Shown here: positions 1-50,991 of the stretch, one piece after another
Layout: every line of letters starts with the position of its first letter
Position numbering within the stretch: the first letter of the stretch is position 1
NCBI RefSeq assembly: GCF_014836555.1
Contig: NZ_JACSQQ010000008.1
Location: 25,912 to 76,902, forward strand
DNA: 50,991 bases
Direction: 5' to 3'
Source: Oerskovia rustica
Lineage (GTDB): Bacteria; Actinomycetota; Actinomycetes; Actinomycetales; Cellulomonadaceae
Program-made: the position numbers and the translations under genes
The notes under the pieces: generated by a model
What the model was told of the DNA's origin: nothing
The model's input: only the letters and a program-made list of their open reading frames with translations
The model's database searches: none

Positions 1-30
1 GGCCTGCTCCCCCCGAGAGGGAAGCAGGCC
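1..30. terminator. Hairpin terminator at window edge
   Basis: The arms GGCCTGCT and AGCAGGCC pair across a GC-rich loop, 27 bases beyond the stop codon of the nuclease/5'-nucleotidase gene. It is most likely that gene's terminator. No U-tract is visible, as is usual for actinobacteria. Confidence 0.6.
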
Positions 31-56
31 CGACGGATCCTCAGGCGATCAGTGCG

Positions 57-3000
57 TCAGCCGCACGTGACCGCCGGGTAGGCCACGTCGTAGGTCTCGT
101 AGAAGCCCTGACCGTCCTGCCACTTGTACGCCGCGACGCGCACCGTGCCGGCCGGCACGGACGTGGCACGGGTGTTGAACGACTGCGCCGCGATCTTGCC
201 CGGCGCCAGCTTGGTGAACTTCTTCTCGCCGTACGCCGTCGTGTAGCGCACGTCGATCGGGAGCGTCTCACCGTTCGTCCCCTTGACCGACAGGTGCACG
301 CGGCCCCCGACGCACTGGGCCTTGGCGCTCAGGTCGTCCATGACGACGTCGGGCAGGTCCGCACCCTCGACCGTGAGCGCCAGGCGCGTGACCGTCCCGC
401 TCGGGGCCGCCACGACGTACACGCCGTACTCGCCCCCCGCGGTCTCCGCCGGGACCGGCACCTCGAGGCTCGCGGCCCCGTTCGTGACCGTGCCCGTGGC
501 CACGACCGTCCCCGGGTTCGCCGGGTCGAACGCCGTGCCCGCAGGCACGAGGTACGCCGAGACGCCCGTGTTGAGCGGGCTGCCGAGCGACGTGAGGTTG
601 AGGCGCGAGACCTGAGCCGTCACGGACTCGCCCGCGGTGACCGTCCCCAGACCGTCCGCGACCACGCTGCGACGAGCGAAGTCGGGGCTGAGGTTCGGGT
701 GGGTCTGCAGGTACGAGATCCACGCGTCGCGGTCGATCAGACCCGAGTCACGCGCGTCCGTGCCCTGCGCGAAGACCCGGAAGTTGTCACCACCCGTGGC
801 GAGGAACGAGAACGTCGCGACCCGGTACGTCTTGGCCGGGTCGAGCGGCTCGCCGTTGACGAGGACCGAGGTGACGTTGTCGCCGGGGGTGGCGTTCACG
901 TCGGTCGTCTTGACGGTGTACCTGACGTTGTCCGACAGGCCCAGGGCCAGGAACGGACGCGACGGGCGCGTGCCGTCCGGGTTGGTCTGCCACTGCTGCT
1001 CGAGCATCGTCTCGACCTGGGCACCCGTGAGGGACACCGTCCACAGGTTGTTGACGAACGGCAGCACCGCGTTGGCCTCGGCGTACGTGATCACGCCGTC
1101 GTCGCCGTAGAACAGCTCGTTGCGCAGACCGCCCGCGTTGACGACGCCGAAGTCGGCGCCGCCTCGGGCCGGGTCGGCCAGCGTGTCGAGCAGCGAGGTC
1201 GCCACGAGGTTGCCCAGGGTCGACTCCGAGGCACGGTCGTCACGACCCGTGGAGGGCAGCGGACCCGATCCCTTGTACGTGCCGTCGACGTACGAGCCGC
1301 CCAGGAAGGCGGTCGTGATGTCCGCCGTGACCGAGCCGACGGGCTGAGCGCCGATGACCTCGGCCTGCGCGAGCGCCGCGTCGACGATCGTCTTGACCTC
1401 GGCCACGCGCGGGTACGCCGCGACGAGCTCCGGGGCAGGCGTCGTGGTGCGCTTGACGTTCGCGACCGAGTAGTCCGTGACCAGGTCCGTCGCGGTGTCG
1501 AACGTCAGGCTCACGTGCCCGATGTTCTCGCCGTAGCTGCCGGTCTGCAGGACCGGGCGGGTCCGGTCGGTCCCGGGGATCGGGGCCTCCCACGCGTACT
1601 GCTTGTGGGTGTGACCCGTGAAGATCGCCGAGACGCGAGCGTCCGTGTCGTTGACGATCTGCTCGAACGCGCCCTGGTGAGCGAGCTCCTGCTCGAGCGT
1701 CGAGCCGTCGGGCGTGCCCGCGCTCGCACCCTCGTGGTAGAGCGCGACCAGGAGGTCGGCCTCGCCGTTCGCCGGGTCGCCGTCACGCAGCTGCGCGGCG
1801 ACGCGGTTCACGGCCTCGACGGGGTCCCCGAACGAGAGGTCCGCGATCCCGGACGGGGTCACGAGCGTCGGGGTCTCCTCGGTGACGGCGCCGATGACGC
1901 CGACCTTGACGCCGTCGACGTCGATCACCGCGTACTCCGGCAGGACCGGGTTCGTGGTGTCCTTGGCGTAGACGTTGGCGCCCAGGTAGGACCAGTCGGC
2001 CGCGTCGGTCACGCGACCGGTCAGGTCGGCGAAGCCCTTGTCGAACTCGTGGTTGCCCACCGCGGAGGCGGACAGGTCCAGGGCGTTGAGCACGTCGATC
2101 GTCGGCTGGTCGTCCTGCAGCGCCGACGCGAAGAGCGACGCGCCGATGTTGTCGCCGACCGAGAGGAACGCGGTGCCCGCCGGGTTGGCGGCGCGCAGCT
2201 GCTCGACGGTCCCCGCGAACGCGACCGTGTTCGCGTCGATCCGACCGTGGAAGTCGTTGATCGCGAGCAGGTCGAGCTCCTTGACCCCGCCCGGCTCCTC
2301 GCCGCCCAGCTCGAGGCCGACGACGATCGGGTCGTGGTCGGACGAGCGGAAGGCCGTGGTGTCGTACAGGTTCGAGACGTTGTAGTTGAAGCGGCTGTAC
2401 TCGTTCGCGATGGGCTCGACCGAGTTGATGTTCCAGATGTCGGTGTCAGTGACCGCGGTCGCGGCACCGGGCGAGGCGAGCACGTGGTCGAGCGAGCCGA
2501 CGAGGCCGTCGAACAGGTACGTCTCCTTGCCCGTGGTGGGACCGAGGTCGACGTAGCCCGCGTCCGTGAGGACCTTGATCGGGTCCTCCTGGGCGTAGGC
2601 GTTGAAGTCGCCTGCGAGCAGCACCTTGTCGGTGCCCGCAGCCGACGAGACCTGGTCGGCGAACGTCACGAGCGCCGTGGCCTGCTTGACGCGCGAGGCG
2701 TTCGAGGCACCCTGCCCGTCTCCCTGGTCGGCGTCGGCCCCCGAGCCGGAGCCCTTGGACTTGAAGTGGTTCGCGATGACGACGAAGTCCGTCGAGGCCT
2801 CTCCCCCGGCGAGCCGGAAGGTCTGGGCGAGCGGCTCACGCGCGTTGTCGAAGGCCGCGACGTCGTGGATGACCGAGGCCCCCACGGGCTCGACGGCCGC
2901 CGGACGGTAGATGAAGGCCGTGCGGATGACGTCCTCCGAGGCGGGCAGCGTGGCCGGGGAGGGCACGAAGGCCCAGGTCCCCGCGCCGGCCGCGGCGTTG

Positions 3001-4802
3001 AGGCGGTCCGTGAGCGTCGAGAGCGCGGCGTCACGGTTCTTGCCGAACGCCTTGGAGTTCTCGATCTCCTCGAGCGAGACGACGTCGGCGTCCAGGGCGT
3101 TGATCGCCGCGACGATCTTGGTCTCCTGACGCTGCAGGTTCGCCGCGTTCGCCGCGCCACGGGCGTCGCAGCCCGTACGCACCGTGATCGGGTTGCCCTC
3201 GCGGTCCGTGTAGAACTGGCACCCGCTGAGCTGGTCGCCCGTCGTCGTGAAGTAGTTCAGGACGTTGAACGTCGCGACCGTCGCGTCGCCGCCCACGGCC
3301 TCCGGGGCGTCCGTGCGCGTGTTCGCGAACGTCGCGGGCTGGACCGCGGCCGCGTTGGCCGGGGTCAGCTCCGTGACGGGCTGGAAGTTCCAGCCGTCGA
3401 AGCGGTAGTCCAGGACCACGGGCGACGTGAAGGTCGCGAGCGCGCCGACGCGCACCGGTGCACCGCCGGTCAGGTAGGGCAGCGGCTTGGCCTTGTTCGC
3501 CGCGTTGTTGAAGTTGGTCGTCGCTCCGTCGTCGAGGTTGACGCGGCGGGCGTTGGCGTCGGCGACCGCTGCTGCGGCCTCCGCGCTGCCCGGACGACCG
3601 ACCGACGTGGGCTGCCGCAGCGGCTCGGTGCCGCTCGCCAGCACGACCGAACCGTAGTAGTTCGTGTCGTAGTTGTCGGCGACGACGTAGTCACCGGCGG
3701 GCTGGACGAGCATGCCCTCGAGCTTCTCGCGGTCCACGGCCGTCGCGGGGTACGCGACGTTCGCGGGCTTGACGACCTCGGCCGGGTCCGTGAGGACCTT
3801 CCAGCCGGTCGCCGAGGGCGTGACCTGCGTCAGCCCGAAGTACTCCGAGACGACCCCCGTGACCTCGACGTGCTGGCCGACCTGCAGCGCCGTCGCCGCG
3901 GCCTTCGAGTACACGAACAGCCCGTCCGACGCGGTGTGCGTCGCGAGGTCGAGGTCGCCGCCCGAACCGGCGGTCTGGATGTAGAGGCCGTCGAAGCCGC
4001 CTGAGGGGTAGGTCGCGGTCACGACGCCGCGCGTCGTGACGGTCTGGCCCACGAAGGGGCTCGCGTCGCCCGTTCCCTGGATCTCGGCGATGGTCCTGGC
4101 CGTGCCGGGCTCGGGGTCCGGGCCGGGGCCGGAGCCGCCACCGCTGTTCTGCGGGGTCACCGTGCTGCTGACCGCGAAGTCCGCGGAGTTGTCGTCCGTG
4201 TCCGCGCCGGCCGCGCGGTTGAGCGAGCCGGGCACGGTGTTGGCCGTTCCCGCGGGAGCCGCCGCGGTCTCGAACGTGTTGGACGTGCCGTAGCCCAGGA
4301 GGTCCACGACCTGCGGGTTGGCCACGACCGAGCCCGGCGTGATCGTGATCGCCGAGGCAGACCTGACCAGCGCGAGCGTCCCGTTCTGCCCCTGCGGCGC
4401 GATGGTCCCCGTCGCGTCGGGCGTCGGCAGCGCGGCGCCGTTGGCGCCGTTCGACGCCCCCTGCACCAGGTAGTAGCCGCCCGCCTTGATCTTCCCCGTG
4501 AGCGGGACGACGCCGTTCGAGGCGCCCGTGCCCGTCGCGGACCGGTACTGGACCGACCAGCCCGTGAGGTCGATGTCCGCAGCCGTGGGGTTGTAGAGCT
4601 CGACGAACTTGTTGAGGTAGGGCGCGTTGGCGCTCCCGCCGTTGAGGTACGCCTCGTTGATGACGACGGACGAGCCGTCGACCGCAGCAGACGCCGACCC
4701 CGCGGCGACCGTGCTGAGCGCCGCCGTGGCGACGAGCGACGCCGACAGGGTGGCCGCGACCACACCTCTCCTGCGTCGGGACTGATGGTGACTACCGATC
4801 AC
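57..4802 (-). CDS. Secreted ExeM/NucH-type endonuclease fused to a 5'-nucleotidase
   Basis: A 1581-residue secreted protein predicted to degrade extracellular nucleic acid and then dephosphorylate the nucleotides. I chose the GTG at 4802 because GAAGGAG lies just upstream and a Sec signal peptide follows at once (RRRR, hydrophobic core, ASAAVDG near residue 40). Domains in order: lamin-tail domain (about 46-165), OB-like ExeM segment (about 240-390), endonuclease/exonuclease/phosphatase domain (about 506-830; ATFNVLNYF near 511, NHFKSKG near 676, DFNAYAQED near 730, SSDHDPIV near 822), 5'-nucleotidase metallophosphatase (NDFHGR near 847, GNHEFDKG near 915), and 5'-nucleotidase C-terminal domain (NAGGLRNE near 1221, GGDNFRVF near 1337). 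The last 250 residues look like a cell-surface module. Each domain assignment is firm. The role in phosphate or nucleoside scavenging is inferred from the fusion. Transcribed alone. Confidence 0.93.
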   Translation of the reverse strand: MIGSHHQSRRRRGVVAATLSASLVATAALSTVAAGSASAAVDGSSVVINEAYLNGGSANAPYLNKFVELYNPTAADIDLTGWSVQYRSATGTGASNGVVPLTGKIKAGGYYLVQGASNGANGAALPTPDATGTIAPQGQNGTLALVRSASAITITPGSVVANPQVVDLLGYGTSNTFETAAAPAGTANTVPGSLNRAAGADTDDNSADFAVSSTVTPQNSGGGSGPGPDPEPGTARTIAEIQGTGDASPFVGQTVTTRGVVTATYPSGGFDGLYIQTAGSGGDLDLATHTASDGLFVYSKAAATALQVGQHVEVTGVVSEYFGLTQVTPSATGWKVLTDPAEVVKPANVAYPATAVDREKLEGMLVQPAGDYVVADNYDTNYYGSVVLASGTEPLRQPTSVGRPGSAEAAAAVADANARRVNLDDGATTNFNNAANKAKPLPYLTGGAPVRVGALATFTSPVVLDYRFDGWNFQPVTELTPANAAAVQPATFANTRTDAPEAVGGDATVATFNVLNYFTTTGDQLSGCQFYTDREGNPITVRTGCDARGAANAANLQRQETKIVAAINALDADVVSLEEIENSKAFGKNRDAALSTLTDRLNAAAGAGTWAFVPSPATLPASEDVIRTAFIYRPAAVEPVGASVIHDVAAFDNAREPLAQTFRLAGGEASTDFVVIANHFKSKGSGSGADADQGDGQGASNASRVKQATALVTFADQVSSAAGTDKVLLAGDFNAYAQEDPIKVLTDAGYVDLGPTTGKETYLFDGLVGSLDHVLASPGAATAVTDTDIWNINSVEPIANEYSRFNYNVSNLYDTTAFRSSDHDPIVVGLELGGEEPGGVKELDLLAINDFHGRIDANTVAFAGTVEQLRAANPAGTAFLSVGDNIGASLFASALQDDQPTIDVLNALDLSASAVGNHEFDKGFADLTGRVTDAADWSYLGANVYAKDTTNPVLPEYAVIDVDGVKVGVIGAVTEETPTLVTPSGIADLSFGDPVEAVNRVAAQLRDGDPANGEADLLVALYHEGASAGTPDGSTLEQELAHQGAFEQIVNDTDARVSAIFTGHTHKQYAWEAPIPGTDRTRPVLQTGSYGENIGHVSLTFDTATDLVTDYSVANVKRTTTPAPELVAAYPRVAEVKTIVDAALAQAEVIGAQPVGSVTADITTAFLGGSYVDGTYKGSGPLPSTGRDDRASESTLGNLVATSLLDTLADPARGGADFGVVNAGGLRNELFYGDDGVITYAEANAVLPFVNNLWTVSLTGAQVETMLEQQWQTNPDGTRPSRPFLALGLSDNVRYTVKTTDVNATPGDNVTSVLVNGEPLDPAKTYRVATFSFLATGGDNFRVFAQGTDARDSGLIDRDAWISYLQTHPNLSPDFARRSVVADGLGTVTAGESVTAQVSRLNLTSLGSPLNTGVSAYLVPAGTAFDPANPGTVVATGTVTNGAASLEVPVPAETAGGEYGVYVVAAPSGTVTRLALTVEGADLPDVVMDDLSAKAQCVGGRVHLSVKGTNGETLPIDVRYTTAYGEKKFTKLAPGKIAAQSFNTRATSVPAGTVRVAAYKWQDGQGFYETYDVAYPAVTCG

Positions 4803-5028
4803 GCTGACTCCTTCGTGTCGTGGCCGGGTTCCCGGCGCGCCCGCCTCGGCGCGGGTGGCGCGGGTGCAGGCTCTGGAATCCAACAGCAGGCTGATGAACA
4901 CGTGGTGTCCGGCCGGTCTCCACCGGTCGAACGACCACGTCCCCCAGGCGTACGGCACCCTCCGGCCGGGGTGCGCGACGTCGTCGTGCGCGGTCCGGCC
5001 GACGGGCACCGTCGCCCGTTCGCCTCGC

Positions 5029-5057
5029 ACGCTATCTCACGATGCAGACACCGTGAA
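5029..5057 (-). promoter_or_regulatory. Promoter of the nuclease/5'-nucleotidase gene
   Basis: On the minus strand TTCACG (5052-5057) and TAGCGT (5029-5034) are separated by exactly 17 bases. This gives a 5' untranslated region of about 220 bases before the GTG at 4802. The -35 lies in GGTTCACGGTG, which resembles a single PHO-box unit, but a second unit is not convincing. The rest of the 384-base gap 4803-5186 holds only a short tandem repeat. Confidence 0.5.
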
Positions 5058-5109
5058 CCTCGAAGGGCCCATCCTGCCGTTGGCCGGCGCGGCCGCGGTG
5101 CGCGCCGAA

Positions 5110-5160
5110 GGTGACGGGGCCGCCCACCGAGGGTGACGGGTTCGCCCACCGAGGGTGACG
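5110..5160. repeat. 22-bp tandem repeat, 2.3 copies
   Basis: Two 22-base units (5110-5131 and 5132-5153) beginning GGTGACGGG and ending CGCCCACCGAG differ at two positions, and a third partial unit follows. The repeat sits between the sterol-carrier gene and the nuclease promoter. No function is apparent. Confidence 0.75.
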
Positions 5161-5186
5161 CGCCAGCGCGTCCTGGCGCGCGGGCC

Positions 5187-5564
5187 CTACCGGTCGCGGC
5201 GGCGCGCGGCCTGCAACGGCAGCAGCGACGAGATGTCCGAGCGCTCCCCCGAGGCGCTGATGCGCCCGTCCGCGACGGCCTCCGGCCACTCGACCGCACC
5301 GGTGACCAGACCGAGCCACGTCTCGGGGTCGGTCTCGACGACGTTGGGCGGGGTCCCGCGCGTGTGCCGCGGGCCCTCGACCGCCTGGACCGCGCCGTAC
5401 GGGGGCACCCTGACCTCGACCGCGTGGCCGGGTGCGACCTCGGCCAGCTCCTCGAGCGTGAAGCGGACGGCGGTCGTGACCTCGGGGCGTCCGGCGGCTC
5501 CGTCCTGCCAGGCGGCGAGAGCGGTGCGGCCGACGGCCGGGTCGGTGCGGCGACGAGGAGGCAT
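5187..5564 (-). CDS. Sterol carrier family protein (small actinobacterial type)
   Basis: A 125-residue cytoplasmic protein, no signal peptide. It starts MPPRRRTDPAVGR and carries the compact SCP-like pattern (VRFTLEELAEVAPG, VEVRVPPYGAVQAV, GTPPNVVETDPETWLGLVTG) found in small conserved proteins annotated as sterol carrier family in actinobacteria. By family it should offer a hydrophobic pocket for a lipid-like ligand; the ligand is unknown. The start is supported by GGAGGATGG upstream. The gene stands alone between the RNB ribonuclease, on the same strand and separated by an inverted repeat, and the nuclease gene. Family assignment is from memory of the sequence pattern rather than a catalytic motif. 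Confidence 0.7.
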   Translation of the reverse strand: MPPRRRTDPAVGRTALAAWQDGAAGRPEVTTAVRFTLEELAEVAPGHAVEVRVPPYGAVQAVEGPRHTRGTPPNVVETDPETWLGLVTGAVEWPEAVADGRISASGERSDISSLLPLQAARRRDR

Positions 5565-5587
5565 GGGTCCATCCTCCCGTGCTCGTC

Positions 5588-5648
5588 GCCGAGTGCGTGC
5601 CTTCGCTGCGACTCACCGGGCGTTTCGCTGCGGAATCACGCACTCGGC
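5588..5648. repeat. Intergenic inverted repeat with internal direct repeats (element E1)
   Basis: Perfect 12-base arms GCCGAGTGCGTG (5588-5599) and CACGCACTCGGC (5637-5648) enclose 37 bases that contain TTCGCTGCG twice (5602-5610 and 5624-5632). It lies just beyond the stop of the RNB gene and could end transcription. It may be a divergent member of the palindrome family at 18.95, 20.2, 21.35 and 49.96 kb, but it shares only the GCCGA edge with them. Confidence 0.7.
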
Positions 5649-5660
5649 GGAGCGGGCCCC

Positions 5661-7190
5661 TCAGGCGAGCTCGAAGTCGACCCGGCGGCGCTCGACCGAC
5701 GCCTCGCGCAGCCGGACCCTGACCGGGTCGCCCAGCGGCAGGCCGACGCCCTCGACGCTCGCGCGGACCGCAGGCTCGACGATCACGACCTGGCCGCGGA
5801 CCACGTCGCGCGCGTCCGGCGTCGGCGCAGCGGCCGACGCTCCCTTGGCCGCCCGCCGGCGTCGCTCCTCGTCGTTCTCGACGTCGACGACCACGGCGTC
5901 GAACACGTCACCGACCCGCCCCGTGAGCAACGCCGCCTCGACGATGTCGACGCTCGCCCGCTCGTACGAACCAGCGCGCTGACCGGTTCGCGCCATGGTG
6001 CGCGGCAGCCCCGGCAGGGCGTCGCGCACCCAGACCGGCACGTCCTCGTCGGCGCACAGCGCGAGGCAGATCTCGGTCCCGTAGCGGTCGACCAGGCGGC
6101 GCAGCGGTGCGGTCACGTGCGCGTACTCGGCCGCGATCGCGGCGTGCGCGACGTCGTCGGGTACCTCGGCAGGCTGTCCCGTGCCGCCGAACGGCGCGTA
6201 CGACGCCCCACGGAACAGCGACGTCGCCTCGTTGAGGAAGGCCGCGTGCCGCGAGCTCGCCGAGTCGAGGGTCGCGAGCAGCTCGCCATAGGTCAGGTCG
6301 CGGGGCCAGTCGATGCCGAGCGCCCCGGCCGTACGGCGCAGGCGCTCCAGGTCCCGCGGGTCTGCGGCAGGGAGCGTCCGGAAGATCCCCACCCCGCCCG
6401 ACCGCATGATCCGGGCTGCCGCGATGCCCGTCAGCAGGGACACCTGCGCGTTCCAGCCCTCGACCGGGAGGGTCGAGCGGAACTCGAGCCCGAACGACCC
6501 GTCCTCGTGCGCCACCACGTCCTGCTCGGGCACGTTGAGGGACACCCCGCCGCGCTCACGCTCGCGTGCCTCGCGCAGCAGGCCGATCTCGCGCAGCAGG
6601 TCGAGCATCTGCCCCGCGTCTCCGGCGTCGAGCCGCGTCTGGACCTCCTCGTAGCTCAGTCGCGCCGTGCTGCGCACGAGCGCCCGCTCGACCCGGGCGT
6701 CGGTGATCTCGCCACGCTCGTCGAGCGTCACGTGCCAGACGGCGGCGGCCCGGTCCGCGTCCGGCAGGAGGCTCGCAGCGGCCTCGGACAGCACCGCAGG
6801 GTGCAGCGGCGTGCGCTCGTCGGGGCCGTAGAGCGTCATCCCCCGTTCGTTCACCTCCGCGTCGAGCGCTCCGCCCGGGGTCACGAAGGCCGCGAGATCG
6901 GCGATCGCGTACCGGACGAGGTAGCCGCCGGGGAGGCGCTCGAGGTGGACCGCCTGGTCGAGGTCCATGGAGCCTGGCGGGTCGATCGTCACGAACGGGA
7001 CGTCGCGCAGGTCCTCGCGCCCGGTCGAGACATCGAGCTGCGCTGCCGCCGAGGCCTCCTCGACGACGTCCGACGGGAACTCGGCGGGGATCTCCATCTC
7101 CGCGCGCAGGGCGGCGAGCGCGGTCAGGACGGGATCGACCGTCGGCAGGGTGGGGGCGACGGGCGCGACGCGCAGGTTCCGGGAGGGCAC
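5661..7190 (-). CDS. RNB-domain ribonuclease (RNase II/R family, short actinobacterial form)
   Basis: A 509-residue cytoplasmic 3'-5' exoribonuclease. The RNB catalytic motif is clear: TIDPPGSMDLDQA at residues 68-80, where the spaced aspartates bind Mg2+. Further RNB sequence follows (YAIADLAAF, RGMTLYGPDERTPLHPAVLSE, LSYEEVQTRLD, and AEYAHVTAPLRRLVDRYGTE near 350). An S1-like or OB-like tail ends the protein. At about 500 residues it is shorter than E. coli RNase R and lacks the full cold-shock domains, which is usual for this actinobacterial subfamily. The GTG start at 7190 lies six bases after TAGAGT, suggesting a leaderless transcript. It is separated from the sterol-carrier gene by inverted repeat E1. 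Confidence 0.9.
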   Translation of the reverse strand: MPSRNLRVAPVAPTLPTVDPVLTALAALRAEMEIPAEFPSDVVEEASAAAQLDVSTGREDLRDVPFVTIDPPGSMDLDQAVHLERLPGGYLVRYAIADLAAFVTPGGALDAEVNERGMTLYGPDERTPLHPAVLSEAAASLLPDADRAAAVWHVTLDERGEITDARVERALVRSTARLSYEEVQTRLDAGDAGQMLDLLREIGLLREARERERGGVSLNVPEQDVVAHEDGSFGLEFRSTLPVEGWNAQVSLLTGIAAARIMRSGGVGIFRTLPAADPRDLERLRRTAGALGIDWPRDLTYGELLATLDSASSRHAAFLNEATSLFRGASYAPFGGTGQPAEVPDDVAHAAIAAEYAHVTAPLRRLVDRYGTEICLALCADEDVPVWVRDALPGLPRTMARTGQRAGSYERASVDIVEAALLTGRVGDVFDAVVVDVENDEERRRRAAKGASAAAPTPDARDVVRGQVVIVEPAVRASVEGVGLPLGDPVRVRLREASVERRRVDFELA

Positions 7191-7202
7191 GTCCCGACTC
7201 TA
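7191..7202 (-). promoter_or_regulatory. Leaderless -10 box of the RNB gene
   Basis: On the minus strand TAGAGT (7197-7202) lies exactly six bases before the GTG start, and no Shine-Dalgarno sequence is visible. Transcription is therefore likely to begin at the start codon. No good -35 is visible. Confidence 0.5.
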
Positions 7203-7264
7203 GGGGGTGTCTGGCGCCGTCGGGCGGCGCGGCGGCTCCTCGCCGCCGTCTCCCGCCCTCGGCA

Positions 7265-7308
7265 CACGACTGACGGCCCCAGGCCGTGGCCCGGAGCCGT
7301 CACTCGTG
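7265..7308. terminator. Terminator of the oligopeptide-type ABC operon
   Basis: Arms CACGACTGACGGC and GCCGTCACTCGTG pair at 12 of 13 positions around a GC-rich loop. The hairpin starts 44 bases after the last gene of the minus-strand operon (stop at 7352). Confidence 0.65.
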
Positions 7309-7351
7309 CGTCGGTCGCCTGCTCGCGCCGACACCGCCCGGCGGGGCCGTC

Positions 7352-8239
7352 CTAGAGGCCGGCCGTACCGAAGCGGTCACGCACCGCGGTGGCCTCCCCC
7401 GAGGCGGTCGCCGTGGATGCGAGCTCGTTGCGCACCTCGTCTCGCAGCTTGCCCTGGTTCTTCGGGTCGGGCGCCGCGGACAGAAGGAGCTTGGTGTACT
7501 CGTGCTGCGGGTTGAGGATCACGTCGTCGGACGGACCCCGCTCCACGATGTTGCCACGGAACATCACGATGATCTCGTCGGAGAAGTGACGTGCCGTCGC
7601 GAGGTCGTGCGTGATGTACAGGACCCCGAGGTTCTCCTCACGCTGGAGACGCGCGAGCAGGTTGAGGACACCGAGGCGGATCGAGACGTCGAGCATCGAG
7701 ACCGGCTCGTCCGCGATGAGGAACCGGGCTCCCGGAGCGAGCGCACGGGCGATCGCGACGCGCTGCCGCTGACCGCCCGACATCTCGTGCGGGCGCTTCT
7801 CCGCGAAGACCTTGGCCGGGGTCAGGTTGACGCGAGTCAGCAGCTCCTCGACCGCCGCGTCGACGTCCTTCTGGGTCCGGGCGACCTTGTGGATGCGCAG
7901 GGGCCGCTCGAGGTGGTGCCGGATCGAGTGGAACGGGTTGAGCGACGCGAACGGGTCCTGGAAGACCATCTGGACGTCGTGACGGTACTTCGCGAGCGAC
8001 GCCCCCCGCTGCGCGCTCGGCGTCCCGTCGAGCAGGATCTCACCGGAGGACGGCGTCTCGAGCTTGGCGATCATGCGCGCGACGGTCGACTTGCCCGAGC
8101 CCGACTCCCCGACGATCGCGATCGTCTTGCCCGGCTCGAGCGTGAACGAGACGTCGTTGACCGCGCGCAGGCTCGTCTTCTTGAAGCCGTTGCGGATCAC
8201 GAAGTCCTTGGTGAGGTTGCGTACCTCCAGGGCGCCCAT
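7352..8239 (-). CDS. ABC transporter ATPase, DppF/OppF type
   Basis: A 295-residue ATP-hydrolysing subunit of a peptide/nickel/opine-family importer. Walker A GESGSGKST (44-52), Q-loop QMVFQDPFASLNP (90-102), signature SGGQRQR (154-160), Walker B FLIADEP (173-179) and the switch His in YITHDL are intact. The C-terminal extension has the oligopeptide-type pattern HEYTKLLLSAAPDP. Its ATG overlaps the stop of the preceding ATPase (TGATG), so the two are translationally coupled. It is the last gene of a five-gene operon: binding protein, two permeases, two ATPases. Members of this family carry peptides but also plant-cell-wall oligosaccharides in some bacteria. Confidence 0.9.
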   Translation of the reverse strand: MGALEVRNLTKDFVIRNGFKKTSLRAVNDVSFTLEPGKTIAIVGESGSGKSTVARMIAKLETPSSGEILLDGTPSAQRGASLAKYRHDVQMVFQDPFASLNPFHSIRHHLERPLRIHKVARTQKDVDAAVEELLTRVNLTPAKVFAEKRPHEMSGGQRQRVAIARALAPGARFLIADEPVSMLDVSIRLGVLNLLARLQREENLGVLYITHDLATARHFSDEIIVMFRGNIVERGPSDDVILNPQHEYTKLLLSAAPDPKNQGKLRDEVRNELASTATASGEATAVRDRFGTAGL

Positions 8240-9156
8240 CAGGCCACCTCTCCCGTGTTGTCCTCGGTGTCCCCACCGGCGCGGACGAAGGCGCCTCGTT
8301 CGCCTGTGAGGCTGGGGAACGAGGCGAGCAGCTTGCGCGTGTACTCGTGGGCAGGGGCGGCGTAGATCGCCTCCGCCGAGTTGAGCTCGACGATCTCGCC
8401 CTGGAGCATGACCGCGATCCGGTCGCTGATCTCCAACAGCATCGGCAGGTCGTGCGTGATGAAGATGACGGCGAACCCGAGCTGCTCACGCAGCCGCATG
8501 ATCTCCCGCAAGATGCCCCGCTGCACAACCACGTCGAGAGCCGTGGTGGGCTCGTCCATGATCATGACCTGAGGGTTGAGCGCCAGGGCCATCGCGATCA
8601 TGACGCGCTGGCGCATACCGCCCGAGAGCTCGTGCGCGTAGCTGTCGAGGCGCTTGGGATCCACCCCGACGAGCTCGAGGAGCTCACGACTGCGCTGGGT
8701 CTTCTCCTTGCGCGACATCCCTGGACGGTGCGTGTCGAAGACGTCGAAGAGCTGCGCCTTGATGCTGATGACCGGGTTGAGGGCGTTCATGGCCCCCTGG
8801 AAGACCATCGACACCTTGTCCCAACGGAAGGCCCTGAGCGCGTTCCCGGACAGTGCCGCCACGTCGATGTCGTGGCCGTCCTTGTCGTGCAGGACGATCT
8901 CCCCGCTGGTGCGGAGCGCCGGCGGCTTGAGGAGCTGGTTGAGCCCGTACGCAAGGGTCGTCTTGCCGCAGCCCGACTCACCGGCCAGACCGAGGATCTC
9001 TCCGCGATGGAGGGTGAGGGACACGTCCTTCACCGCCTGGACCACGGGGGTGACCTGGTACTCGATCGAGATGTTGCTCGCGGTGAGCACCGGGATCGCC
9101 CCGGGCCCCGCTCCAGCGTCACCGGCTGGCCTGGCGGAAACGGTCGACGTGCTCAT
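8239..9156 (-). CDS. ABC transporter ATPase, DppD/OppD type
   Basis: A 305-residue ATPase partner of the DppF-like subunit. The start at 9156 (MSTSTVSARPAG) overlaps the stop of the upstream permease as ATGA and is preferred over the longer open frame, which only reads through the permease gene. Walker A GESGCGKTT (59-67), QMVF-type Q-loop (KVSMVFQGAMNALNP), signature LSGGMRQR, Walker B VMIMDEPTTALD and FITHDLP are present. The C-terminal peptide HEYTRKLLASFPSL is typical of the oligopeptide-type family. Cytoplasmic, membrane-associated through the two permeases. Confidence 0.9.
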   Translation of the reverse strand: MSTSTVSARPAGDAGAGPGAIPVLTASNISIEYQVTPVVQAVKDVSLTLHRGEILGLAGESGCGKTTLAYGLNQLLKPPALRTSGEIVLHDKDGHDIDVAALSGNALRAFRWDKVSMVFQGAMNALNPVISIKAQLFDVFDTHRPGMSRKEKTQRSRELLELVGVDPKRLDSYAHELSGGMRQRVMIAMALALNPQVMIMDEPTTALDVVVQRGILREIMRLREQLGFAVIFITHDLPMLLEISDRIAVMLQGEIVELNSAEAIYAAPAHEYTRKLLASFPSLTGERGAFVRAGGDTEDNTGEVA

Positions 9157-10289
9157 GCCTTGACCTTCTCGTCGTCTCGGGGCGCCACCGGCGCCGAGGC
9201 GACAGCCGACGGGCCGGAGGGGCGCTGCGTGGCGCGGCTCTTGCGGGCCTTGCGCACACTCTTGACCGCGGCCGGGGCCTGGCGCAGCTTGGGGTTGATG
9301 ATCTCGTCGATACTGAAGTTGATGAGCGCGAGCCCACAGCCGAACAGAGCGATCATGAGGCCCGGAGGAACGAACCACCACCACATCTGCTGGGCCAGGG
9401 CGCCGTTCGCGCTCGCCTGGTTGAGGATCGTGCCCCACGTGATGGAGCCGGAGGGCCCGAGGCCCAGGTAGGACAGGCCCGCCTCGCCGAGAATCGCGAG
9501 GAGCACTGCGCCGAGGAAGTTGGCGGCCAGCAACGGGAGCAGGTTCGGCAGGATCTCCACGAGGATGATCCGGTGGGTCTTCTCGCCTGCCACCTTCGCG
9601 GCGTAGACGTAGTCGCGGCTGCGGAGCGACTTGGCTTGCAGCCGGAGAACGATCGCGGCCCCGGCCCAGGCCGTGAAGCCGAGGATGAGCGCGACGATCC
9701 ACAGCGACCTGGTCGAGAGATAGGCCGAGATGACGATGACGAGCGGCAGCCCGGGGATGACGAGCATGACGTTGGTGATGAACTTGAGGATCTCGTCGGT
9801 CCAGCCGCCGACGTAGCCCGCGATGATGCCGAAGCACAGCGAGAGCACGAGGGCGAGAGTGCCGGCCACGAGGCCGACCATGAGCGAGCCGGCGCCACCG
9901 TTCGCGAGCTGCGCGAAGATGTCGACGCCAAGGTGGTTGGTCCCGAGCCAGTGCTCGGAGCTCGGCGGCAGGTACTGCTGGTTCTCGGTCGACGTCGGGC
10001 TCTGCGTGAAGAACGGCCCGATGATCGAGAAGACGATGATCGCGATCACCAGCGCGAGCCCGACGATGAGCTTCCCGGACCGGCGGGGCAGCATGGCCCG
10101 TAGTCCGCGCTTCGGGGCTGGTCCGTCCGTGGAAGCGACGGCGAACGCGTCGGGCGAGGTGATCGGGACGTCGGGCTCGATGCCTGGCGTGTGGTTCTCG
10201 GGCGGGAGGCCGTCGACCACCACGGACGCCGCGGGCGCGGCGTCCGCCGCCGGGGTCACGGCCTGTGCCTCTCGGATGTCGTCAGCCAT
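9153..10289 (-). CDS. ABC transporter permease, DppC/OppC type
   Basis: A 378-residue inner-membrane permease with about six hydrophobic segments starting near residue 72 (LIVGLALVIAIIVFSIIGPFF). The EAA loop that contacts the ATPase is seen in AAKVAGEKTHRIILVEILPN, followed by LGEAGLSYLGLG, a DppC-family hallmark. Both tails are unusually long: about 70 residues of Pro/Ala/Asp-rich sequence before the first helix and about 45 basic residues after the last. It overlaps the upstream permease by eight bases and the downstream ATPase by four. Substrate is not readable from the permease itself. Confidence 0.9.
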   Translation of the reverse strand: MADDIREAQAVTPAADAAPAASVVVDGLPPENHTPGIEPDVPITSPDAFAVASTDGPAPKRGLRAMLPRRSGKLIVGLALVIAIIVFSIIGPFFTQSPTSTENQQYLPPSSEHWLGTNHLGVDIFAQLANGGAGSLMVGLVAGTLALVLSLCFGIIAGYVGGWTDEILKFITNVMLVIPGLPLVIVISAYLSTRSLWIVALILGFTAWAGAAIVLRLQAKSLRSRDYVYAAKVAGEKTHRIILVEILPNLLPLLAANFLGAVLLAILGEAGLSYLGLGPSGSITWGTILNQASANGALAQQMWWWFVPPGLMIALFGCGLALINFSIDEIINPKLRQAPAAVKSVRKARKSRATQRPSGPSAVASAPVAPRDDEKVKA

Positions 10290-11280
10290 TGTTCCGCGTC
10301 CTCGGGTCGATGAAGCCGTAGATCAGTTCCATGAGGAAGTTCGCCGCGAGCACCGAGACGGTGATCACGAGGAACGTCCCCTGCATCAGCGCGAAGTCGT
10401 TGGACTGCACCGACGTCAAGAGGAGCTTGCCGAGGCCCGGGTAGGAGAAGACCTGCTCCATGACCACCGACCCCGCGACCACGAAGCCGAGGGTGACACC
10501 GAATCCGGCGATGGACGGAAGCACCGCGTTGCGCGTGGCGTAGGTCGTCGCGACCCGCATGGGGCGCAGCCCCTTGGCTTCCGCCGTGGTCACGTAGTCC
10601 TCGGAGAGGGTCGAGACCATCATGTTGCGCATCCCGAGCAGCCAGCCTCCCACCGCCGAGATGATGATCGTGAGCGCGGGCAGCGTGCCGTGATAGACGA
10701 CGCTGCCGACGAACTCCCAGGACCACTCGGGACCGTTGTCGAAGCTGAAGATGTCGTAGGCGCCGATGATCGGGAACCACCCGAGCGACACCGAGAAGAC
10801 CGAGACCAGGATGAGCGCGAGCCAGAAGTACGGCAGGGCCTGCAGGAGGGTCGACGCCGGGATGACGTGGTCGACCCACGTGCCGCGCTTCCAGCCGACC
10901 CAGGCGCCGCCGACGATGCCGAGGATGAACGAGATGATCGTCGCGAGTCCCACGAGACCCAGGGTCCACGGGAGGGCCGCGCCGATCAGCTCGACGACCG
11001 GCTTGGGGTAGTACGTGATCGAGATGCCCAGGTCGCCCTGGAGGATCTTGCCCCAGTAGGAGAGGTACTGGTCCCACAGGGTGGCGTCGTCGTCACCGCC
11101 GAAGAGGAGGTCGATGCTGTTCTGCATCGCTGGAGTCAGCTCGCCGCCCTTGCGGACGAACTTGTCGATGAAGATCTGCTTGGGATCCCCAGGCATGAGC
11201 TTGGGGAGCAGGAAGTTCAGGGAGACTGCCGCCCAGAGAGTGATCACGTAGAACGTGATTCGGCGGACGTAGAACCTCAT
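10282..11280 (-). CDS. ABC transporter permease, DppB/OppB type
   Basis: A 332-residue permease with an N-terminal helix (ITFYVITLWAAVSLNFLLPKLMPGDP, the DppB-family start) and about five more helices. The EAA loop is around DYVTTAEAKGLRPMRVATTYATRNAVLP, and the C-terminus FIDPRTRNNG matches the family ending. The periplasmic loop after helix 1 is long, and the pattern GGWLLGMRNMMVSTL recalls sugar-oligomer members of this family more than E. coli OppB; that is an impression, not proof. It overlaps the DppC-like gene by eight bases and follows the binding-protein gene by about 46 bases. Confidence 0.9.
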   Translation of the reverse strand: MRFYVRRITFYVITLWAAVSLNFLLPKLMPGDPKQIFIDKFVRKGGELTPAMQNSIDLLFGGDDDATLWDQYLSYWGKILQGDLGISITYYPKPVVELIGAALPWTLGLVGLATIISFILGIVGGAWVGWKRGTWVDHVIPASTLLQALPYFWLALILVSVFSVSLGWFPIIGAYDIFSFDNGPEWSWEFVGSVVYHGTLPALTIIISAVGGWLLGMRNMMVSTLSEDYVTTAEAKGLRPMRVATTYATRNAVLPSIAGFGVTLGFVVAGSVVMEQVFSYPGLGKLLLTSVQSNDFALMQGTFLVITVSVLAANFLMELIYGFIDPRTRNNG

Positions 11281-11326
11281 GATGCATATCCCTTGCTGCT
11301 CGACACTCCTCTTCGGCGGTACGACA

Positions 11327-13012
11327 TCAGTTCTTCGGCTCGAGCTTCGAGAGCACGACGCCGAGCGAGACCGTGCTCCACGACGGCGGGAACGCGTACA
11401 GGTCCTCGTCCGTCGGCCAGCCCGTGAAGTCCTTCGTGTCGACGAAGGTCTGGGTGGCGTTCACGACGACCGGGATGTACGGGAGGTCACGCGTGATCTC
11501 CTTCTGGATGACCGCGTACTGCTCCTTCTTGAGGTCCTCGTCGTTCGTCGCGGCTGCCGCCGAGACGGCCGCGTCGACGACAGGGTTCGAGTAGCGGACG
11601 TAGTTGAAGCGACCCGACTCGAGCACCTCACCCACGGGGCCCGTGTACTCGGTCGACATCCACTGACGGTAGATCGAGAACGGGTCGTCGAGAGACGGAC
11701 CGGTGATGCCACCGACCATGAGCTCGTAGGTGCCGGCGACGCGCGCGTCCGACATCTCCTGCTGCGTGACCTTGTTGTGCGTGACCTTGATGCCGGCCTT
11801 CGCGGCCTGCTCAGCGACGAGGTCGCCGACGGAGTTGTAGTCGGTCCAGCCGTCGACCGTGACGAGGGTCATCTCGACCTTCTTGCCGGCCTTCTCATAG
11901 ATGCCGTCGGCGCCCTTGGTGTAGCCGGCACCCTCGAGGATCGCGGCGGCAGCGGCCGGGTCGGCGCTCTGCGGGCTCTCCTTCTCGACGTCAGGGGAGA
12001 TCCAGCGGTCGTCGCGGCCGAGCAGCGCGAAGGTCGGGGAGACCACGGCGGCCTGGCCCGCGAAGGCCTTCTCGTTGATCTCGCCACGGTCGATCGCGAG
12101 GTTGAGCGCCTGGCGCACCGCGGCGTCCGTCTGGGCGCCCGTGCAACCGAGCGAGACGGTCGAGCAGGTGTAGAGCGTGGTCGGGTCCTGCGGGGTGTTG
12201 AGCATCGTCAGGCGGCCGTCACCAGTGATGCGCTCGGGGTCAGGGACGAACATGCCGGCCCAGTCGACCTTGCCCGTGGTGAGCAGGTCCTCGGCGCTCT
12301 GGTTGGCGTCGATCCCGAGGTAGCGGACCTTCTTGACCTTGGGCGCGCCTGCCCAGTAGTCCTCGTTCGCGACGACCGTGTAGGCCGCGTCGGTCACGGC
12401 GTCGACCTTGTAGGGGCCGGTACCGACCGCTTCGGTGTTGAGGTCGGAGACGATGTCGCCCATCTTGGAGAAGATGTGCTCGGGGACGACCAGGGCGGTG
12501 CCGAGGAGCTGGACCTCGGACGTGAACTGGGGCGAGTTGAACGTCCACTTCACGGTCGTGGCGTCGACGGCCTCGACCGAGGTGATGAAGTCGCGCTTGG
12601 TCGCCTCGTTCGTCTGCGAGTAGACGACGTCGTCGACCGTGAAGTCCTCGCCGTCCGTCCACTTGACGCCCTCGCGGATCTTCACCGTGAGGGAGAGACC
12701 GTCCTCGGACCACTCGAAGGACTCGCCGAGGCGAGGCTCCGGGGCGCCAGCCTGCGCCTTGTTGTAGTAGAAGAGCGGCTCGTAGATCGCGCCGTTCGCC
12801 GCGTGCAGCGGGTTCGGGGAGTAGGGGTTGAAGTTCGCGACCACGGGGGTCTGCGTGCCGGCCCACACGTTCAGGACACGACCCGCGTCGCCGCCGCCCT
12901 CCTCGGACTTCTCGCCACCGGAGCTGGAGCAGCCGGCCGCGAACATCGTCACACCGGTCACCAGGGCAACCGTCGTGAGCAGGCGCTTGCGCGCCACGCT
13001 TCGAATCATCAT
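11327..13012 (-). CDS. Lipoprotein substrate-binding protein, SBP_bac_5 family
   Basis: A 561-residue extracytoplasmic receptor of the ABC importer. The lipobox MFAAGC puts the lipidated Cys at residue 28, followed by a Ser/Gly/Glu-rich linker. Family features include NFNPYSPNPLHAANGAIYEPLF, EDGLSLTVKIREGVKWTDGEDFTVDDVVYS (the SBP_bac_5 core) and VRQALNLAIDRGEI. The opening NVWAGTQTPVVANFNPYSP resembles cello-oligosaccharide receptors of this family as well as peptide receptors. With the candidate ROK-type operator upstream, an oligosaccharide ligand is a reasonable inference; peptide is the alternative. Start: ATG at 13012 after GAGAGG; an ATG at 13009 is equally possible. First gene of the operon. 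Confidence 0.88.
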   Translation of the reverse strand: MMIRSVARKRLLTTVALVTGVTMFAAGCSSSGGEKSEEGGGDAGRVLNVWAGTQTPVVANFNPYSPNPLHAANGAIYEPLFYYNKAQAGAPEPRLGESFEWSEDGLSLTVKIREGVKWTDGEDFTVDDVVYSQTNEATKRDFITSVEAVDATTVKWTFNSPQFTSEVQLLGTALVVPEHIFSKMGDIVSDLNTEAVGTGPYKVDAVTDAAYTVVANEDYWAGAPKVKKVRYLGIDANQSAEDLLTTGKVDWAGMFVPDPERITGDGRLTMLNTPQDPTTLYTCSTVSLGCTGAQTDAAVRQALNLAIDRGEINEKAFAGQAAVVSPTFALLGRDDRWISPDVEKESPQSADPAAAAAILEGAGYTKGADGIYEKAGKKVEMTLVTVDGWTDYNSVGDLVAEQAAKAGIKVTHNKVTQQEMSDARVAGTYELMVGGITGPSLDDPFSIYRQWMSTEYTGPVGEVLESGRFNYVRYSNPVVDAAVSAAAATNDEDLKKEQYAVIQKEITRDLPYIPVVVNATQTFVDTKDFTGWPTDEDLYAFPPSWSTVSLGVVLSKLEPKN

Positions 13013-13119
13013 TGGTCCTCTCGAGTCGTCAACGCGTCGTCACGCTGATCGGCCGCTCGCCACCGTGCGAGCTCGTGGCAGGAACACTAACGAATCCCGG
13101 ACGGGCTTCCGACCAATAC

Positions 13120-13139
13120 AACAGGAAAGTTACCTAAAT
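13120..13139. promoter_or_regulatory. Candidate ROK-type operator upstream of the ABC operon
   Basis: AGGAAAGTTACCT (13123-13135) is a near-perfect palindrome in an unusually AT-rich stretch 110 bases before the binding-protein start. It closely resembles the TTAGGAAANTTTCCTAA-type sites bound by ROK sugar repressors (NagC/XylR-like) in actinobacteria. No ROK gene lies in this window. Confidence 0.45.
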
Positions 13140-13237
13140 GAAATCTCGCCGACTCCGGAGAGCCCAGAAACCGCTAGATCCTGCGGGTTCGGGCCGGCAT
13201 CCACGAGCAGCAATCGATGCGCAGTGCACAACGAACG

Positions 13238-13277
13238 CCCCACGGAGGGCGCGCTCCTGAGCGCGCGGCCTCCGTGG
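13238..13277. terminator. Strong hairpin terminator after cutC
   Basis: The sequence CCCACGGAGG...GCGCGCTC CTGA GAGCGCGC...CCTCCGTGGG folds into a long GC-rich stem with a small tetraloop. It lies about 20 bases beyond the cutC stop on the minus strand and isolates the ABC operon promoter from cutC. Confidence 0.8.
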
Positions 13278-13298
13278 GAACGCTCCGACACCTGCCTC

Positions 13299-14057
13299 CT
13301 AGAGGCTCGCGAGAGCCTCGTCGACCGCGTCCCGCGCCGCGCGCGCGACGTCCAGGTCCGTGACGTCGTAGCCGGACCCGCCCCCGCCACCGGGGCCGCC
13401 GTCGTCGGACAGCGTGCGCTTGGCCGAGAGGTGGACCGCGTCCACCCCGGCCGCCACGAGCGCCCCCACGTCCTGCGGGCGCACTCCCCCGCCCGCCTGG
13501 AGCTGGACGCGCCCCGCGGAGTGACGCGCCATCTCCCGCAGCCGGTCGACCCCGTCGATGCTGCTCGGGGCGCCGCCCGAGGTGAGGACACGCGTGACAC
13601 CCAGGTCCGCGAGGAGGTCGAGCGCCGACGTGACGTCCTCGACCACGTCGATCGCCCGGTGGAACGTCACGTCGCGCCCGCTCGCGGCCGCGACGAGAGC
13701 ACGCACCGCGTCCGCGTCGACCAGCCCGTCGGCCGTGAGGGCACCGATCACGACCCCGGAAGCCCCTGCCGCCACCGCCGCGCGGACGTCACGCACCTGC
13801 ACGTCGAGCTCTGCCGCGCTGAACACGAACCCGCCCGGGCGCGGCCGGACCAGAGGGTGCACCTCGACGGGCACCCCGTCCCCCGCTACCTCGGCCGCAG
13901 CGGCGACCGCGGCCTCGACGAGCCCGACGCTCGGCGTCAGCCCACCCGTCGCCCCGAGCGCCGCGCACAGCTCGACGCGGCGCGCCCCGACCTGTGCGGC
14001 GATCCGCACGCCGTCGGTGTCCTGGACTGCGATCTCGAGGGCGACCTCGCGTGCCAT
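13299..14057 (-). CDS. cutC: CutC family protein
   Basis: A 252-residue cytoplasmic TIM-barrel protein. The family start LEIAVQDTDGVRIAAQVGARRVELCAALGATGGLTPS, the block FHRAIDVVEDV, the block GVTRVLTSGGAPS and the end segment LQAGGGVRPQDVGAL are all CutC hallmarks. CutC was linked to copper homeostasis in E. coli, though its biochemical activity is still uncertain. Length fits the family (about 250). Start is ATG at 14057 with AAGGAG upstream. Single-gene unit between two hairpins, downstream of gdhA on the same strand. Confidence 0.92.
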   Translation of the reverse strand: MAREVALEIAVQDTDGVRIAAQVGARRVELCAALGATGGLTPSVGLVEAAVAAAAEVAGDGVPVEVHPLVRPRPGGFVFSAAELDVQVRDVRAAVAAGASGVVIGALTADGLVDADAVRALVAAASGRDVTFHRAIDVVEDVTSALDLLADLGVTRVLTSGGAPSSIDGVDRLREMARHSAGRVQLQAGGGVRPQDVGALVAAGVDAVHLSAKRTLSDDGGPGGGGGSGYDVTDLDVARAARDAVDEALASL

Positions 14058-14204
14058 GTGGGGATGCTCCTTGGGTCGGGGTCGGCACGCCGCAGCGCAC
14101 CCGTGTCAGCGGTCAGCGTAGACCCGACGCCGTCACGCGCGCCCCGTGCGCCCGTGCCCCGTGCGCCCGAGAAGCGCCGAGAAGCCCCGACCTCCCCGAA
14201 TGAC

Positions 14205-14260
14205 GACGGGAGCGGCGCCCTCCGCGCACCGCGAGGCGCACGGGGCGCACCGCTCCCGTC
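14205..14260. terminator. Terminator of gdhA
   Basis: Arms starting GACGGGAGCGG and ending CCGCTCCCGTC pair with one bulge and extend inwards through GGCGCC-like sequence. It lies 58 bases past the gdhA stop. Confidence 0.65.
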
Positions 14261-14274
14261 GGTCGGCCGGGCCG

Positions 14275-14310
14275 CCCAGGGACCCAGGGACCCAGGGACC
14301 CAGGGACCCA
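14275..14310. repeat. 8-bp tandem repeat CCCAGGGA, 4.5 copies
   Basis: Four and a half head-to-tail copies of CCCAGGGA end eight bases before the gdhA stop codon, in the 3' non-coding region. The unit is partly self-complementary. Such a tract may vary in copy number through slippage. Confidence 0.9.
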
Positions 14311-14317
14311 TGGTCCG

Positions 14318-15874
<1,557 letters not shown>

Positions 15875-15882
15875 CTACCCAG

Positions 15883-15982
15883 AGGTCACGAGCACCAGCG
15901 CGAAGCCCCGGCTCGCTGGTCAGCAACCCCTTCACGACGGGGTGCTCCGGGAGATGACCTGGCCGCGCCGGCACGACGCGGC
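15883..15982 (+). promoter_or_regulatory. SAM-IV riboswitch
   Basis: The transcript carries the SAM-IV core: GGTCACGAGCACCAGCG, then AGCCCCGGCT, GCTGGTCAGCAACCC, GGGGTGCTCC and GAGATGACC. P1 is AGGTCA (15883-15888) with TGACCT (15955-15960). A further hairpin, GCCGCG/CGCGGC (15962-15982), follows P1, as expected for the class. It lies 31 bases before the FMN reductase start, so high S-adenosylmethionine should switch the reductase pair off, probably by masking the ribosome site GAGGAAG. A candidate -10, TATACC, lies just upstream. Confidence 0.88.
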
Positions 15983-16013
15983 AAGCGTGCAGCACGACGA
16001 CAGTGAGGAAGCG

Positions 16014-16643
16014 ATGACCCAGCACCCCGCAGCACCCCGCCCGACGCAGACCGACGACCCACGACCGGCCGTGGTGACCCTGGTCGGCAACCCGCGGCCC
16101 GGTTCACGGACCTTGACCGCCGCCCGGACGGTCGCGGCCCGCGTCGCCGACCACCTGGGCCTCGCCCCGGCCGACCCGACCCCGGCCACGATCGACCTCG
16201 CCGAGATCGCCACCGAGATCCTCGCCCCCGAGCACCCGCGCGCCGACACCGCGCGGGACATCGCCGCGAGCGCCGCGGTCCTGGTCGTCGCGACGCCCGT
16301 CTACAAGGGCTCGTACACCGGGCTGCTCAAGGCGTTCCTCGACCTCTACGGCCCCGACGGCCTGGCCGGGGTCGTGGCCGTCCCGGTCGTGGTGTCGGGC
16401 AACCCCGCGCACGCTCTCGCGGGCGAGGTGCACCTGCGCCCGCTCCTCGTCGAGCTCGGCGCGACGGTCCCCGCGCGCACGCTCACCCTCCTGGACTCCC
16501 GGCTGGGCGAGGCCGATCTCACGAGCACCGTCGACGCCTGGCTCGACCACGCGGGAGGGCCCTTGCTGCGGGCGGCGAGCGCCGCCGTCGGGCAGGAGAC
16601 CACCCACCGGACCGCCCCCGAGCTCGCCGAGGTGACCCGATGA
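16014..16643 (+). CDS. NADPH-dependent FMN reductase, SsuE/MsuE-like
   Basis: A 209-residue flavodoxin-fold reductase that supplies FMNH2 to two-component monooxygenases. Family motifs: VTLVGNPRPGSRT (the FMN phosphate loop, about 24-36), VVATPVYKGSYTGLLKAFLDLYGPDGLAGVVAVPVVVSG (about 93-131), and a C-terminal TLLDSRLGEADL. This sequence is close to SsuE, the partner of alkanesulfonate monooxygenase. Start ATG at 16014 is chosen for GAGGAAG upstream and the SAM-IV riboswitch before it. Its stop overlaps the next start as ATGA. It is the likely reductant source for the six LLM monooxygenases in this window. Confidence 0.88.
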   Translation: MTQHPAAPRPTQTDDPRPAVVTLVGNPRPGSRTLTAARTVAARVADHLGLAPADPTPATIDLAEIATEILAPEHPRADTARDIAASAAVLVVATPVYKGSYTGLLKAFLDLYGPDGLAGVVAVPVVVSGNPAHALAGEVHLRPLLVELGATVPARTLTLLDSRLGEADLTSTVDAWLDHAGGPLLRAASAAVGQETTHRTAPELAEVTR

Positions 16644-17206
16644 CCGCCGAACCCACGACCCGCTCCGACGTCGCCGGACTCGCCGGGCTCGAGGCCCTGC
16701 TCCACGAGCAGGACGAGCCGCAGCTCAGCGCCGACGCCTACAAGGCCGTGTTCCGGCAGCACCCCGCGGGTGTCGCGGTCGTCGCGCTCGAGCACGAGGG
16801 CCGCCCCGTGGGCTTCACGGCGACGTCGGTCATCTCGGTCTCGGCCGCGCCGCCGCTGCTCGCGTTCTCGCTCGCGTCGACGTCGTCGTCGTGGCCCGCG
16901 ATCTCGGCGGCCCGCACTGTCACGGTCAACTTCCTCAGCGCCGACCAGGACGACGTGTCGGCGCGCTTCGCGACGAGCGGGATCGACCGCTTCGCGGCCG
17001 GCGGCTGGTCTCCCCTCGAGTCCGGGGAACCCGTGATCGACGGCGCGCTGTCGTGGGTGCGCGGCCGCATCATCCAGCGCACGCCCGTGGGCGACAGCTA
17101 CCTGGTCTCGCTGCGCGCGCTCGCGTCGGGGACCCGGGCGGACGCGACACCGCTGGTCTACCACGACCGGTCGTACCACCGGATCGGGGACCACTCGGCT
17201 CTCTGA
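16640..17206 (+). CDS. Flavin reductase family protein (FMN-binding split barrel)
   Basis: A 188-residue protein with the flavin_reduct domain: YKAVFRQHPAGVAVVALEHEGRPVGFTATSVISVSAAPPLLAFSL is the standard N-terminal half, and VTVNFLSADQDDVSARFA the flavin-contact segment. Such proteins reduce FMN or FAD with NAD(P)H for partner oxygenases. It overlaps the SsuE-like gene by four bases and so shares the SAM-IV riboswitch. Having two unrelated reductase folds in one sulfur-controlled unit suggests backup or different partner oxygenases; this is inference. Confidence 0.88.
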   Translation: MTAEPTTRSDVAGLAGLEALLHEQDEPQLSADAYKAVFRQHPAGVAVVALEHEGRPVGFTATSVISVSAAPPLLAFSLASTSSSWPAISAARTVTVNFLSADQDDVSARFATSGIDRFAAGGWSPLESGEPVIDGALSWVRGRIIQRTPVGDSYLVSLRALASGTRADATPLVYHDRSYHRIGDHSAL

Positions 17207-17218
17207 GCCGCACGGACC

Positions 17219-17254
17219 GGGGCCCGACGGTGGAGCGCGCCGCCGTCGGGCCCC
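17219..17254. terminator. Bidirectional terminator
   Basis: GGGGCCCGACGG and CCGTCGGGCCCC are perfect 12-base arms around a 12-base loop, between the convergent flavin reductase and the small membrane protein gene. Confidence 0.85.
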
Positions 17255-17271
17255 TCACCCGTGCTGCCGGG

Positions 17272-17688
17272 TCACCAGCTCCACCCGCGCGCGCTGAGCT
17301 CGAGCTCCTCGCGCAGCCGCTCGTCCTCGTCGCTGCGCAGGCCCGCACGCAGCGGGGCGGCCTCGACGTCGAGCCCGCTGAGCCGGCACGCCTCGCGCAG
17401 CAGCGCGTCGTACGCACCCTGCGCCGCGAGGTAGTGGTGGGCGCGGGCGTAGACGTCCGGGTCGGCCTCGACCGCGCGCAGCTCGTCGGCGAGCCGCCCG
17501 AGGCGGATCTGGAGCGCGAGCGCCACGAGAGGATCGGGTGCCCGACGACGCCGCTCCCGCAGGGTGGTCCGGTGCGGTCCGAGCGGTGGCAGGGCATCCG
17601 CGGAGGGCCGGTCGACGCGCACCATGAACCAGGCGATGGCGGCGACCAGGGCCGCGCCCACCGCGCCGGAGATCACGAGGAGCCACAT
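17272..17688 (-). CDS. Hypothetical single-pass membrane protein
   Basis: A 138-residue protein of unknown function. The ATG at 17688 is preferred because GAAGG lies eight bases upstream; a longer form from 17724 would only add a basic stretch. Residues 1-22 form one transmembrane segment (WLLVISGAVGAALVAAIAWF), followed by a charged cytoplasmic domain rich in Arg, Leu, Glu and Ala, predicted mostly helical. The pattern recalls small actinobacterial proteins of the SHOCT/PspA-neighbour type, but no named domain can be assigned. It faces the flavin reductase across a shared terminator. Confidence 0.7.
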   Translation of the reverse strand: MWLLVISGAVGAALVAAIAWFMVRVDRPSADALPPLGPHRTTLRERRRRAPDPLVALALQIRLGRLADELRAVEADPDVYARAHHYLAAQGAYDALLREACRLSGLDVEAAPLRAGLRSDEDERLREELELSARGWSW

Positions 17689-17824
17689 CGTCGGAGCCTT
17701 CTTCCGTGCCCGTGCCCGGCGCACGCGAGGGCCTGCCGGACACTTCCAGCCTAGGCCGAGCGGGAACGCTCCGCCAGGGTGCCGGCCCTGCCCGGCCGGC
17801 CCCTCGCAGGCTCGCCCGTCGGGC

Positions 17825-18922
17825 CTACCGCGCCGTGAACCCCTTGGCCCGGCGGGCGTCGGCGGGCCCCCAGAGGTCGGTCTTGACCTCGGCCCTGACC
17901 AGCGGCACGACCTCCTCCGCGAACCGGCGCAGCACGTCGTCCTGCCGGGCGGGCTCCAGGAGGTGGTTGATCGAGACCGACTGGAGGTCGTGCCCGTAGC
18001 TCTGGTGGTAGTCGAGGATCTTCTCGGCCACGCGCTCGGGAGAACCCACGAGGGCGGGGCCGCGCTCGACGGCCTCCTCGATGGTCCGGAAGCTCGTGAC
18101 CTTGCCGACCGCGGACGGGTCGTGCTTGCGCAGGTCCGCGCGCGCGACCGCGCCCTCGTAGATGGGCCGGAACTCCTCGATCGCCTGCTCGGTGGTGTCG
18201 GCGAGGAAGAGCCCGCCGGACCCCGACCCGACGAACCCGTACGCCGGGTCGTGCCCTGCGGCCGCGTACTGCTCGCGGTAGTGGTCGATCAGCACCTGGT
18301 AGCTCTCGCGGGGCTGGAGCGCGTTGGCGCTCACGATCGGGTCGCCCCACCTCGCGGCGAGCTCGACCGCGAACCGCGAGGTCGCGGACCCGTGCCAGAT
18401 CCGGAACGCGCCGTCGTACGGGCGGGGCAGGGTCGTGGCGCCTCGCAGGTCCGGGCGGTGGCGGCCCTCCCAGTCGACCTCCTCGCCGCTCAGGAGCAGA
18501 CGGAGCAGCTCGTAGTTCTCCTCGAGGTACTCGTACTGCTTCGCGAGGTCGAGGCCCAGCAGCGGGTACTGGAGGGCCTCGTTGCCCTTGCCGATGACCA
18601 TCTCGAACCGGCCCCGGCTGAGCTGGTCGATCGTCGCGTAGTCCTCGGCGACGCGGATCGGGTCGAGCAGGGACAGCACCGTCACGCCCGTGCTCAGCAG
18701 GATGCGCGACGTCCGGGCGGCGATCGCCCCGAGGATCACCGTCGGCGCCGAGGACAGCACGTCCCCCGCGTGCCGCTCCCCGACCGCGAACGCGTCGAGG
18801 CCGAGCTCCTCCGCCAGGACCGCTGTCTCGACGACCCGCTCGAGCCGGTCGGCCGCGGGGACCGCCTCGCCCGTGACGGGATGGGGCGGGTTGAAGACGA
18901 TGTCGAGGACCTGAAAACGCAC
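17825..18922 (-). CDS. LLM-class flavin-dependent monooxygenase
   Basis: A 365-residue luciferase-like TIM-barrel protein, GTG start at 18922 after AAGGAG. LLM features: AEELGLDAFAVGERHAGD, SRILLSTGVTVLSLLDPIRVAEDYATIDQLSRGRFEMVIGKG, and a C-terminal VGSPERVAEKILDYHQSYGHD. The GERH sequence near residue 48 places it in the bacterial luciferase-like branch rather than the SsuD or DszA branches. It is the distal gene of the minus-strand organosulfur cluster, separated from the SsuD-like gene by palindrome E2, so it may be transcribed partly on its own. Substrate unknown. Confidence 0.85.
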   Translation of the reverse strand: MRFQVLDIVFNPPHPVTGEAVPAADRLERVVETAVLAEELGLDAFAVGERHAGDVLSSAPTVILGAIAARTSRILLSTGVTVLSLLDPIRVAEDYATIDQLSRGRFEMVIGKGNEALQYPLLGLDLAKQYEYLEENYELLRLLLSGEEVDWEGRHRPDLRGATTLPRPYDGAFRIWHGSATSRFAVELAARWGDPIVSANALQPRESYQVLIDHYREQYAAAGHDPAYGFVGSGSGGLFLADTTEQAIEEFRPIYEGAVARADLRKHDPSAVGKVTSFRTIEEAVERGPALVGSPERVAEKILDYHQSYGHDLQSVSINHLLEPARQDDVLRRFAEEVVPLVRAEVKTDLWGPADARRAKGFTAR

Positions 18923-18953
18923 GGTGAGGGCTCCTTCTGGGGTGGGGGACGGT

Positions 18954-19023
18954 GCCGAGGCAGAGGGTTGGCGTCGAGGTAGAGGGCTCCGGACCTCTAC
19001 CTCGACCAGAGCCCTCTACCTCG
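18954..19023. repeat. Intergenic palindrome E2 (GAGGTAGAGGG type)
   Basis: Perfect 15-base arms at 18975-18989 (CGAGGTAGAGGGCTC) and 19009-19023 (GAGCCCTCTACCTCG). The loop holds another inverted copy, CCTCTACCTCG, and the left flank holds a direct copy GAGGCAGAGGG. The left edge reads GGTGCCGA, then GGTTGGCGTCGAG, and the centre TCCGGAC, framing sequences shared with E5 at 49.96 kb. It lies between two LLM genes and may end or attenuate transcription. Confidence 0.85.
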
Positions 19024-19052
19024 CGGAGGGGGTGGAGAGTGGGGAGCGGGGT

Positions 19053-20168
19053 TCAGGCCGCCTGGGTCTGCGCGGCCTCGGCGTCGCGCTTGGCGACCTC
19101 CTCGCGCACGATCGGGATGACGTAGCGGCCGAAGTCGGTCGCGTCGTCGAGCAGGTCGTAGCCACGAGCCGAGATGATGCGGACGCCCAGGTCGTAGTAC
19201 GCGAGCAGGGCCTGCGCGACGGTCTCGGGCGTCCCGACGAGCGCGTTCGAGTTGCCCGCTCCCCCGGTGGCCCTCGCCGTCGCGGTCCACAGGGCCGTGT
19301 CGTACCGGTCGCCCTGCGCCGCGATCTCCAGGAGGCGCTGCGAGCCCGCGTTCTCGGGCTTGTCGATCGGGTGGCGACGGCTCAGCACGCCCCCGGCCGC
19401 GGCCTTGCGCTCCTCGATCCGGTCGAGCACGCGGTGGGCCTTCTCCCAGGCGAGCTCCTCGGTGGCTCCGATGATCGGGCGGAACGCGGCGTGGATGCGC
19501 GGCGGCGTCTGCCGACCGGCGGCAGCGGCCTCGGCATGTACGCGCTGGATCTGCTCGGCCGTGCGGTCCAGCGGCTCGCCCCACACCGCGTAGATGTCGG
19601 CCTCGGCCGCACCGACCCGGAACGCCGCGTCGGAGGAGCCGCCGAACGAGATGGTCGGCGTGCGCCCCTCGAAGGGCTTGGCGTCCAGCACGAAGTCGTC
19701 GAGGTCGTAGAACGTCCCGTGGTGGTCGAACGGCTCGGCGCTCGACCACGCCCTCTTGACGATCTGGATGTACTCGTGGGTGCGGGCGTAGCGCTCGTCC
19801 TTGGTCAGGGTGTCTCCCTCTCGCCCCTGCTCGTGGTCGTTGCCGCCCGTGATGAAGTGGACCGACAGCCGCCCTTCGGAGAGCTGGTCGAGCGTCGCGA
19901 AGGACTTGGCTGCGAACGTCGGGTAGGAGACGTTGGGGCGGTGCGCCAGCAGCAGCTCGACCGTGTCGAGGCGGGCCGCGGTCCAGGCCGCGAGCGCCGA
20001 CGGCTCGGGGCCGCTCGACCCGTAGGCGAACAGGACGCGGGTCCAGCCGTTGTCCTCGTGGGCGCGCACGAGGCGCTCGAGGTACTGCTTGTCGAAGGGG
20101 GCGGTCGTGCGGGCGGTGGTCTCGGAGGCGTCGCTCGTGGTGGCGATGCCGAGGAACTCGACGGGCAT
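19053..20168 (-). CDS. ssuD: Alkanesulfonate monooxygenase-like LLM protein (SsuD family)
   Basis: A 371-residue FMNH2-dependent monooxygenase predicted to split a sulfonate into aldehyde plus sulfite. The pattern matches SsuD along its length: VELLLAHRPNVSYPTFAAKSFATLDQLSEGRLSVHFITGG, DEQ-like GREGDTLTKDERYARTHEYIQIVKRAW, ISFGGSSDAAFRVGAAEADIYAVWGEPLDR, and ALVGTPETVAQALLAYYDLGVRIISARGYD. It needs reduced flavin from a partner such as the SsuE-like reductase at 16.0 kb. The start MPVEFLG at 20168 follows GGAGAACACC. Flanked on both sides by palindromes (E2, E3). Confidence 0.85.
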   Translation of the reverse strand: MPVEFLGIATTSDASETTARTTAPFDKQYLERLVRAHEDNGWTRVLFAYGSSGPEPSALAAWTAARLDTVELLLAHRPNVSYPTFAAKSFATLDQLSEGRLSVHFITGGNDHEQGREGDTLTKDERYARTHEYIQIVKRAWSSAEPFDHHGTFYDLDDFVLDAKPFEGRTPTISFGGSSDAAFRVGAAEADIYAVWGEPLDRTAEQIQRVHAEAAAAGRQTPPRIHAAFRPIIGATEELAWEKAHRVLDRIEERKAAAGGVLSRRHPIDKPENAGSQRLLEIAAQGDRYDTALWTATARATGGAGNSNALVGTPETVAQALLAYYDLGVRIISARGYDLLDDATDFGRYVIPIVREEVAKRDAEAAQTQAA

Positions 20169-20216
20169 GGTGTTCTCCGTGGGTGGGGTGGTGGGGTCGT
20201 TCGATGGGTGGCCTGA

Positions 20217-20300
20217 TGCCGAGGTAGACCCGTCCGCGCGAGGTAGACCCGCGTGTGTGCGCCCAGGGGTCTACCTCGCGCCGGGGGGTCTACCTCGGCA
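20217..20300. repeat. Intergenic palindrome E3 (GAGGTAGACCC type)
   Basis: Four copies of GAGGTAGACCC: direct at 20221-20231 and 20240-20250, inverted at 20267-20277 and 20286-20296. They make two nested perfect 15-base stems: 20217-20231 with 20286-20300, and 20236-20250 with 20267-20281. The distal inverted copy supplies the last codons and TAG stop of the GNAT gene that ends at 20290. Confidence 0.9.
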
Positions 20301-20928
20301 GCAGGGGTGGCGGGGCCGGCGCCGGGGTGAGGTCGAGGCCGTACGCGTGCAGCCGGCCGCCGCCCTCCCCCTCGATCACGCGGGTCTCGCGCTCGGGCAG
20401 GCGCCGGAACCCGAGCGCCTCGTAGAGCCGGTGCGCGCGGGTCATCTGCGGGCCGGAGTTCATGACGACCCGCTGCACCCCCTGGGCGCGGGCCACGTCG
20501 AGGACGTGCCGCGTGAGCACGGCCCCGATCCCCCGCCCCCGGGCAGCGGGCGCGACGCCGAGCAGCCGGAAGTCGAGCTCGCCGTCGAGGGCCAGGGGCG
20601 AGATGTGCCGGCCGGGCAGCGGCGTCGCGACCGTCCCGAGCAGCGCGCCGGTCTCGTCGTCGACCGCGACCCACACGTCGTGCTCGGCCGCGCGGGTCGC
20701 GACGTCGCGCAGCACGGCCCGGTACGAGTCCGAGATCGAGTACTCGTGCCCGTACGCCGCGTCGAGCAGGTCGGCGACGGCTTCGTACTCGGCGGGGGTC
20801 ACGAGCCGCACGGTCACCCCGGCCCCCTCCCGGGGCGACCCCGCTCCCCGGTGGGTGTGCTCGCCCGGGCGAGCGGCGCCGTCGGGCGGGCTGTCCGCGC
20901 GCGGGCGCGACGTGGTGGGGGCGCTCAT
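20290..20928 (-). CDS. GNAT family N-acetyltransferase
   Basis: A 212-residue acetyl-CoA-dependent acetyltransferase. After a 38-residue polar tail the fold is clear: VRLVTPAEYEAVADLLDAAYG, DDETGALLGTVATPLPG, and the acetyl-CoA loop LLGVAPAARGRGIGAVLTRHVLDVA, then MTRAHRLYEALGFRRLP. Start at 20928 overlaps the rhodanese stop (ATGA). The C-terminal codons ...LPR-stop lie within palindrome E3. In a sulfur cluster, a GNAT acting on an S-substituted cysteine is plausible by analogy with Bacillus S-alkyl-cysteine salvage; detoxifying acetylation of another amine is the alternative. Confidence 0.85.
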   Translation of the reverse strand: MSAPTTSRPRADSPPDGAARPGEHTHRGAGSPREGAGVTVRLVTPAEYEAVADLLDAAYGHEYSISDSYRAVLRDVATRAAEHDVWVAVDDETGALLGTVATPLPGRHISPLALDGELDFRLLGVAPAARGRGIGAVLTRHVLDVARAQGVQRVVMNSGPQMTRAHRLYEALGFRRLPERETRVIEGEGGGRLHAYGLDLTPAPAPPPLLPR

Positions 20929-21314
20929 GCGCGCTGCCGGACGGGCTCGTGCGGGCCCGACGGCGCCGCTCCCGTCCCCGGCTCGGCCGGGAGTCCCGCG
21001 TCGCGCCAGGCGGGGAAGCCGCCCTCGACGTGCGTGACGTTCGTGTAGCCGCGTGCCGCGAGGGCCTCGGCGACGGGGCCCGAGCCCCGCTCGGAGCCGC
21101 AGACCACGACGACCGGGGTGTCGAGCGACACCGCAGGGGCGGAGGCGGAGCCGAAGATCGCGTCGAGGTCGTCGCGGTCGGTGACCGTGGCGCCGGGGAT
21201 CGTGCCGGCGGTCGCGCGGCCGCCCTCGCTGCGGACGTCGATCAGGAAGGCCCCGTCGGCGACGCGGGCTCCCGCGTCGCTGGCCGGGGTGAGGAGGGGC
21301 TGGGGCTGGGTCAT
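20925..21314 (-). CDS. Rhodanese-like domain protein
   Basis: A 129-residue single-domain rhodanese. FLIDVRSEGGRATAGTIPGA is the CH2A-like start, and the active loop VVVVCGSERGSGPVAEAL has the catalytic Cys at about residue 72. TNVTHVEGGFPAWRDAGLP is the typical end. Rhodaneses move sulfane sulfur to acceptors such as cyanide, thiols or sulfite. Within this cluster it may handle sulfur released by the monooxygenases. Overlaps the GNAT gene by four bases. The last 15 residues are a Pro/Gly tail carrying one copy of the GGCGCCGTCGGGC motif. Confidence 0.88.
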   Translation of the reverse strand: MTQPQPLLTPASDAGARVADGAFLIDVRSEGGRATAGTIPGATVTDRDDLDAIFGSASAPAVSLDTPVVVVCGSERGSGPVAEALAARGYTNVTHVEGGFPAWRDAGLPAEPGTGAAPSGPHEPVRQRA

Positions 21315-21341
21315 GTCGTCTCCTGGGTGTGGTGGGTGGCG

Positions 21342-21378
21342 GGTGCCGAGGCAGAGGGGTGGCGTCCTCTACCTCGCG
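21342..21378. repeat. Intergenic palindrome E4 (short GAGGCAGAGG type)
   Basis: GGTGCCGAGGCAGAGG, then GGTGGCGTC, then CCTCTACCTCGCGAGG. It has one direct and one inverted copy of the motif and looks like E2 with its middle deleted. The inverted copy contains the TAG stop (21369-21371) of the adjacent LLM gene. Confidence 0.8.
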
Positions 21379-22658
21379 AGGGCGGGTTCGCGGGCGGCCG
21401 CGACGCCCGGCCGGGCCGCGTCGGTCGGCAGCAGGCCCCAGTGCCGGGCAAGCAGGTCGAACGAGCGGGCCCGGTCGGCGGGGTCGTGGGCGGCGGTCGT
21501 GATGACGATCTCGTCGGCCGCGGTCACGCGCGCCAGGGTCTCGAGGCGTTCGACGACGGTCTCGGGCGACCCGACGAACCGCGTGTCGACCCGGTCCTGG
21601 ACCGCGGCCCGGTCGGCGTCCGACAGGTCCTCCCACGCCGGCGACGTGCCGGGCGCCGGGTAGGCGATCGCGCCGCCGGCCCCGCGACGGATCGACAGGA
21701 CCCAGGCCGTGAACGGCTCGCCGATCCGGCGGGCCTCGTCGTCGGTGTCCGCGACGAGGACGTCGGCCGAGACCACGACGTACGGGCGGTCGAGCACGCC
21801 CGGGCGGAACGCCGCCCGGTACGCCGCGATCGTGTCGAGCGTCGCGGACGGGCCCACGTGGTAGTTCGCGGCGAGCGGCAGGCCGAGCTCGCCCGCGACA
21901 CGTGCGCTGACCCCACCGCTCGACGCGAGGACGAACAGGTCGAACGCCGCACCCTCGACGGGAGGGCTCGTCCACCCGGTGCCCGCGCCGTCGGTGAACG
22001 TCCCGGCGCGCAGCCCGAGGACCAGCTCGAGCTCAGCACGGAACTCCCCCGGGGTCCGGCTCGCGCCCACGACCTCCTTCTGTGCGAGCAGCCGCTCACG
22101 CAGCGCCGAGTCGGAGAGGTCGACGCCCGGCGCGGCGGGGACCAGGAGCCCGTCGACCACGCGCATCCCGGCCGGCCGGGCGGGGGCGGGCGGGACCGGC
22201 GGTGCGGCCGGTGCCTCTCCCGTGCCCGACGGCGGAGCCTCGCCACTCGCGCTCTTCCCGCCCTTCGCGGGGGGCGGGGTGAAGGCCCGGCCCAGGCCCA
22301 GGTCCACGCGCCCCGGGTGCAGGGCCGCGACGGTCCCGAACTGCTCGGCCGCGATCAGCGGGCTCGTCGTGCTCAGCAGCACGGCCCCCGACCCGACGCG
22401 GATGCGCGACGTGCGCTCCGCGACGAGGGCCGCGAGGACCGCGGGGGACGCCGACGCGACGCCGGGCGACAGGTGGTGCTCGGCGAACCAGATGCGACGG
22501 TAGCCGAGGGCGTCCGCCCGGACCGCGGTGTCGAGGGTGTCGCGCAGTGCCTGCGCCCCCGTCGACCCCTCGCTCACGACGGCGAGGTCGAGGATCGACA
22601 GCGGGACCCGGGTCGGGGGCGAGGACTGAGGGACGGTCGGCTGGTCGGAGGTGGTCAT
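21369..22658 (-). CDS. LLM-class flavin-dependent monooxygenase with a Pro/Ala-rich insert
   Basis: A 429-residue luciferase-like protein. Start at 22658 (MTTSDQPTVPQSS) has GAGGACC upstream. LLM hallmarks: LDLAVVSEGSTGAQALRDTLDTAVRADALGYRRIWFAEHH, RIRVGSGAVLLSTTSPLIAAEQFGTVAALHPGRVDLGLGRA, and FVGSPETVVERLETLARVTAADEIVITTAAHDP. An insertion of about 40 residues (about 132-172) rich in Pro, Ala and Gly interrupts the barrel; close relatives usually lack so long a linker. The GAQAL/WFAEHH pattern belongs to the MsnO8-like/luciferase-like branch. Coupled with a nitroreductase just upstream. Substrate unknown. Its stop codon lies in palindrome E4. Confidence 0.85.
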   Translation of the reverse strand: MTTSDQPTVPQSSPPTRVPLSILDLAVVSEGSTGAQALRDTLDTAVRADALGYRRIWFAEHHLSPGVASASPAVLAALVAERTSRIRVGSGAVLLSTTSPLIAAEQFGTVAALHPGRVDLGLGRAFTPPPAKGGKSASGEAPPSGTGEAPAAPPVPPAPARPAGMRVVDGLLVPAAPGVDLSDSALRERLLAQKEVVGASRTPGEFRAELELVLGLRAGTFTDGAGTGWTSPPVEGAAFDLFVLASSGGVSARVAGELGLPLAANYHVGPSATLDTIAAYRAAFRPGVLDRPYVVVSADVLVADTDDEARRIGEPFTAWVLSIRRGAGGAIAYPAPGTSPAWEDLSDADRAAVQDRVDTRFVGSPETVVERLETLARVTAADEIVITTAAHDPADRARSFDLLARHWGLLPTDAARPGVAAAREPALAR

Positions 22659-22711
22659 CGGAAGGTCCTCTGCGAGTCGGTGGGGGCGCTGGGTGCGGGA
22701 CGAGAGACGGG

Positions 22712-23596
22712 TCAGCGGGACGGCAGGCCGCGGGCCGCGAGCGCCGAGTGCAGGTGCGCGTGCCCGCGCTGGGGGCCGGGGATCGCGAGCCGGTCGACCA
22801 CGCGGCGCCGCCAGCTCTCCGTGAGGCCCTCGTCGCGGTAGAACGGCGCGATGACGTCCTCGTAGGCGTCGACGTGCTCGGCCTGGGCGTCGAGGTCGTA
22901 GGTCTCCTGGTGCAGCACGGCGGCCTGCGGCAGGCGCGGCTTGACCCGCTCGCCTCCCGCGGGGTCCGGGTGCCCGACGACGAGGCCCACCACCGCGACG
23001 GTGCCCTCGGGCAGGCCGAGCTCGCCCGCGACCTGCTCGGGGTGGTGGCGCAGCGCGCCGATGTACACGGTCCCGAGCCCCAGCGACTCCGCGGCGACGA
23101 CGGCGTTCTGCGCGGCGAGCGCCGCGTCGACGAACGCCACGACCGTCGAGTCCAGGTAGTCGGTCCCCTCGAGCGAGGTGCCGTGCGCCGCGCCGATCGC
23201 GCGGGCACGCGCCAGGTCCGCGACCCACACGAGCAGGAGCGGTGCCTGCCGGATGTGCTCCTGACCGCCCGCGAGCGCCGCGAGCCGGTCCTTGCGCTCC
23301 AGGTCGGTGACCGCGACGACGCTCCAGAACTGCATGTTGGACGACGTCGGGGCGGACTGCGCGGCCGCGACGAGCGTCGGCAGGACCGTCTCGTCGAGCG
23401 GGTCGGGCAGGTAGGCGCGTACCGTGCGGTGCCGCAGGATCCCGTCGATCGCCGCGGTGGGCGGAGCGAGGGGGACGGACTGGTCGGGGCCGTAGCGCTC
23501 GGTCAGGGGCGAGGCCTCCGCGGGTGCGGCCTCGGAGGGAGCGGGGTCGGCGGGCGTGGTCTCGGCGAGGGCGGCGAGGTCGGTCGTGGTCGACAT
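22712..23596 (-). CDS. Nitroreductase-family NADPH:FMN oxidoreductase (NfsA/FRP-like)
   Basis: A 294-residue FMN enzyme. Core motifs: IDGILRHRTVRAYLPDPLDETVLPTLVAAAQSAPTSSNMQFWSVVAV (FMN contacts HRTVR and SAPTSSNMQ), QAPLLLVWVADLARA, AAESLGLGTVYIGALRHHPE and VVGLVVGHPDP. These match the flavin reductase P (FRP/NfsA) group, which can donate FMNH2 to luciferase-like oxygenases. The C-terminal LPQAAVLHQETYD fits the same group. A low-complexity Pro/Ala/Glu stretch precedes the domain (about 13-35). It sits directly upstream of an LLM gene, a natural oxygenase-reductase pair. Confidence 0.87.
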   Translation of the reverse strand: MSTTTDLAALAETTPADPAPSEAAPAEASPLTERYGPDQSVPLAPPTAAIDGILRHRTVRAYLPDPLDETVLPTLVAAAQSAPTSSNMQFWSVVAVTDLERKDRLAALAGGQEHIRQAPLLLVWVADLARARAIGAAHGTSLEGTDYLDSTVVAFVDAALAAQNAVVAAESLGLGTVYIGALRHHPEQVAGELGLPEGTVAVVGLVVGHPDPAGGERVKPRLPQAAVLHQETYDLDAQAEHVDAYEDVIAPFYRDEGLTESWRRRVVDRLAIPGPQRGHAHLHSALAARGLPSR

Positions 23597-23656
23597 GGTG
23601 GCCTTTCGATGGGTCGGAGCGGATCGAGGTGGTGGGTGTCGCAGGCGGTCTGCCGG

Positions 23657-24850
23657 TCAGCCCGCCCGGCCGGGGACCTGCGCCACGGGTCCTCGCGCGA
23701 AACGGGCCAGGGAGAACAGGCGGTCTGCGGCCTCGGGCGACGCGTCCGGGTCCTCGCGCGCCAGCTCGGCCAGGACGCGCCCGATCGACGGCGCGAACTT
23801 GAACCCGTGCCCCGAGAACCCCGCGGCGATCACGACGCGGCCCACGCGGTCGAGCACGAAGTCGTGGTCCGGGGTCGTGGTGTACGTGCACGAGACGGGC
23901 ACGAACCGGTCGGCGTCGGCGCCCGGCACCCACGTCCGGACGTAGTCCTGGAGCTGGGCGAGCTGCCCCGGCTCGGGACGGAAGGTCCGCCGGTCGGGGT
24001 CCGTGCGGGGGCCGACGCCGTGGAACCCGACCTTGATCCCCTCCCCCGGGGTCGCGAGCCCGTAGACGCCGCTGGGCCACGCGTGCGGCTCGGCGGGGGC
24101 GTGCGTGAACGCCGGCCAGGTGCCCTCCGCCGGCGCACCCAGGGCGAGCGCGAAGTGGGCGGGCTGCTCCTGGGTGACGACGAGGGACGGGAGGGGCGCG
24201 GCGCCGTCGGGCTCGGGGAACGCCTCCCCCAGCAGGCCCGCGCTCCACGCACCCACGGCGACCACGACCGTGCCTGCGACCAGGTCCCCCCGGTCCGTGA
24301 CGACACGCACCGAGCCCGTACCCGGGTGGACGTGGCGGACGTGCACGCCGTGGCGGACGTCGGCACCGTGCGCGCGGGCCGCGGACTGGAAGGCTGCGAC
24401 CGCGCGGTCGGCGTGGACGCGCCCGGCCGTCGCGGTCTCGTGCAGGACGTCGCCCTCGAAACGCAGGCCCGGCCAGCGGTCGGCGGCCTCCTCGGGGCGC
24501 AGCCACTCGTGCGGGATGCCCCGCGCGGCGAGGGCGTCCCCGATCTCGGTGCGCCGCGGGACACCGTGGCTCACACCTCCCGTCAGCGTGAGGACGGCGT
24601 CCGCGCGCAGGCCGGCGTCACGCTCGAGCTCGCGCCACAGGCCGAACGCCTCCTGCGCGAGGTCGAGGTACGCGGGCTGGGAGTACGTCGTGCGGTAGAT
24701 GCGCGACGCGCCGTGCGAGGCGCCGTTCGCGTGGCCGGGCTCGAAACGTTCGAGCAGGACGACGTCGTGCCCTGCGCGCGCGAGCTGCCACGCCGCGGCA
24801 GACCCCATGACGCCGCCGCCGACGACGACGTGCGACACGTGCTCGGTCAT
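23657..24850 (-). CDS. SolA-like FAD-dependent amino acid oxidase (monomeric sarcosine/N-methyltryptophan oxidase family)
   Basis: A 397-residue flavoprotein of the DAO superfamily. N-terminal FAD site VVVGGGVMGSAAAWQLARAGHDVVLLERF; then HANGASHGASRIYRTTYSQPAYLDLA, the hallmark of the MSOX/SolA group, with covalent FAD expected on the Cys of SCTYTTTPDHDFVLDR (near residue 321) and GFSGHGFKFAPSIG near the end. Members oxidise N-methyl amino acids such as sarcosine, releasing H2O2. In this cluster it could process an N-methylated or secondary-amine sulfur amino acid; this is inference. Start ATG at 24850, preceded by GAGAGAGG. Confidence 0.88.
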   Translation of the reverse strand: MTEHVSHVVVGGGVMGSAAAWQLARAGHDVVLLERFEPGHANGASHGASRIYRTTYSQPAYLDLAQEAFGLWRELERDAGLRADAVLTLTGGVSHGVPRRTEIGDALAARGIPHEWLRPEEAADRWPGLRFEGDVLHETATAGRVHADRAVAAFQSAARAHGADVRHGVHVRHVHPGTGSVRVVTDRGDLVAGTVVVAVGAWSAGLLGEAFPEPDGAAPLPSLVVTQEQPAHFALALGAPAEGTWPAFTHAPAEPHAWPSGVYGLATPGEGIKVGFHGVGPRTDPDRRTFRPEPGQLAQLQDYVRTWVPGADADRFVPVSCTYTTTPDHDFVLDRVGRVVIAAGFSGHGFKFAPSIGRVLAELAREDPDASPEAADRLFSLARFARGPVAQVPGRAG

Positions 24851-24874
24851 GCTGGCTGCCTCTCTCGGGGTGGT

Positions 24875-24923
24875 CCGGCACTCACGGACGGTGGGCCGGT
24901 GCTCACGGAAGGTGGCCGGTGCC
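24875..24923. repeat. 20-21-bp imperfect tandem repeat
   Basis: Two units beginning CCGG (24875-24895, 24896-24915), each containing CTCACGGA and GGTGG, with a third partial start CCGGTGC. Located between the SolA-like gene and the binding-protein gene. No function is apparent. Confidence 0.6.
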
Positions 24924-24973
24924 GCCGGCCCGCGGGTCCCAGGAGGAGCCCCGCAGGCCGGGCGGCCGTCCGG

Positions 24974-26035
24974 TCAGGGCTTGGGCAGCCCGGGCGGGTT
25001 GGTCTCCGAGGCGGCGATCGCCTCGTCCTCCAGGCCCCAGTGCTCGAGGAGCTTGGCGTAGCTGCCGTCCTCGATCGCGTGGTTGATCGCCGCCGTGACG
25101 GCCGGGGCGAGCTCGCTGCCCTTGAGGGTCGCGACCGCGATCTGCGCCGTCGCGGGCCAGCCGCCGTTGAGCGTTCCCACGACCTTGTACTGGTCGGGCG
25201 CGGTCGCGGCGCTGTACGCGAGGCTCGCGTTGGGCCCGACGTACACGTCGAGGCGACCCGAGGCGACCGCGAGCAGCGCGTCCTTGTAGTCCTCGTAGTA
25301 CTCGGGCTCCCCGCCCTCGACGGGGTCGAGGCCTGCGGCGACGTTCTCCTCGTTCCAGGCGAGCAGGATCTTCTCCTGGTTGGTACCCGACCCGACGCCC
25401 ACCGTGAGGCCCGCGATGTCCTTGGCCTCCTTGATCGCGGGCACCTTGTCGTTCGACGCGCCCGAGAGCCAGCCGAGCTGGTCGTTGCGGTAGGACGAGA
25501 AGTCGTACAGCTCCTTGCGCTCCTCCGTCACGGTGACGTTCGAGATCACGGCGTCGACGTCCCCGGACTGCAGCGCGAGCGGCCAGTCGGCCCACGCCTT
25601 CACCTCGAGCTCGAGGTCGAGACCCAGGGCGTCCGCGACGAGGACCGCGATGTTGGGCTCGTTGCCGATGGGCGTCTTGTCGTCGTCCGCGAGGAACCCC
25701 AGGGGCGGCAGCCCGCCCGCGGTCGTGGAGACCTTGAGGACCCCTGCGGCCTTGACGTCCTCGGGCAGGAGCGCGATCGCCTCGGGCGACTCGGTCGTGT
25801 GGATGAACTCCTGGTCGGGGGAGGTGTCGATCACGAGACCGGCGGCCTCCGCGGCCTTCTCGTTGTCCGCCGTGCCGGGCTCGGCGTCGGCGTTCGTCGC
25901 GCACGCCGCGAGCAGCGCGAGGAGGGGAAGGGTCGCGACGGCGGCGACCGCGCGGTGGGAGAGACGGGCGGGGCGGCGGCCGGTGCGGGACGCCGCGGAG
26001 GAGCGGGCGGGCGCGCCGGATGTGTGCAGGGACAT
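24974..26035 (-). CDS. Lipoprotein amino-acid-type ABC substrate-binding protein
   Basis: A 353-residue receptor of the SBP_bac_3 family. Start at 26035 (MSLHTSG) with AAAGAGAA upstream. Lipobox LLAAC gives the lipidated Cys near residue 45. Family pattern: GVLKVSTTAGGLPPLGFLADDDKTPIGNEPNIAVLVADALGLDLELEVKAWADWPLALQSGDVDAVISNVTVTEERKELYDFSSY, then VGVGSGTNQEKILLAWNEEN. The usual Arg/Asp pair for alpha-amino/carboxyl binding is not obvious, so the ligand may be an amino acid derivative. Forms an importer with the next two genes (permease, ATPase), upstream on the same strand. In this context a sulfur-containing amino acid such as cystine or an S-alkyl-cysteine is the best guess. Confidence 0.87.
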   Translation of the reverse strand: MSLHTSGAPARSSAASRTGRRPARLSHRAVAAVATLPLLALLAACATNADAEPGTADNEKAAEAAGLVIDTSPDQEFIHTTESPEAIALLPEDVKAAGVLKVSTTAGGLPPLGFLADDDKTPIGNEPNIAVLVADALGLDLELEVKAWADWPLALQSGDVDAVISNVTVTEERKELYDFSSYRNDQLGWLSGASNDKVPAIKEAKDIAGLTVGVGSGTNQEKILLAWNEENVAAGLDPVEGGEPEYYEDYKDALLAVASGRLDVYVGPNASLAYSAATAPDQYKVVGTLNGGWPATAQIAVATLKGSELAPAVTAAINHAIEDGSYAKLLEHWGLEDEAIAASETNPPGLPKP

Positions 26036-26109
26036 CGTGTTCTCTTTCGTGGTGGGTGGGAGTGCGGTGGGGCGGGTGACGCGGACCGGGCAGCAGACGT
26101 GCCGTGGCG

Positions 26110-26921
<812 letters not shown>

Positions 26922-26925
<4 letters not shown>

Positions 26926-28070
26926 GCGGCACCTCCGGGGTGGCGGTCGGTCGCCCCGGTGCGGGTCAGGTGACCGCGCCCGACGGCGGCGCGCGCCGCG
27001 TAGGCGGGGGGCAGGTGGGCGGGCGCGGGGCGTCCGGTGATCCGGGACCACGCGACCTGGAGCGTCCACCGGACACGCTGGACCGGGGTCGGGGGCAGCG
27101 TGCGGACGGCGCCCTTGGCGTAGTGCCGCTCGACGTAGTACTGCGCGATCGTCAGGACCGTCGTGATGATCAGGTACCAGATGGCCGCGACCATGAGCAG
27201 CGGGACGACGCGCTGGTTGCGGCCGTAGATGACGCCGATCGTGTAGAACAGCTCGCCGTACGCGAGGACGTACACGACCGAGGTCCCCTTGACGAGGCCG
27301 ATGATCTCGTTGACCGACGTCGGCACGATGGTCCGCATGGCCTGCGGCAGCACGATGCGCAGCGTCTGGCGCGAGCGTGGGATGCCCAGGGAGGCCGCGG
27401 CCTCGTGCTGGCCCTGGTCGACCGAGAGGATCCCGGCGCGCACGATCTCCGAGGAGTAGGCGGCCTGCGACAGGCCCAGGCCCAGGATCGCGGCACCGAA
27501 CTTGTCGATCACGTCGAGCGTCCCGAACTCCAGGAACCCGGGGCCGAACGGGATGCCGAGCGAGAGCGTCGGGTACAGGTAGGCCAGGTTGTACCAGAGC
27601 AGGAGCTGCAGGATCAGCGGCACCGAGCGGAACACCCACGTGTACGCCGACGACACGGCCTGGAGCAGCGGCGACCGGGACAGGCGCATGAGCGCGAGGA
27701 CCGTCCCGAGCCCGAACCCGATGACCGCGGCGACCGCCGTCAACCGGATGGTCCCCCACAGCCCGCCCAGGACCGAGGGCCACGTCAGGTACTGCGCGAC
27801 GACCGACCACTCCCACTTGGGGTTGGTCACGAGCGAGCTGACGACCATCGCGAGCAGGACCGCGACGAACGCGGTCGCGACCCAGCGGCCCGGGTGTCGA
27901 GCGGGGACGACCTTGAGGTCCTCCCAGCGCGGGGTGGCCTCGTCGGGAGTGGTGGGCCCGTCGACGACGGACCGGTCGGTGGTGGCGGTGGCGCCCGGTG
28001 GGTCGGGCAGGGACCCGGGGGGTGGGGCGAGCTGGCGCGACTCGTCCTGCGGGAGGGAGAGGGTGCTCAT
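26922..28070 (-). CDS. Polar amino acid ABC transporter permease (HisM/TcyB type)
   Basis: A 382-residue membrane protein, longer than the usual 220-330 because of a roughly 60-residue cytoplasmic N-terminal tail and a basic C-terminal tail. Helices start near residue 63 ([20 protein letters not shown]). [30 protein letters not shown] and [21 protein letters not shown] are the HisM-family start, and the EAA loop is [29 protein letters not shown] single permease gene implies a homodimeric pore. A nested hairpin (28117-28162) lies between it and the upstream GNAT gene. Confidence 0.92.
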
Positions 28071-28116
28071 GGTGGACCTCGGTGGGAGAAGGGCGGTGGG
28101 AGTGGGCTGGACCTGC

Positions 28117-28162
28117 CGTGTCAGAGCGAGCGTGACCTCGGGGTCACGCCGGTTCTGACACG
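28117..28162. terminator. Nested double hairpin between GNAT and importer genes
   Basis: Outer perfect arms CGTGTCAGA/TCTGACACG (28117-28125, 28154-28162) enclose inner perfect arms GCGTGACC/GGTCACGC (28130-28137, 28142-28149) around TCGG. It covers the GNAT stop codon (28144-28146). It may be a terminator or an RNA-processing structure that lowers expression of the importer relative to the upstream genes. Confidence 0.6.
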
Positions 28163-28755
28163 TGCGGACAGAGCCACTTCTCGAACGCCAGAGGGCCGAT
28201 CTCCTCGGGGTCGCGCGTCACGTCGAACAGCGGGGTGTATCCCGCGCTGAGGTACAGGCCTGCGGCCTCGGGCTGGCGCGGCCCGGTCGTCAGGTAGATC
28301 CGGGGGTAGCCTCGCTCGGCCGCGCGGTGCTCGAGCTCGCCGAGGACCTGTCGGGCGAGCCCGCGCCGCCGGTGGGCCGAGTGGGTCCAGATGCGCTTGA
28401 GCTCGGCGGTCGCGACGAGGGGGACGCCGTCGTCGGAGTGCGTGGCGCCCTGCGCGTGGGGCCCGGAGCCGGGCCGGGTCCGGCGCGCGGGCTCGCCGAC
28501 CTCGGGTTCTGCCCGACGGCGGAACGCACCACCCGCGACCGGCTCGCCGTCCGCGAGGAGCAGCACGAGGTCGCCGTGCGGGGCCGCGAAGTCGGCCGCC
28601 GGGTAGTGCTCCATCTCGGCGCGCAGGTCGTCCTCGTCGAGGAGGCTGCGGTAGCGCGAGGCGTACTCGTGCGCGAGCTCGTCGAGCAGCGGGCGCACGA
28701 GAGGGTCGTGCAGGTGCACGGAGCGGATCGTGACCGCCGTCGTGGGCGCGCTCAT
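28144..28755 (-). CDS. GNAT family N-acetyltransferase
   Basis: A 203-residue acetyltransferase, start at 28755 overlapping the DUF1684 stop (ATGA). After a helix-rich N-terminal half (LLDELAHEYASRYRSLLDEDDLRAEMEHYP), AELKRIWTHSAHRRRGLARQVLGELEHRAAERGYPRIYLTTGPRQPEAAGLYLSAGYTPL is a complete GNAT acetyl-CoA site (RRRGLA loop) and C-terminal strand. Bacillus S-alkyl-cysteine salvage operons encode a GNAT beside an amino acid importer and LLM oxygenases, as here. The substrate is not shown by sequence. Confidence 0.88.
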   Translation of the reverse strand: MSAPTTAVTIRSVHLHDPLVRPLLDELAHEYASRYRSLLDEDDLRAEMEHYPAADFAAPHGDLVLLLADGEPVAGGAFRRRAEPEVGEPARRTRPGSGPHAQGATHSDDGVPLVATAELKRIWTHSAHRRRGLARQVLGELEHRAAERGYPRIYLTTGPRQPEAAGLYLSAGYTPLFDVTRDPEEIGPLAFEKWLCPHVSEPA

Positions 28756-29723
28756 CGCGGCACCTTCTCCCCCGCCTCGACCGAGAACGGCAGGACGTTG
28801 CCCTCGACCGGGCGCGGGCACGTGCCGAAGTCGGTGAACGCGTAGGGCAGGTTGAGCGTGCGGTTCAGGTCGAGCCGCAGCGTCCGGGCGGCGTCCTGCC
28901 CGGCCGCGCGCTCGTCCTCGGACACCTCGACCTCGTCGGTCGCCTCGGCCTTGTCGGAGGCTGCGGCGCGGTCGACGAACAGCACACGCCAGTCTGCGAC
29001 GCCGGGGGCCGGGTCGGTGAACAGCAGGCTCGCGCCACCGCCCGGCGTGCCCGTGAGCCGCAGGGTCGTCGTCAGGCCGTCGCGCGTGACGTCGACCTCG
29101 CCCACGACCTGCACGTGGTGCTCCAGTCCGGGCTGCGCGCCGCCCACGACCTCCGCGACCGGCTCGTCATACCAGCGGACAGGTGCGTCGAGGACCCACG
29201 ACGGGTCGTAGGCGAAGGTCGGGACACCCTCGAACGTGACCCGGGTGCGGGCCCGGGGGTCACGCACGCGCAGCCCGTAGCGCCCGGTGCGCCGCACGAG
29301 CTCGACCGCGACCGGAGAGGCCGGGTCGGCGCCGTCGGGCACGAAGGTCGCGACGAACGTCGACGCACCCTCCGCGACGTCCTGGACGTGCGTGCCGCGC
29401 AGCGCGTCCTGGCCGCCGGCCGGGACGATCGCGTCGGCCGCCGCGGCGCGCAGGTGCACGCCGTCCGCGTCCGACCACCACTCGCCGGGCAGGCCCGGGA
29501 AGGACGTCGGGGACTCCGGGACCCAGTGCAGCGACGTGAGGGTGAGCCAGCCGTGCTGCTCGCGCAGGGTGCGCTCGCGCTCGGCGTGCCACGCCGACCA
29601 CACGGCCGCGGCGGCACTCGGCGCCGAGCCGCCGGACGGCTCGACGGGCGTGCCCGTGGGTGCGGACGCCGTGTGGCGGCCGCGCGTGGTGACGCCTGCC
29701 GGGGACGTGGTGCTCGTCGTCAT
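28752..29723 (-). CDS. DUF1684 domain protein
   Basis: A 323-residue cytoplasmic protein of unknown function. The DUF1684 signature is clear in both halves: WSAWHAERERTLREQHGWLTLTSLHWV near the N-terminus, and LNRTLNLPYAFTDFGTCPRPVEGNVLPFSVEAGEK at the C-terminus, where conserved Tyr, Cys, Pro and Asn residues line the presumed pocket. Length fits the family. It overlaps the downstream GNAT by four bases and follows the LLM gene at 29.8 kb, so it is part of the sulfur transcription unit. No reaction is established for the family; a hydrolytic or binding role on the imported sulfur compound would be inference. Start ATG at 29723 after GAAGGAGC. Confidence 0.82.
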   Translation of the reverse strand: MTTSTTSPAGVTTRGRHTASAPTGTPVEPSGGSAPSAAAAVWSAWHAERERTLREQHGWLTLTSLHWVPESPTSFPGLPGEWWSDADGVHLRAAAADAIVPAGGQDALRGTHVQDVAEGASTFVATFVPDGADPASPVAVELVRRTGRYGLRVRDPRARTRVTFEGVPTFAYDPSWVLDAPVRWYDEPVAEVVGGAQPGLEHHVQVVGEVDVTRDGLTTTLRLTGTPGGGASLLFTDPAPGVADWRVLFVDRAAASDKAEATDEVEVSEDERAAGQDAARTLRLDLNRTLNLPYAFTDFGTCPRPVEGNVLPFSVEAGEKVPR

Positions 29724-29786
29724 GATGCTCCTTCGGGGCTGGTGGTCGGGCGGTGGTCGGGCAGGTGGTCGGGCTGTCGAGCCGGG

Positions 29787-31202
29787 TCAGCGCGACGGGG
29801 CGGCGGACGCGGCGCTCGCGGTGGTCCCCGCACCCACCTCGGGGCGCGAGAGCCCGAGGTGGTCGCGGAGCGTCGTGCCCGTGTACTCGGTGCGGAACGA
29901 GCCGCGTTCCTGGAGCAGCGGCACGACCTGGTCGAGCACGTCGTCGAGGCCCGTGGGCGTCAGGTGCGGCACGAGGATGAAGCCGTCCGACGCGTCCTCC
30001 TGCACGTGGCGGTCGATGTCGTCGGCGACCTGCTGGGCCGTGCCGACGAACCCGCCGCGGCCGGACACCTCGATCACGAGGTCCCGGATGGACCAGCCGT
30101 TGGCTGCGGCCTTCTCGCGCCACGCCTTGACGACGGGCGCCGGATCCTTGATGTGCCGGACGCGGCCGCGCGTGATGTTCAGGTGGTCGAGGTCGGGCTC
30201 GACGTCGGGCAGCGGCCCCTCGGGGTCGTACGCCGTGAGGTCCCGCCCCCAGACCTGCTCGAGGAACGCGATCGCCGTCCGACCCGGGACCTGCTGGAGC
30301 CGGATCTCCCGCGCACGCTCGGCGGCCTCCTCGGCCGTGTCCCCCAGGACGACGACCGTCGCGGGGAGGATCTTGAGCGAGTCGCGGTCGCGACCGTGGG
30401 CCGCGAGGCGGGACTTCACGTCGGCGTAGAACGCCTGACCGTCCTCGAACGCGGAGTGCGCCGAGAAGACGACGTCGGCCGTCGCCGCCGCGAAGTCGCG
30501 CCCGTCGGCAGAGTCGCCCGCCTGGAACAGGACGGGGTGCCCCTGAGGCCCGCGCGGGGTCTCGAACCGGCCGGACACGTCGAAGTGCTTGCCCTGGTGC
30601 GCGAACGGACGCACGGACCCCGTCCGCACGAGCTCGTCCTCGTCCACGGCCTCGCCGTCCCACGAGTCCCACAGCTGCCGGGCCAGGGCGACGAGCTCGC
30701 CCGCGCGCTCGTACCGTTCCTCGTAGGGCAGGAAGCCGCCGCGGCGGAAGTTCGCTCCCGTGAAGGCGTCGGGGCTCGTGACCAGGTTCCAGGCTGCACG
30801 CCCCCCGGACAGGAGGTCGAGCGTCGCGAACTGGCGGGCCAGCTCGTAGGGCTCGTTGAACGTCGTGTTGACCGTGCCCGCGAGGCCCAGGCGGTCGGTG
30901 ACCGCGGCGAGCGCGGCCAGGACCGGGAGCGTGTCGGGGCGGCCGACGACGTCGAGGTCGTGGATCTGCCCCTTGTGCTCTCGCAGCCGCAGGCCTTCGG
31001 CGAGGAAGAAGAAGTCGAGCTTCGCGGCCTCGGCCCGGCGCGCGAGGTGCTCGAACGAGCTGAACTCGATCTGGCTGCGCGAGGCCGGGTCGCTCCACAC
31101 GGTCGTGTTGTTGACGCCCGGGAAGTGGGCGCCCAGGTGGATCTGCTTGCGGGGCCGGCCGTCGTGCGAGCGGTCCGACGAGGCGGGGGTGGGGTGCGTC
31201 AT
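29787..31202 (-). CDS. NtaA/SnaA/DszA-type FMNH2-dependent monooxygenase
   Basis: A 471-residue LLM oxygenase of the long NtaA/DszA branch. Marks: IHLGAHFPGVNNTTVWSDPASRSQIEFSSFEHLARRAEAAKLDFFFLAEGLRL, then GTVNTTFNEPYELARQFATLDLLSGGRAAWNLVTSPDAFTGANFRRGGFLPYEERYERAGE, and HPVLFQAGDSADGRDFAAATADVVFSAH. Relatives oxidise sulfones, nitrilotriacetate or N-acetyl-S-alkyl-cysteines (Bacillus YxeK/CmoJ group). The C-terminus FRTEYTGTTLRDHLGLSRPEV is shared with the other two DszA-type enzymes here, at 31.2 and 39.0 kb. Start MTHPTP at 31202 after TGAGGACC, 12 bases from the upstream gene. Confidence 0.88.
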   Translation of the reverse strand: MTHPTPASSDRSHDGRPRKQIHLGAHFPGVNNTTVWSDPASRSQIEFSSFEHLARRAEAAKLDFFFLAEGLRLREHKGQIHDLDVVGRPDTLPVLAALAAVTDRLGLAGTVNTTFNEPYELARQFATLDLLSGGRAAWNLVTSPDAFTGANFRRGGFLPYEERYERAGELVALARQLWDSWDGEAVDEDELVRTGSVRPFAHQGKHFDVSGRFETPRGPQGHPVLFQAGDSADGRDFAAATADVVFSAHSAFEDGQAFYADVKSRLAAHGRDRDSLKILPATVVVLGDTAEEAAERAREIRLQQVPGRTAIAFLEQVWGRDLTAYDPEGPLPDVEPDLDHLNITRGRVRHIKDPAPVVKAWREKAAANGWSIRDLVIEVSGRGGFVGTAQQVADDIDRHVQEDASDGFILVPHLTPTGLDDVLDQVVPLLQERGSFRTEYTGTTLRDHLGLSRPEVGAGTTASAASAAPSR

Positions 31203-31214
31203 GGTGGCGGGTCC

Positions 31215-32483
31215 TCAGGCGATCGCGGCGGCGTAGCGGTTGGCGGGGTGTGCGAGCCCCAGGGTGTCCCGCAGGGTCGTGCCCGGGTAGGTCGACCGGA
31301 AGACGCGGGCCTCCTGGAGCAGCGGCACGACGCCGTCGACCAGCGCGTCGAGGTCCGTGCGCAGCGAGGACGGACGGATCGTGAACCCGTCCGCGGCGCC
31401 CGCCTCGAACCACTCCTCGACGACCTCCGCGAGGTCGCGGGCCGTGCCCACGTGCGTGAGCGAGTCGGTGTCCCACGTGACGCCCTCGAGCCCTTCGAGC
31501 AGGTCGAGCCGCGCCTGGGCGCTGGCCCGGTCCTGCCCGATCACGGCGTAGAGGTCGACCAGGACGCGCAGCTCGTCGGGGTCACGGCCCGCCTCGGCGG
31601 CCGCGGCGCGCACCTGGTCGCGCAGCGCCTTGGCCGCGTCGAGCGTCGTGGCCCGCACCCGCACGACGTCGGCGCGGCGGCCCGCGAGGGCCAGCGCCTC
31701 CACGGAGTCCCCGCGCACCACGACCGGCGGCTGCGCCTGGGGCGAGCGGGGCGTGATCGAAGGGCCCTTCACGGCGAACCGGACGCCGTCGTAGTCGACG
31801 TAGTGCACCTTGTCGCGGTCGATGAACCGCCCCGAGGGGACGTCGCGGATCTCGGCGTCGTCCTCCCAGCTGTCCCAGAGGCGGCTCACGACCTCGATCG
31901 CCTCCTCGGCCTCGGCGACCGCGTCCGCGGTGCCCTGGACCTCCTTGCGCCCGAACAGCGCCGCGGCGGCCTCGCTCGTCGACCAGCCCACCTGCCACGC
32001 GGCGCGGCCCGAGCTCACGTGGTCGATCGTCGCGATCGCCTTGGAGACGTGGAAGGGCTCGGTGTGCGTCGTGTCGACGGTCGCGACGAGGCCGATCCCC
32101 GTCGAGCGGGGGGCGAGGCGCGAGGCCACGAGGGCCGCGTCGAGCCGACCGCGGAGCGTCGTGTTGCGCGTGGGCTGGAGCGAGAACGTGTCGTCGAACA
32201 GCGCGAAGTCGAGCACGCCGCGCTCGGCGGTCGCGACGAGCTCCTGGAGCCGGTGCGCGTCGAACAGGCGCGGCGACTGCGAGCCCACGGCCCGCCACGC
32301 ACCCGCTCGCGCTCCGGCGTCGGACAGGTCGACGCCGAGGTGCACCGAGCGGCGTGGTCGCTCGTCGAGCAGGTCGTCGATGCCGGCGAGCACGTCGAGG
32401 TCGTCCTCGACGGACCGGGACGCGGACTGCTCGTCGGGCTGGGAGGTGGGGGCGAACAGCGGCGTCAGGTTCGAGTCAGGCAT
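31215..32483 (-). CDS. NtaA/SnaA/DszA-type FMNH2-dependent monooxygenase
   Basis: A 422-residue LLM oxygenase, first gene of the minus-strand sulfur unit. ATG at 32483 (MPDSNLTP) is preferred, with CCGGAG about 11 bases upstream; a GTG at 32495 would overlap that site. LLM core: RGVLDFALFDDTFSLQPTRNTTLRGRLDAALVASRLAPRSTGIGLVATVDTTHTEPFHVSKAIATIDHVSSGRAAWQVGWSTSEAAAALFGRKE, then QAQPPVVVRGDSVEALALAGRRADVVRVRA. Its C-terminus FRSTYPGTTLRDTLGLAHP aligns with the 29.8-kb enzyme, so the two look like old duplicates that have diverged strongly. It begins 230 bases after a cysteine-codon leader peptide. Substrate unknown. Confidence 0.87.
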   Translation of the reverse strand: MPDSNLTPLFAPTSQPDEQSASRSVEDDLDVLAGIDDLLDERPRRSVHLGVDLSDAGARAGAWRAVGSQSPRLFDAHRLQELVATAERGVLDFALFDDTFSLQPTRNTTLRGRLDAALVASRLAPRSTGIGLVATVDTTHTEPFHVSKAIATIDHVSSGRAAWQVGWSTSEAAAALFGRKEVQGTADAVAEAEEAIEVVSRLWDSWEDDAEIRDVPSGRFIDRDKVHYVDYDGVRFAVKGPSITPRSPQAQPPVVVRGDSVEALALAGRRADVVRVRATTLDAAKALRDQVRAAAAEAGRDPDELRVLVDLYAVIGQDRASAQARLDLLEGLEGVTWDTDSLTHVGTARDLAEVVEEWFEAGAADGFTIRPSSLRTDLDALVDGVVPLLQEARVFRSTYPGTTLRDTLGLAHPANRYAAAIA

Positions 32484-32713
32484 GGGTCGTTCCACTCCGG
32501 GAGGTCGGGTGCGGGGTCGCTCGGCCGCCGCCGCAGGGGTCGGCGGGCGGCCGCGACGGGTCGCGAGAACTGGGGTGCAGCGGGTGGACCGCCGGGCGCG
32601 GTGGCGGGTGGCGTGGCTCGCCGCAGATCGGCATGCCGCGGCGACCCGTTCACGGGCGGGGCGGTTCAGGGACGAGCCGGTGCGGCTCGGGAGGCGTCAG
32701 GAGGAGCGCAGGC

Positions 32714-32815
32714 TCAACAACAGACGCGGCCCGGGACGACGGGGCGCCCGGGGGAACAACACGTTCGACGTGCGGGACCGGCGGGGGACGCGGCGAGCGT
32801 GACGCTGGTGTCCAC
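32714..32815 (-). CDS. Cysteine-codon leader peptide of the minus-strand sulfur operon
   Basis: A 33-residue peptide with GTG start at 32815, just after a strong GGAGGAGG ribosome site. Cys pairs occur at residues 19-20 (RRTCCSPGR) and at the very end (PGRVCC-stop). All four Cys codons are TGT, although TGC would be expected at this GC content. It is 55 bases from a consensus promoter and 230 bases before the first LLM gene. This is the layout of actinobacterial cysteine-attenuation leaders: ribosomes stalling on Cys codons when cysteine is scarce would expose the downstream operon. A small hairpin (CGAGCC/GGCTCG, about 32673-32689) follows the stop. Otherwise 32484-32713 shows nothing I recognise. 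Confidence 0.75.
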   Translation of the reverse strand: MDTSVTLAASPAGPARRTCCSPGRPVVPGRVCC

Positions 32816-32876
32816 GGGTCCTCCTCCGGTCGTCGGTGCGTGGGTGCGGCGGACGGGGTGTCTGCCGATGGCCCGG

Positions 32877-32905
32877 AATGTATGCCTGGGCACCGGGCGT
32901 GTCAA
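32877..32905 (-). promoter_or_regulatory. Consensus promoter of the minus-strand sulfur operon
   Basis: TTGACA (32900-32905), 17 bases, TACATT (32877-32882) on the minus strand: the best sigma-70-type promoter in the window. It predicts a start near 32870 and a 55-base leader before the cysteine peptide. Confidence 0.8.
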
Positions 32906-32931
32906 CGACTTGGGCCAACCGTCCGCATTCT

Positions 32932-32977
32932 GGACCGAATCAGTAGAGATTGAGACTCGAACCGGTCCGAATCGGAC
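32932..32977. promoter_or_regulatory. Candidate regulator sites upstream of the sulfur promoter
   Basis: GTCCGAATCGGAC (32965-32977) is a perfect 13-base palindrome. A related site, GGACCGAATCAG (32932-32943), matches its GGTCCGAATCGG at 10 of 12 bases, 32 bases away (about three helical turns). They lie about 65 and 100 bases upstream of the predicted start, where an activator would bind. The regulator is not known. Confidence 0.45.
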
Positions 32978-32984
32978 ACCACGG

Positions 32985-33785
32985 TCAGCGCGGCGCCATC
33001 CGGATACCGCCGTCGAGGCGGATCACCTCGCCGTTGAGCATGGGGTTCTCGACGATCGCGCGCACCAGGTGCGCGAACTCCTCGGGGCGGCCGAGGCGGC
33101 GCGGGTGCGGCACCTGGGCCGCGAGCGACTCCTGGGCCTCGGGCGGCAAGGACGCCATCATGGGCGTGCTGAAGATGCCGGGTGCGATCGCCATGACCCG
33201 GATGCGCCGGTCCGCGAGGTCGCGCGCGAGCGGCAGCGTCATCGCGGCGACGGCGCCCTTCGACGCCGCGTAGGCGGCCTGGCCCACCTGGCCGTCGAAC
33301 GCCGCGACGGAGGCGGTGTTCACGATCACGCCGCGCTCCTCGGGGACCTCGCGCGGGACGCCGTCCTCCGAGCCATCAGGGCCGTCGGGGCCCAGCGCGA
33401 CCATGCGCTCGGCCGCGAGCCGCGCGACGTTGAACGTCCCGACCAGGTTCACGGTCACGACCTTCTGGAACGACGCGAGGTCGTGCACGCCGCCCTTGCC
33501 GAGCACGCGCCGCGCGAGCACGATCCCCGCGCAGCTCACCGCGACGTGCAGCCCGCCCAGGTCGGCGGCGGCGTCGAGGGCGCGGGAGACGTCGTCCTCG
33601 TTCGTCACGTCGGTCGGCACGAACCGGACCGCATCGCCCAGGGCGTCCGCGAGCGCCTGACCGGGAGAGCCCGCCAGGTCCGCGACCACGACGCGCGCCC
33701 CGGCGCCGACCAGCTCCTCGACGGTCGCCCGCCCCAGGCCCGAGGCCCCTCCGGTCACCAGCGCGACCTTGCCCGCGATCTCCAC
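32985..33785 (-). CDS. SDR family NAD(P)-dependent oxidoreductase (3-hydroxyacyl-CoA dehydrogenase-like)
   Basis: A 266-residue classical short-chain dehydrogenase. The start is the GTG at 33785 (MEIAGKVAL) after AAGGAG. NAD-binding TGGASGLG (11-18), NNAG-equivalent SCAG, catalytic Ser in NTASVAAF and YAASKGA, and GIFSTPM after the active site are intact. The order and the end ([17 protein letters not shown]) match the type II 3-hydroxyacyl-CoA dehydrogenase (HSD10-like) group. An unusual acidic insert, [21 protein letters not shown], sits before the active-site strand. It is divergent from the DNA ligase gene and separate from the sulfur operon. Confidence 0.88.
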
Positions 33786-33903
33786 GTCCCACTCCTTCGT
33801 CGACGGTCTGGGCAGCGTAGCCCGGGGGCGAGGAGGTCCGCAGGGCCGGGCGCCGCCGTCGGGCTGGCCGAGCGTGCCGGGCGGGGTGGCGCGAGGATGA
33901 GAC

Positions 33904-35505
33904 ATGCTGCTCGCCGAGGTCGCCGCCACGTCCGACGCCATCGCCGCCACCCGCTCGCGCCTCGCCAAACGTGCGGCGTTGGCCGACCTGCTGCGTCGGG
34001 CTGCACCGGACAGGGAGGCAGGCCGGCCCGGTGACGACGTCGAGATCGTCGTGTCGTACCTCGCAGGCGCGCTGCGGCAGCGGCGCACGGGGCTCGGCTG
34101 GGCGTCGTTGCGCTCGCTGCCCCCGCCCGCCGATTCCCCGACGCTCACGGTCGAGGCGGTCGACGCGACGTTCGAGGAGATGGCGGCGCTCTCGGGTCCC
34201 GGCTCGGACACCGCCAAGTCCGCGGCGGCCACGGCGCTGTTCGCGGCGGCGACCGAGCGCGAGCAGTCGTTCCTGCGCGGCCTGGTCGCGGGCGACCTGC
34301 GGCAGGGCGCGCTCGACGCCCTGGTCGTGGACGCGGTCGCGGAGGCTGCGGGCGTCCCGGTCGACGCGGTGCGTCGTGCGGTCATGCTGCGCGGCGCGAC
34401 GGGTCCGGTCGCGCGCACGGCCCTCGAAGCCCCCGGCCCGACGGCGGCGCTCGCCGCCCTGGCCGGGTTCGGCCTCGAGGTGGGTCGCCCCGTGCGGCCC
34501 ATGCTCGCGCAGTCGGCCCCGGACGTGGCGGCGGCGTTCGACAAGCTCGGTGTCCCGCCCGCGGCGGACGACCCGGGACACCGGTTGTCGGTCGACGTGA
34601 AGCTCGACGGCATCCGCATCCAGGTCCATCGGGACGGCGACGAGGTGCGGGTGTTCACGCGCTCGCTCGACGACATCACCTCGCGCGTCCCGGAGATCGT
34701 CGCGGATGCGCGAGCCCTGGCCTCGGAGCGGTTCGTGCTCGACGGCGAGGCCCTCGTCGTCGGGCCGGACGGGGTGGCCGGGCCCTTCCAGGAGACGGCC
34801 GCCCGGTCGGCCACACGCGACGCCCCCGCAGCGAGCGGAGCGGACGAGACCGCGCTCGCGGGGGCGCTCGCGCTCCGCCCGTACTTCTTCGACGTGCTGC
34901 ACGCCGACGGCGACGACCTGATCGACGCCCCGCTGCACGAGCGGCTCGACGTGCTCGACCGCGTCGCCGGGTCGTTCACGGTCCGTCGCCTGGCGACCGC
35001 TTCTCCCGGCGCTGCCGAGGAGTTCTTCGCCGAGGCCGTGCGCGAGGGGCAGGAGGGCGTGGTCGTGAAGTCGCTCGACGCGCCCTACGCAGCAGGGCGC
35101 CGCGGCGCCGGGTGGGTCAAGGTCAAGCCGCGGCACACGCTCGACCTCGTGGTGCTCGCGGTCGAGTGGGGGTCGGGGCGCCGGACGGGGCTGCTGTCCA
35201 ACATCCACCTGGGCGCCCGCGACCCCCAGGGCGGGTTCTTGATGCTCGGCAAGACGTTCAAGGGCATGACCGACGAGATGCTGCGCTGGCAGACCGAGCG
35301 GTTCCTCGCGCTCGAGACCTCGCGGACCGACTACGTCGTGCACGTGCGGCCCGAGCAGGTCGTCGAGATTGCGTTCGACGGGCTCCAACGGTCCACGCGC
35401 TACCCCGGCGGGCTCGCGCTGCGGTTCGCGCGCGTGCTGCGCTATCGCGACGACAAGACCGCCGACGAGGCGGACACGATCGAGGCGGTCAGGGCGCTGG
35501 CCTGA
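33904..35505 (+). CDS. ATP-dependent DNA ligase (mycobacterial LigB type)
   Basis: A 533-residue ligase sealing nicks with ATP. N-terminal DNA-binding domain (about 1-200), adenylation domain with motif I KLDGIR (nucleophilic Lys near 233), motif III-like FVLDGEALV, motif [14 protein letters not shown], motif V WVKVKPRH, and an OB-fold domain ending [33 protein letters not shown]. Length and order match LigB, a secondary ligase beside the NAD-dependent LigA. No Ku or LigD gene is near. Start ATG at 33904 after GAGGATGAGAC. Its transcript ends at the hairpin 35516-35587. Confidence 0.93.
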
Positions 35506-35515
35506 CCGCAGGGCC

Positions 35516-35587
35516 GGCCCCGACGCCCCACGCGACCAGCGCCCGTCGTCGCCCGACCCCCTCGTGGCGCGCGGCGCCGTCGGGGCC
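35516..35587. terminator. Terminator after the DNA ligase gene
   Basis: Perfect arms GGCCCCGACG (35516-35525) and CGTCGGGGCC (35578-35587) form the base of a long GC-rich structure, 11 bases past the ligase stop. The rest of the 35588-35684 stretch holds TTAACC and CATCGT about 18 bases apart, a weak promoter candidate for the leader peptide. Confidence 0.5.
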
Positions 35588-35684
35588 CGTTCACCGGTTA
35601 ACCCGGAGGAACCGGGCGAAACATCGTCTCGGGGACCGGATGGGGCCTTGTGCCGTCCCGGCGGCTGCCGCCAGGATCGCCGCC

Positions 35685-35789
35685 ATGCGCTTCGACGTCA
35701 GCCTCCACGAGCACGCCGGGACACCCGTGCGCCTCGTGGTGCGTCGCGCCGTCGACCTGCGTCGCGTCGCCGGCTGTCTCTGTCGATAG
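35685..35789 (+). CDS. Cysteine-codon leader peptide of the plus-strand sulfonate operon
   Basis: A 34-residue peptide, ATG at 35685 with AGGA nine bases upstream. Its basic C-terminus RRAVDLRRVAGCLCR closely fits the recurrent 'putative leader peptide' pattern (VDLxRVxxxxCxR) found before sulfur-assimilation genes in actinobacteria. Both Cys codons are TGT. It ends 182 bases before the binding-protein start. By the known model, slow translation at the Cys codons under cysteine shortage relieves attenuation of the downstream genes. Together with the peptide at 32.7 kb it puts both large units under a cysteine signal. Confidence 0.85.
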   Translation: MRFDVSLHEHAGTPVRLVVRRAVDLRRVAGCLCR

Positions 35790-35971
35790 CCCCGCCCCAC
35801 CCCGGCCGTCGCTCGCGTCGACGACCGGCTCCGCTCTCCTCGCGCGCTCACCGTCCCGCTCCCGCCGTCGCACACCTCGCGCACCGGCGGACCGAGAGAC
35901 CACCCTTCCCACCCTGCCGTCGGCGTACTCGCGGACGGCAGGGCACCCGTACCCGACTCCCTGGAGCTCCC

Positions 35972-37084
35972 ATGCCCCGCACCCTCAGACCCCACGCCCT
36001 CCACCCGGCCCGCACCGCCGTCCGCACCGCCGTCCGGGCCGCACTGACCGCGGGCCTCGCCGTGACGCTCGTGGCGTGCTCGGCCGCGAGCGCCGAGGAG
36101 GCCACGGTCGGCGAGTCCGGCCGGGCCGTGCTGCGCTACGACGGCTCGGTCGGGCAGGTGACGTTCCCCGAGCTCGCGGCGGACCTCGGCTACTACGAGA
36201 AGGTCGAGCTCGAGTGGGTCGGAGACTCGACGGGCGGCCCGCAGAGCATCCAGGCCGCCGCGACGGGCTCGACCGACTTCGGCGGCGCGTTCAACGGCGC
36301 GATCGTCAAGCTCAAGGCGTCGGGCTCTCCCATCACGTCCGTCATCTCCTACTACGGCTCGGACGAGCTGTCCTACGGCGGCTTCTACACGGTCGAGGGC
36401 AGCCCGATCACCGAGCCCCGGGACCTGGTCGGGAGGTCGATCGGCGTCAACACGCTGGGCGCACAGAGCGAGTTCCTCATCCGCGAGTGGCTCTCGCGCG
36501 GCGGGCTGAGCCCCGAGGAGATCGACCAGGTCGAGCTCGTCGTCGTGCCTCCCGTGAACGCCGAGCAGGTGCTGCGCGAGGGGCAGGTCGACGTGGTCGG
36601 GCTCTCGCGCGTCTTCCAGGACAAGGCTCTGGAGCGCGGCGGGATCACGCAGCTCTTCAGCGAGACGTCGCTCTACGGGAACTTCTCCTACGGGACGTAC
36701 ATCTTCCGCGACGAGTACATCGCGAAGAACCCCGAGGTCGTGGAGGACTTCGTGCAGGGCACGGCGCGCGCGATCCGGTGGGCGCAGGTCACCCCGGTCG
36801 AGGAGGTGCGCGCGCGGTACACGTCGATCATCGAGGGGCGCGGGCGCGGCGAGAGCACCGAGCTGGTCCCCTACTGGAAGTCCGCGAGCATCACGGCCCC
36901 CGGCGGCGTGATCGCCGAGGAGGAGATCGCGACGTGGATCGACTGGCTCGTGCGCGAGGGTGAGCTCGAGAAGGGCCAGTTCTCCCCCTCCGACATCTAC
37001 ACCAACGAGCACAACCCCTACGCGAACGGGACCTACGCGAAGGACGCGGGCCCCGACGGCGAGCCCGTCGAGGGCGCGCCGTGA
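35972..37084 (+). CDS. Lipoprotein substrate-binding protein, SsuA/NMT1-type
   Basis: A 370-residue extracytoplasmic receptor. Start ATG at 35972 (MPRTLRPHAL) with TGGAG upstream; lipobox LVAC gives the lipidated Cys near residue 36. Family pattern: VLRYDGSVGQVTFPELAADLGYYEKVELEWVGDSTGGPQSIQAAATGSTDFGGAFNGAIVKLKASG, then RDLVGRSIGVNTLGAQSEFLIREWLSRGGLSPEEIDQVELVVVP. Such receptors bind alkanesulfonates, taurine, nitrate or thiamine precursors. The SsuBC-like genes and an LLM oxygenase in the same operon point to a sulfonate or other organosulfur ligand. Overlaps the ATPase start (GTGA). Confidence 0.88.
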   Translation: MPRTLRPHALHPARTAVRTAVRAALTAGLAVTLVACSAASAEEATVGESGRAVLRYDGSVGQVTFPELAADLGYYEKVELEWVGDSTGGPQSIQAAATGSTDFGGAFNGAIVKLKASGSPITSVISYYGSDELSYGGFYTVEGSPITEPRDLVGRSIGVNTLGAQSEFLIREWLSRGGLSPEEIDQVELVVVPPVNAEQVLREGQVDVVGLSRVFQDKALERGGITQLFSETSLYGNFSYGTYIFRDEYIAKNPEVVEDFVQGTARAIRWAQVTPVEEVRARYTSIIEGRGRGESTELVPYWKSASITAPGGVIAEEEIATWIDWLVREGELEKGQFSPSDIYTNEHNPYANGTYAKDAGPDGEPVEGAP

Positions 37085-37980
37085 GCGGCACGGTGACGGT
37101 CACGACGACCCGGCCCAGCGCGACGGGTTCCACGGAGGCGGCGGACGTCCCGGGGTCGACCCCCAAGCTCCGCCTCGAGCACGTGCACAAGGAGTTCATC
37201 GTGCGCGACGCGGCCGCGGGCCGCGGGGCACGCAAGCGGTTCACGGCCGTCGAGGACTTCACGCTCGACGTCCGCGCGGGCGAGTTCCTGACGGTCGTCG
37301 GGCCCTCGGGCTGCGGCAAGTCGACGCTGCTGGACCTGCTCGGCGGGCTCACCGAGCCGACGTCGGGCCGCATCCTCCTGGACGACTCGCCCGTCACGGG
37401 GCCGGGTCTCGACCGGGGCGTGGTCTTCCAGCAGTACGCGCTGCTCCCCTGGCGCTCGGCCCGCGCGAACGTCGAGCTCGGGCTGGAGGCCAAGGGCGTC
37501 GCGCGCGGCGCCCGGGCCCGGGTCGCGGACGAGTACCTGGACCTCGTGGGCCTCACGGCGTTCGCGGACCGCTACCCGCACGAGCTGTCGGGCGGCATGA
37601 AGCAACGAGTGGCGATCGCGCGGAGCCTCGCGTTCGACCCCGAGGTCCTCCTCATGGACGAGCCCTTCGCGGCTCTCGACGCCCAGACGCGCGAGTCCCT
37701 CCAGGACGAGCTCCTGCGGATCTGGCGCGCGACGGGCAAGACGATCGTCTTCATCACGCACGGCATCGAGGAGTCGGTGTACCTGGGGCAGCGCGTCGCG
37801 GTCATGACGCCGCGCCCGGGCCGGTTGCAGACCGTGATCGACGTGGACCTCGCGGGGGCCGCGGACCCTGGCGGCGGCGACGGCGAGCACGACGACGTCC
37901 GCTCCTCGGCGCGCTTCGGCCGGTACCGGCACGAGGTGTGGAGCGCGCTCCACGCACAGACGGAGGACGCCCATGTCTAG
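37081..37980 (+). CDS. ABC transporter ATPase, SsuB/TauB type
   Basis: A 299-residue ATPase with GTG start at 37081 overlapping the receptor's stop. Walker A GPSGCGKST (about 74-82), VVFQQYALLPWRSARANVELGLE (typical of the nitrate/sulfonate/taurine class), LSGGMKQRVAIARSLAF, LLMDEPFAALDAQTRESLQDEL and VFITHGIEESVYLGQRVAVMTPRPGR. The extra RDAAAGRGARKR before the core strand is unusual but does not disturb the active site. Overlaps the permease start by eight bases, so the operon is translationally coupled. Confidence 0.92.
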   Translation: MSGTVTVTTTRPSATGSTEAADVPGSTPKLRLEHVHKEFIVRDAAAGRGARKRFTAVEDFTLDVRAGEFLTVVGPSGCGKSTLLDLLGGLTEPTSGRILLDDSPVTGPGLDRGVVFQQYALLPWRSARANVELGLEAKGVARGARARVADEYLDLVGLTAFADRYPHELSGGMKQRVAIARSLAFDPEVLLMDEPFAALDAQTRESLQDELLRIWRATGKTIVFITHGIEESVYLGQRVAVMTPRPGRLQTVIDVDLAGAADPGGGDGEHDDVRSSARFGRYRHEVWSALHAQTEDAHV

Positions 37981-38884
37981 CACCGTGACCCCGCACGCCC
38001 CCGCACGGGGCGAGCCGCTGGCCCGCCCTGCGGAGGACACCGTCGCGTTCGCCGACCCGCCCACGCTCGGACGCCGTCAGGTGCTCACGGCCGACCAGGA
38101 CCCGACGCCGCCCGTCGGGGCCCGTCTGCGCGGCGTCGGGGTACGCGTCCTGCGGGCCTCGGCAGCGATCGTGCTGTTCCTGGTGATCTGGGAGGTCGCG
38201 CCGCGCGTCGGGCTGGTCGACAAGGTCTTCCTGCCGCCGCTCAGCGCGGTGCTCGAGTCCTTCTGGGAGCTGCTCACGAGCGGCGAGCTGGGCAAGCACG
38301 TCGGGACGAGCCTGACGCGGGCCGGCACGGGCTTCGCGATCGCGGTCCTGCTCGCGATCCCGCTGGGCATCGCGATCGGGTGGTGGGCGAGCGTCGCCCA
38401 GTTCCTCGGCCCCTTCCTCGAGCTGTTCCGCAACACCGCTGCCCTCGCTCTCCTGCCCGTGTTCATCCTCGTCCTGGGGATCGGCGAGACGTCGAAGATC
38501 ACGCTCGTCGTCTACGCGTGCTTCTTCCCGATCCTCCTCAACACGATCGCCGGGGTCCGGACCGTGGACCCGCTGCTCGTGAAGTCGGCCCGGTCGCTCG
38601 GGCTGCCGCCCCTCCGGCTGTTCCAGAAGGTCGTGCTGCCGGCCGCCGTCCCGACGATCTTCACGGGTATCCGCATGGCCGGGACGAGCTCGATCCTCGT
38701 GCTCATCGCGGCCGAGATGGTCGGCGCCAAGGCCGGGCTCGGGTACCTCATCACCTACGCCCAGTTCAACTTCCAGATCACGAACATGTACGCCGGGATC
38801 ATCGCGATCTCGCTCGTCGGGGTCTCGATCAACGCGGTGCTCGTGAGCCTCGAACGTCACTTCTCGCGCTGGCGCACGACGTGA
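37973..38884 (+). CDS. ABC transporter permease, SsuC/TauC type
   Basis: A 303-residue inner-membrane permease. About 55 polar residues precede the first helix (VLRASAAIVLFLVIWEVAPRVG). The family pattern VFLPPLSAVLESFWELLTSGELGKHVGTSLTRAGTGFAIAVLLAIPLGIAIGWWA is followed by FRNTAALALLPVFILVLGIGETSKI and the EAA loop KSARSLGLPPLRLFQKVVLPAAVPTIFTGIRMA. This is a near-textbook SsuC/TauC protein. Completes the importer of the plus-strand sulfur operon; the LLM oxygenase follows after 73 bases. Confidence 0.93.
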   Translation: MSSTVTPHAPARGEPLARPAEDTVAFADPPTLGRRQVLTADQDPTPPVGARLRGVGVRVLRASAAIVLFLVIWEVAPRVGLVDKVFLPPLSAVLESFWELLTSGELGKHVGTSLTRAGTGFAIAVLLAIPLGIAIGWWASVAQFLGPFLELFRNTAALALLPVFILVLGIGETSKITLVVYACFFPILLNTIAGVRTVDPLLVKSARSLGLPPLRLFQKVVLPAAVPTIFTGIRMAGTSSILVLIAAEMVGAKAGLGYLITYAQFNFQITNMYAGIIAISLVGVSINAVLVSLERHFSRWRTT

Positions 38885-38957
38885 ACGGATCGCCAGTGAG
38901 CGACCCGGCCCCCGCACGAACCGTCTCCCGACCCATCCCACGACCCGAGGACGCACC

Positions 38958-40394
38958 ATGACCGAGCACGCACCGGCCCGCCGGCTCAGCCTGAACCTGT
39001 TCATCCACCCCGCCGGCCACCACGAGGCGGCCTGGCGCCACCCGGACACCCAGCCCGAGCGCATCTTCACGGCCGACTTCTACACCGACCTCGCCCGCAC
39101 GGCCGAGGCCGCGAGGTTCGACGCGGTCTTCTTCGCGGACGGCCCCGTCCTGCACGACGGCGTCGAGTTCAACAGCGTGGGCAGGCTCGAACCGATCCTG
39201 ACGCTCGCGTCGATCGCGGCCGCGACGACGCGGATCGGCCTGATCGCGACCGCGTCGACCACGTTCTACGACCCGTACAACCTGGCGCGGCTCTTCTCGA
39301 CGCTCGACCACCTGAGCAACGGGCGCGCCGGGTGGAACATCGTCACGACGGCGAGCGAGGACGCGGCCCGCAACTTCGGCCTGGACTCCCACCCGGACCA
39401 CGTCGAGCGGTATGCGCGAGCCGCCGAGTTCGTCGAGGTCACCACCCGGCTCTGGGACAGCTGGGAGGACGACGCTGTCCTGATCGACCGCGCCTCGGGC
39501 CGCTACGCCGACCCCGCGAAGATCCACGACGCGGCCTTCCGCGGCGAGCACCTGCGCGTCGAGGGTGCGTTCAACGCCGCCCGCTCGCCGCAGGGCCACC
39601 CCGTCCTGGTCCAGGCGGGCGCGTCGAACGAGGGACGCGCGTTCGCGAGCCGCTACGCCGAGGCGATCTTCACGGCGCACCAACGCCTGTCCGACGCGCA
39701 GGCCTTCTACGCCGACGTCAAGGCCGGGGCCGAGGCGCTGGGCCGCTCGCGTGACGCGGTCAAGATCCTCCCGGGCATCAGCCCGTTCATCGCCTCGACC
39801 GAGGACGAGGCCAAGGCCCTGGAGCGCGAGTTCAACGAGCTCACCGTCCCCGAGTACGGTCTGCGCCAGCTCGAGAAGCTCACGGGTGTCCGCCTCGACC
39901 ACGCGCAGCTCGACGGGCCCGTCCCGGCCGAGCTGTTCGCGGACGCGGGCGACGTGACCGACAACTCGCGCAGCCGCCTCCAGGTCGTCGCAGGCATCGT
40001 CGAGCGTGAGCAGCCCACGGTCCGCGGGCTGCTCCACCGCCTCGCCGGGGCGCGCGGCCACCGGGTCGTCGCGGGCACGCCCGAGCAGGTCGCCGACACG
40101 ATCGAGGAGTGGTTCACGCAGGGCGCCGCCGACGGGTTCAACGTCATGCCGCCCTACCTGCCGGGCGGCCTGGACGACTTCGCCGACCACGTCGTGCCGA
40201 TCCTGCGCGAGCGCGGCCTGTTCCGTGCGGAGTACGAGGGCACGACGCTGCGCGACCACCTCGGCCTCGCGCGCCCCGAGAGCCGGTACGCGACGCTCGC
40301 GGCGGACGCGCTCCCCGAGGCGGGCGACACGGACGAGGCGAGCGGCGCCGTCGGGCAGGAGGGGGCCCGGACCACGGAGCCGGTCCTGGCGTGA
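38958..40394 (+). CDS. NtaA/SnaA/DszA-type FMNH2-dependent monooxygenase
   Basis: A 478-residue LLM oxygenase, start ATG at 38958 after CGAGGACG. Pattern: LSLNLFIHPAGHHEAAWRHPDTQPERIFTADFYTDLARTAEAARFDAVFFADG, IGLIATASTTFYDPYNLARLFSTLDHLSNGRAGWNIVTTASEDAARNFGLDSHPDHVERY, HPVLVQAGASNEGRAFASRYAEAIFTAHQ. These match NtaA and DszA. It is the only oxygenase on the plus strand and lies behind its own SsuABC-like importer, so it should oxidise that importer's substrate using FMNH2 from the 16.0-kb reductases. Its C-terminus (FRAEYEGTTLRDHLGLARPESRYATLAADA) matches its minus-strand paralogs. Overlaps the MFS gene (GTGA). Confidence 0.9.
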   Translation: MTEHAPARRLSLNLFIHPAGHHEAAWRHPDTQPERIFTADFYTDLARTAEAARFDAVFFADGPVLHDGVEFNSVGRLEPILTLASIAAATTRIGLIATASTTFYDPYNLARLFSTLDHLSNGRAGWNIVTTASEDAARNFGLDSHPDHVERYARAAEFVEVTTRLWDSWEDDAVLIDRASGRYADPAKIHDAAFRGEHLRVEGAFNAARSPQGHPVLVQAGASNEGRAFASRYAEAIFTAHQRLSDAQAFYADVKAGAEALGRSRDAVKILPGISPFIASTEDEAKALEREFNELTVPEYGLRQLEKLTGVRLDHAQLDGPVPAELFADAGDVTDNSRSRLQVVAGIVEREQPTVRGLLHRLAGARGHRVVAGTPEQVADTIEEWFTQGAADGFNVMPPYLPGGLDDFADHVVPILRERGLFRAEYEGTTLRDHLGLARPESRYATLAADALPEAGDTDEASGAVGQEGARTTEPVLA

Positions 40395-41662
40395 GCGCGG
40401 GCACGGGCTCCCCGCCGGTCAGGTTGGCGTGGACCGTCCACGTGCCCGCCGGGGTCTGGGGTGTCGCCCAGGGCGCGGCCGCACCGGTCGTCGCGCTCGC
40501 GGCGCGCGAGCACGGCGCGTCTCTCGGCGTCGCAGGCCTGGTCGTGGCGCTCGCCGCGCTGGGCCAGCTCGTCGGCGACCTGCCCGCGGGGCGGCTCGTG
40601 TCCCGGTTCGGGGAACGGCGCTCGATCGTGGGGGCGAGCGTGCTGGCCGTGGGCGGCGTCGCGCTCTGCCTGGTCTCGTGGTCGGTCGTCTCGCTCGCGG
40701 TCGGCGTGTTCCTCGCGGGCCTCTCGCAGGCCGTGTGGGGTCTCGCCCGCCAGACGTACCTGGCAGAGGCCGTGCCGTTCGCGCGCCGCGCTCGCGTCAT
40801 GTCGAGCGTCGCGGCCATGATGCGGGTCGGGTTCTTCGTCGGCCCGATCCTCGGGGCGGCCGCGATCCTGGCCGTCGGCACGCGCGGAGGGTTCGCGGTG
40901 CAGCTCGTCGCGGTGTGCGTCACGGCGGTCCTCATGGGCCGCGTGCCCGACGTCGGACGCTCGCCTCGCGCACGCGCCGCACCCGGCGACGTGGCCGCCC
41001 GGAAGGCGGGGCTGTGGCGCGTGCTCGTCGAGCACCGCCGGCTGCTGCGCACGCTCGGCCTCGGGGCCGCGCTCATGGGACTCTCGCGGACGGCCCGCAC
41101 CGTGCTCCTGCCCCTGTGGGCCGACCTCCTGGGCGTCGACGCCGCGACGACGAGCCTGGTCTTCGGGGCCAGCGCCGCGCTCGACGTGCTCGTGTCGATC
41201 CCCGCGGGGTACCTCATGGACCGGTTCGGTCGGCGCGCCCTCGCCGTCCCGTCGCTCGCGGTCCTGGCGGCGGGCTACCTCACGCTGCCGTGGGCGGGCG
41301 GCGTCGCGTCCCTGGCGGTGGTGGCCCTGGTGCTCGGCTTCGGGAACGGGCTGAGCAACGGCGTCATCATGACGCTCGGCGCCGACGTCGCACCGCCCGC
41401 GCAGCGTGCCGAGTTCTTCGGGGCGTGGCGGCTCCTGCACGACGCGGGGGCCTTCGCGGGTCCGCTCGTCGTCGCGGGCACCGCCCTCGTCGCGCCGCTG
41501 GGGGTCGCCGCGCTCGTCGTCGGCGCGACGTCGGTCGCGGGCGGGGCGGTGTTCTGGCGGTACGTGCCCGTGTGGGCGCCGTGGCCGCGGCCGGTGCCGG
41601 TGGCGGTGGCGGTGGAGCCCGCGGCACCGGCCGGGGTCGCGAGCGAGACCGTCCCTCGGTGA
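40391..41662 (+). CDS. MFS transporter
   Basis: A 423-residue membrane protein with about 12 helices and the MFS loop motif GRLVSRFGERRSIVG after helix 2, repeated in the second half as GYLMDRFGRRALAV. GTG start at 40391 overlaps the oxygenase stop (GTGA). It resembles drug/metabolite exporters of the DHA1 class. In this operon it may export sulfite or an oxidised by-product; sequence alone does not show the direction. A Pro/Val-rich tail ends the protein. Confidence 0.87.
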   Translation: MSAGTGSPPVRLAWTVHVPAGVWGVAQGAAAPVVALAAREHGASLGVAGLVVALAALGQLVGDLPAGRLVSRFGERRSIVGASVLAVGGVALCLVSWSVVSLAVGVFLAGLSQAVWGLARQTYLAEAVPFARRARVMSSVAAMMRVGFFVGPILGAAAILAVGTRGGFAVQLVAVCVTAVLMGRVPDVGRSPRARAAPGDVAARKAGLWRVLVEHRRLLRTLGLGAALMGLSRTARTVLLPLWADLLGVDAATTSLVFGASAALDVLVSIPAGYLMDRFGRRALAVPSLAVLAAGYLTLPWAGGVASLAVVALVLGFGNGLSNGVIMTLGADVAPPAQRAEFFGAWRLLHDAGAFAGPLVVAGTALVAPLGVAALVVGATSVAGGAVFWRYVPVWAPWPRPVPVAVAVEPAAPAGVASETVPR

Positions 41663-41709
41663 TGCTGGGTGTCCACGCCCGCTCACGGGCCGCCCGAGAG
41701 GACCCTGCC

Positions 41710-41928
41710 ATGACCGACGACCGCGCTGCCGTCCCGCCCAGCGACCTCACGCCGCGCATCGGCAAGGTCGCGACGCGCGAGCTCGCCCACCACGGGTACA
41801 CGCACTACGAGGACCTCACGCGCGCGACCGCCCAGGAGCTGCTCACGATCCACGGCGTCGGGCCGAAGGCGATCCGCATCCTGGGCGAGGAGCTCGCCGA
41901 GCGAGGATCGGGGTTTCGGGAGGCGTGA
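41710..41928 (+). CDS. Small helix-hairpin-helix DNA-binding protein
   Basis: A 72-residue protein of the HhH family related to the RNA polymerase alpha C-terminal domain fold: LTPRIGKVATRELAHHGYTHYEDLTRATAQELLTIHGVGPKAIRILGEEL. HGVGPKAI is the DNA-backbone hairpin. Start at 41710 after GAGAGGACC. Small proteins of this type are common in actinobacteria, without known function. It faces the methyltransferase gene across six bases. Confidence 0.85.
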   Translation: MTDDRAAVPPSDLTPRIGKVATRELAHHGYTHYEDLTRATAQELLTIHGVGPKAIRILGEELAERGSGFREA

Positions 41929-41934
41929 CGCGGG

Positions 41935-42696
41935 TCAGGACCGGAACAGCCCGCCCCACAGGAAGGACTCGCCGAACAGCGACGAACCGGCGGCCTGCGG
42001 TGCGAGCCTGCGCAGCTCGATCTCGGTGAACCCCTCGAAGAGGGCGCGGAGGTCGTCCGCGCCGTACGCGAGCCCGCCGGCGAGCGCCCCGCCGCGGTAG
42101 AGCTCGACGTCGTCGACCTCGGACCCCATCGCAGCGAACCCGTCCCCCGCGGCGGCGAAACAGGTCAGTCCGAAGGATCCGCCGTCCCGGAGCCAGGACT
42201 CGACGAGCCTGCGGTAGCCGATCCGACGGTGCGGCGGGAGATGGTGGAAGCACCCGCTGTCGAAGACGACGTCGTACGTCTCCTCGGCGGGCCAGTCGAA
42301 CATGTCCGCGCACACGAAGCGGACGTCCACACCGGCGGAGGATGCCCGCTCCTCCGCCCAGCTCACTGCCGTCCCGGAGAGGTCCAACGCGTCGACGGTC
42401 GCGCCCTGCTGGGCGAACCAGATCGCGTTGCGCCCCGGTCCGCACCCGAGCTCGAGCACACGCGTGCCCGGGCCGATCGGTAGAAGACCCGCCCCGTGCC
42501 AGGCGACGAGGCTCTCCTCGGGGGCGTCACGGAAGAACGGGACGGCACGGTCCCGGTCGGTGTAGAAGGAGTCCCACCAGGCTGCGCTGCCGTGCCAGGC
42601 GGCGGCGCCGCGAGCGGCCCACCGCTCGGTGGCCTCGGAGTAGAGGGCGTCGAGCAGCCGCGCGACGTCGTCCTCGGTCTGGATGGAGCGGTTCAT
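41935..42696 (-). CDS. Class I SAM-dependent methyltransferase
   Basis: A 253-residue enzyme. SAM-binding motif I VLELGCGPGRNAIWFAQQGATVDALDLSGTAVSWAEE (about 80-115), acidic VRFVCADMFDWPAEETYDVVFDSGCFHHLPPHRRIGYRRLVESWLRDGGSFGLTCFA. The HHLPPH block resembles thiopurine/tellurite-type (TehB-like) methyltransferases. Acceptor unknown. Cytoplasmic. The 182-base gap upstream (42697-42878) holds AGAGCA...TGCTCT and GAGATcatcATCTC palindromes near a CATATG-containing AT patch, which may be its promoter region. Confidence 0.88.
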   Translation of the reverse strand: MNRSIQTEDDVARLLDALYSEATERWAARGAAAWHGSAAWWDSFYTDRDRAVPFFRDAPEESLVAWHGAGLLPIGPGTRVLELGCGPGRNAIWFAQQGATVDALDLSGTAVSWAEERASSAGVDVRFVCADMFDWPAEETYDVVFDSGCFHHLPPHRRIGYRRLVESWLRDGGSFGLTCFAAAGDGFAAMGSEVDDVELYRGGALAGGLAYGADDLRALFEGFTEIELRRLAPQAAGSSLFGESFLWGGLFRS

Positions 42697-42878
42697 GACG
42701 GGCCTCCGTCTCAGGCATCCCCGAGAGCACCTTCATATGCTCTGACCTGCGAAGACACCGAGATCATCATCTCACCCGGGAGCCCGTTGAACCAGAGGTT
42801 CGGCGGGTGCTTTCCGGACCTTTCAGGCGGTCCTGGCAGGGCCGAGAACGTCCGTGAGCGCCGGCAGCGACGCGGCGC

Positions 42879-43238
42879 TCAGGCCGTGATGACGTCGATG
42901 ACCTCGGTGTCGTCGTGGCGGCGGGCCAGCGCAGTCACGACGGGCGGCTTGGGCACCGGCGGCTGCGCCTTGACGCCCGTGCTCTTGCTGCGGCGCGGGC
43001 GCGTCGGCACCGGGACGCCGAGGGACTTGAAGACCTTGCGCAGCTCGGCTTCGGTCCAGCCCGCGGCGAGCGCGTCGGAGAACGCCGTGGCGTACTCGCG
43101 CTCGGCCTCCTCGAGCGCTGTCTTGGCTGCCGCGACCTGCTCGGCCCGCTCGGCCAGGACGCGGCCCGAGTCCATGCGGTGCTCGAGGAGGTCGCGCAGC
43201 CGAGCCTCGTACGTGGTGGCGGTGTCGTCGTCGCTCAT
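42879..43238 (-). CDS. Hypothetical protein with predicted coiled coil
   Basis: A 119-residue protein I do not recognise. Residues about 10-60 are a charged Ala/Glu/Arg heptad-like helix (RVLAERAEQVAAAKTALEEAEREYATAFSDALAAG), followed by TEAELRKVFKSLGVPVP, a helix that resembles a small DNA-binding element, and a Lys/Pro tail. ATG at 43238 is six bases after TAGGTT, so it looks leaderless. The stop of the EEP gene lies nine bases upstream of it. Confidence 0.75.
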   Translation of the reverse strand: MSDDDTATTYEARLRDLLEHRMDSGRVLAERAEQVAAAKTALEEAEREYATAFSDALAAGWTEAELRKVFKSLGVPVPTRPRRSKSTGVKAQPPVPKPPVVTALARRHDDTEVIDVITA

Positions 43239-43250
43239 GCCACCAACCTA
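43239..43250 (-). promoter_or_regulatory. Leaderless -10 box, hypothetical protein
   Basis: On the minus strand TAGGTT lies exactly six bases before ATG, with no ribosome site; the box overlaps the stop of the upstream EEP gene. A weak TGGCGA lies 17-18 bases before the -10. Confidence 0.45.
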
Positions 43251-44252
43251 GGGCCTGACCTGCACCGTCGCCAGGATCGCCAGGTGATCGGTGCCCGGGA
43301 TCGCGACGGGCCCGACGTCGTCGACCCGCATACCGGCGTCGACGACCACATGGTCGAGGTCCACGAGCGGCGGGTAGCGGCGGTCGGCGGGCCACGACAG
43401 GTTCAGGCCGTCCCCTGCGAGCCGGGTCGCGTCGGCGAACCGGTCCCCGAGCAGGTCGCGGAAGGCCGAGTGGTCGGAGGTCGCGTTGAAGTCGCCGAGC
43501 AGGATCTGCGGCGTGGGGTCTGCGTGCGCCGCGTCGCTCAGCAGCGCGAGGTCGTCCGTCCACAGGTCGACCTCGCCGGGAGTGGGTGGGTGCGAGTGCA
43601 CGGCCGTCACCCGCACGGACGTCCCGTCCACCCCGACGACGGCGCTCGGCTGGTGGAACCGGCTCGCCACGCCGTCACGTGGGTCGGTCAGCGGCGTCGC
43701 GCTCCACAGGCCGCTGCCCGCTGCCCCCTCGGTCGGGTGGGTCCGCGTCCACGTGTACGGCAGCACCTCCTCGATCCCGGCTCCCACGAGAGCGGTCTCG
43801 AAGTCGTCGGTCAGCTCGACGACGCTCAGCAGCTCGACCTCCTCCTCGCGCACGGCCTCGACCACCGCCCGGGCGTCCGCCCGCCCGTAGAGGACGTTGA
43901 CGGCCATGACGCGCAGCGCCCCGTCGGCCCCGGCGGCGATACCCGACCCCGGCACGAAGAACGGCACGAGCCACACCGCGTGCGCGACGACCAGCACCCC
44001 CGCGACCGCGCTGAGCACCCAGCGCCGCCGGCTCAGCGAGAGCAACAGCACCACGAGCGCCGCGAGGGCGACCCACGGCGTGAGGGACACGAGCTGCGCG
44101 AAGGGCGTGACGTCGTCGAACCCCAGGGTGCGCGCGAGCGTGAGCGCCCCCACCCCCATGAGGCAGAGCGACAAGACGACCGTCCACGCGACGGCGCCCG
44201 CTCGCCGCGCCCTCGACGGCGGACGCTCCTCGGTCAGGACGGGCGCGCTCAC
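43248..44252 (-). CDS. Membrane-anchored endonuclease/exonuclease/phosphatase family protein
   Basis: A 334-residue protein. GTG start at 44252 overlaps the upstream paralog's stop. Three hydrophobic segments (about 15-95), then an extracytoplasmic EEP-fold domain: MAVNVLYGRADA (metal site), LLSVVELTDDFETAL (Glu ligand), AGSGLWSATPL, ILLGDFNATSDHSAFRDLL (Asp-Asn catalytic) and IPGTDHLAILATV (Asp-His). All catalytic residues of the DNase I-like fold are present. Substrate unknown: nucleic acid, phosphoester or inositol lipid. Tandem duplicate of the next gene. Confidence 0.88.
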   Translation of the reverse strand: MSAPVLTEERPPSRARRAGAVAWTVVLSLCLMGVGALTLARTLGFDDVTPFAQLVSLTPWVALAALVVLLLSLSRRRWVLSAVAGVLVVAHAVWLVPFFVPGSGIAAGADGALRVMAVNVLYGRADARAVVEAVREEEVELLSVVELTDDFETALVGAGIEEVLPYTWTRTHPTEGAAGSGLWSATPLTDPRDGVASRFHQPSAVVGVDGTSVRVTAVHSHPPTPGEVDLWTDDLALLSDAAHADPTPQILLGDFNATSDHSAFRDLLGDRFADATRLAGDGLNLSWPADRRYPPLVDLDHVVVDAGMRVDDVGPVAIPGTDHLAILATVQVRP

Positions 44253-45301
44253 GGTGCCACCTGGACCGTGACCGCGAGCGCCCGGTGGTCCGAGCCGGGA
44301 ACGACGAGCGAGTCGAGGTCGTCGACCCGCATGCCCGCGTCGACCACGACGTGGTCGAGGTCGAGGAACGTCGGGACCCGCTCCCCCACGGGCCACGACA
44401 GGTTCAGGCCGTGCCCGGCCGTGCGTGTCGCGTCGTGGAAGCGGTCGCCCAGGACGGCGCGGAACGACGCGTGGTCGTACGTCGCGTTGAAGTCGCCCAG
44501 CAGCACCTGGGGCAGGGGGTCGTCGTGCGCGCGCCGGGCGAGGTCGGCCATCTCCTGGTGCCACACGCCCGTGATCTCGGGCAGCGGAGGGACGGGGTGG
44601 ACTGCGGTCACGCGCACGGGCGTGCCGTCCACGTCGACGGTGGCTGCGGGCATGGCGAACGTGCTCCACTCGCTCGTGTCGGGGTCGGTCAGCGCGGTCC
44701 TGCTCCACAGGCCGCTCCCGGGCGAGCCCGTGCCCACCTTGGCGTCGACGTGGTGCGGCATGACCGCCTCGATGCCCGCGGCCTCGAGACGGTCGTGGAA
44801 GGCGGCCGTGAGCTCGACGACCGCGAGCACGTCCGCGTCCTGCTCGTGGACCATCCGCACCACGGCGGCGGCGTCGGCCTGCCCGAAGTACGCGTTGACC
44901 GTCAGCACCCGCAGCGTTCCCTGGGCACCCGCCTCGATGCCGCGCCCGGGCACGAAGAACGGCGCGACCCACGCGACCTGCGCCACGAGCGCGACCCCGC
45001 ACAGGATCGCGAGCAGCCGGCGCCGCAGGACCAAGGCCGCCGCAGCCACCAGCAGCGCGAGCGGGACGACCCACGGCGTGACGCCGACGACCTGCGCGAG
45101 GGGCGTGACGCCGTCGTACGGGACGGCGCGCACGAGCGTCATGGCCAGGACCACCCCGCCCAGGACCCACAGCCCCAGCCCGACGGCGCGCCCACCCGGG
45201 CGCTTGCGGCGGGTCGAGGTAGAGGCGACGTCGGGCGGGGTGGCCGGTGGCTCGGCCTCCGAGGCGCCGATCTCCCCCATGGTGCTGCTGTCCCCTGTCA
45301 T
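44249..45301 (-). CDS. Membrane-anchored endonuclease/exonuclease/phosphatase family protein (paralog)
   Basis: A 350-residue paralog with the same layout: polar tail, three hydrophobic segments, then LTVNAYFGQADAAAVV, VLAVVELTAAFHDRL, GSGLWSRTAL, VLLGDFNATYDHASFRAVLGDRFHDATRTAGHGLNLSWPVGERVP, DLDHVVVDAGMRVDD and VPGSDHRALAVTV. The two share most of the catalytic half and are less alike in the membrane part, so the duplication is old. ATG at 45301 lies six bases after TAGGGT (leaderless). The N-terminal tail contains a TCGAGGTAGAGG string resembling the E2 repeat motif. Confidence 0.88.
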   Translation of the reverse strand: MTGDSSTMGEIGASEAEPPATPPDVASTSTRRKRPGGRAVGLGLWVLGGVVLAMTLVRAVPYDGVTPLAQVVGVTPWVVPLALLVAAAALVLRRRLLAILCGVALVAQVAWVAPFFVPGRGIEAGAQGTLRVLTVNAYFGQADAAAVVRMVHEQDADVLAVVELTAAFHDRLEAAGIEAVMPHHVDAKVGTGSPGSGLWSRTALTDPDTSEWSTFAMPAATVDVDGTPVRVTAVHPVPPLPEITGVWHQEMADLARRAHDDPLPQVLLGDFNATYDHASFRAVLGDRFHDATRTAGHGLNLSWPVGERVPTFLDLDHVVVDAGMRVDDLDSLVVPGSDHRALAVTVQVAP

Positions 45302-45313
45302 GCAGCGACCCTA
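45302..45313 (-). promoter_or_regulatory. Leaderless -10 box, EEP pair
   Basis: TAGGGT, six bases, ATG on the minus strand. Same spacing as four other genes in the window. The -35 region is poor. Confidence 0.45.
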
Positions 45314-45394
45314 TCGACCGGTTCGGGCCGTTCTGGGCCGGTCGGTCACGGGCGGCGGGCAGACCCGGTGCAGCCCGCGGAGGGATCCTGTGAA

Positions 45395-45447
45395 CGCCGA
45401 CGGGGCGGGGCGCGGAGGAAGACCTCGCGCGCCCCGCCCCGTCGGCG
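45395..45447. terminator. Terminator of purL
   Basis: A long stem: CGCCGACGGGGCGGGGCGCG (45395-45414) pairs with the matching arm ending GTCGGCG (45426-45447). It starts 14 bases beyond the purL stop. Confidence 0.88.
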
Positions 45448-45460
45448 GCTCAGCGACGAA

Positions 45461-47845
45461 TCAGCCGAAGATCCCCGGCAGCGTCGCACGGAACACCTGG
45501 TCGGCCTCGCTCAGCGGGATCGTGAAGATGCCCTCGACCTCGAGCGACTCCCCGGTCTCGGTGACCTCGGCGGGCTCGGTGCCGGTCTCGCCGATCTTGA
45601 GGACGGGCACGCCGCGCGCGACGCACGCGTCGACCAGCTTGGTCTCCTCGCCGCGCGGCACGGCGACGAGCGCGCGGGCCGTCGACTCGGAGAACAGGGC
45701 CTCGAACGGGGTGACGCCGTCGCGCGCGGCGAGGGCGTCGATCGAGACCTTGGCGCCGGTGCCGAAGCGCAGCGACGCCTCGAGGAGGCCCTGGACCAGG
45801 CCGCCCTCGGAGAGGTCGTGCGCGGCGGAGACCAGGTCGTCACGGCTGGCGTTGACGAGCACCTCGGCCAGGGCGCGCTCGGCCGCGAGGTCGACCTGCG
45901 GGGGCACGCCGCCGAGGTGCTGGTGGACGACGTCGGCCCAGGCGGAGCCGTCGAGCTCGGGGCGGGTCGTGCCGAGGAGGTAGATGGCCTCCCCGGCCTC
46001 GCGCCAGCCGGACCCGGTGGCGTGCGCGACGTCGTCGAGCACGCCCAGGACGCCGACGACGGGCGTCGGGTGGATCGACGAGTCGATCTGCCCGGGCTCT
46101 CCCGTGCCGTTGTAGAGCGAGACGTTGCCGCCCGTGACGGGAACCCCGAGGGTCTGGCACGCGTCGGCCAGGCCTTCGATGGCCTCGACGAGCTGCCACA
46201 TGGAGTCGGGGTCCTCGGGGGAGCCGAAGTTGAGGCAGTCGGTGATGGCGAGCGGGCGGGCGCCGGTCGTGGCGACGTTGCGGTACGCCTCGGCGAGCGC
46301 GAGCTGGGCACCCGTGCGCGGGTCGAGCTTCGCGTAGCGGCCGTTGGCGTCGGTCGCGAGGGCGACCCCGAGGCCCGTGGACTCGTCGACGCGGATGACG
46401 CCGCCGTCGTCGGGCTGGGCGAGGGCCGTGTTGCCCTGGACGAAGCGGTCGTACTGGTTGGTGACCCACTCCTTCGAGGCGAGGTTGGGCGAGCCGAGCA
46501 GGCGCAGCGCGGTCGCGCGGAGCTCGTCGGCCGTCTCGGGACGTGCGAACCGCGCGGCGCCCTCACCCGTCGAGATGCTGTCGGCGTTGAGACCGTCCAT
46601 CCACGTGGGGCGCGCGTAGGGGCGGTGGTACGTGGGGCCCTCGTGCGCCACCGACCTGGGGTCGACGTCCACGATGCGCTCGCCCTGGTGGTCGATCGTG
46701 AGGCGCCCGGTGCCGGTGACCTCGCCGATGACGGACGTCTCGACGTCCCACTTGCTCGTGATGGCGAGGAACTCGTCGAGCTTGTCGGGCGCGACGACCG
46801 CCATCATGCGCTCCTGCGACTCCGACATGAGGATCTCGCCCGCGTTGAGCGACGGGTCGCGCAGCAGGACCGAGTCGAGCTCGACGTGCATGCCGCCGTC
46901 ACCGTTGGACGCGAGCTCCGAGGTGGCGCACGAGATGCCGGCCGCACCGAGGTCCTGGATGCCCTCGACGACGCGTGCCGCGTAGAGCTCGAGGCAGCAC
47001 TCGATGAGGACCTTCTCCATGAAGGGGTCGCCCACCTGGACCGAGGGGCGCTTGGCGGGGACGCCGTCCTCGAACGTCTCGGACGCGAGGATCGAGGCGC
47101 CACCGATGCCGTCGCCGCCCGTGCGCGCACCGAACAGGACGACCTTGTTGCCGACGCCCGAGGCGTTGGCGAGGTGGATGTCCTCGTGACGCAGCACGCC
47201 GATGCACAGCGCGTTGACGAGCGGGTTGCCCTGGTAGGAGGAGTCGAACACGAGCTCGCCGCCGATGTTCGGCAGACCCAGGGAGTTGCCGTAGCCGCCG
47301 ACGCCCGACACGACGCCGTGCACGACGCGCGCCGTGTCCGGGTGGTCGACCGCGCCGAAGCGCAGCTGGTCCATGACGGCCACGGGGCGTGCGCCCATCG
47401 AGATGATGTCGCGGACGATCCCGCCGACACCGGTCGCCGCACCCTGGTAGGGCTCGACGAAGCTCGGGTGGTTGTGGGACTCGACCTTGAACGTCACGGC
47501 CCAGCCGTCACCGATGTCGACGACGCCCGCGTTCTCGCCGATGCCGACGAGGAGGTGCTTCTTCATCTCGTCGGTCGTCTTCTTGCCGAACGTGCTCAGG
47601 TGCACCTTGGACGACTTGTACGAGCAGTGCTCCGACCACATGACGGAGTACATCGCGAGCTCGGCGGCCGTGGGGCGTCGCCCGAGGATGTCGCGGATGC
47701 GCTGGTACTCGTCCGGCTTGAGGCCGAGCTCCGCGAAGGGCTGCGCCTCGTCGGGGGTGGCGGCTGCGCGCTCGACCGTGTCGAGGTGCGGCCGGTGCTC
47801 GGAGGTCGCTGCGGCGGGCGTCGGGGCGTTGCTGGGGGCGGTCAT
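45461..47845 (-). CDS. purL: Phosphoribosylformylglycinamidine synthase II, PurL subunit
   Basis: A 794-residue ATP-dependent enzyme of purine synthesis (FGAR to FGAM), the small PurL form that works with PurS and PurQ. Motifs: [28 protein letters not shown] (catalytic His), [49 protein letters not shown], and [21 protein letters not shown] near the end of the second half. Start ATG at 47845 after GAGGGATTCG. purS and purQ are not in this window. It is transcribed alone, with a TAAACT -10 candidate about 90 bases upstream. Confidence 0.96.
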
Positions 47846-47934
47846 CGAATCCCTCGGGGTGGCGTGCCAGCCGGCGCGTTTCGACGAGCGAGTCATCGAG
47901 GAGGCGACCGGCACGGGGCTGCACAGGTGCGGCC

Positions 47935-47940
47935 AGTTTA
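47935..47940 (-). promoter_or_regulatory. Candidate -10 box of purL
   Basis: TAAACT on the minus strand (AGTTTA at 47935-47940), about 90 bases before the purL start, in an otherwise GC-rich divergent gap. No convincing -35 is visible. Confidence 0.4.
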
Positions 47941-48041
47941 CCGGCGGTCGGGAGCGGTGGGGTCGGGCGTCCACGAACGCGTGCGGCGGACGGCTCCCGG
48001 GCACGTGGGCGGCGGGGTGCGGAACCCTCGGCGAGCGGAGA

Positions 48042-48053
48042 TAGCCTCGCACG
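48042..48053 (+). promoter_or_regulatory. Leaderless -10 box, DUF2599 lipoprotein
   Basis: TAGCCT (48042-48047), six bases, GTG at 48054, without a nearby ribosome site. Confidence 0.45.
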
Positions 48054-49034
48054 GTGACCTCCCTCGTTCTCCGTCGCCCCCGCCCGCACGCCACCGTCGC
48101 GGTGGTGGGCGTGGTCGTGGCCGTCCTGGCGACGAGCTGCTCCCTGCCCGACGGCGCCGCTCCCGTCCCGCCCGCGTCCGCGGCTTCCGAGGGGGCCGCG
48201 TCGGGAGAACCCTCGACGGCACCCTCACCCGAGCGGGCCACCGTGACGCAGGCCCTCACGGCCGACGGGATCGAGCTCGCGCTGACGGTGCCGATCGTGG
48301 CAGCCGACGGGACCGGCGGTGGTGAGGCCGTCGCGGTCACCCCGGACGAGGACGCGTCGAGCCGCGTCACGTTCGTGCTGCCCGCCGACGAGGCGGCGAC
48401 CGTCGCCTCGTCGGGGAGCACCCCGACCGGCACGACCGACGGCAGCGACGCCGTGAGCACCGCGGTCCCCGCGACGATCGACCTCGTCTCCCCCGCCGAC
48501 GGCTCCCTGGTGCGCAACAGCGACGGCAGCGTCACCGTCCTCGACGCCGCAGGCACCCCGCTCGGCGGGCTGTCGGCGCCGGAGGCGACGGAGACGTCCG
48601 GAGCAGCAGGCCGCGCAGGAGTCGTGGTCGTGGCGCCGACCCGCGCGGAGGTGCACGCGAAGGCTCGGGGGGCGACGCCGTCGGGCACCGGGGGCGCCAC
48701 AGGGGACGGTGCCGGTCCGGCGCACGGCTGGACCGTGACCACGTGGCTCGGTGCACAGGGCGTGCGCAGTGCGACCTGGGGAGATCGCGAGGGCGGACGC
48801 TCGCTCGCGGTCGACCCGACGCCGTGGGCGCGGCAGTCGGGCATCGTGGGCGAGGCGACGGCCTGGGCCCAGCTCGTCGCGAGCGAGCCCGAGGCCGCCT
48901 CGACGACCATGCGCGACCAGTTCGACTGCCACGCCCTCGGCGCGACCGACAAGAAGACGTGGAACCTGGAGCCGTGGCGCCCGGACGTCGGGTTCCTGGC
49001 GACGGCCGCGGCGCGCTGCAACCCGACGGCCTAG
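48054..49034 (+). CDS. DUF2599 domain lipoprotein
   Basis: A 326-residue exported protein. Basic start, hydrophobic core and lipobox VLATSC put the lipidated Cys near residue 29. A long Ala/Pro/Ser/Thr-rich region (about 30-215) looks like a wall-spanning linker, with a Ser/Asp/Val-rich section around 80-180. The C-terminal DUF2599 domain reads [38 protein letters not shown], with two Cys likely disulfide-bonded. The family is secreted in actinobacteria and has no known activity. It carries one copy of the GGCGCCGTCGGGC motif directly after the lipobox. Divergent from purL. Confidence 0.85.
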
Positions 49035-49060
49035 GCCCGGCCTCGCTCCCGCCCAGGCCC

Positions 49061-49072
49061 TAGCATCGACGG
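49061..49072 (+). promoter_or_regulatory. Leaderless -10 box, APH-family gene
   Basis: TAGCAT (49061-49066), six bases, ATG at 49073. Same spacing as the upstream DUF2599 gene. Confidence 0.5.
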
Positions 49073-49939
49073 ATGTCCTCCGACCTCCCACTGCCCACCG
49101 TCCTGCTCGACGCCGCCGCGACCTGGGCCGCCTCAGTCGGTGCGGGCACCCGGACGGAGCTCGTCGAGGAGTGGATCTGGCCGCACGGCGAGTCCCGCGT
49201 GGCGCGCGTGCGCACGGGGGCGGGTGACGTCGTCGTGAAGTGGGAGCGGTCGGCGCGCAACGTGGCACGCGAGGTCGAGGCGCTGCAGAGGTACGTACCC
49301 TCGCTCGGCGACGACGCGGGTCGGCTGCTCGCCGCCGACACCGACGCGCACGTCCTGGTCCTGACGCACGTGCCCGGCGCGCTTGCGACGGGCGACGTGG
49401 CCCTCGACCCGGACGTCCACCGGCAGGCCGGGGTACTGCTCGCACGGCTGCACGCGAGCGCCCCGGGCGTACCCGACGAGGGCTACGGGGAGCGCCTCCT
49501 CGCGGACCTCGACGAGAAGGCCGCCGCGCTCGGCCCGATCGTCGACGCGACCGATCTCCTGCGGCTGCGCGAGGTCGCGGCCCCTGTGGCCGACGTGCGG
49601 TCGGTCCGGCTCGTACCGGCGCACCGCGACTTCGGGCCGCGCAACTGGCTGGTCGACACGGACGGTCACGTGCGCGTGATCGACTTCGCGCACGCCGAGC
49701 TCTCGCCATGGGCCGTGGACCTGCAGAAGCTCACGATGCGCGAGTGGCGGGGACGCCCCGACCTCGAGGCGGCGTTCCACGAGGGCTACGGCCGCGTGCC
49801 CGACGACGAGGACCGCCTCGTGCTGCACGCGTACGTCGCGCTCTCGACGCTCGCGATCATCGCGTGGTCGGTCGAGCACGACGACCCCGGTTTTGAGGCC
49901 GAGGCTCGATCGGTGCTGGCGACCCTGGTCGCGACCTGA
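49073..49939 (+). CDS. Aminoglycoside phosphotransferase (APH) family kinase-like protein
   Basis: A 288-residue protein of the APH/choline kinase fold. Nucleotide-binding lysine in VVVKWERS, LVLTHVPGA, then the catalytic loop AHRDFGPRNWLVDTDGHVRVIDFAHAEL (HxDxxxxN and the metal-binding D). The length fits. The substrate need not be an antibiotic: many members phosphorylate small alcohols. Start ATG at 49073 (leaderless) with no ribosome site. Convergent with the terminal GNAT gene across palindrome E5. Confidence 0.88.
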   Translation: MSSDLPLPTVLLDAAATWAASVGAGTRTELVEEWIWPHGESRVARVRTGAGDVVVKWERSARNVAREVEALQRYVPSLGDDAGRLLAADTDAHVLVLTHVPGALATGDVALDPDVHRQAGVLLARLHASAPGVPDEGYGERLLADLDEKAAALGPIVDATDLLRLREVAAPVADVRSVRLVPAHRDFGPRNWLVDTDGHVRVIDFAHAELSPWAVDLQKLTMREWRGRPDLEAAFHEGYGRVPDDEDRLVLHAYVALSTLAIIAWSVEHDDPGFEAEARSVLATLVAT

Positions 49940-49960
49940 CGGCGCCCCGGCCTCCCTCTC

Positions 49961-50048
49961 GGTGCCGAACATGCGGTTGGCGTCGAGAATCGGCCGGGTC
50001 CGGACGCTAACCGCATGCTCGACCGACGCCAACCGCATGGTCGGCACC
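49961..50048. repeat. Intergenic palindrome E5 (ATGCGGTTGGCGTCG type)
   Basis: Arms at 49961-49985 and 50024-50048 pair at 24 of 25 positions. The loop contains a further inverted copy, GCTAACCGCATG, and TCCGGAC. The edges GGTGCCGA...TCGGCACC, the block GGTTGGCGTCGAG and the loop words TCCGGAC and CTCGACC are shared with E2, although the stem motif differs. It lies between the convergent APH and GNAT genes and would form a strong bidirectional terminator. Confidence 0.88.
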
Positions 50049-50108
50049 CGGCACCCGGTATCCGGCACCCCGGCTCGCGCGAGCCCCGCACCGGCCCCGT
50101 GCGATCGC

Positions 50109-50837
50109 TCAGTCGAGGCCCAGCATCTCCCTGACCGGTCCGACGCCGTGCAGCGTCACCTCGGGGCGCAGCGCCGCCGGGCGCGCGTCCCAGTCCGCCC
50201 GGTCGAGGCGGTACCGGACGTTGACCACCGGCTTACCCTCGCGGGCGAGCGTCTCCGCGCCGTTGGGCCGGTAGCCGAGCTTGCGCGTGACGCCGTGGGA
50301 GGGAGCGTTGTCCTCCCAGGCCGACGTCGTGGCCGTCCGGGCGTCGAACCCCGTGAAGAGGAGCTCGAGGATCATGAGCCGCGCGAGCGTGCCGACGCCG
50401 GCCCCCTGGTACCGGCGCCCCAGCCACGAGCCGGACTCCGCCGTGCGCGTCACCACGAAGTCCGACGCCGTGAGCGCCTGCACGCCCAGCACCTCGCCGT
50501 CGCGCACCACGGCCAGCTCGACCGCCCAGGACGCGGGTGCGATCCGCGACGCCGCACCCCACTGGTAGGCAAGGATGCTGCGGCCGACCTCGACCGCCGA
50601 ACCGCGCGACCACGGGAACGCGAAGGGCATGAACCCCTCGTCGTGGATGCCCTCGCCGCCAACGGCAGCGAGCCGGTACAGGAGGTCCTCGTCGAGGTGA
50701 CGCAGCTCCAGGTCCCCCGAGACGACGCGCAGGCCGGACGGAGGCCAGAGATCGGTGCGCGTCGGGAGTGCGGGGGCGGTGCCTACCGACGCGGGGGCGT
50801 CGGTGGCGGGTGCGTCGGGGACGGGGTCGGGTGCCAT
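50109..50837 (-). CDS. GNAT family N-acetyltransferase
   Basis: A 242-residue acetyltransferase of the RimJ/L-like group. Start at 50837 is supported by TTGACG-17-CAGGCT-6-ATG, a leaderless promoter. After a Pro/Ala/Asp-rich tail of about 35 residues: LRVVSGDLELRHLDEDLLYRLAAVGGEGIHDEGFMPFAFPWSRG, VVRDGEVLGVQALTASDFVVTRTAESGSWLGRRYQGAGVGTLARLMILELLFTGFDARTATTSAWEDNAPSHGVTRKLGYRPNG. LGRRYQGAGVG is the acetyl-CoA loop. Likely acetylates an N-terminus or small amine; substrate unknown. The 154 bases after it, to the window end, show no further gene. Confidence 0.85.
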   Translation of the reverse strand: MAPDPVPDAPATDAPASVGTAPALPTRTDLWPPSGLRVVSGDLELRHLDEDLLYRLAAVGGEGIHDEGFMPFAFPWSRGSAVEVGRSILAYQWGAASRIAPASWAVELAVVRDGEVLGVQALTASDFVVTRTAESGSWLGRRYQGAGVGTLARLMILELLFTGFDARTATTSAWEDNAPSHGVTRKLGYRPNGAETLAREGKPVVNVRYRLDRADWDARPAALRPEVTLHGVGPVREMLGLD

Positions 50838-50872
50838 CGGTGCAGCCTGGCGAAGTCCGCGAGGTGCGTCAA
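50838..50872 (-). promoter_or_regulatory. Leaderless promoter of the terminal GNAT gene
   Basis: On the minus strand TTGACG (50867-50872), 17 bases, CAGGCT (50844-50849), then six bases to ATG. It is the only leaderless gene here with a good -35. Confidence 0.55.
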
Positions 50873-50991
50873 CAGGAATGGCGGGCACTCGCCGTCGGGC
50901 CGAGGACGGACGGCGCGCCGGGACCGCCACCGACGCGACATGGCGGGCCGAGCGCCCGGACTCACGACAGGACCCGCCGGGCCGCCCCCAC

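What the first reader, a model, noticed from the sequence alone, without database searches (positions are those of the whole stretch)
17825..32815. Minus-strand cluster resembles S-alkyl-cysteine salvage but lacks the deacetylase
Seen: GNAT acetyltransferases, an amino-acid-type importer, several LLM oxygenases, a rhodanese, a nitroreductase, a SolA-like oxidase and DUF1684, largely co-directional from one promoter. Established: the Bacillus ytm/yxe operons pair a GNAT, a cystine-type importer and LLM oxygenases to release cysteine from S-alkyl or S-succino-cysteines through N-acetylation, oxidation and deacetylation by an M20 peptidase. Here no M20 enzyme is visible. DUF1684 or SolA-like chemistry might replace that step, which would make this a variant pathway.
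Basis: partly seen in the sequence, partly recalled or inferred. Interest (0 to 1): 0.75.

Follow-up and report, generated by a model that had tools for sequence, protein, structure and literature searches.

The report
Cysteine-controlled sulfur-scavenging operon in Oerskovia
A 14-gene operon, apparently switched on when cysteine runs short, looks built to import organic sulfur compounds and cut the sulfur free; the enzyme thought to be missing is not in the operon, but a relative of it is encoded elsewhere in the same genome.

Summary
In detail: 14 co-directional minus-strand genes (17825-32483) follow one sigma-70-like promoter and a 33-codon cysteine leader ORF (32714-32815). They encode five LLM monooxygenases, a cystine-type importer, two GNATs, DUF1684, a SolA-like oxidase, a nitroreductase and a rhodanese; no M20. 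The leader, with tandem Cys codons, is conserved in the genus; a similar one precedes the sulfite-reductase/PAPS-reductase/CysD/CysN genes. Cysteine-responsive sulfur scavenging is well supported by sequence; S-alkyl-cysteine as substrate is plausible but unproven.

DUF1684 or SolA replacing the deacetylase is not supported. The genome encodes a YxeP-like M20D elsewhere (orthologs in 147 of 150 family genomes searched). In 65 related clusters M20 was found twice, both with DUF1684; 23 lack both. DUF1684 matches only its own family.

New: LLM_A looks degenerate. The FMN-binding Arg-Tyr pair is in 43 of 43 LLM_B but 0 of 35 LLM_A sequences, and the two are usually neighbours, suggesting a LuxAB-like heteromer. 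DUF1684 is often directly followed by GNAT1 (29 of 57), mostly with a 4-base overlap. Verdict: new variant of a known kind.

The parts
32877..32905 (-). sigma-70-like promoter TTGACA-17-TACATT
   Evidence: only such site found in 15500-33500; 0.1 expected
32714..32815 (-). cysteine leader ORF, 33 codons plus stop, two Cys-Cys pairs, all four Cys codons TGT, AGGAGG ribosome site
   Evidence: found in the 5 genus relatives fetched; TGT is 4 of 49 Cys codons in the called window genes
31215..32483 (-). LLM_A: NtaA-type luciferase-like protein lacking the FMN-binding Arg-Tyr pair and a ~70-residue insertion; probable non-catalytic partner
29787..31202 (-). LLM_B: NtaA-type monooxygenase with the Arg-Tyr pair; best PDB matches NTA monooxygenase, YtnJ, DszA/BdsA
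28752..29723 (-). DUF1684 protein
28144..28755 (-). GNAT1 acetyltransferase, overlaps DUF1684 by 4 bases
26922..28070 (-). ABC permease, best NCBIfam match cystine permease (128.5 bits, cut-off 300)
26110..26925 (-). ABC ATPase, best NCBIfam match TcyN (317.6 bits, cut-off 406)
24974..26035 (-). amino-acid-type substrate-binding protein
23657..24850 (-). SolA/monomeric sarcosine oxidase-like FAD oxidase
22712..23596 (-). nitroreductase (best NCBIfam match an oxygen-insensitive NADPH nitroreductase, below cut-off), possible flavin reductase for the LLMs
21369..22658 (-). LLM, MsnO8 family (TIGR03558, 277.7 bits, cut-off 166.95)
20925..21314 (-). rhodanese-domain protein
20290..20928 (-). GNAT2 acetyltransferase
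19053..20168 (-). LLM, SsuD/SfnG-like (below cut-offs)
17825..18922 (-). LLM, CE1758-like (below cut-off)
15884..15993 (+). SAM-IV riboswitch before a divergent flavin reductase pair
   Evidence: 89.3 bits, gathering 38
16014..16643 (+). SsuE/CE1759-like FMN reductase (probable start after the riboswitch)
16640..17206 (+). flavin reductase, HsaB/HpaC/RutF-like

Best explanation
This is a cysteine-attenuated organosulfur-scavenging operon. When charged cysteine tRNA is short, ribosomes stall on the Cys codons of the leader and the operon is expressed (inferred). A cystine-type ABC importer brings in S-substituted cysteines or similar S-amino acids. A GNAT (GNAT1, coupled to DUF1684, or GNAT2) N-acetylates them. 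FMNH2-dependent LLMs, with LLM_A/LLM_B acting as a heteromer in which LLM_A is the silent partner, oxidise and cleave the S-substituent, using FMNH2 from the nitroreductase and the divergent flavin reductases. The N-acetylcysteine is deacetylated by the genome's unlinked YxeP-like M20D enzyme. The SsuD-like, MsnO8-type and CE1758-like LLMs widen the range to other C-S compounds; the rhodanese handles released sulfur. Shown here: gene content, conservation, leader ORF, loss of the Arg-Tyr pair in LLM_A, presence of the M20D. Inferred: all substrates, all reactions, heteromer formation, attenuation.
For: Leader: two Cys-Cys pairs, all TGT in the window, found in the 5 genus relatives fetched. 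A leader ending in four Cys codons precedes sulfite reductase, PAPS reductase, CysD and CysN in the same genome. A Cys-Cys short ORF was found before 24 of 111 core-gene starts and 18 of 514 control starts; its listing, split by hand, gives 21 of 35 LLM_A-led and 3 of 76 other core starts. Importer parts match cystine systems. LLM_B matches YtnJ at E 1.5e-76, next to NTA monooxygenase at 2.9e-77. GNATs of two kinds lie near LLM_A/LLM_B in other families: GNAT1-like in L140, L143, L144, FR47 type in L146, L152, L156. The FMN-binding Arg-Tyr pair is in 43 of 43 distinct LLM_B and 0 of 35 distinct LLM_A; LLM_A within two genes of LLM_B in 37 of 42. M20D present; redundancy of such enzymes in Bacillus: PMC12757645.
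Against: LLM_B is no closer to YtnJ than to NTA monooxygenase (261 against 264 bits), so homology does not fix the substrate. GNAT1 has no close characterised relative (best PDB E 1.5e-5), and three family clusters with DUF1684 lack it (L055, L073, L135), although L055 and L135 carry another GNAT. Many LLM_A/LLM_B pairs outside the family have no GNAT or amino-acid importer recognised nearby. LLM_A keeps the BdsA Ser139 position in 29 of 35 sequences, so it is not stripped of every active-site residue. The M20D is near-universal in the family and its neighbours look like nucleoside-transport and succinate dehydrogenase genes (judged by eye, no family scan), so it may have another job. The importer's scores are below NCBIfam cut-offs for the cystine models. 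The TGYTGYTGA pattern is not enriched genome-wide (93 sites against 129 for the reversed pattern), and the leader before the sulfite reductase gene has a poor ribosome site (2-3 of 6). Leader RNA folding is not exceptional (z -1.54).
Confidence: 0.45

Rival explanations
1. A general desulfurisation operon: the LLMs act directly on sulfonates, sulfones and thioethers and release sulfite or thiols; N-acetylation is not an obligatory step and the GNATs do side jobs such as detoxifying amine products.
For: SsuD/SfnG-like and CE1758-like LLMs and an SsuE-like reductase; a second, SsuA-like importer with an NtaA/DmoA-family LLM follows at 35972-40394; LLM_A/LLM_B pairs without a recognised GNAT outside the family; three family clusters without GNAT1; Gordonia expresses LLMs of these kinds more on organosulfur compounds than on sulfate (PMC7661421, passages).
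Against: The importer is of the cystine/amino-acid type; GNAT1 directly follows DUF1684 in 29 of 57 DUF1684 genes, 24 of them with a 4-base overlap (my caller missed at least one more, in G011), so GNAT1 is a usual part in this family.
Confidence: 0.35
2. One reading: DUF1684 or the SolA-like oxidase replaces the M20 deacetylase.
For: No M20 in the operon; DUF1684 is tied to GNAT1 and LLMs; the DUF1684 alignment has invariant residues (among them Glu141, His202, Asp285 and others) that could form a site of unknown kind.
Against: A YxeP-like M20D exists in the genome and in 147 of 150 family genomes; DUF1684 and M20 coexist in both M20-bearing clusters and 23 of 65 clusters have neither; DUF1684 matches no hydrolase model (Pfam, NCBIfam); the SolA-like protein matches sarcosine oxidases.
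Confidence: 0.06
3. Salvage of peptide or low-molecular-weight-thiol S-conjugates (mercapturates, mycothiol or glutathione adducts), with the cystine-type importer joined or partly replaced by an oligopeptide-type importer in relatives.
For: Importers similar to the window's peptide-type importer stand in or beside the cluster in L045, L046, L053, L054, L055, L057 (by BLAST; SBP_bac_5 confirmed for L053); GST_C-domain proteins beside LLM_A/LLM_B in L149 and L154; an M20 directly follows the peptide-type importer in L057.
Against: The window operon itself has only the amino-acid-type importer; its peptide-type importer at 7352-12946 lies apart.
Confidence: 0.14

Closest known systems
Bacillus subtilis scm (yxe) and ytn/yha S-alkylcysteine clusters
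   Same: GNAT, FMN-dependent monooxygenase and (scm) a three-part ABC importer in one cluster, for recovery of cysteine (PMC9706529, PMC12757645)
   Different: no M20 in the cluster; five LLMs, one lacking the Arg-Tyr pair; DUF1684, SolA-like oxidase, rhodanese; a Cys leader ORF
Polycysteine short ORF attenuators of mycobacteria (Canestrari 2020, title seen in a reference list only)
   Same: short ORF with tandem Cys codons before sulfur genes
   Different: not leaderless here: AGGAGG site upstream, start about 60 bases after the predicted -10
NTA monooxygenase, YtnJ and DszA/BdsA (NtaA family)
   Same: LLM_B over nearly its full length; Arg-Tyr pair and Ser kept
   Different: a usual neighbour, LLM_A, without the Arg-Tyr pair
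DUF1684 (PF07920), archaeal structures 2lnu, 2lok/4dlh/4fj4
   Same: C-terminal domain, profile E 5.8e-17 and 1.5e-15
   Different: extra N-terminal part; first Cys of the Cx7C pair noted for HVO_1043 (PMC9426492, passages) is Tyr

Membership tests
Bacillus scm/ytn-type S-alkylcysteine cluster | GNAT acetyltransferase gene in the cluster | tested here: met
Bacillus scm/ytn-type S-alkylcysteine cluster | FMN-dependent monooxygenase of the ScmK/YtnJ kind | tested here: inconclusive
   NtaA-type LLMs are present but LLM_B is not closer to YtnJ than to NTA monooxygenase; ScmK itself was not compared
Bacillus scm/ytn-type S-alkylcysteine cluster | amino-acid/cystine-type ABC importer | tested here: met
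   below the cystine models' cut-offs
Bacillus scm/ytn-type S-alkylcysteine cluster | M20 N-acetylcysteine deacetylase in the cluster | tested here: not met
   the YxeP-like gene is on another contig, C22
Bacillus scm/ytn-type S-alkylcysteine cluster | growth on S-alkylcysteine needs the genes | not testable with these tools
   needs growth tests
Polycysteine leader attenuator | short ORF with tandem Cys codons before a sulfur operon | tested here: met
Polycysteine leader attenuator | leaderless start | tested here: not met
   AGGAGG upstream of the GTG; predicted -10 ends at 32877, start at 32815; the transcript start itself is not known
Polycysteine leader attenuator | cysteine-dependent change of downstream expression | not testable with these tools
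   needs a reporter assay
DUF1684 (PF07920) | Pfam gathering score | tested here: met
   86.5 bits, cut-off 25
DUF1684 thiol-relay type (HVO_1043) | Cx7C motif | tested here: not met
   Tyr in place of the first Cys; the genome's second DUF1684 (L086) has both
LuxAB-like heteromeric LLM (recalled) | one subunit with the FMN-binding residues, one without | tested here: met
   Arg-Tyr in 43 of 43 LLM_B, 0 of 35 LLM_A; two of six FMN-binding positions of BdsA give this contrast, the Ser139 position does not (29 of 35 LLM_A keep Ser), the His156 position varies in both, the other two were not examined
LuxAB-like heteromeric LLM (recalled) | physical heteromer | not testable with these tools
   inferred from gene pairing, 37 of 42

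The most novel reading that the evidence does not exclude
LLM_A/LLM_B is a LuxAB-like two-subunit monooxygenase that cleaves S-substituted cysteines, and DUF1684 with GNAT1 forms a coupled unit of new function (binding or presenting the N-acetylated S-conjugate, or an acetyl-transfer cycle that makes a separate deacetylase unnecessary). This would be a distinct actinobacterial cysteine-recycling pathway under Cys-leader control.
Probability: 0.15. Interest if true: 0.65.

Novelty: new variant of a known kind. Interest (0 to 1): 0.42.

Why it matters
It places a large, conserved actinobacterial gene set in the cysteine economy, gives DUF1684 a testable partner (GNAT1), and names a candidate pseudo-enzyme LLM subunit found in several actinobacterial families. 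It also shows that a step missing from an operon need not be missing from the cell: the YxeP-like enzyme is nearly universal in the family.

Tried and rejected

Leader RNA structure: z -1.54, not exceptional. The only Rfam match at gathering score in the window is the SAM-IV riboswitch, so none in the leader.

Using homology to fix the substrate failed: LLM_B scores NTA monooxygenase and YtnJ almost equally. Two in-cluster M20 genes were followed up. That in L135 is nearest to Xaa-Arg dipeptidase and HmrA structures, only weakly to YxeP, and has no ortholog in the window's genus (0 of 7 genus genomes at E 1e-30). That in L057 matches its family only over residues 28-276 of 423 and may be broken; I left it as it is.

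Limits of counts. M20 in the fetched loci (7 to 20 kb each) was sought with six M20 proteins of the own genome at E 1e-3; of 97 unlabelled same-strand neighbours only 9 were checked by Pfam, so a divergent deacetylase could be missed. The 65 clusters include two pairs of overlapping stretches (L052/L138, L067/L142) and second loci of the same genome; L160-L166 were left out because at least some repeat genomes already in. Gene calls came from my own composition-based caller, which missed the SDR at 32985-33761 and GNAT1 of G011 in L078 (compare). The LLM_A set holds only sequences over 40% identical to the window's, the LLM_B set only those over 58%; more distant ones were dropped before the count. 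The LLM profile was trained partly on loci counted there (L061, L064, L066, L070). For the leader regulon I used only the pattern TGYTGYTGA: 93 sites, against 129 for the reversed pattern, so the sites as a whole are not enriched. Stretches holding all 25 TGTTGTTGA and all 13 mixed sites were fetched or lie in the window, but only a few of the 55 TGCTGCTGA sites; the regulon is incomplete.

Literature: nine searches listed no paper on this operon, and one on DUF1684 (PMC9426492). One search's terms were too loose to be useful. The library is open-access only.
Full report
What is there. The window lies in a 4.35 Mb genome; the three closest named loci found with its DUF1684 protein are from Oerskovia species. 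From 32483 down to 17825 on the minus strand run 14 genes with gaps of -4 to 130 bases: LLM_A, LLM_B, DUF1684, GNAT1, ABC permease, ABC ATPase, binding protein, SolA-like oxidase, nitroreductase, MsnO8-type LLM, rhodanese, GNAT2, SsuD-like LLM, CE1758-like LLM (family scans). The only sigma-70-like promoter found in 15500-33500 lies just upstream.

Control region. Between promoter and LLM_A lies a 33-codon ORF (32714-32815) with an AGGAGG site; its peptide carries two Cys-Cys pairs, the last one directly before the stop. All four Cys codons are TGT, while TGT is 4 of 49 Cys codons in the called window genes. In the 5 genus relatives fetched the C-terminal part of the peptide is kept while the N-terminal part varies in length and sequence. 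In the same genome a short ORF ending in four Cys codons precedes genes for sulfite reductase, PAPS reductase, CysD and CysN, though its ribosome site is poor. Across the fetched loci a Cys-Cys short ORF with a fair ribosome site was found before 24 of 111 core-gene starts and 18 of 514 control starts; split by hand from the listing, 21 of 35 LLM_A-led starts and 3 of 76 others (many of these genomes are close relatives, and some of the peptides are weak candidates). The pattern TGYTGYTGA as such is not enriched in the genome (93 against 129 reversed). Control by cysteine is thus well supported by sequence; attenuation was not tested. The divergent flavin-reductase pair is preceded by a SAM-IV riboswitch, which also points to sulfur control.

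The deacetylase question. Six places in the genome match PF01546 above its cut-off; the one on C33 is nearer to M36/aminopeptidase models. One, on contig C22, belongs to TIGR01891 (305.1 bits, cut-off 153.75) and its best solved relative is B. subtilis YxeP, 1ysj, E 2e-59, residues 43-420 of 425. Matches at E 1e-90 or better are in 147 of 150 family genomes, own included, and in all 25 genera searched, including the genus member G059 that has no DUF1684 match. No Cys leader of the pattern used was found in its 16 kb neighbourhood (L080). B. subtilis uses three such enzymes redundantly for N-acetylcysteine (PMC12757645; part 1 of 6 and passages read). So the step can be supplied in trans and no replacement is needed. 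Whether this M20D acts on N-acetylcysteine is not known.

DUF1684. In 65 clusters with LLM_A, LLM_B or GNAT1, 40 have DUF1684 without M20, 2 have both, 23 have neither, none has M20 alone. This is not the inverse pattern that was used to recognise the 2SL lyase as a substitute for YxeK (PMC9706529, part 1 of 6 read). DUF1684 is directly followed by GNAT1 in 29 of 57 genes, 24 of these with a 4-base overlap (at least one more was missed by my gene caller), and two genomes have a second DUF1684-GNAT1 pair away from the cluster (L048, L134). Outside the family 8 of 16 DUF1684 loci have an LLM within three genes, against 4 of 112 genes in own-genome loci and 6 of 44 distant genes in the same loci. 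A profile finds the archaeal structures 2lnu and 2lok/4dlh/4fj4, named only as uncharacterised. A Cx7C pair proposed for a thiol relay in HVO_1043 (PMC9426492, passages) is not kept here: Tyr replaces the first Cys. Conserved polar residues exist, so an active or binding site of some kind is not excluded. The link to GNAT1 is the best lead.

The LLM pair. LLM_B matches NTA monooxygenase (264 bits), YtnJ (261) and DszA/BdsA (247) over nearly its length. In BdsA six residues are named for FMN binding, among them Arg159 and Tyr160 (PMC5819316, passages). Mapped through the LLM_A-BdsA alignment and an LLM_A-LLM_B alignment, this Arg-Tyr pair is in 43 of 43 distinct LLM_B and 0 of 35 distinct LLM_A sequences. 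LLM_A also has 15-27 residues where LLM_B has 85-89. Against a wholly dead LLM_A, 29 of 35 keep Ser at the BdsA Ser139 position; the His156 position varies in both groups. LLM_A lies within two genes of LLM_B on the same strand in 37 of 42 cases; the misses are L067, L124, L142, L155, L157, of which L067 and L142 are the same place. PDB entry 7e36 holds two different LLM chains, a possible precedent for mixed LLM complexes; LuxAB is recalled. I infer a heteromer with LLM_A as silent partner.

The rest. Among NCBIfam models the permease and ATPase match cystine systems best and the binding protein second best (its top row is a protein-kinase model), all below those models' cut-offs. The SolA-like protein matches monomeric sarcosine oxidases; residues that I recall as the covalent-FAD Cys and the oxygen-activating Lys seem kept (motif positions). 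A speculative role is oxidation of thioproline, formed from cysteine and the formaldehyde that S-demethylation releases; no call bears on this. In several relatives a peptide-type importer joins the cluster or takes the place of LLM_A/LLM_B, and elsewhere the pair sits beside FR47-type GNATs or GST_C-domain proteins. Three family clusters with DUF1684 lack GNAT1 (L055, L073, L135). Substrates may therefore differ among lineages.

Verdict. Sulfur scavenging under cysteine control: very likely (about 0.9, my judgement). S-substituted cysteines through N-acetylation with the deacetylase in trans: about 0.45. It works like the Bacillus scm/ytn clusters but is not filed as one, since the in-cluster M20 was tested and not met. 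The specific idea of DUF1684 or SolA as substitute deacetylase is unlikely (0.06).

Noticed in passing
15884-17206 (+): SAM-IV riboswitch followed by an SsuE-like FMN reductase and an HsaB/HpaC/RutF-like flavin reductase, divergent from the operon; likely FMNH2 supply for the LLMs.
   Followed up: partly
35972-41662 (+): A second organosulfur-type set: SsuA/NMT1-like binding protein, ATPase, permease, an NtaA/DmoA-family LLM (560 bits) and an MFS transporter.
   Followed up: partly
7352-12946 (-): Peptide-type ABC importer (SBP_bac_5, two permeases, two ATPases); in relatives a similar importer lies inside the sulfur cluster.
   Followed up: partly
G000:C8:688-1140 (L086): A second DUF1684 gene in the genome with the full Cx7C pair that the operon's copy lacks.
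   Followed up: partly
L057:731-2002: M20 gene behind a peptide-type importer; only residues 28-276 of 423 match its family, so the second half may be out of frame. Described only.
   Followed up: no
about 32670-32713 (-): Directly after the leader stop a CTCCTCCT stretch (changed in one of six genomes) could pair with the leader's AGGAGG site, and a GAGCCG/CGGCTC inverted repeat with a variable loop follows; seen in the alignment.
   Followed up: no
[not shown]
   Followed up: no
32985-33761 (-): Short-chain dehydrogenase upstream of the leader, same strand, beside the operon in the 5 genus relatives.
   Followed up: no
49073-49939 (+): APH-family phosphotransferase domain protein (PF01636).
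   Followed up: no
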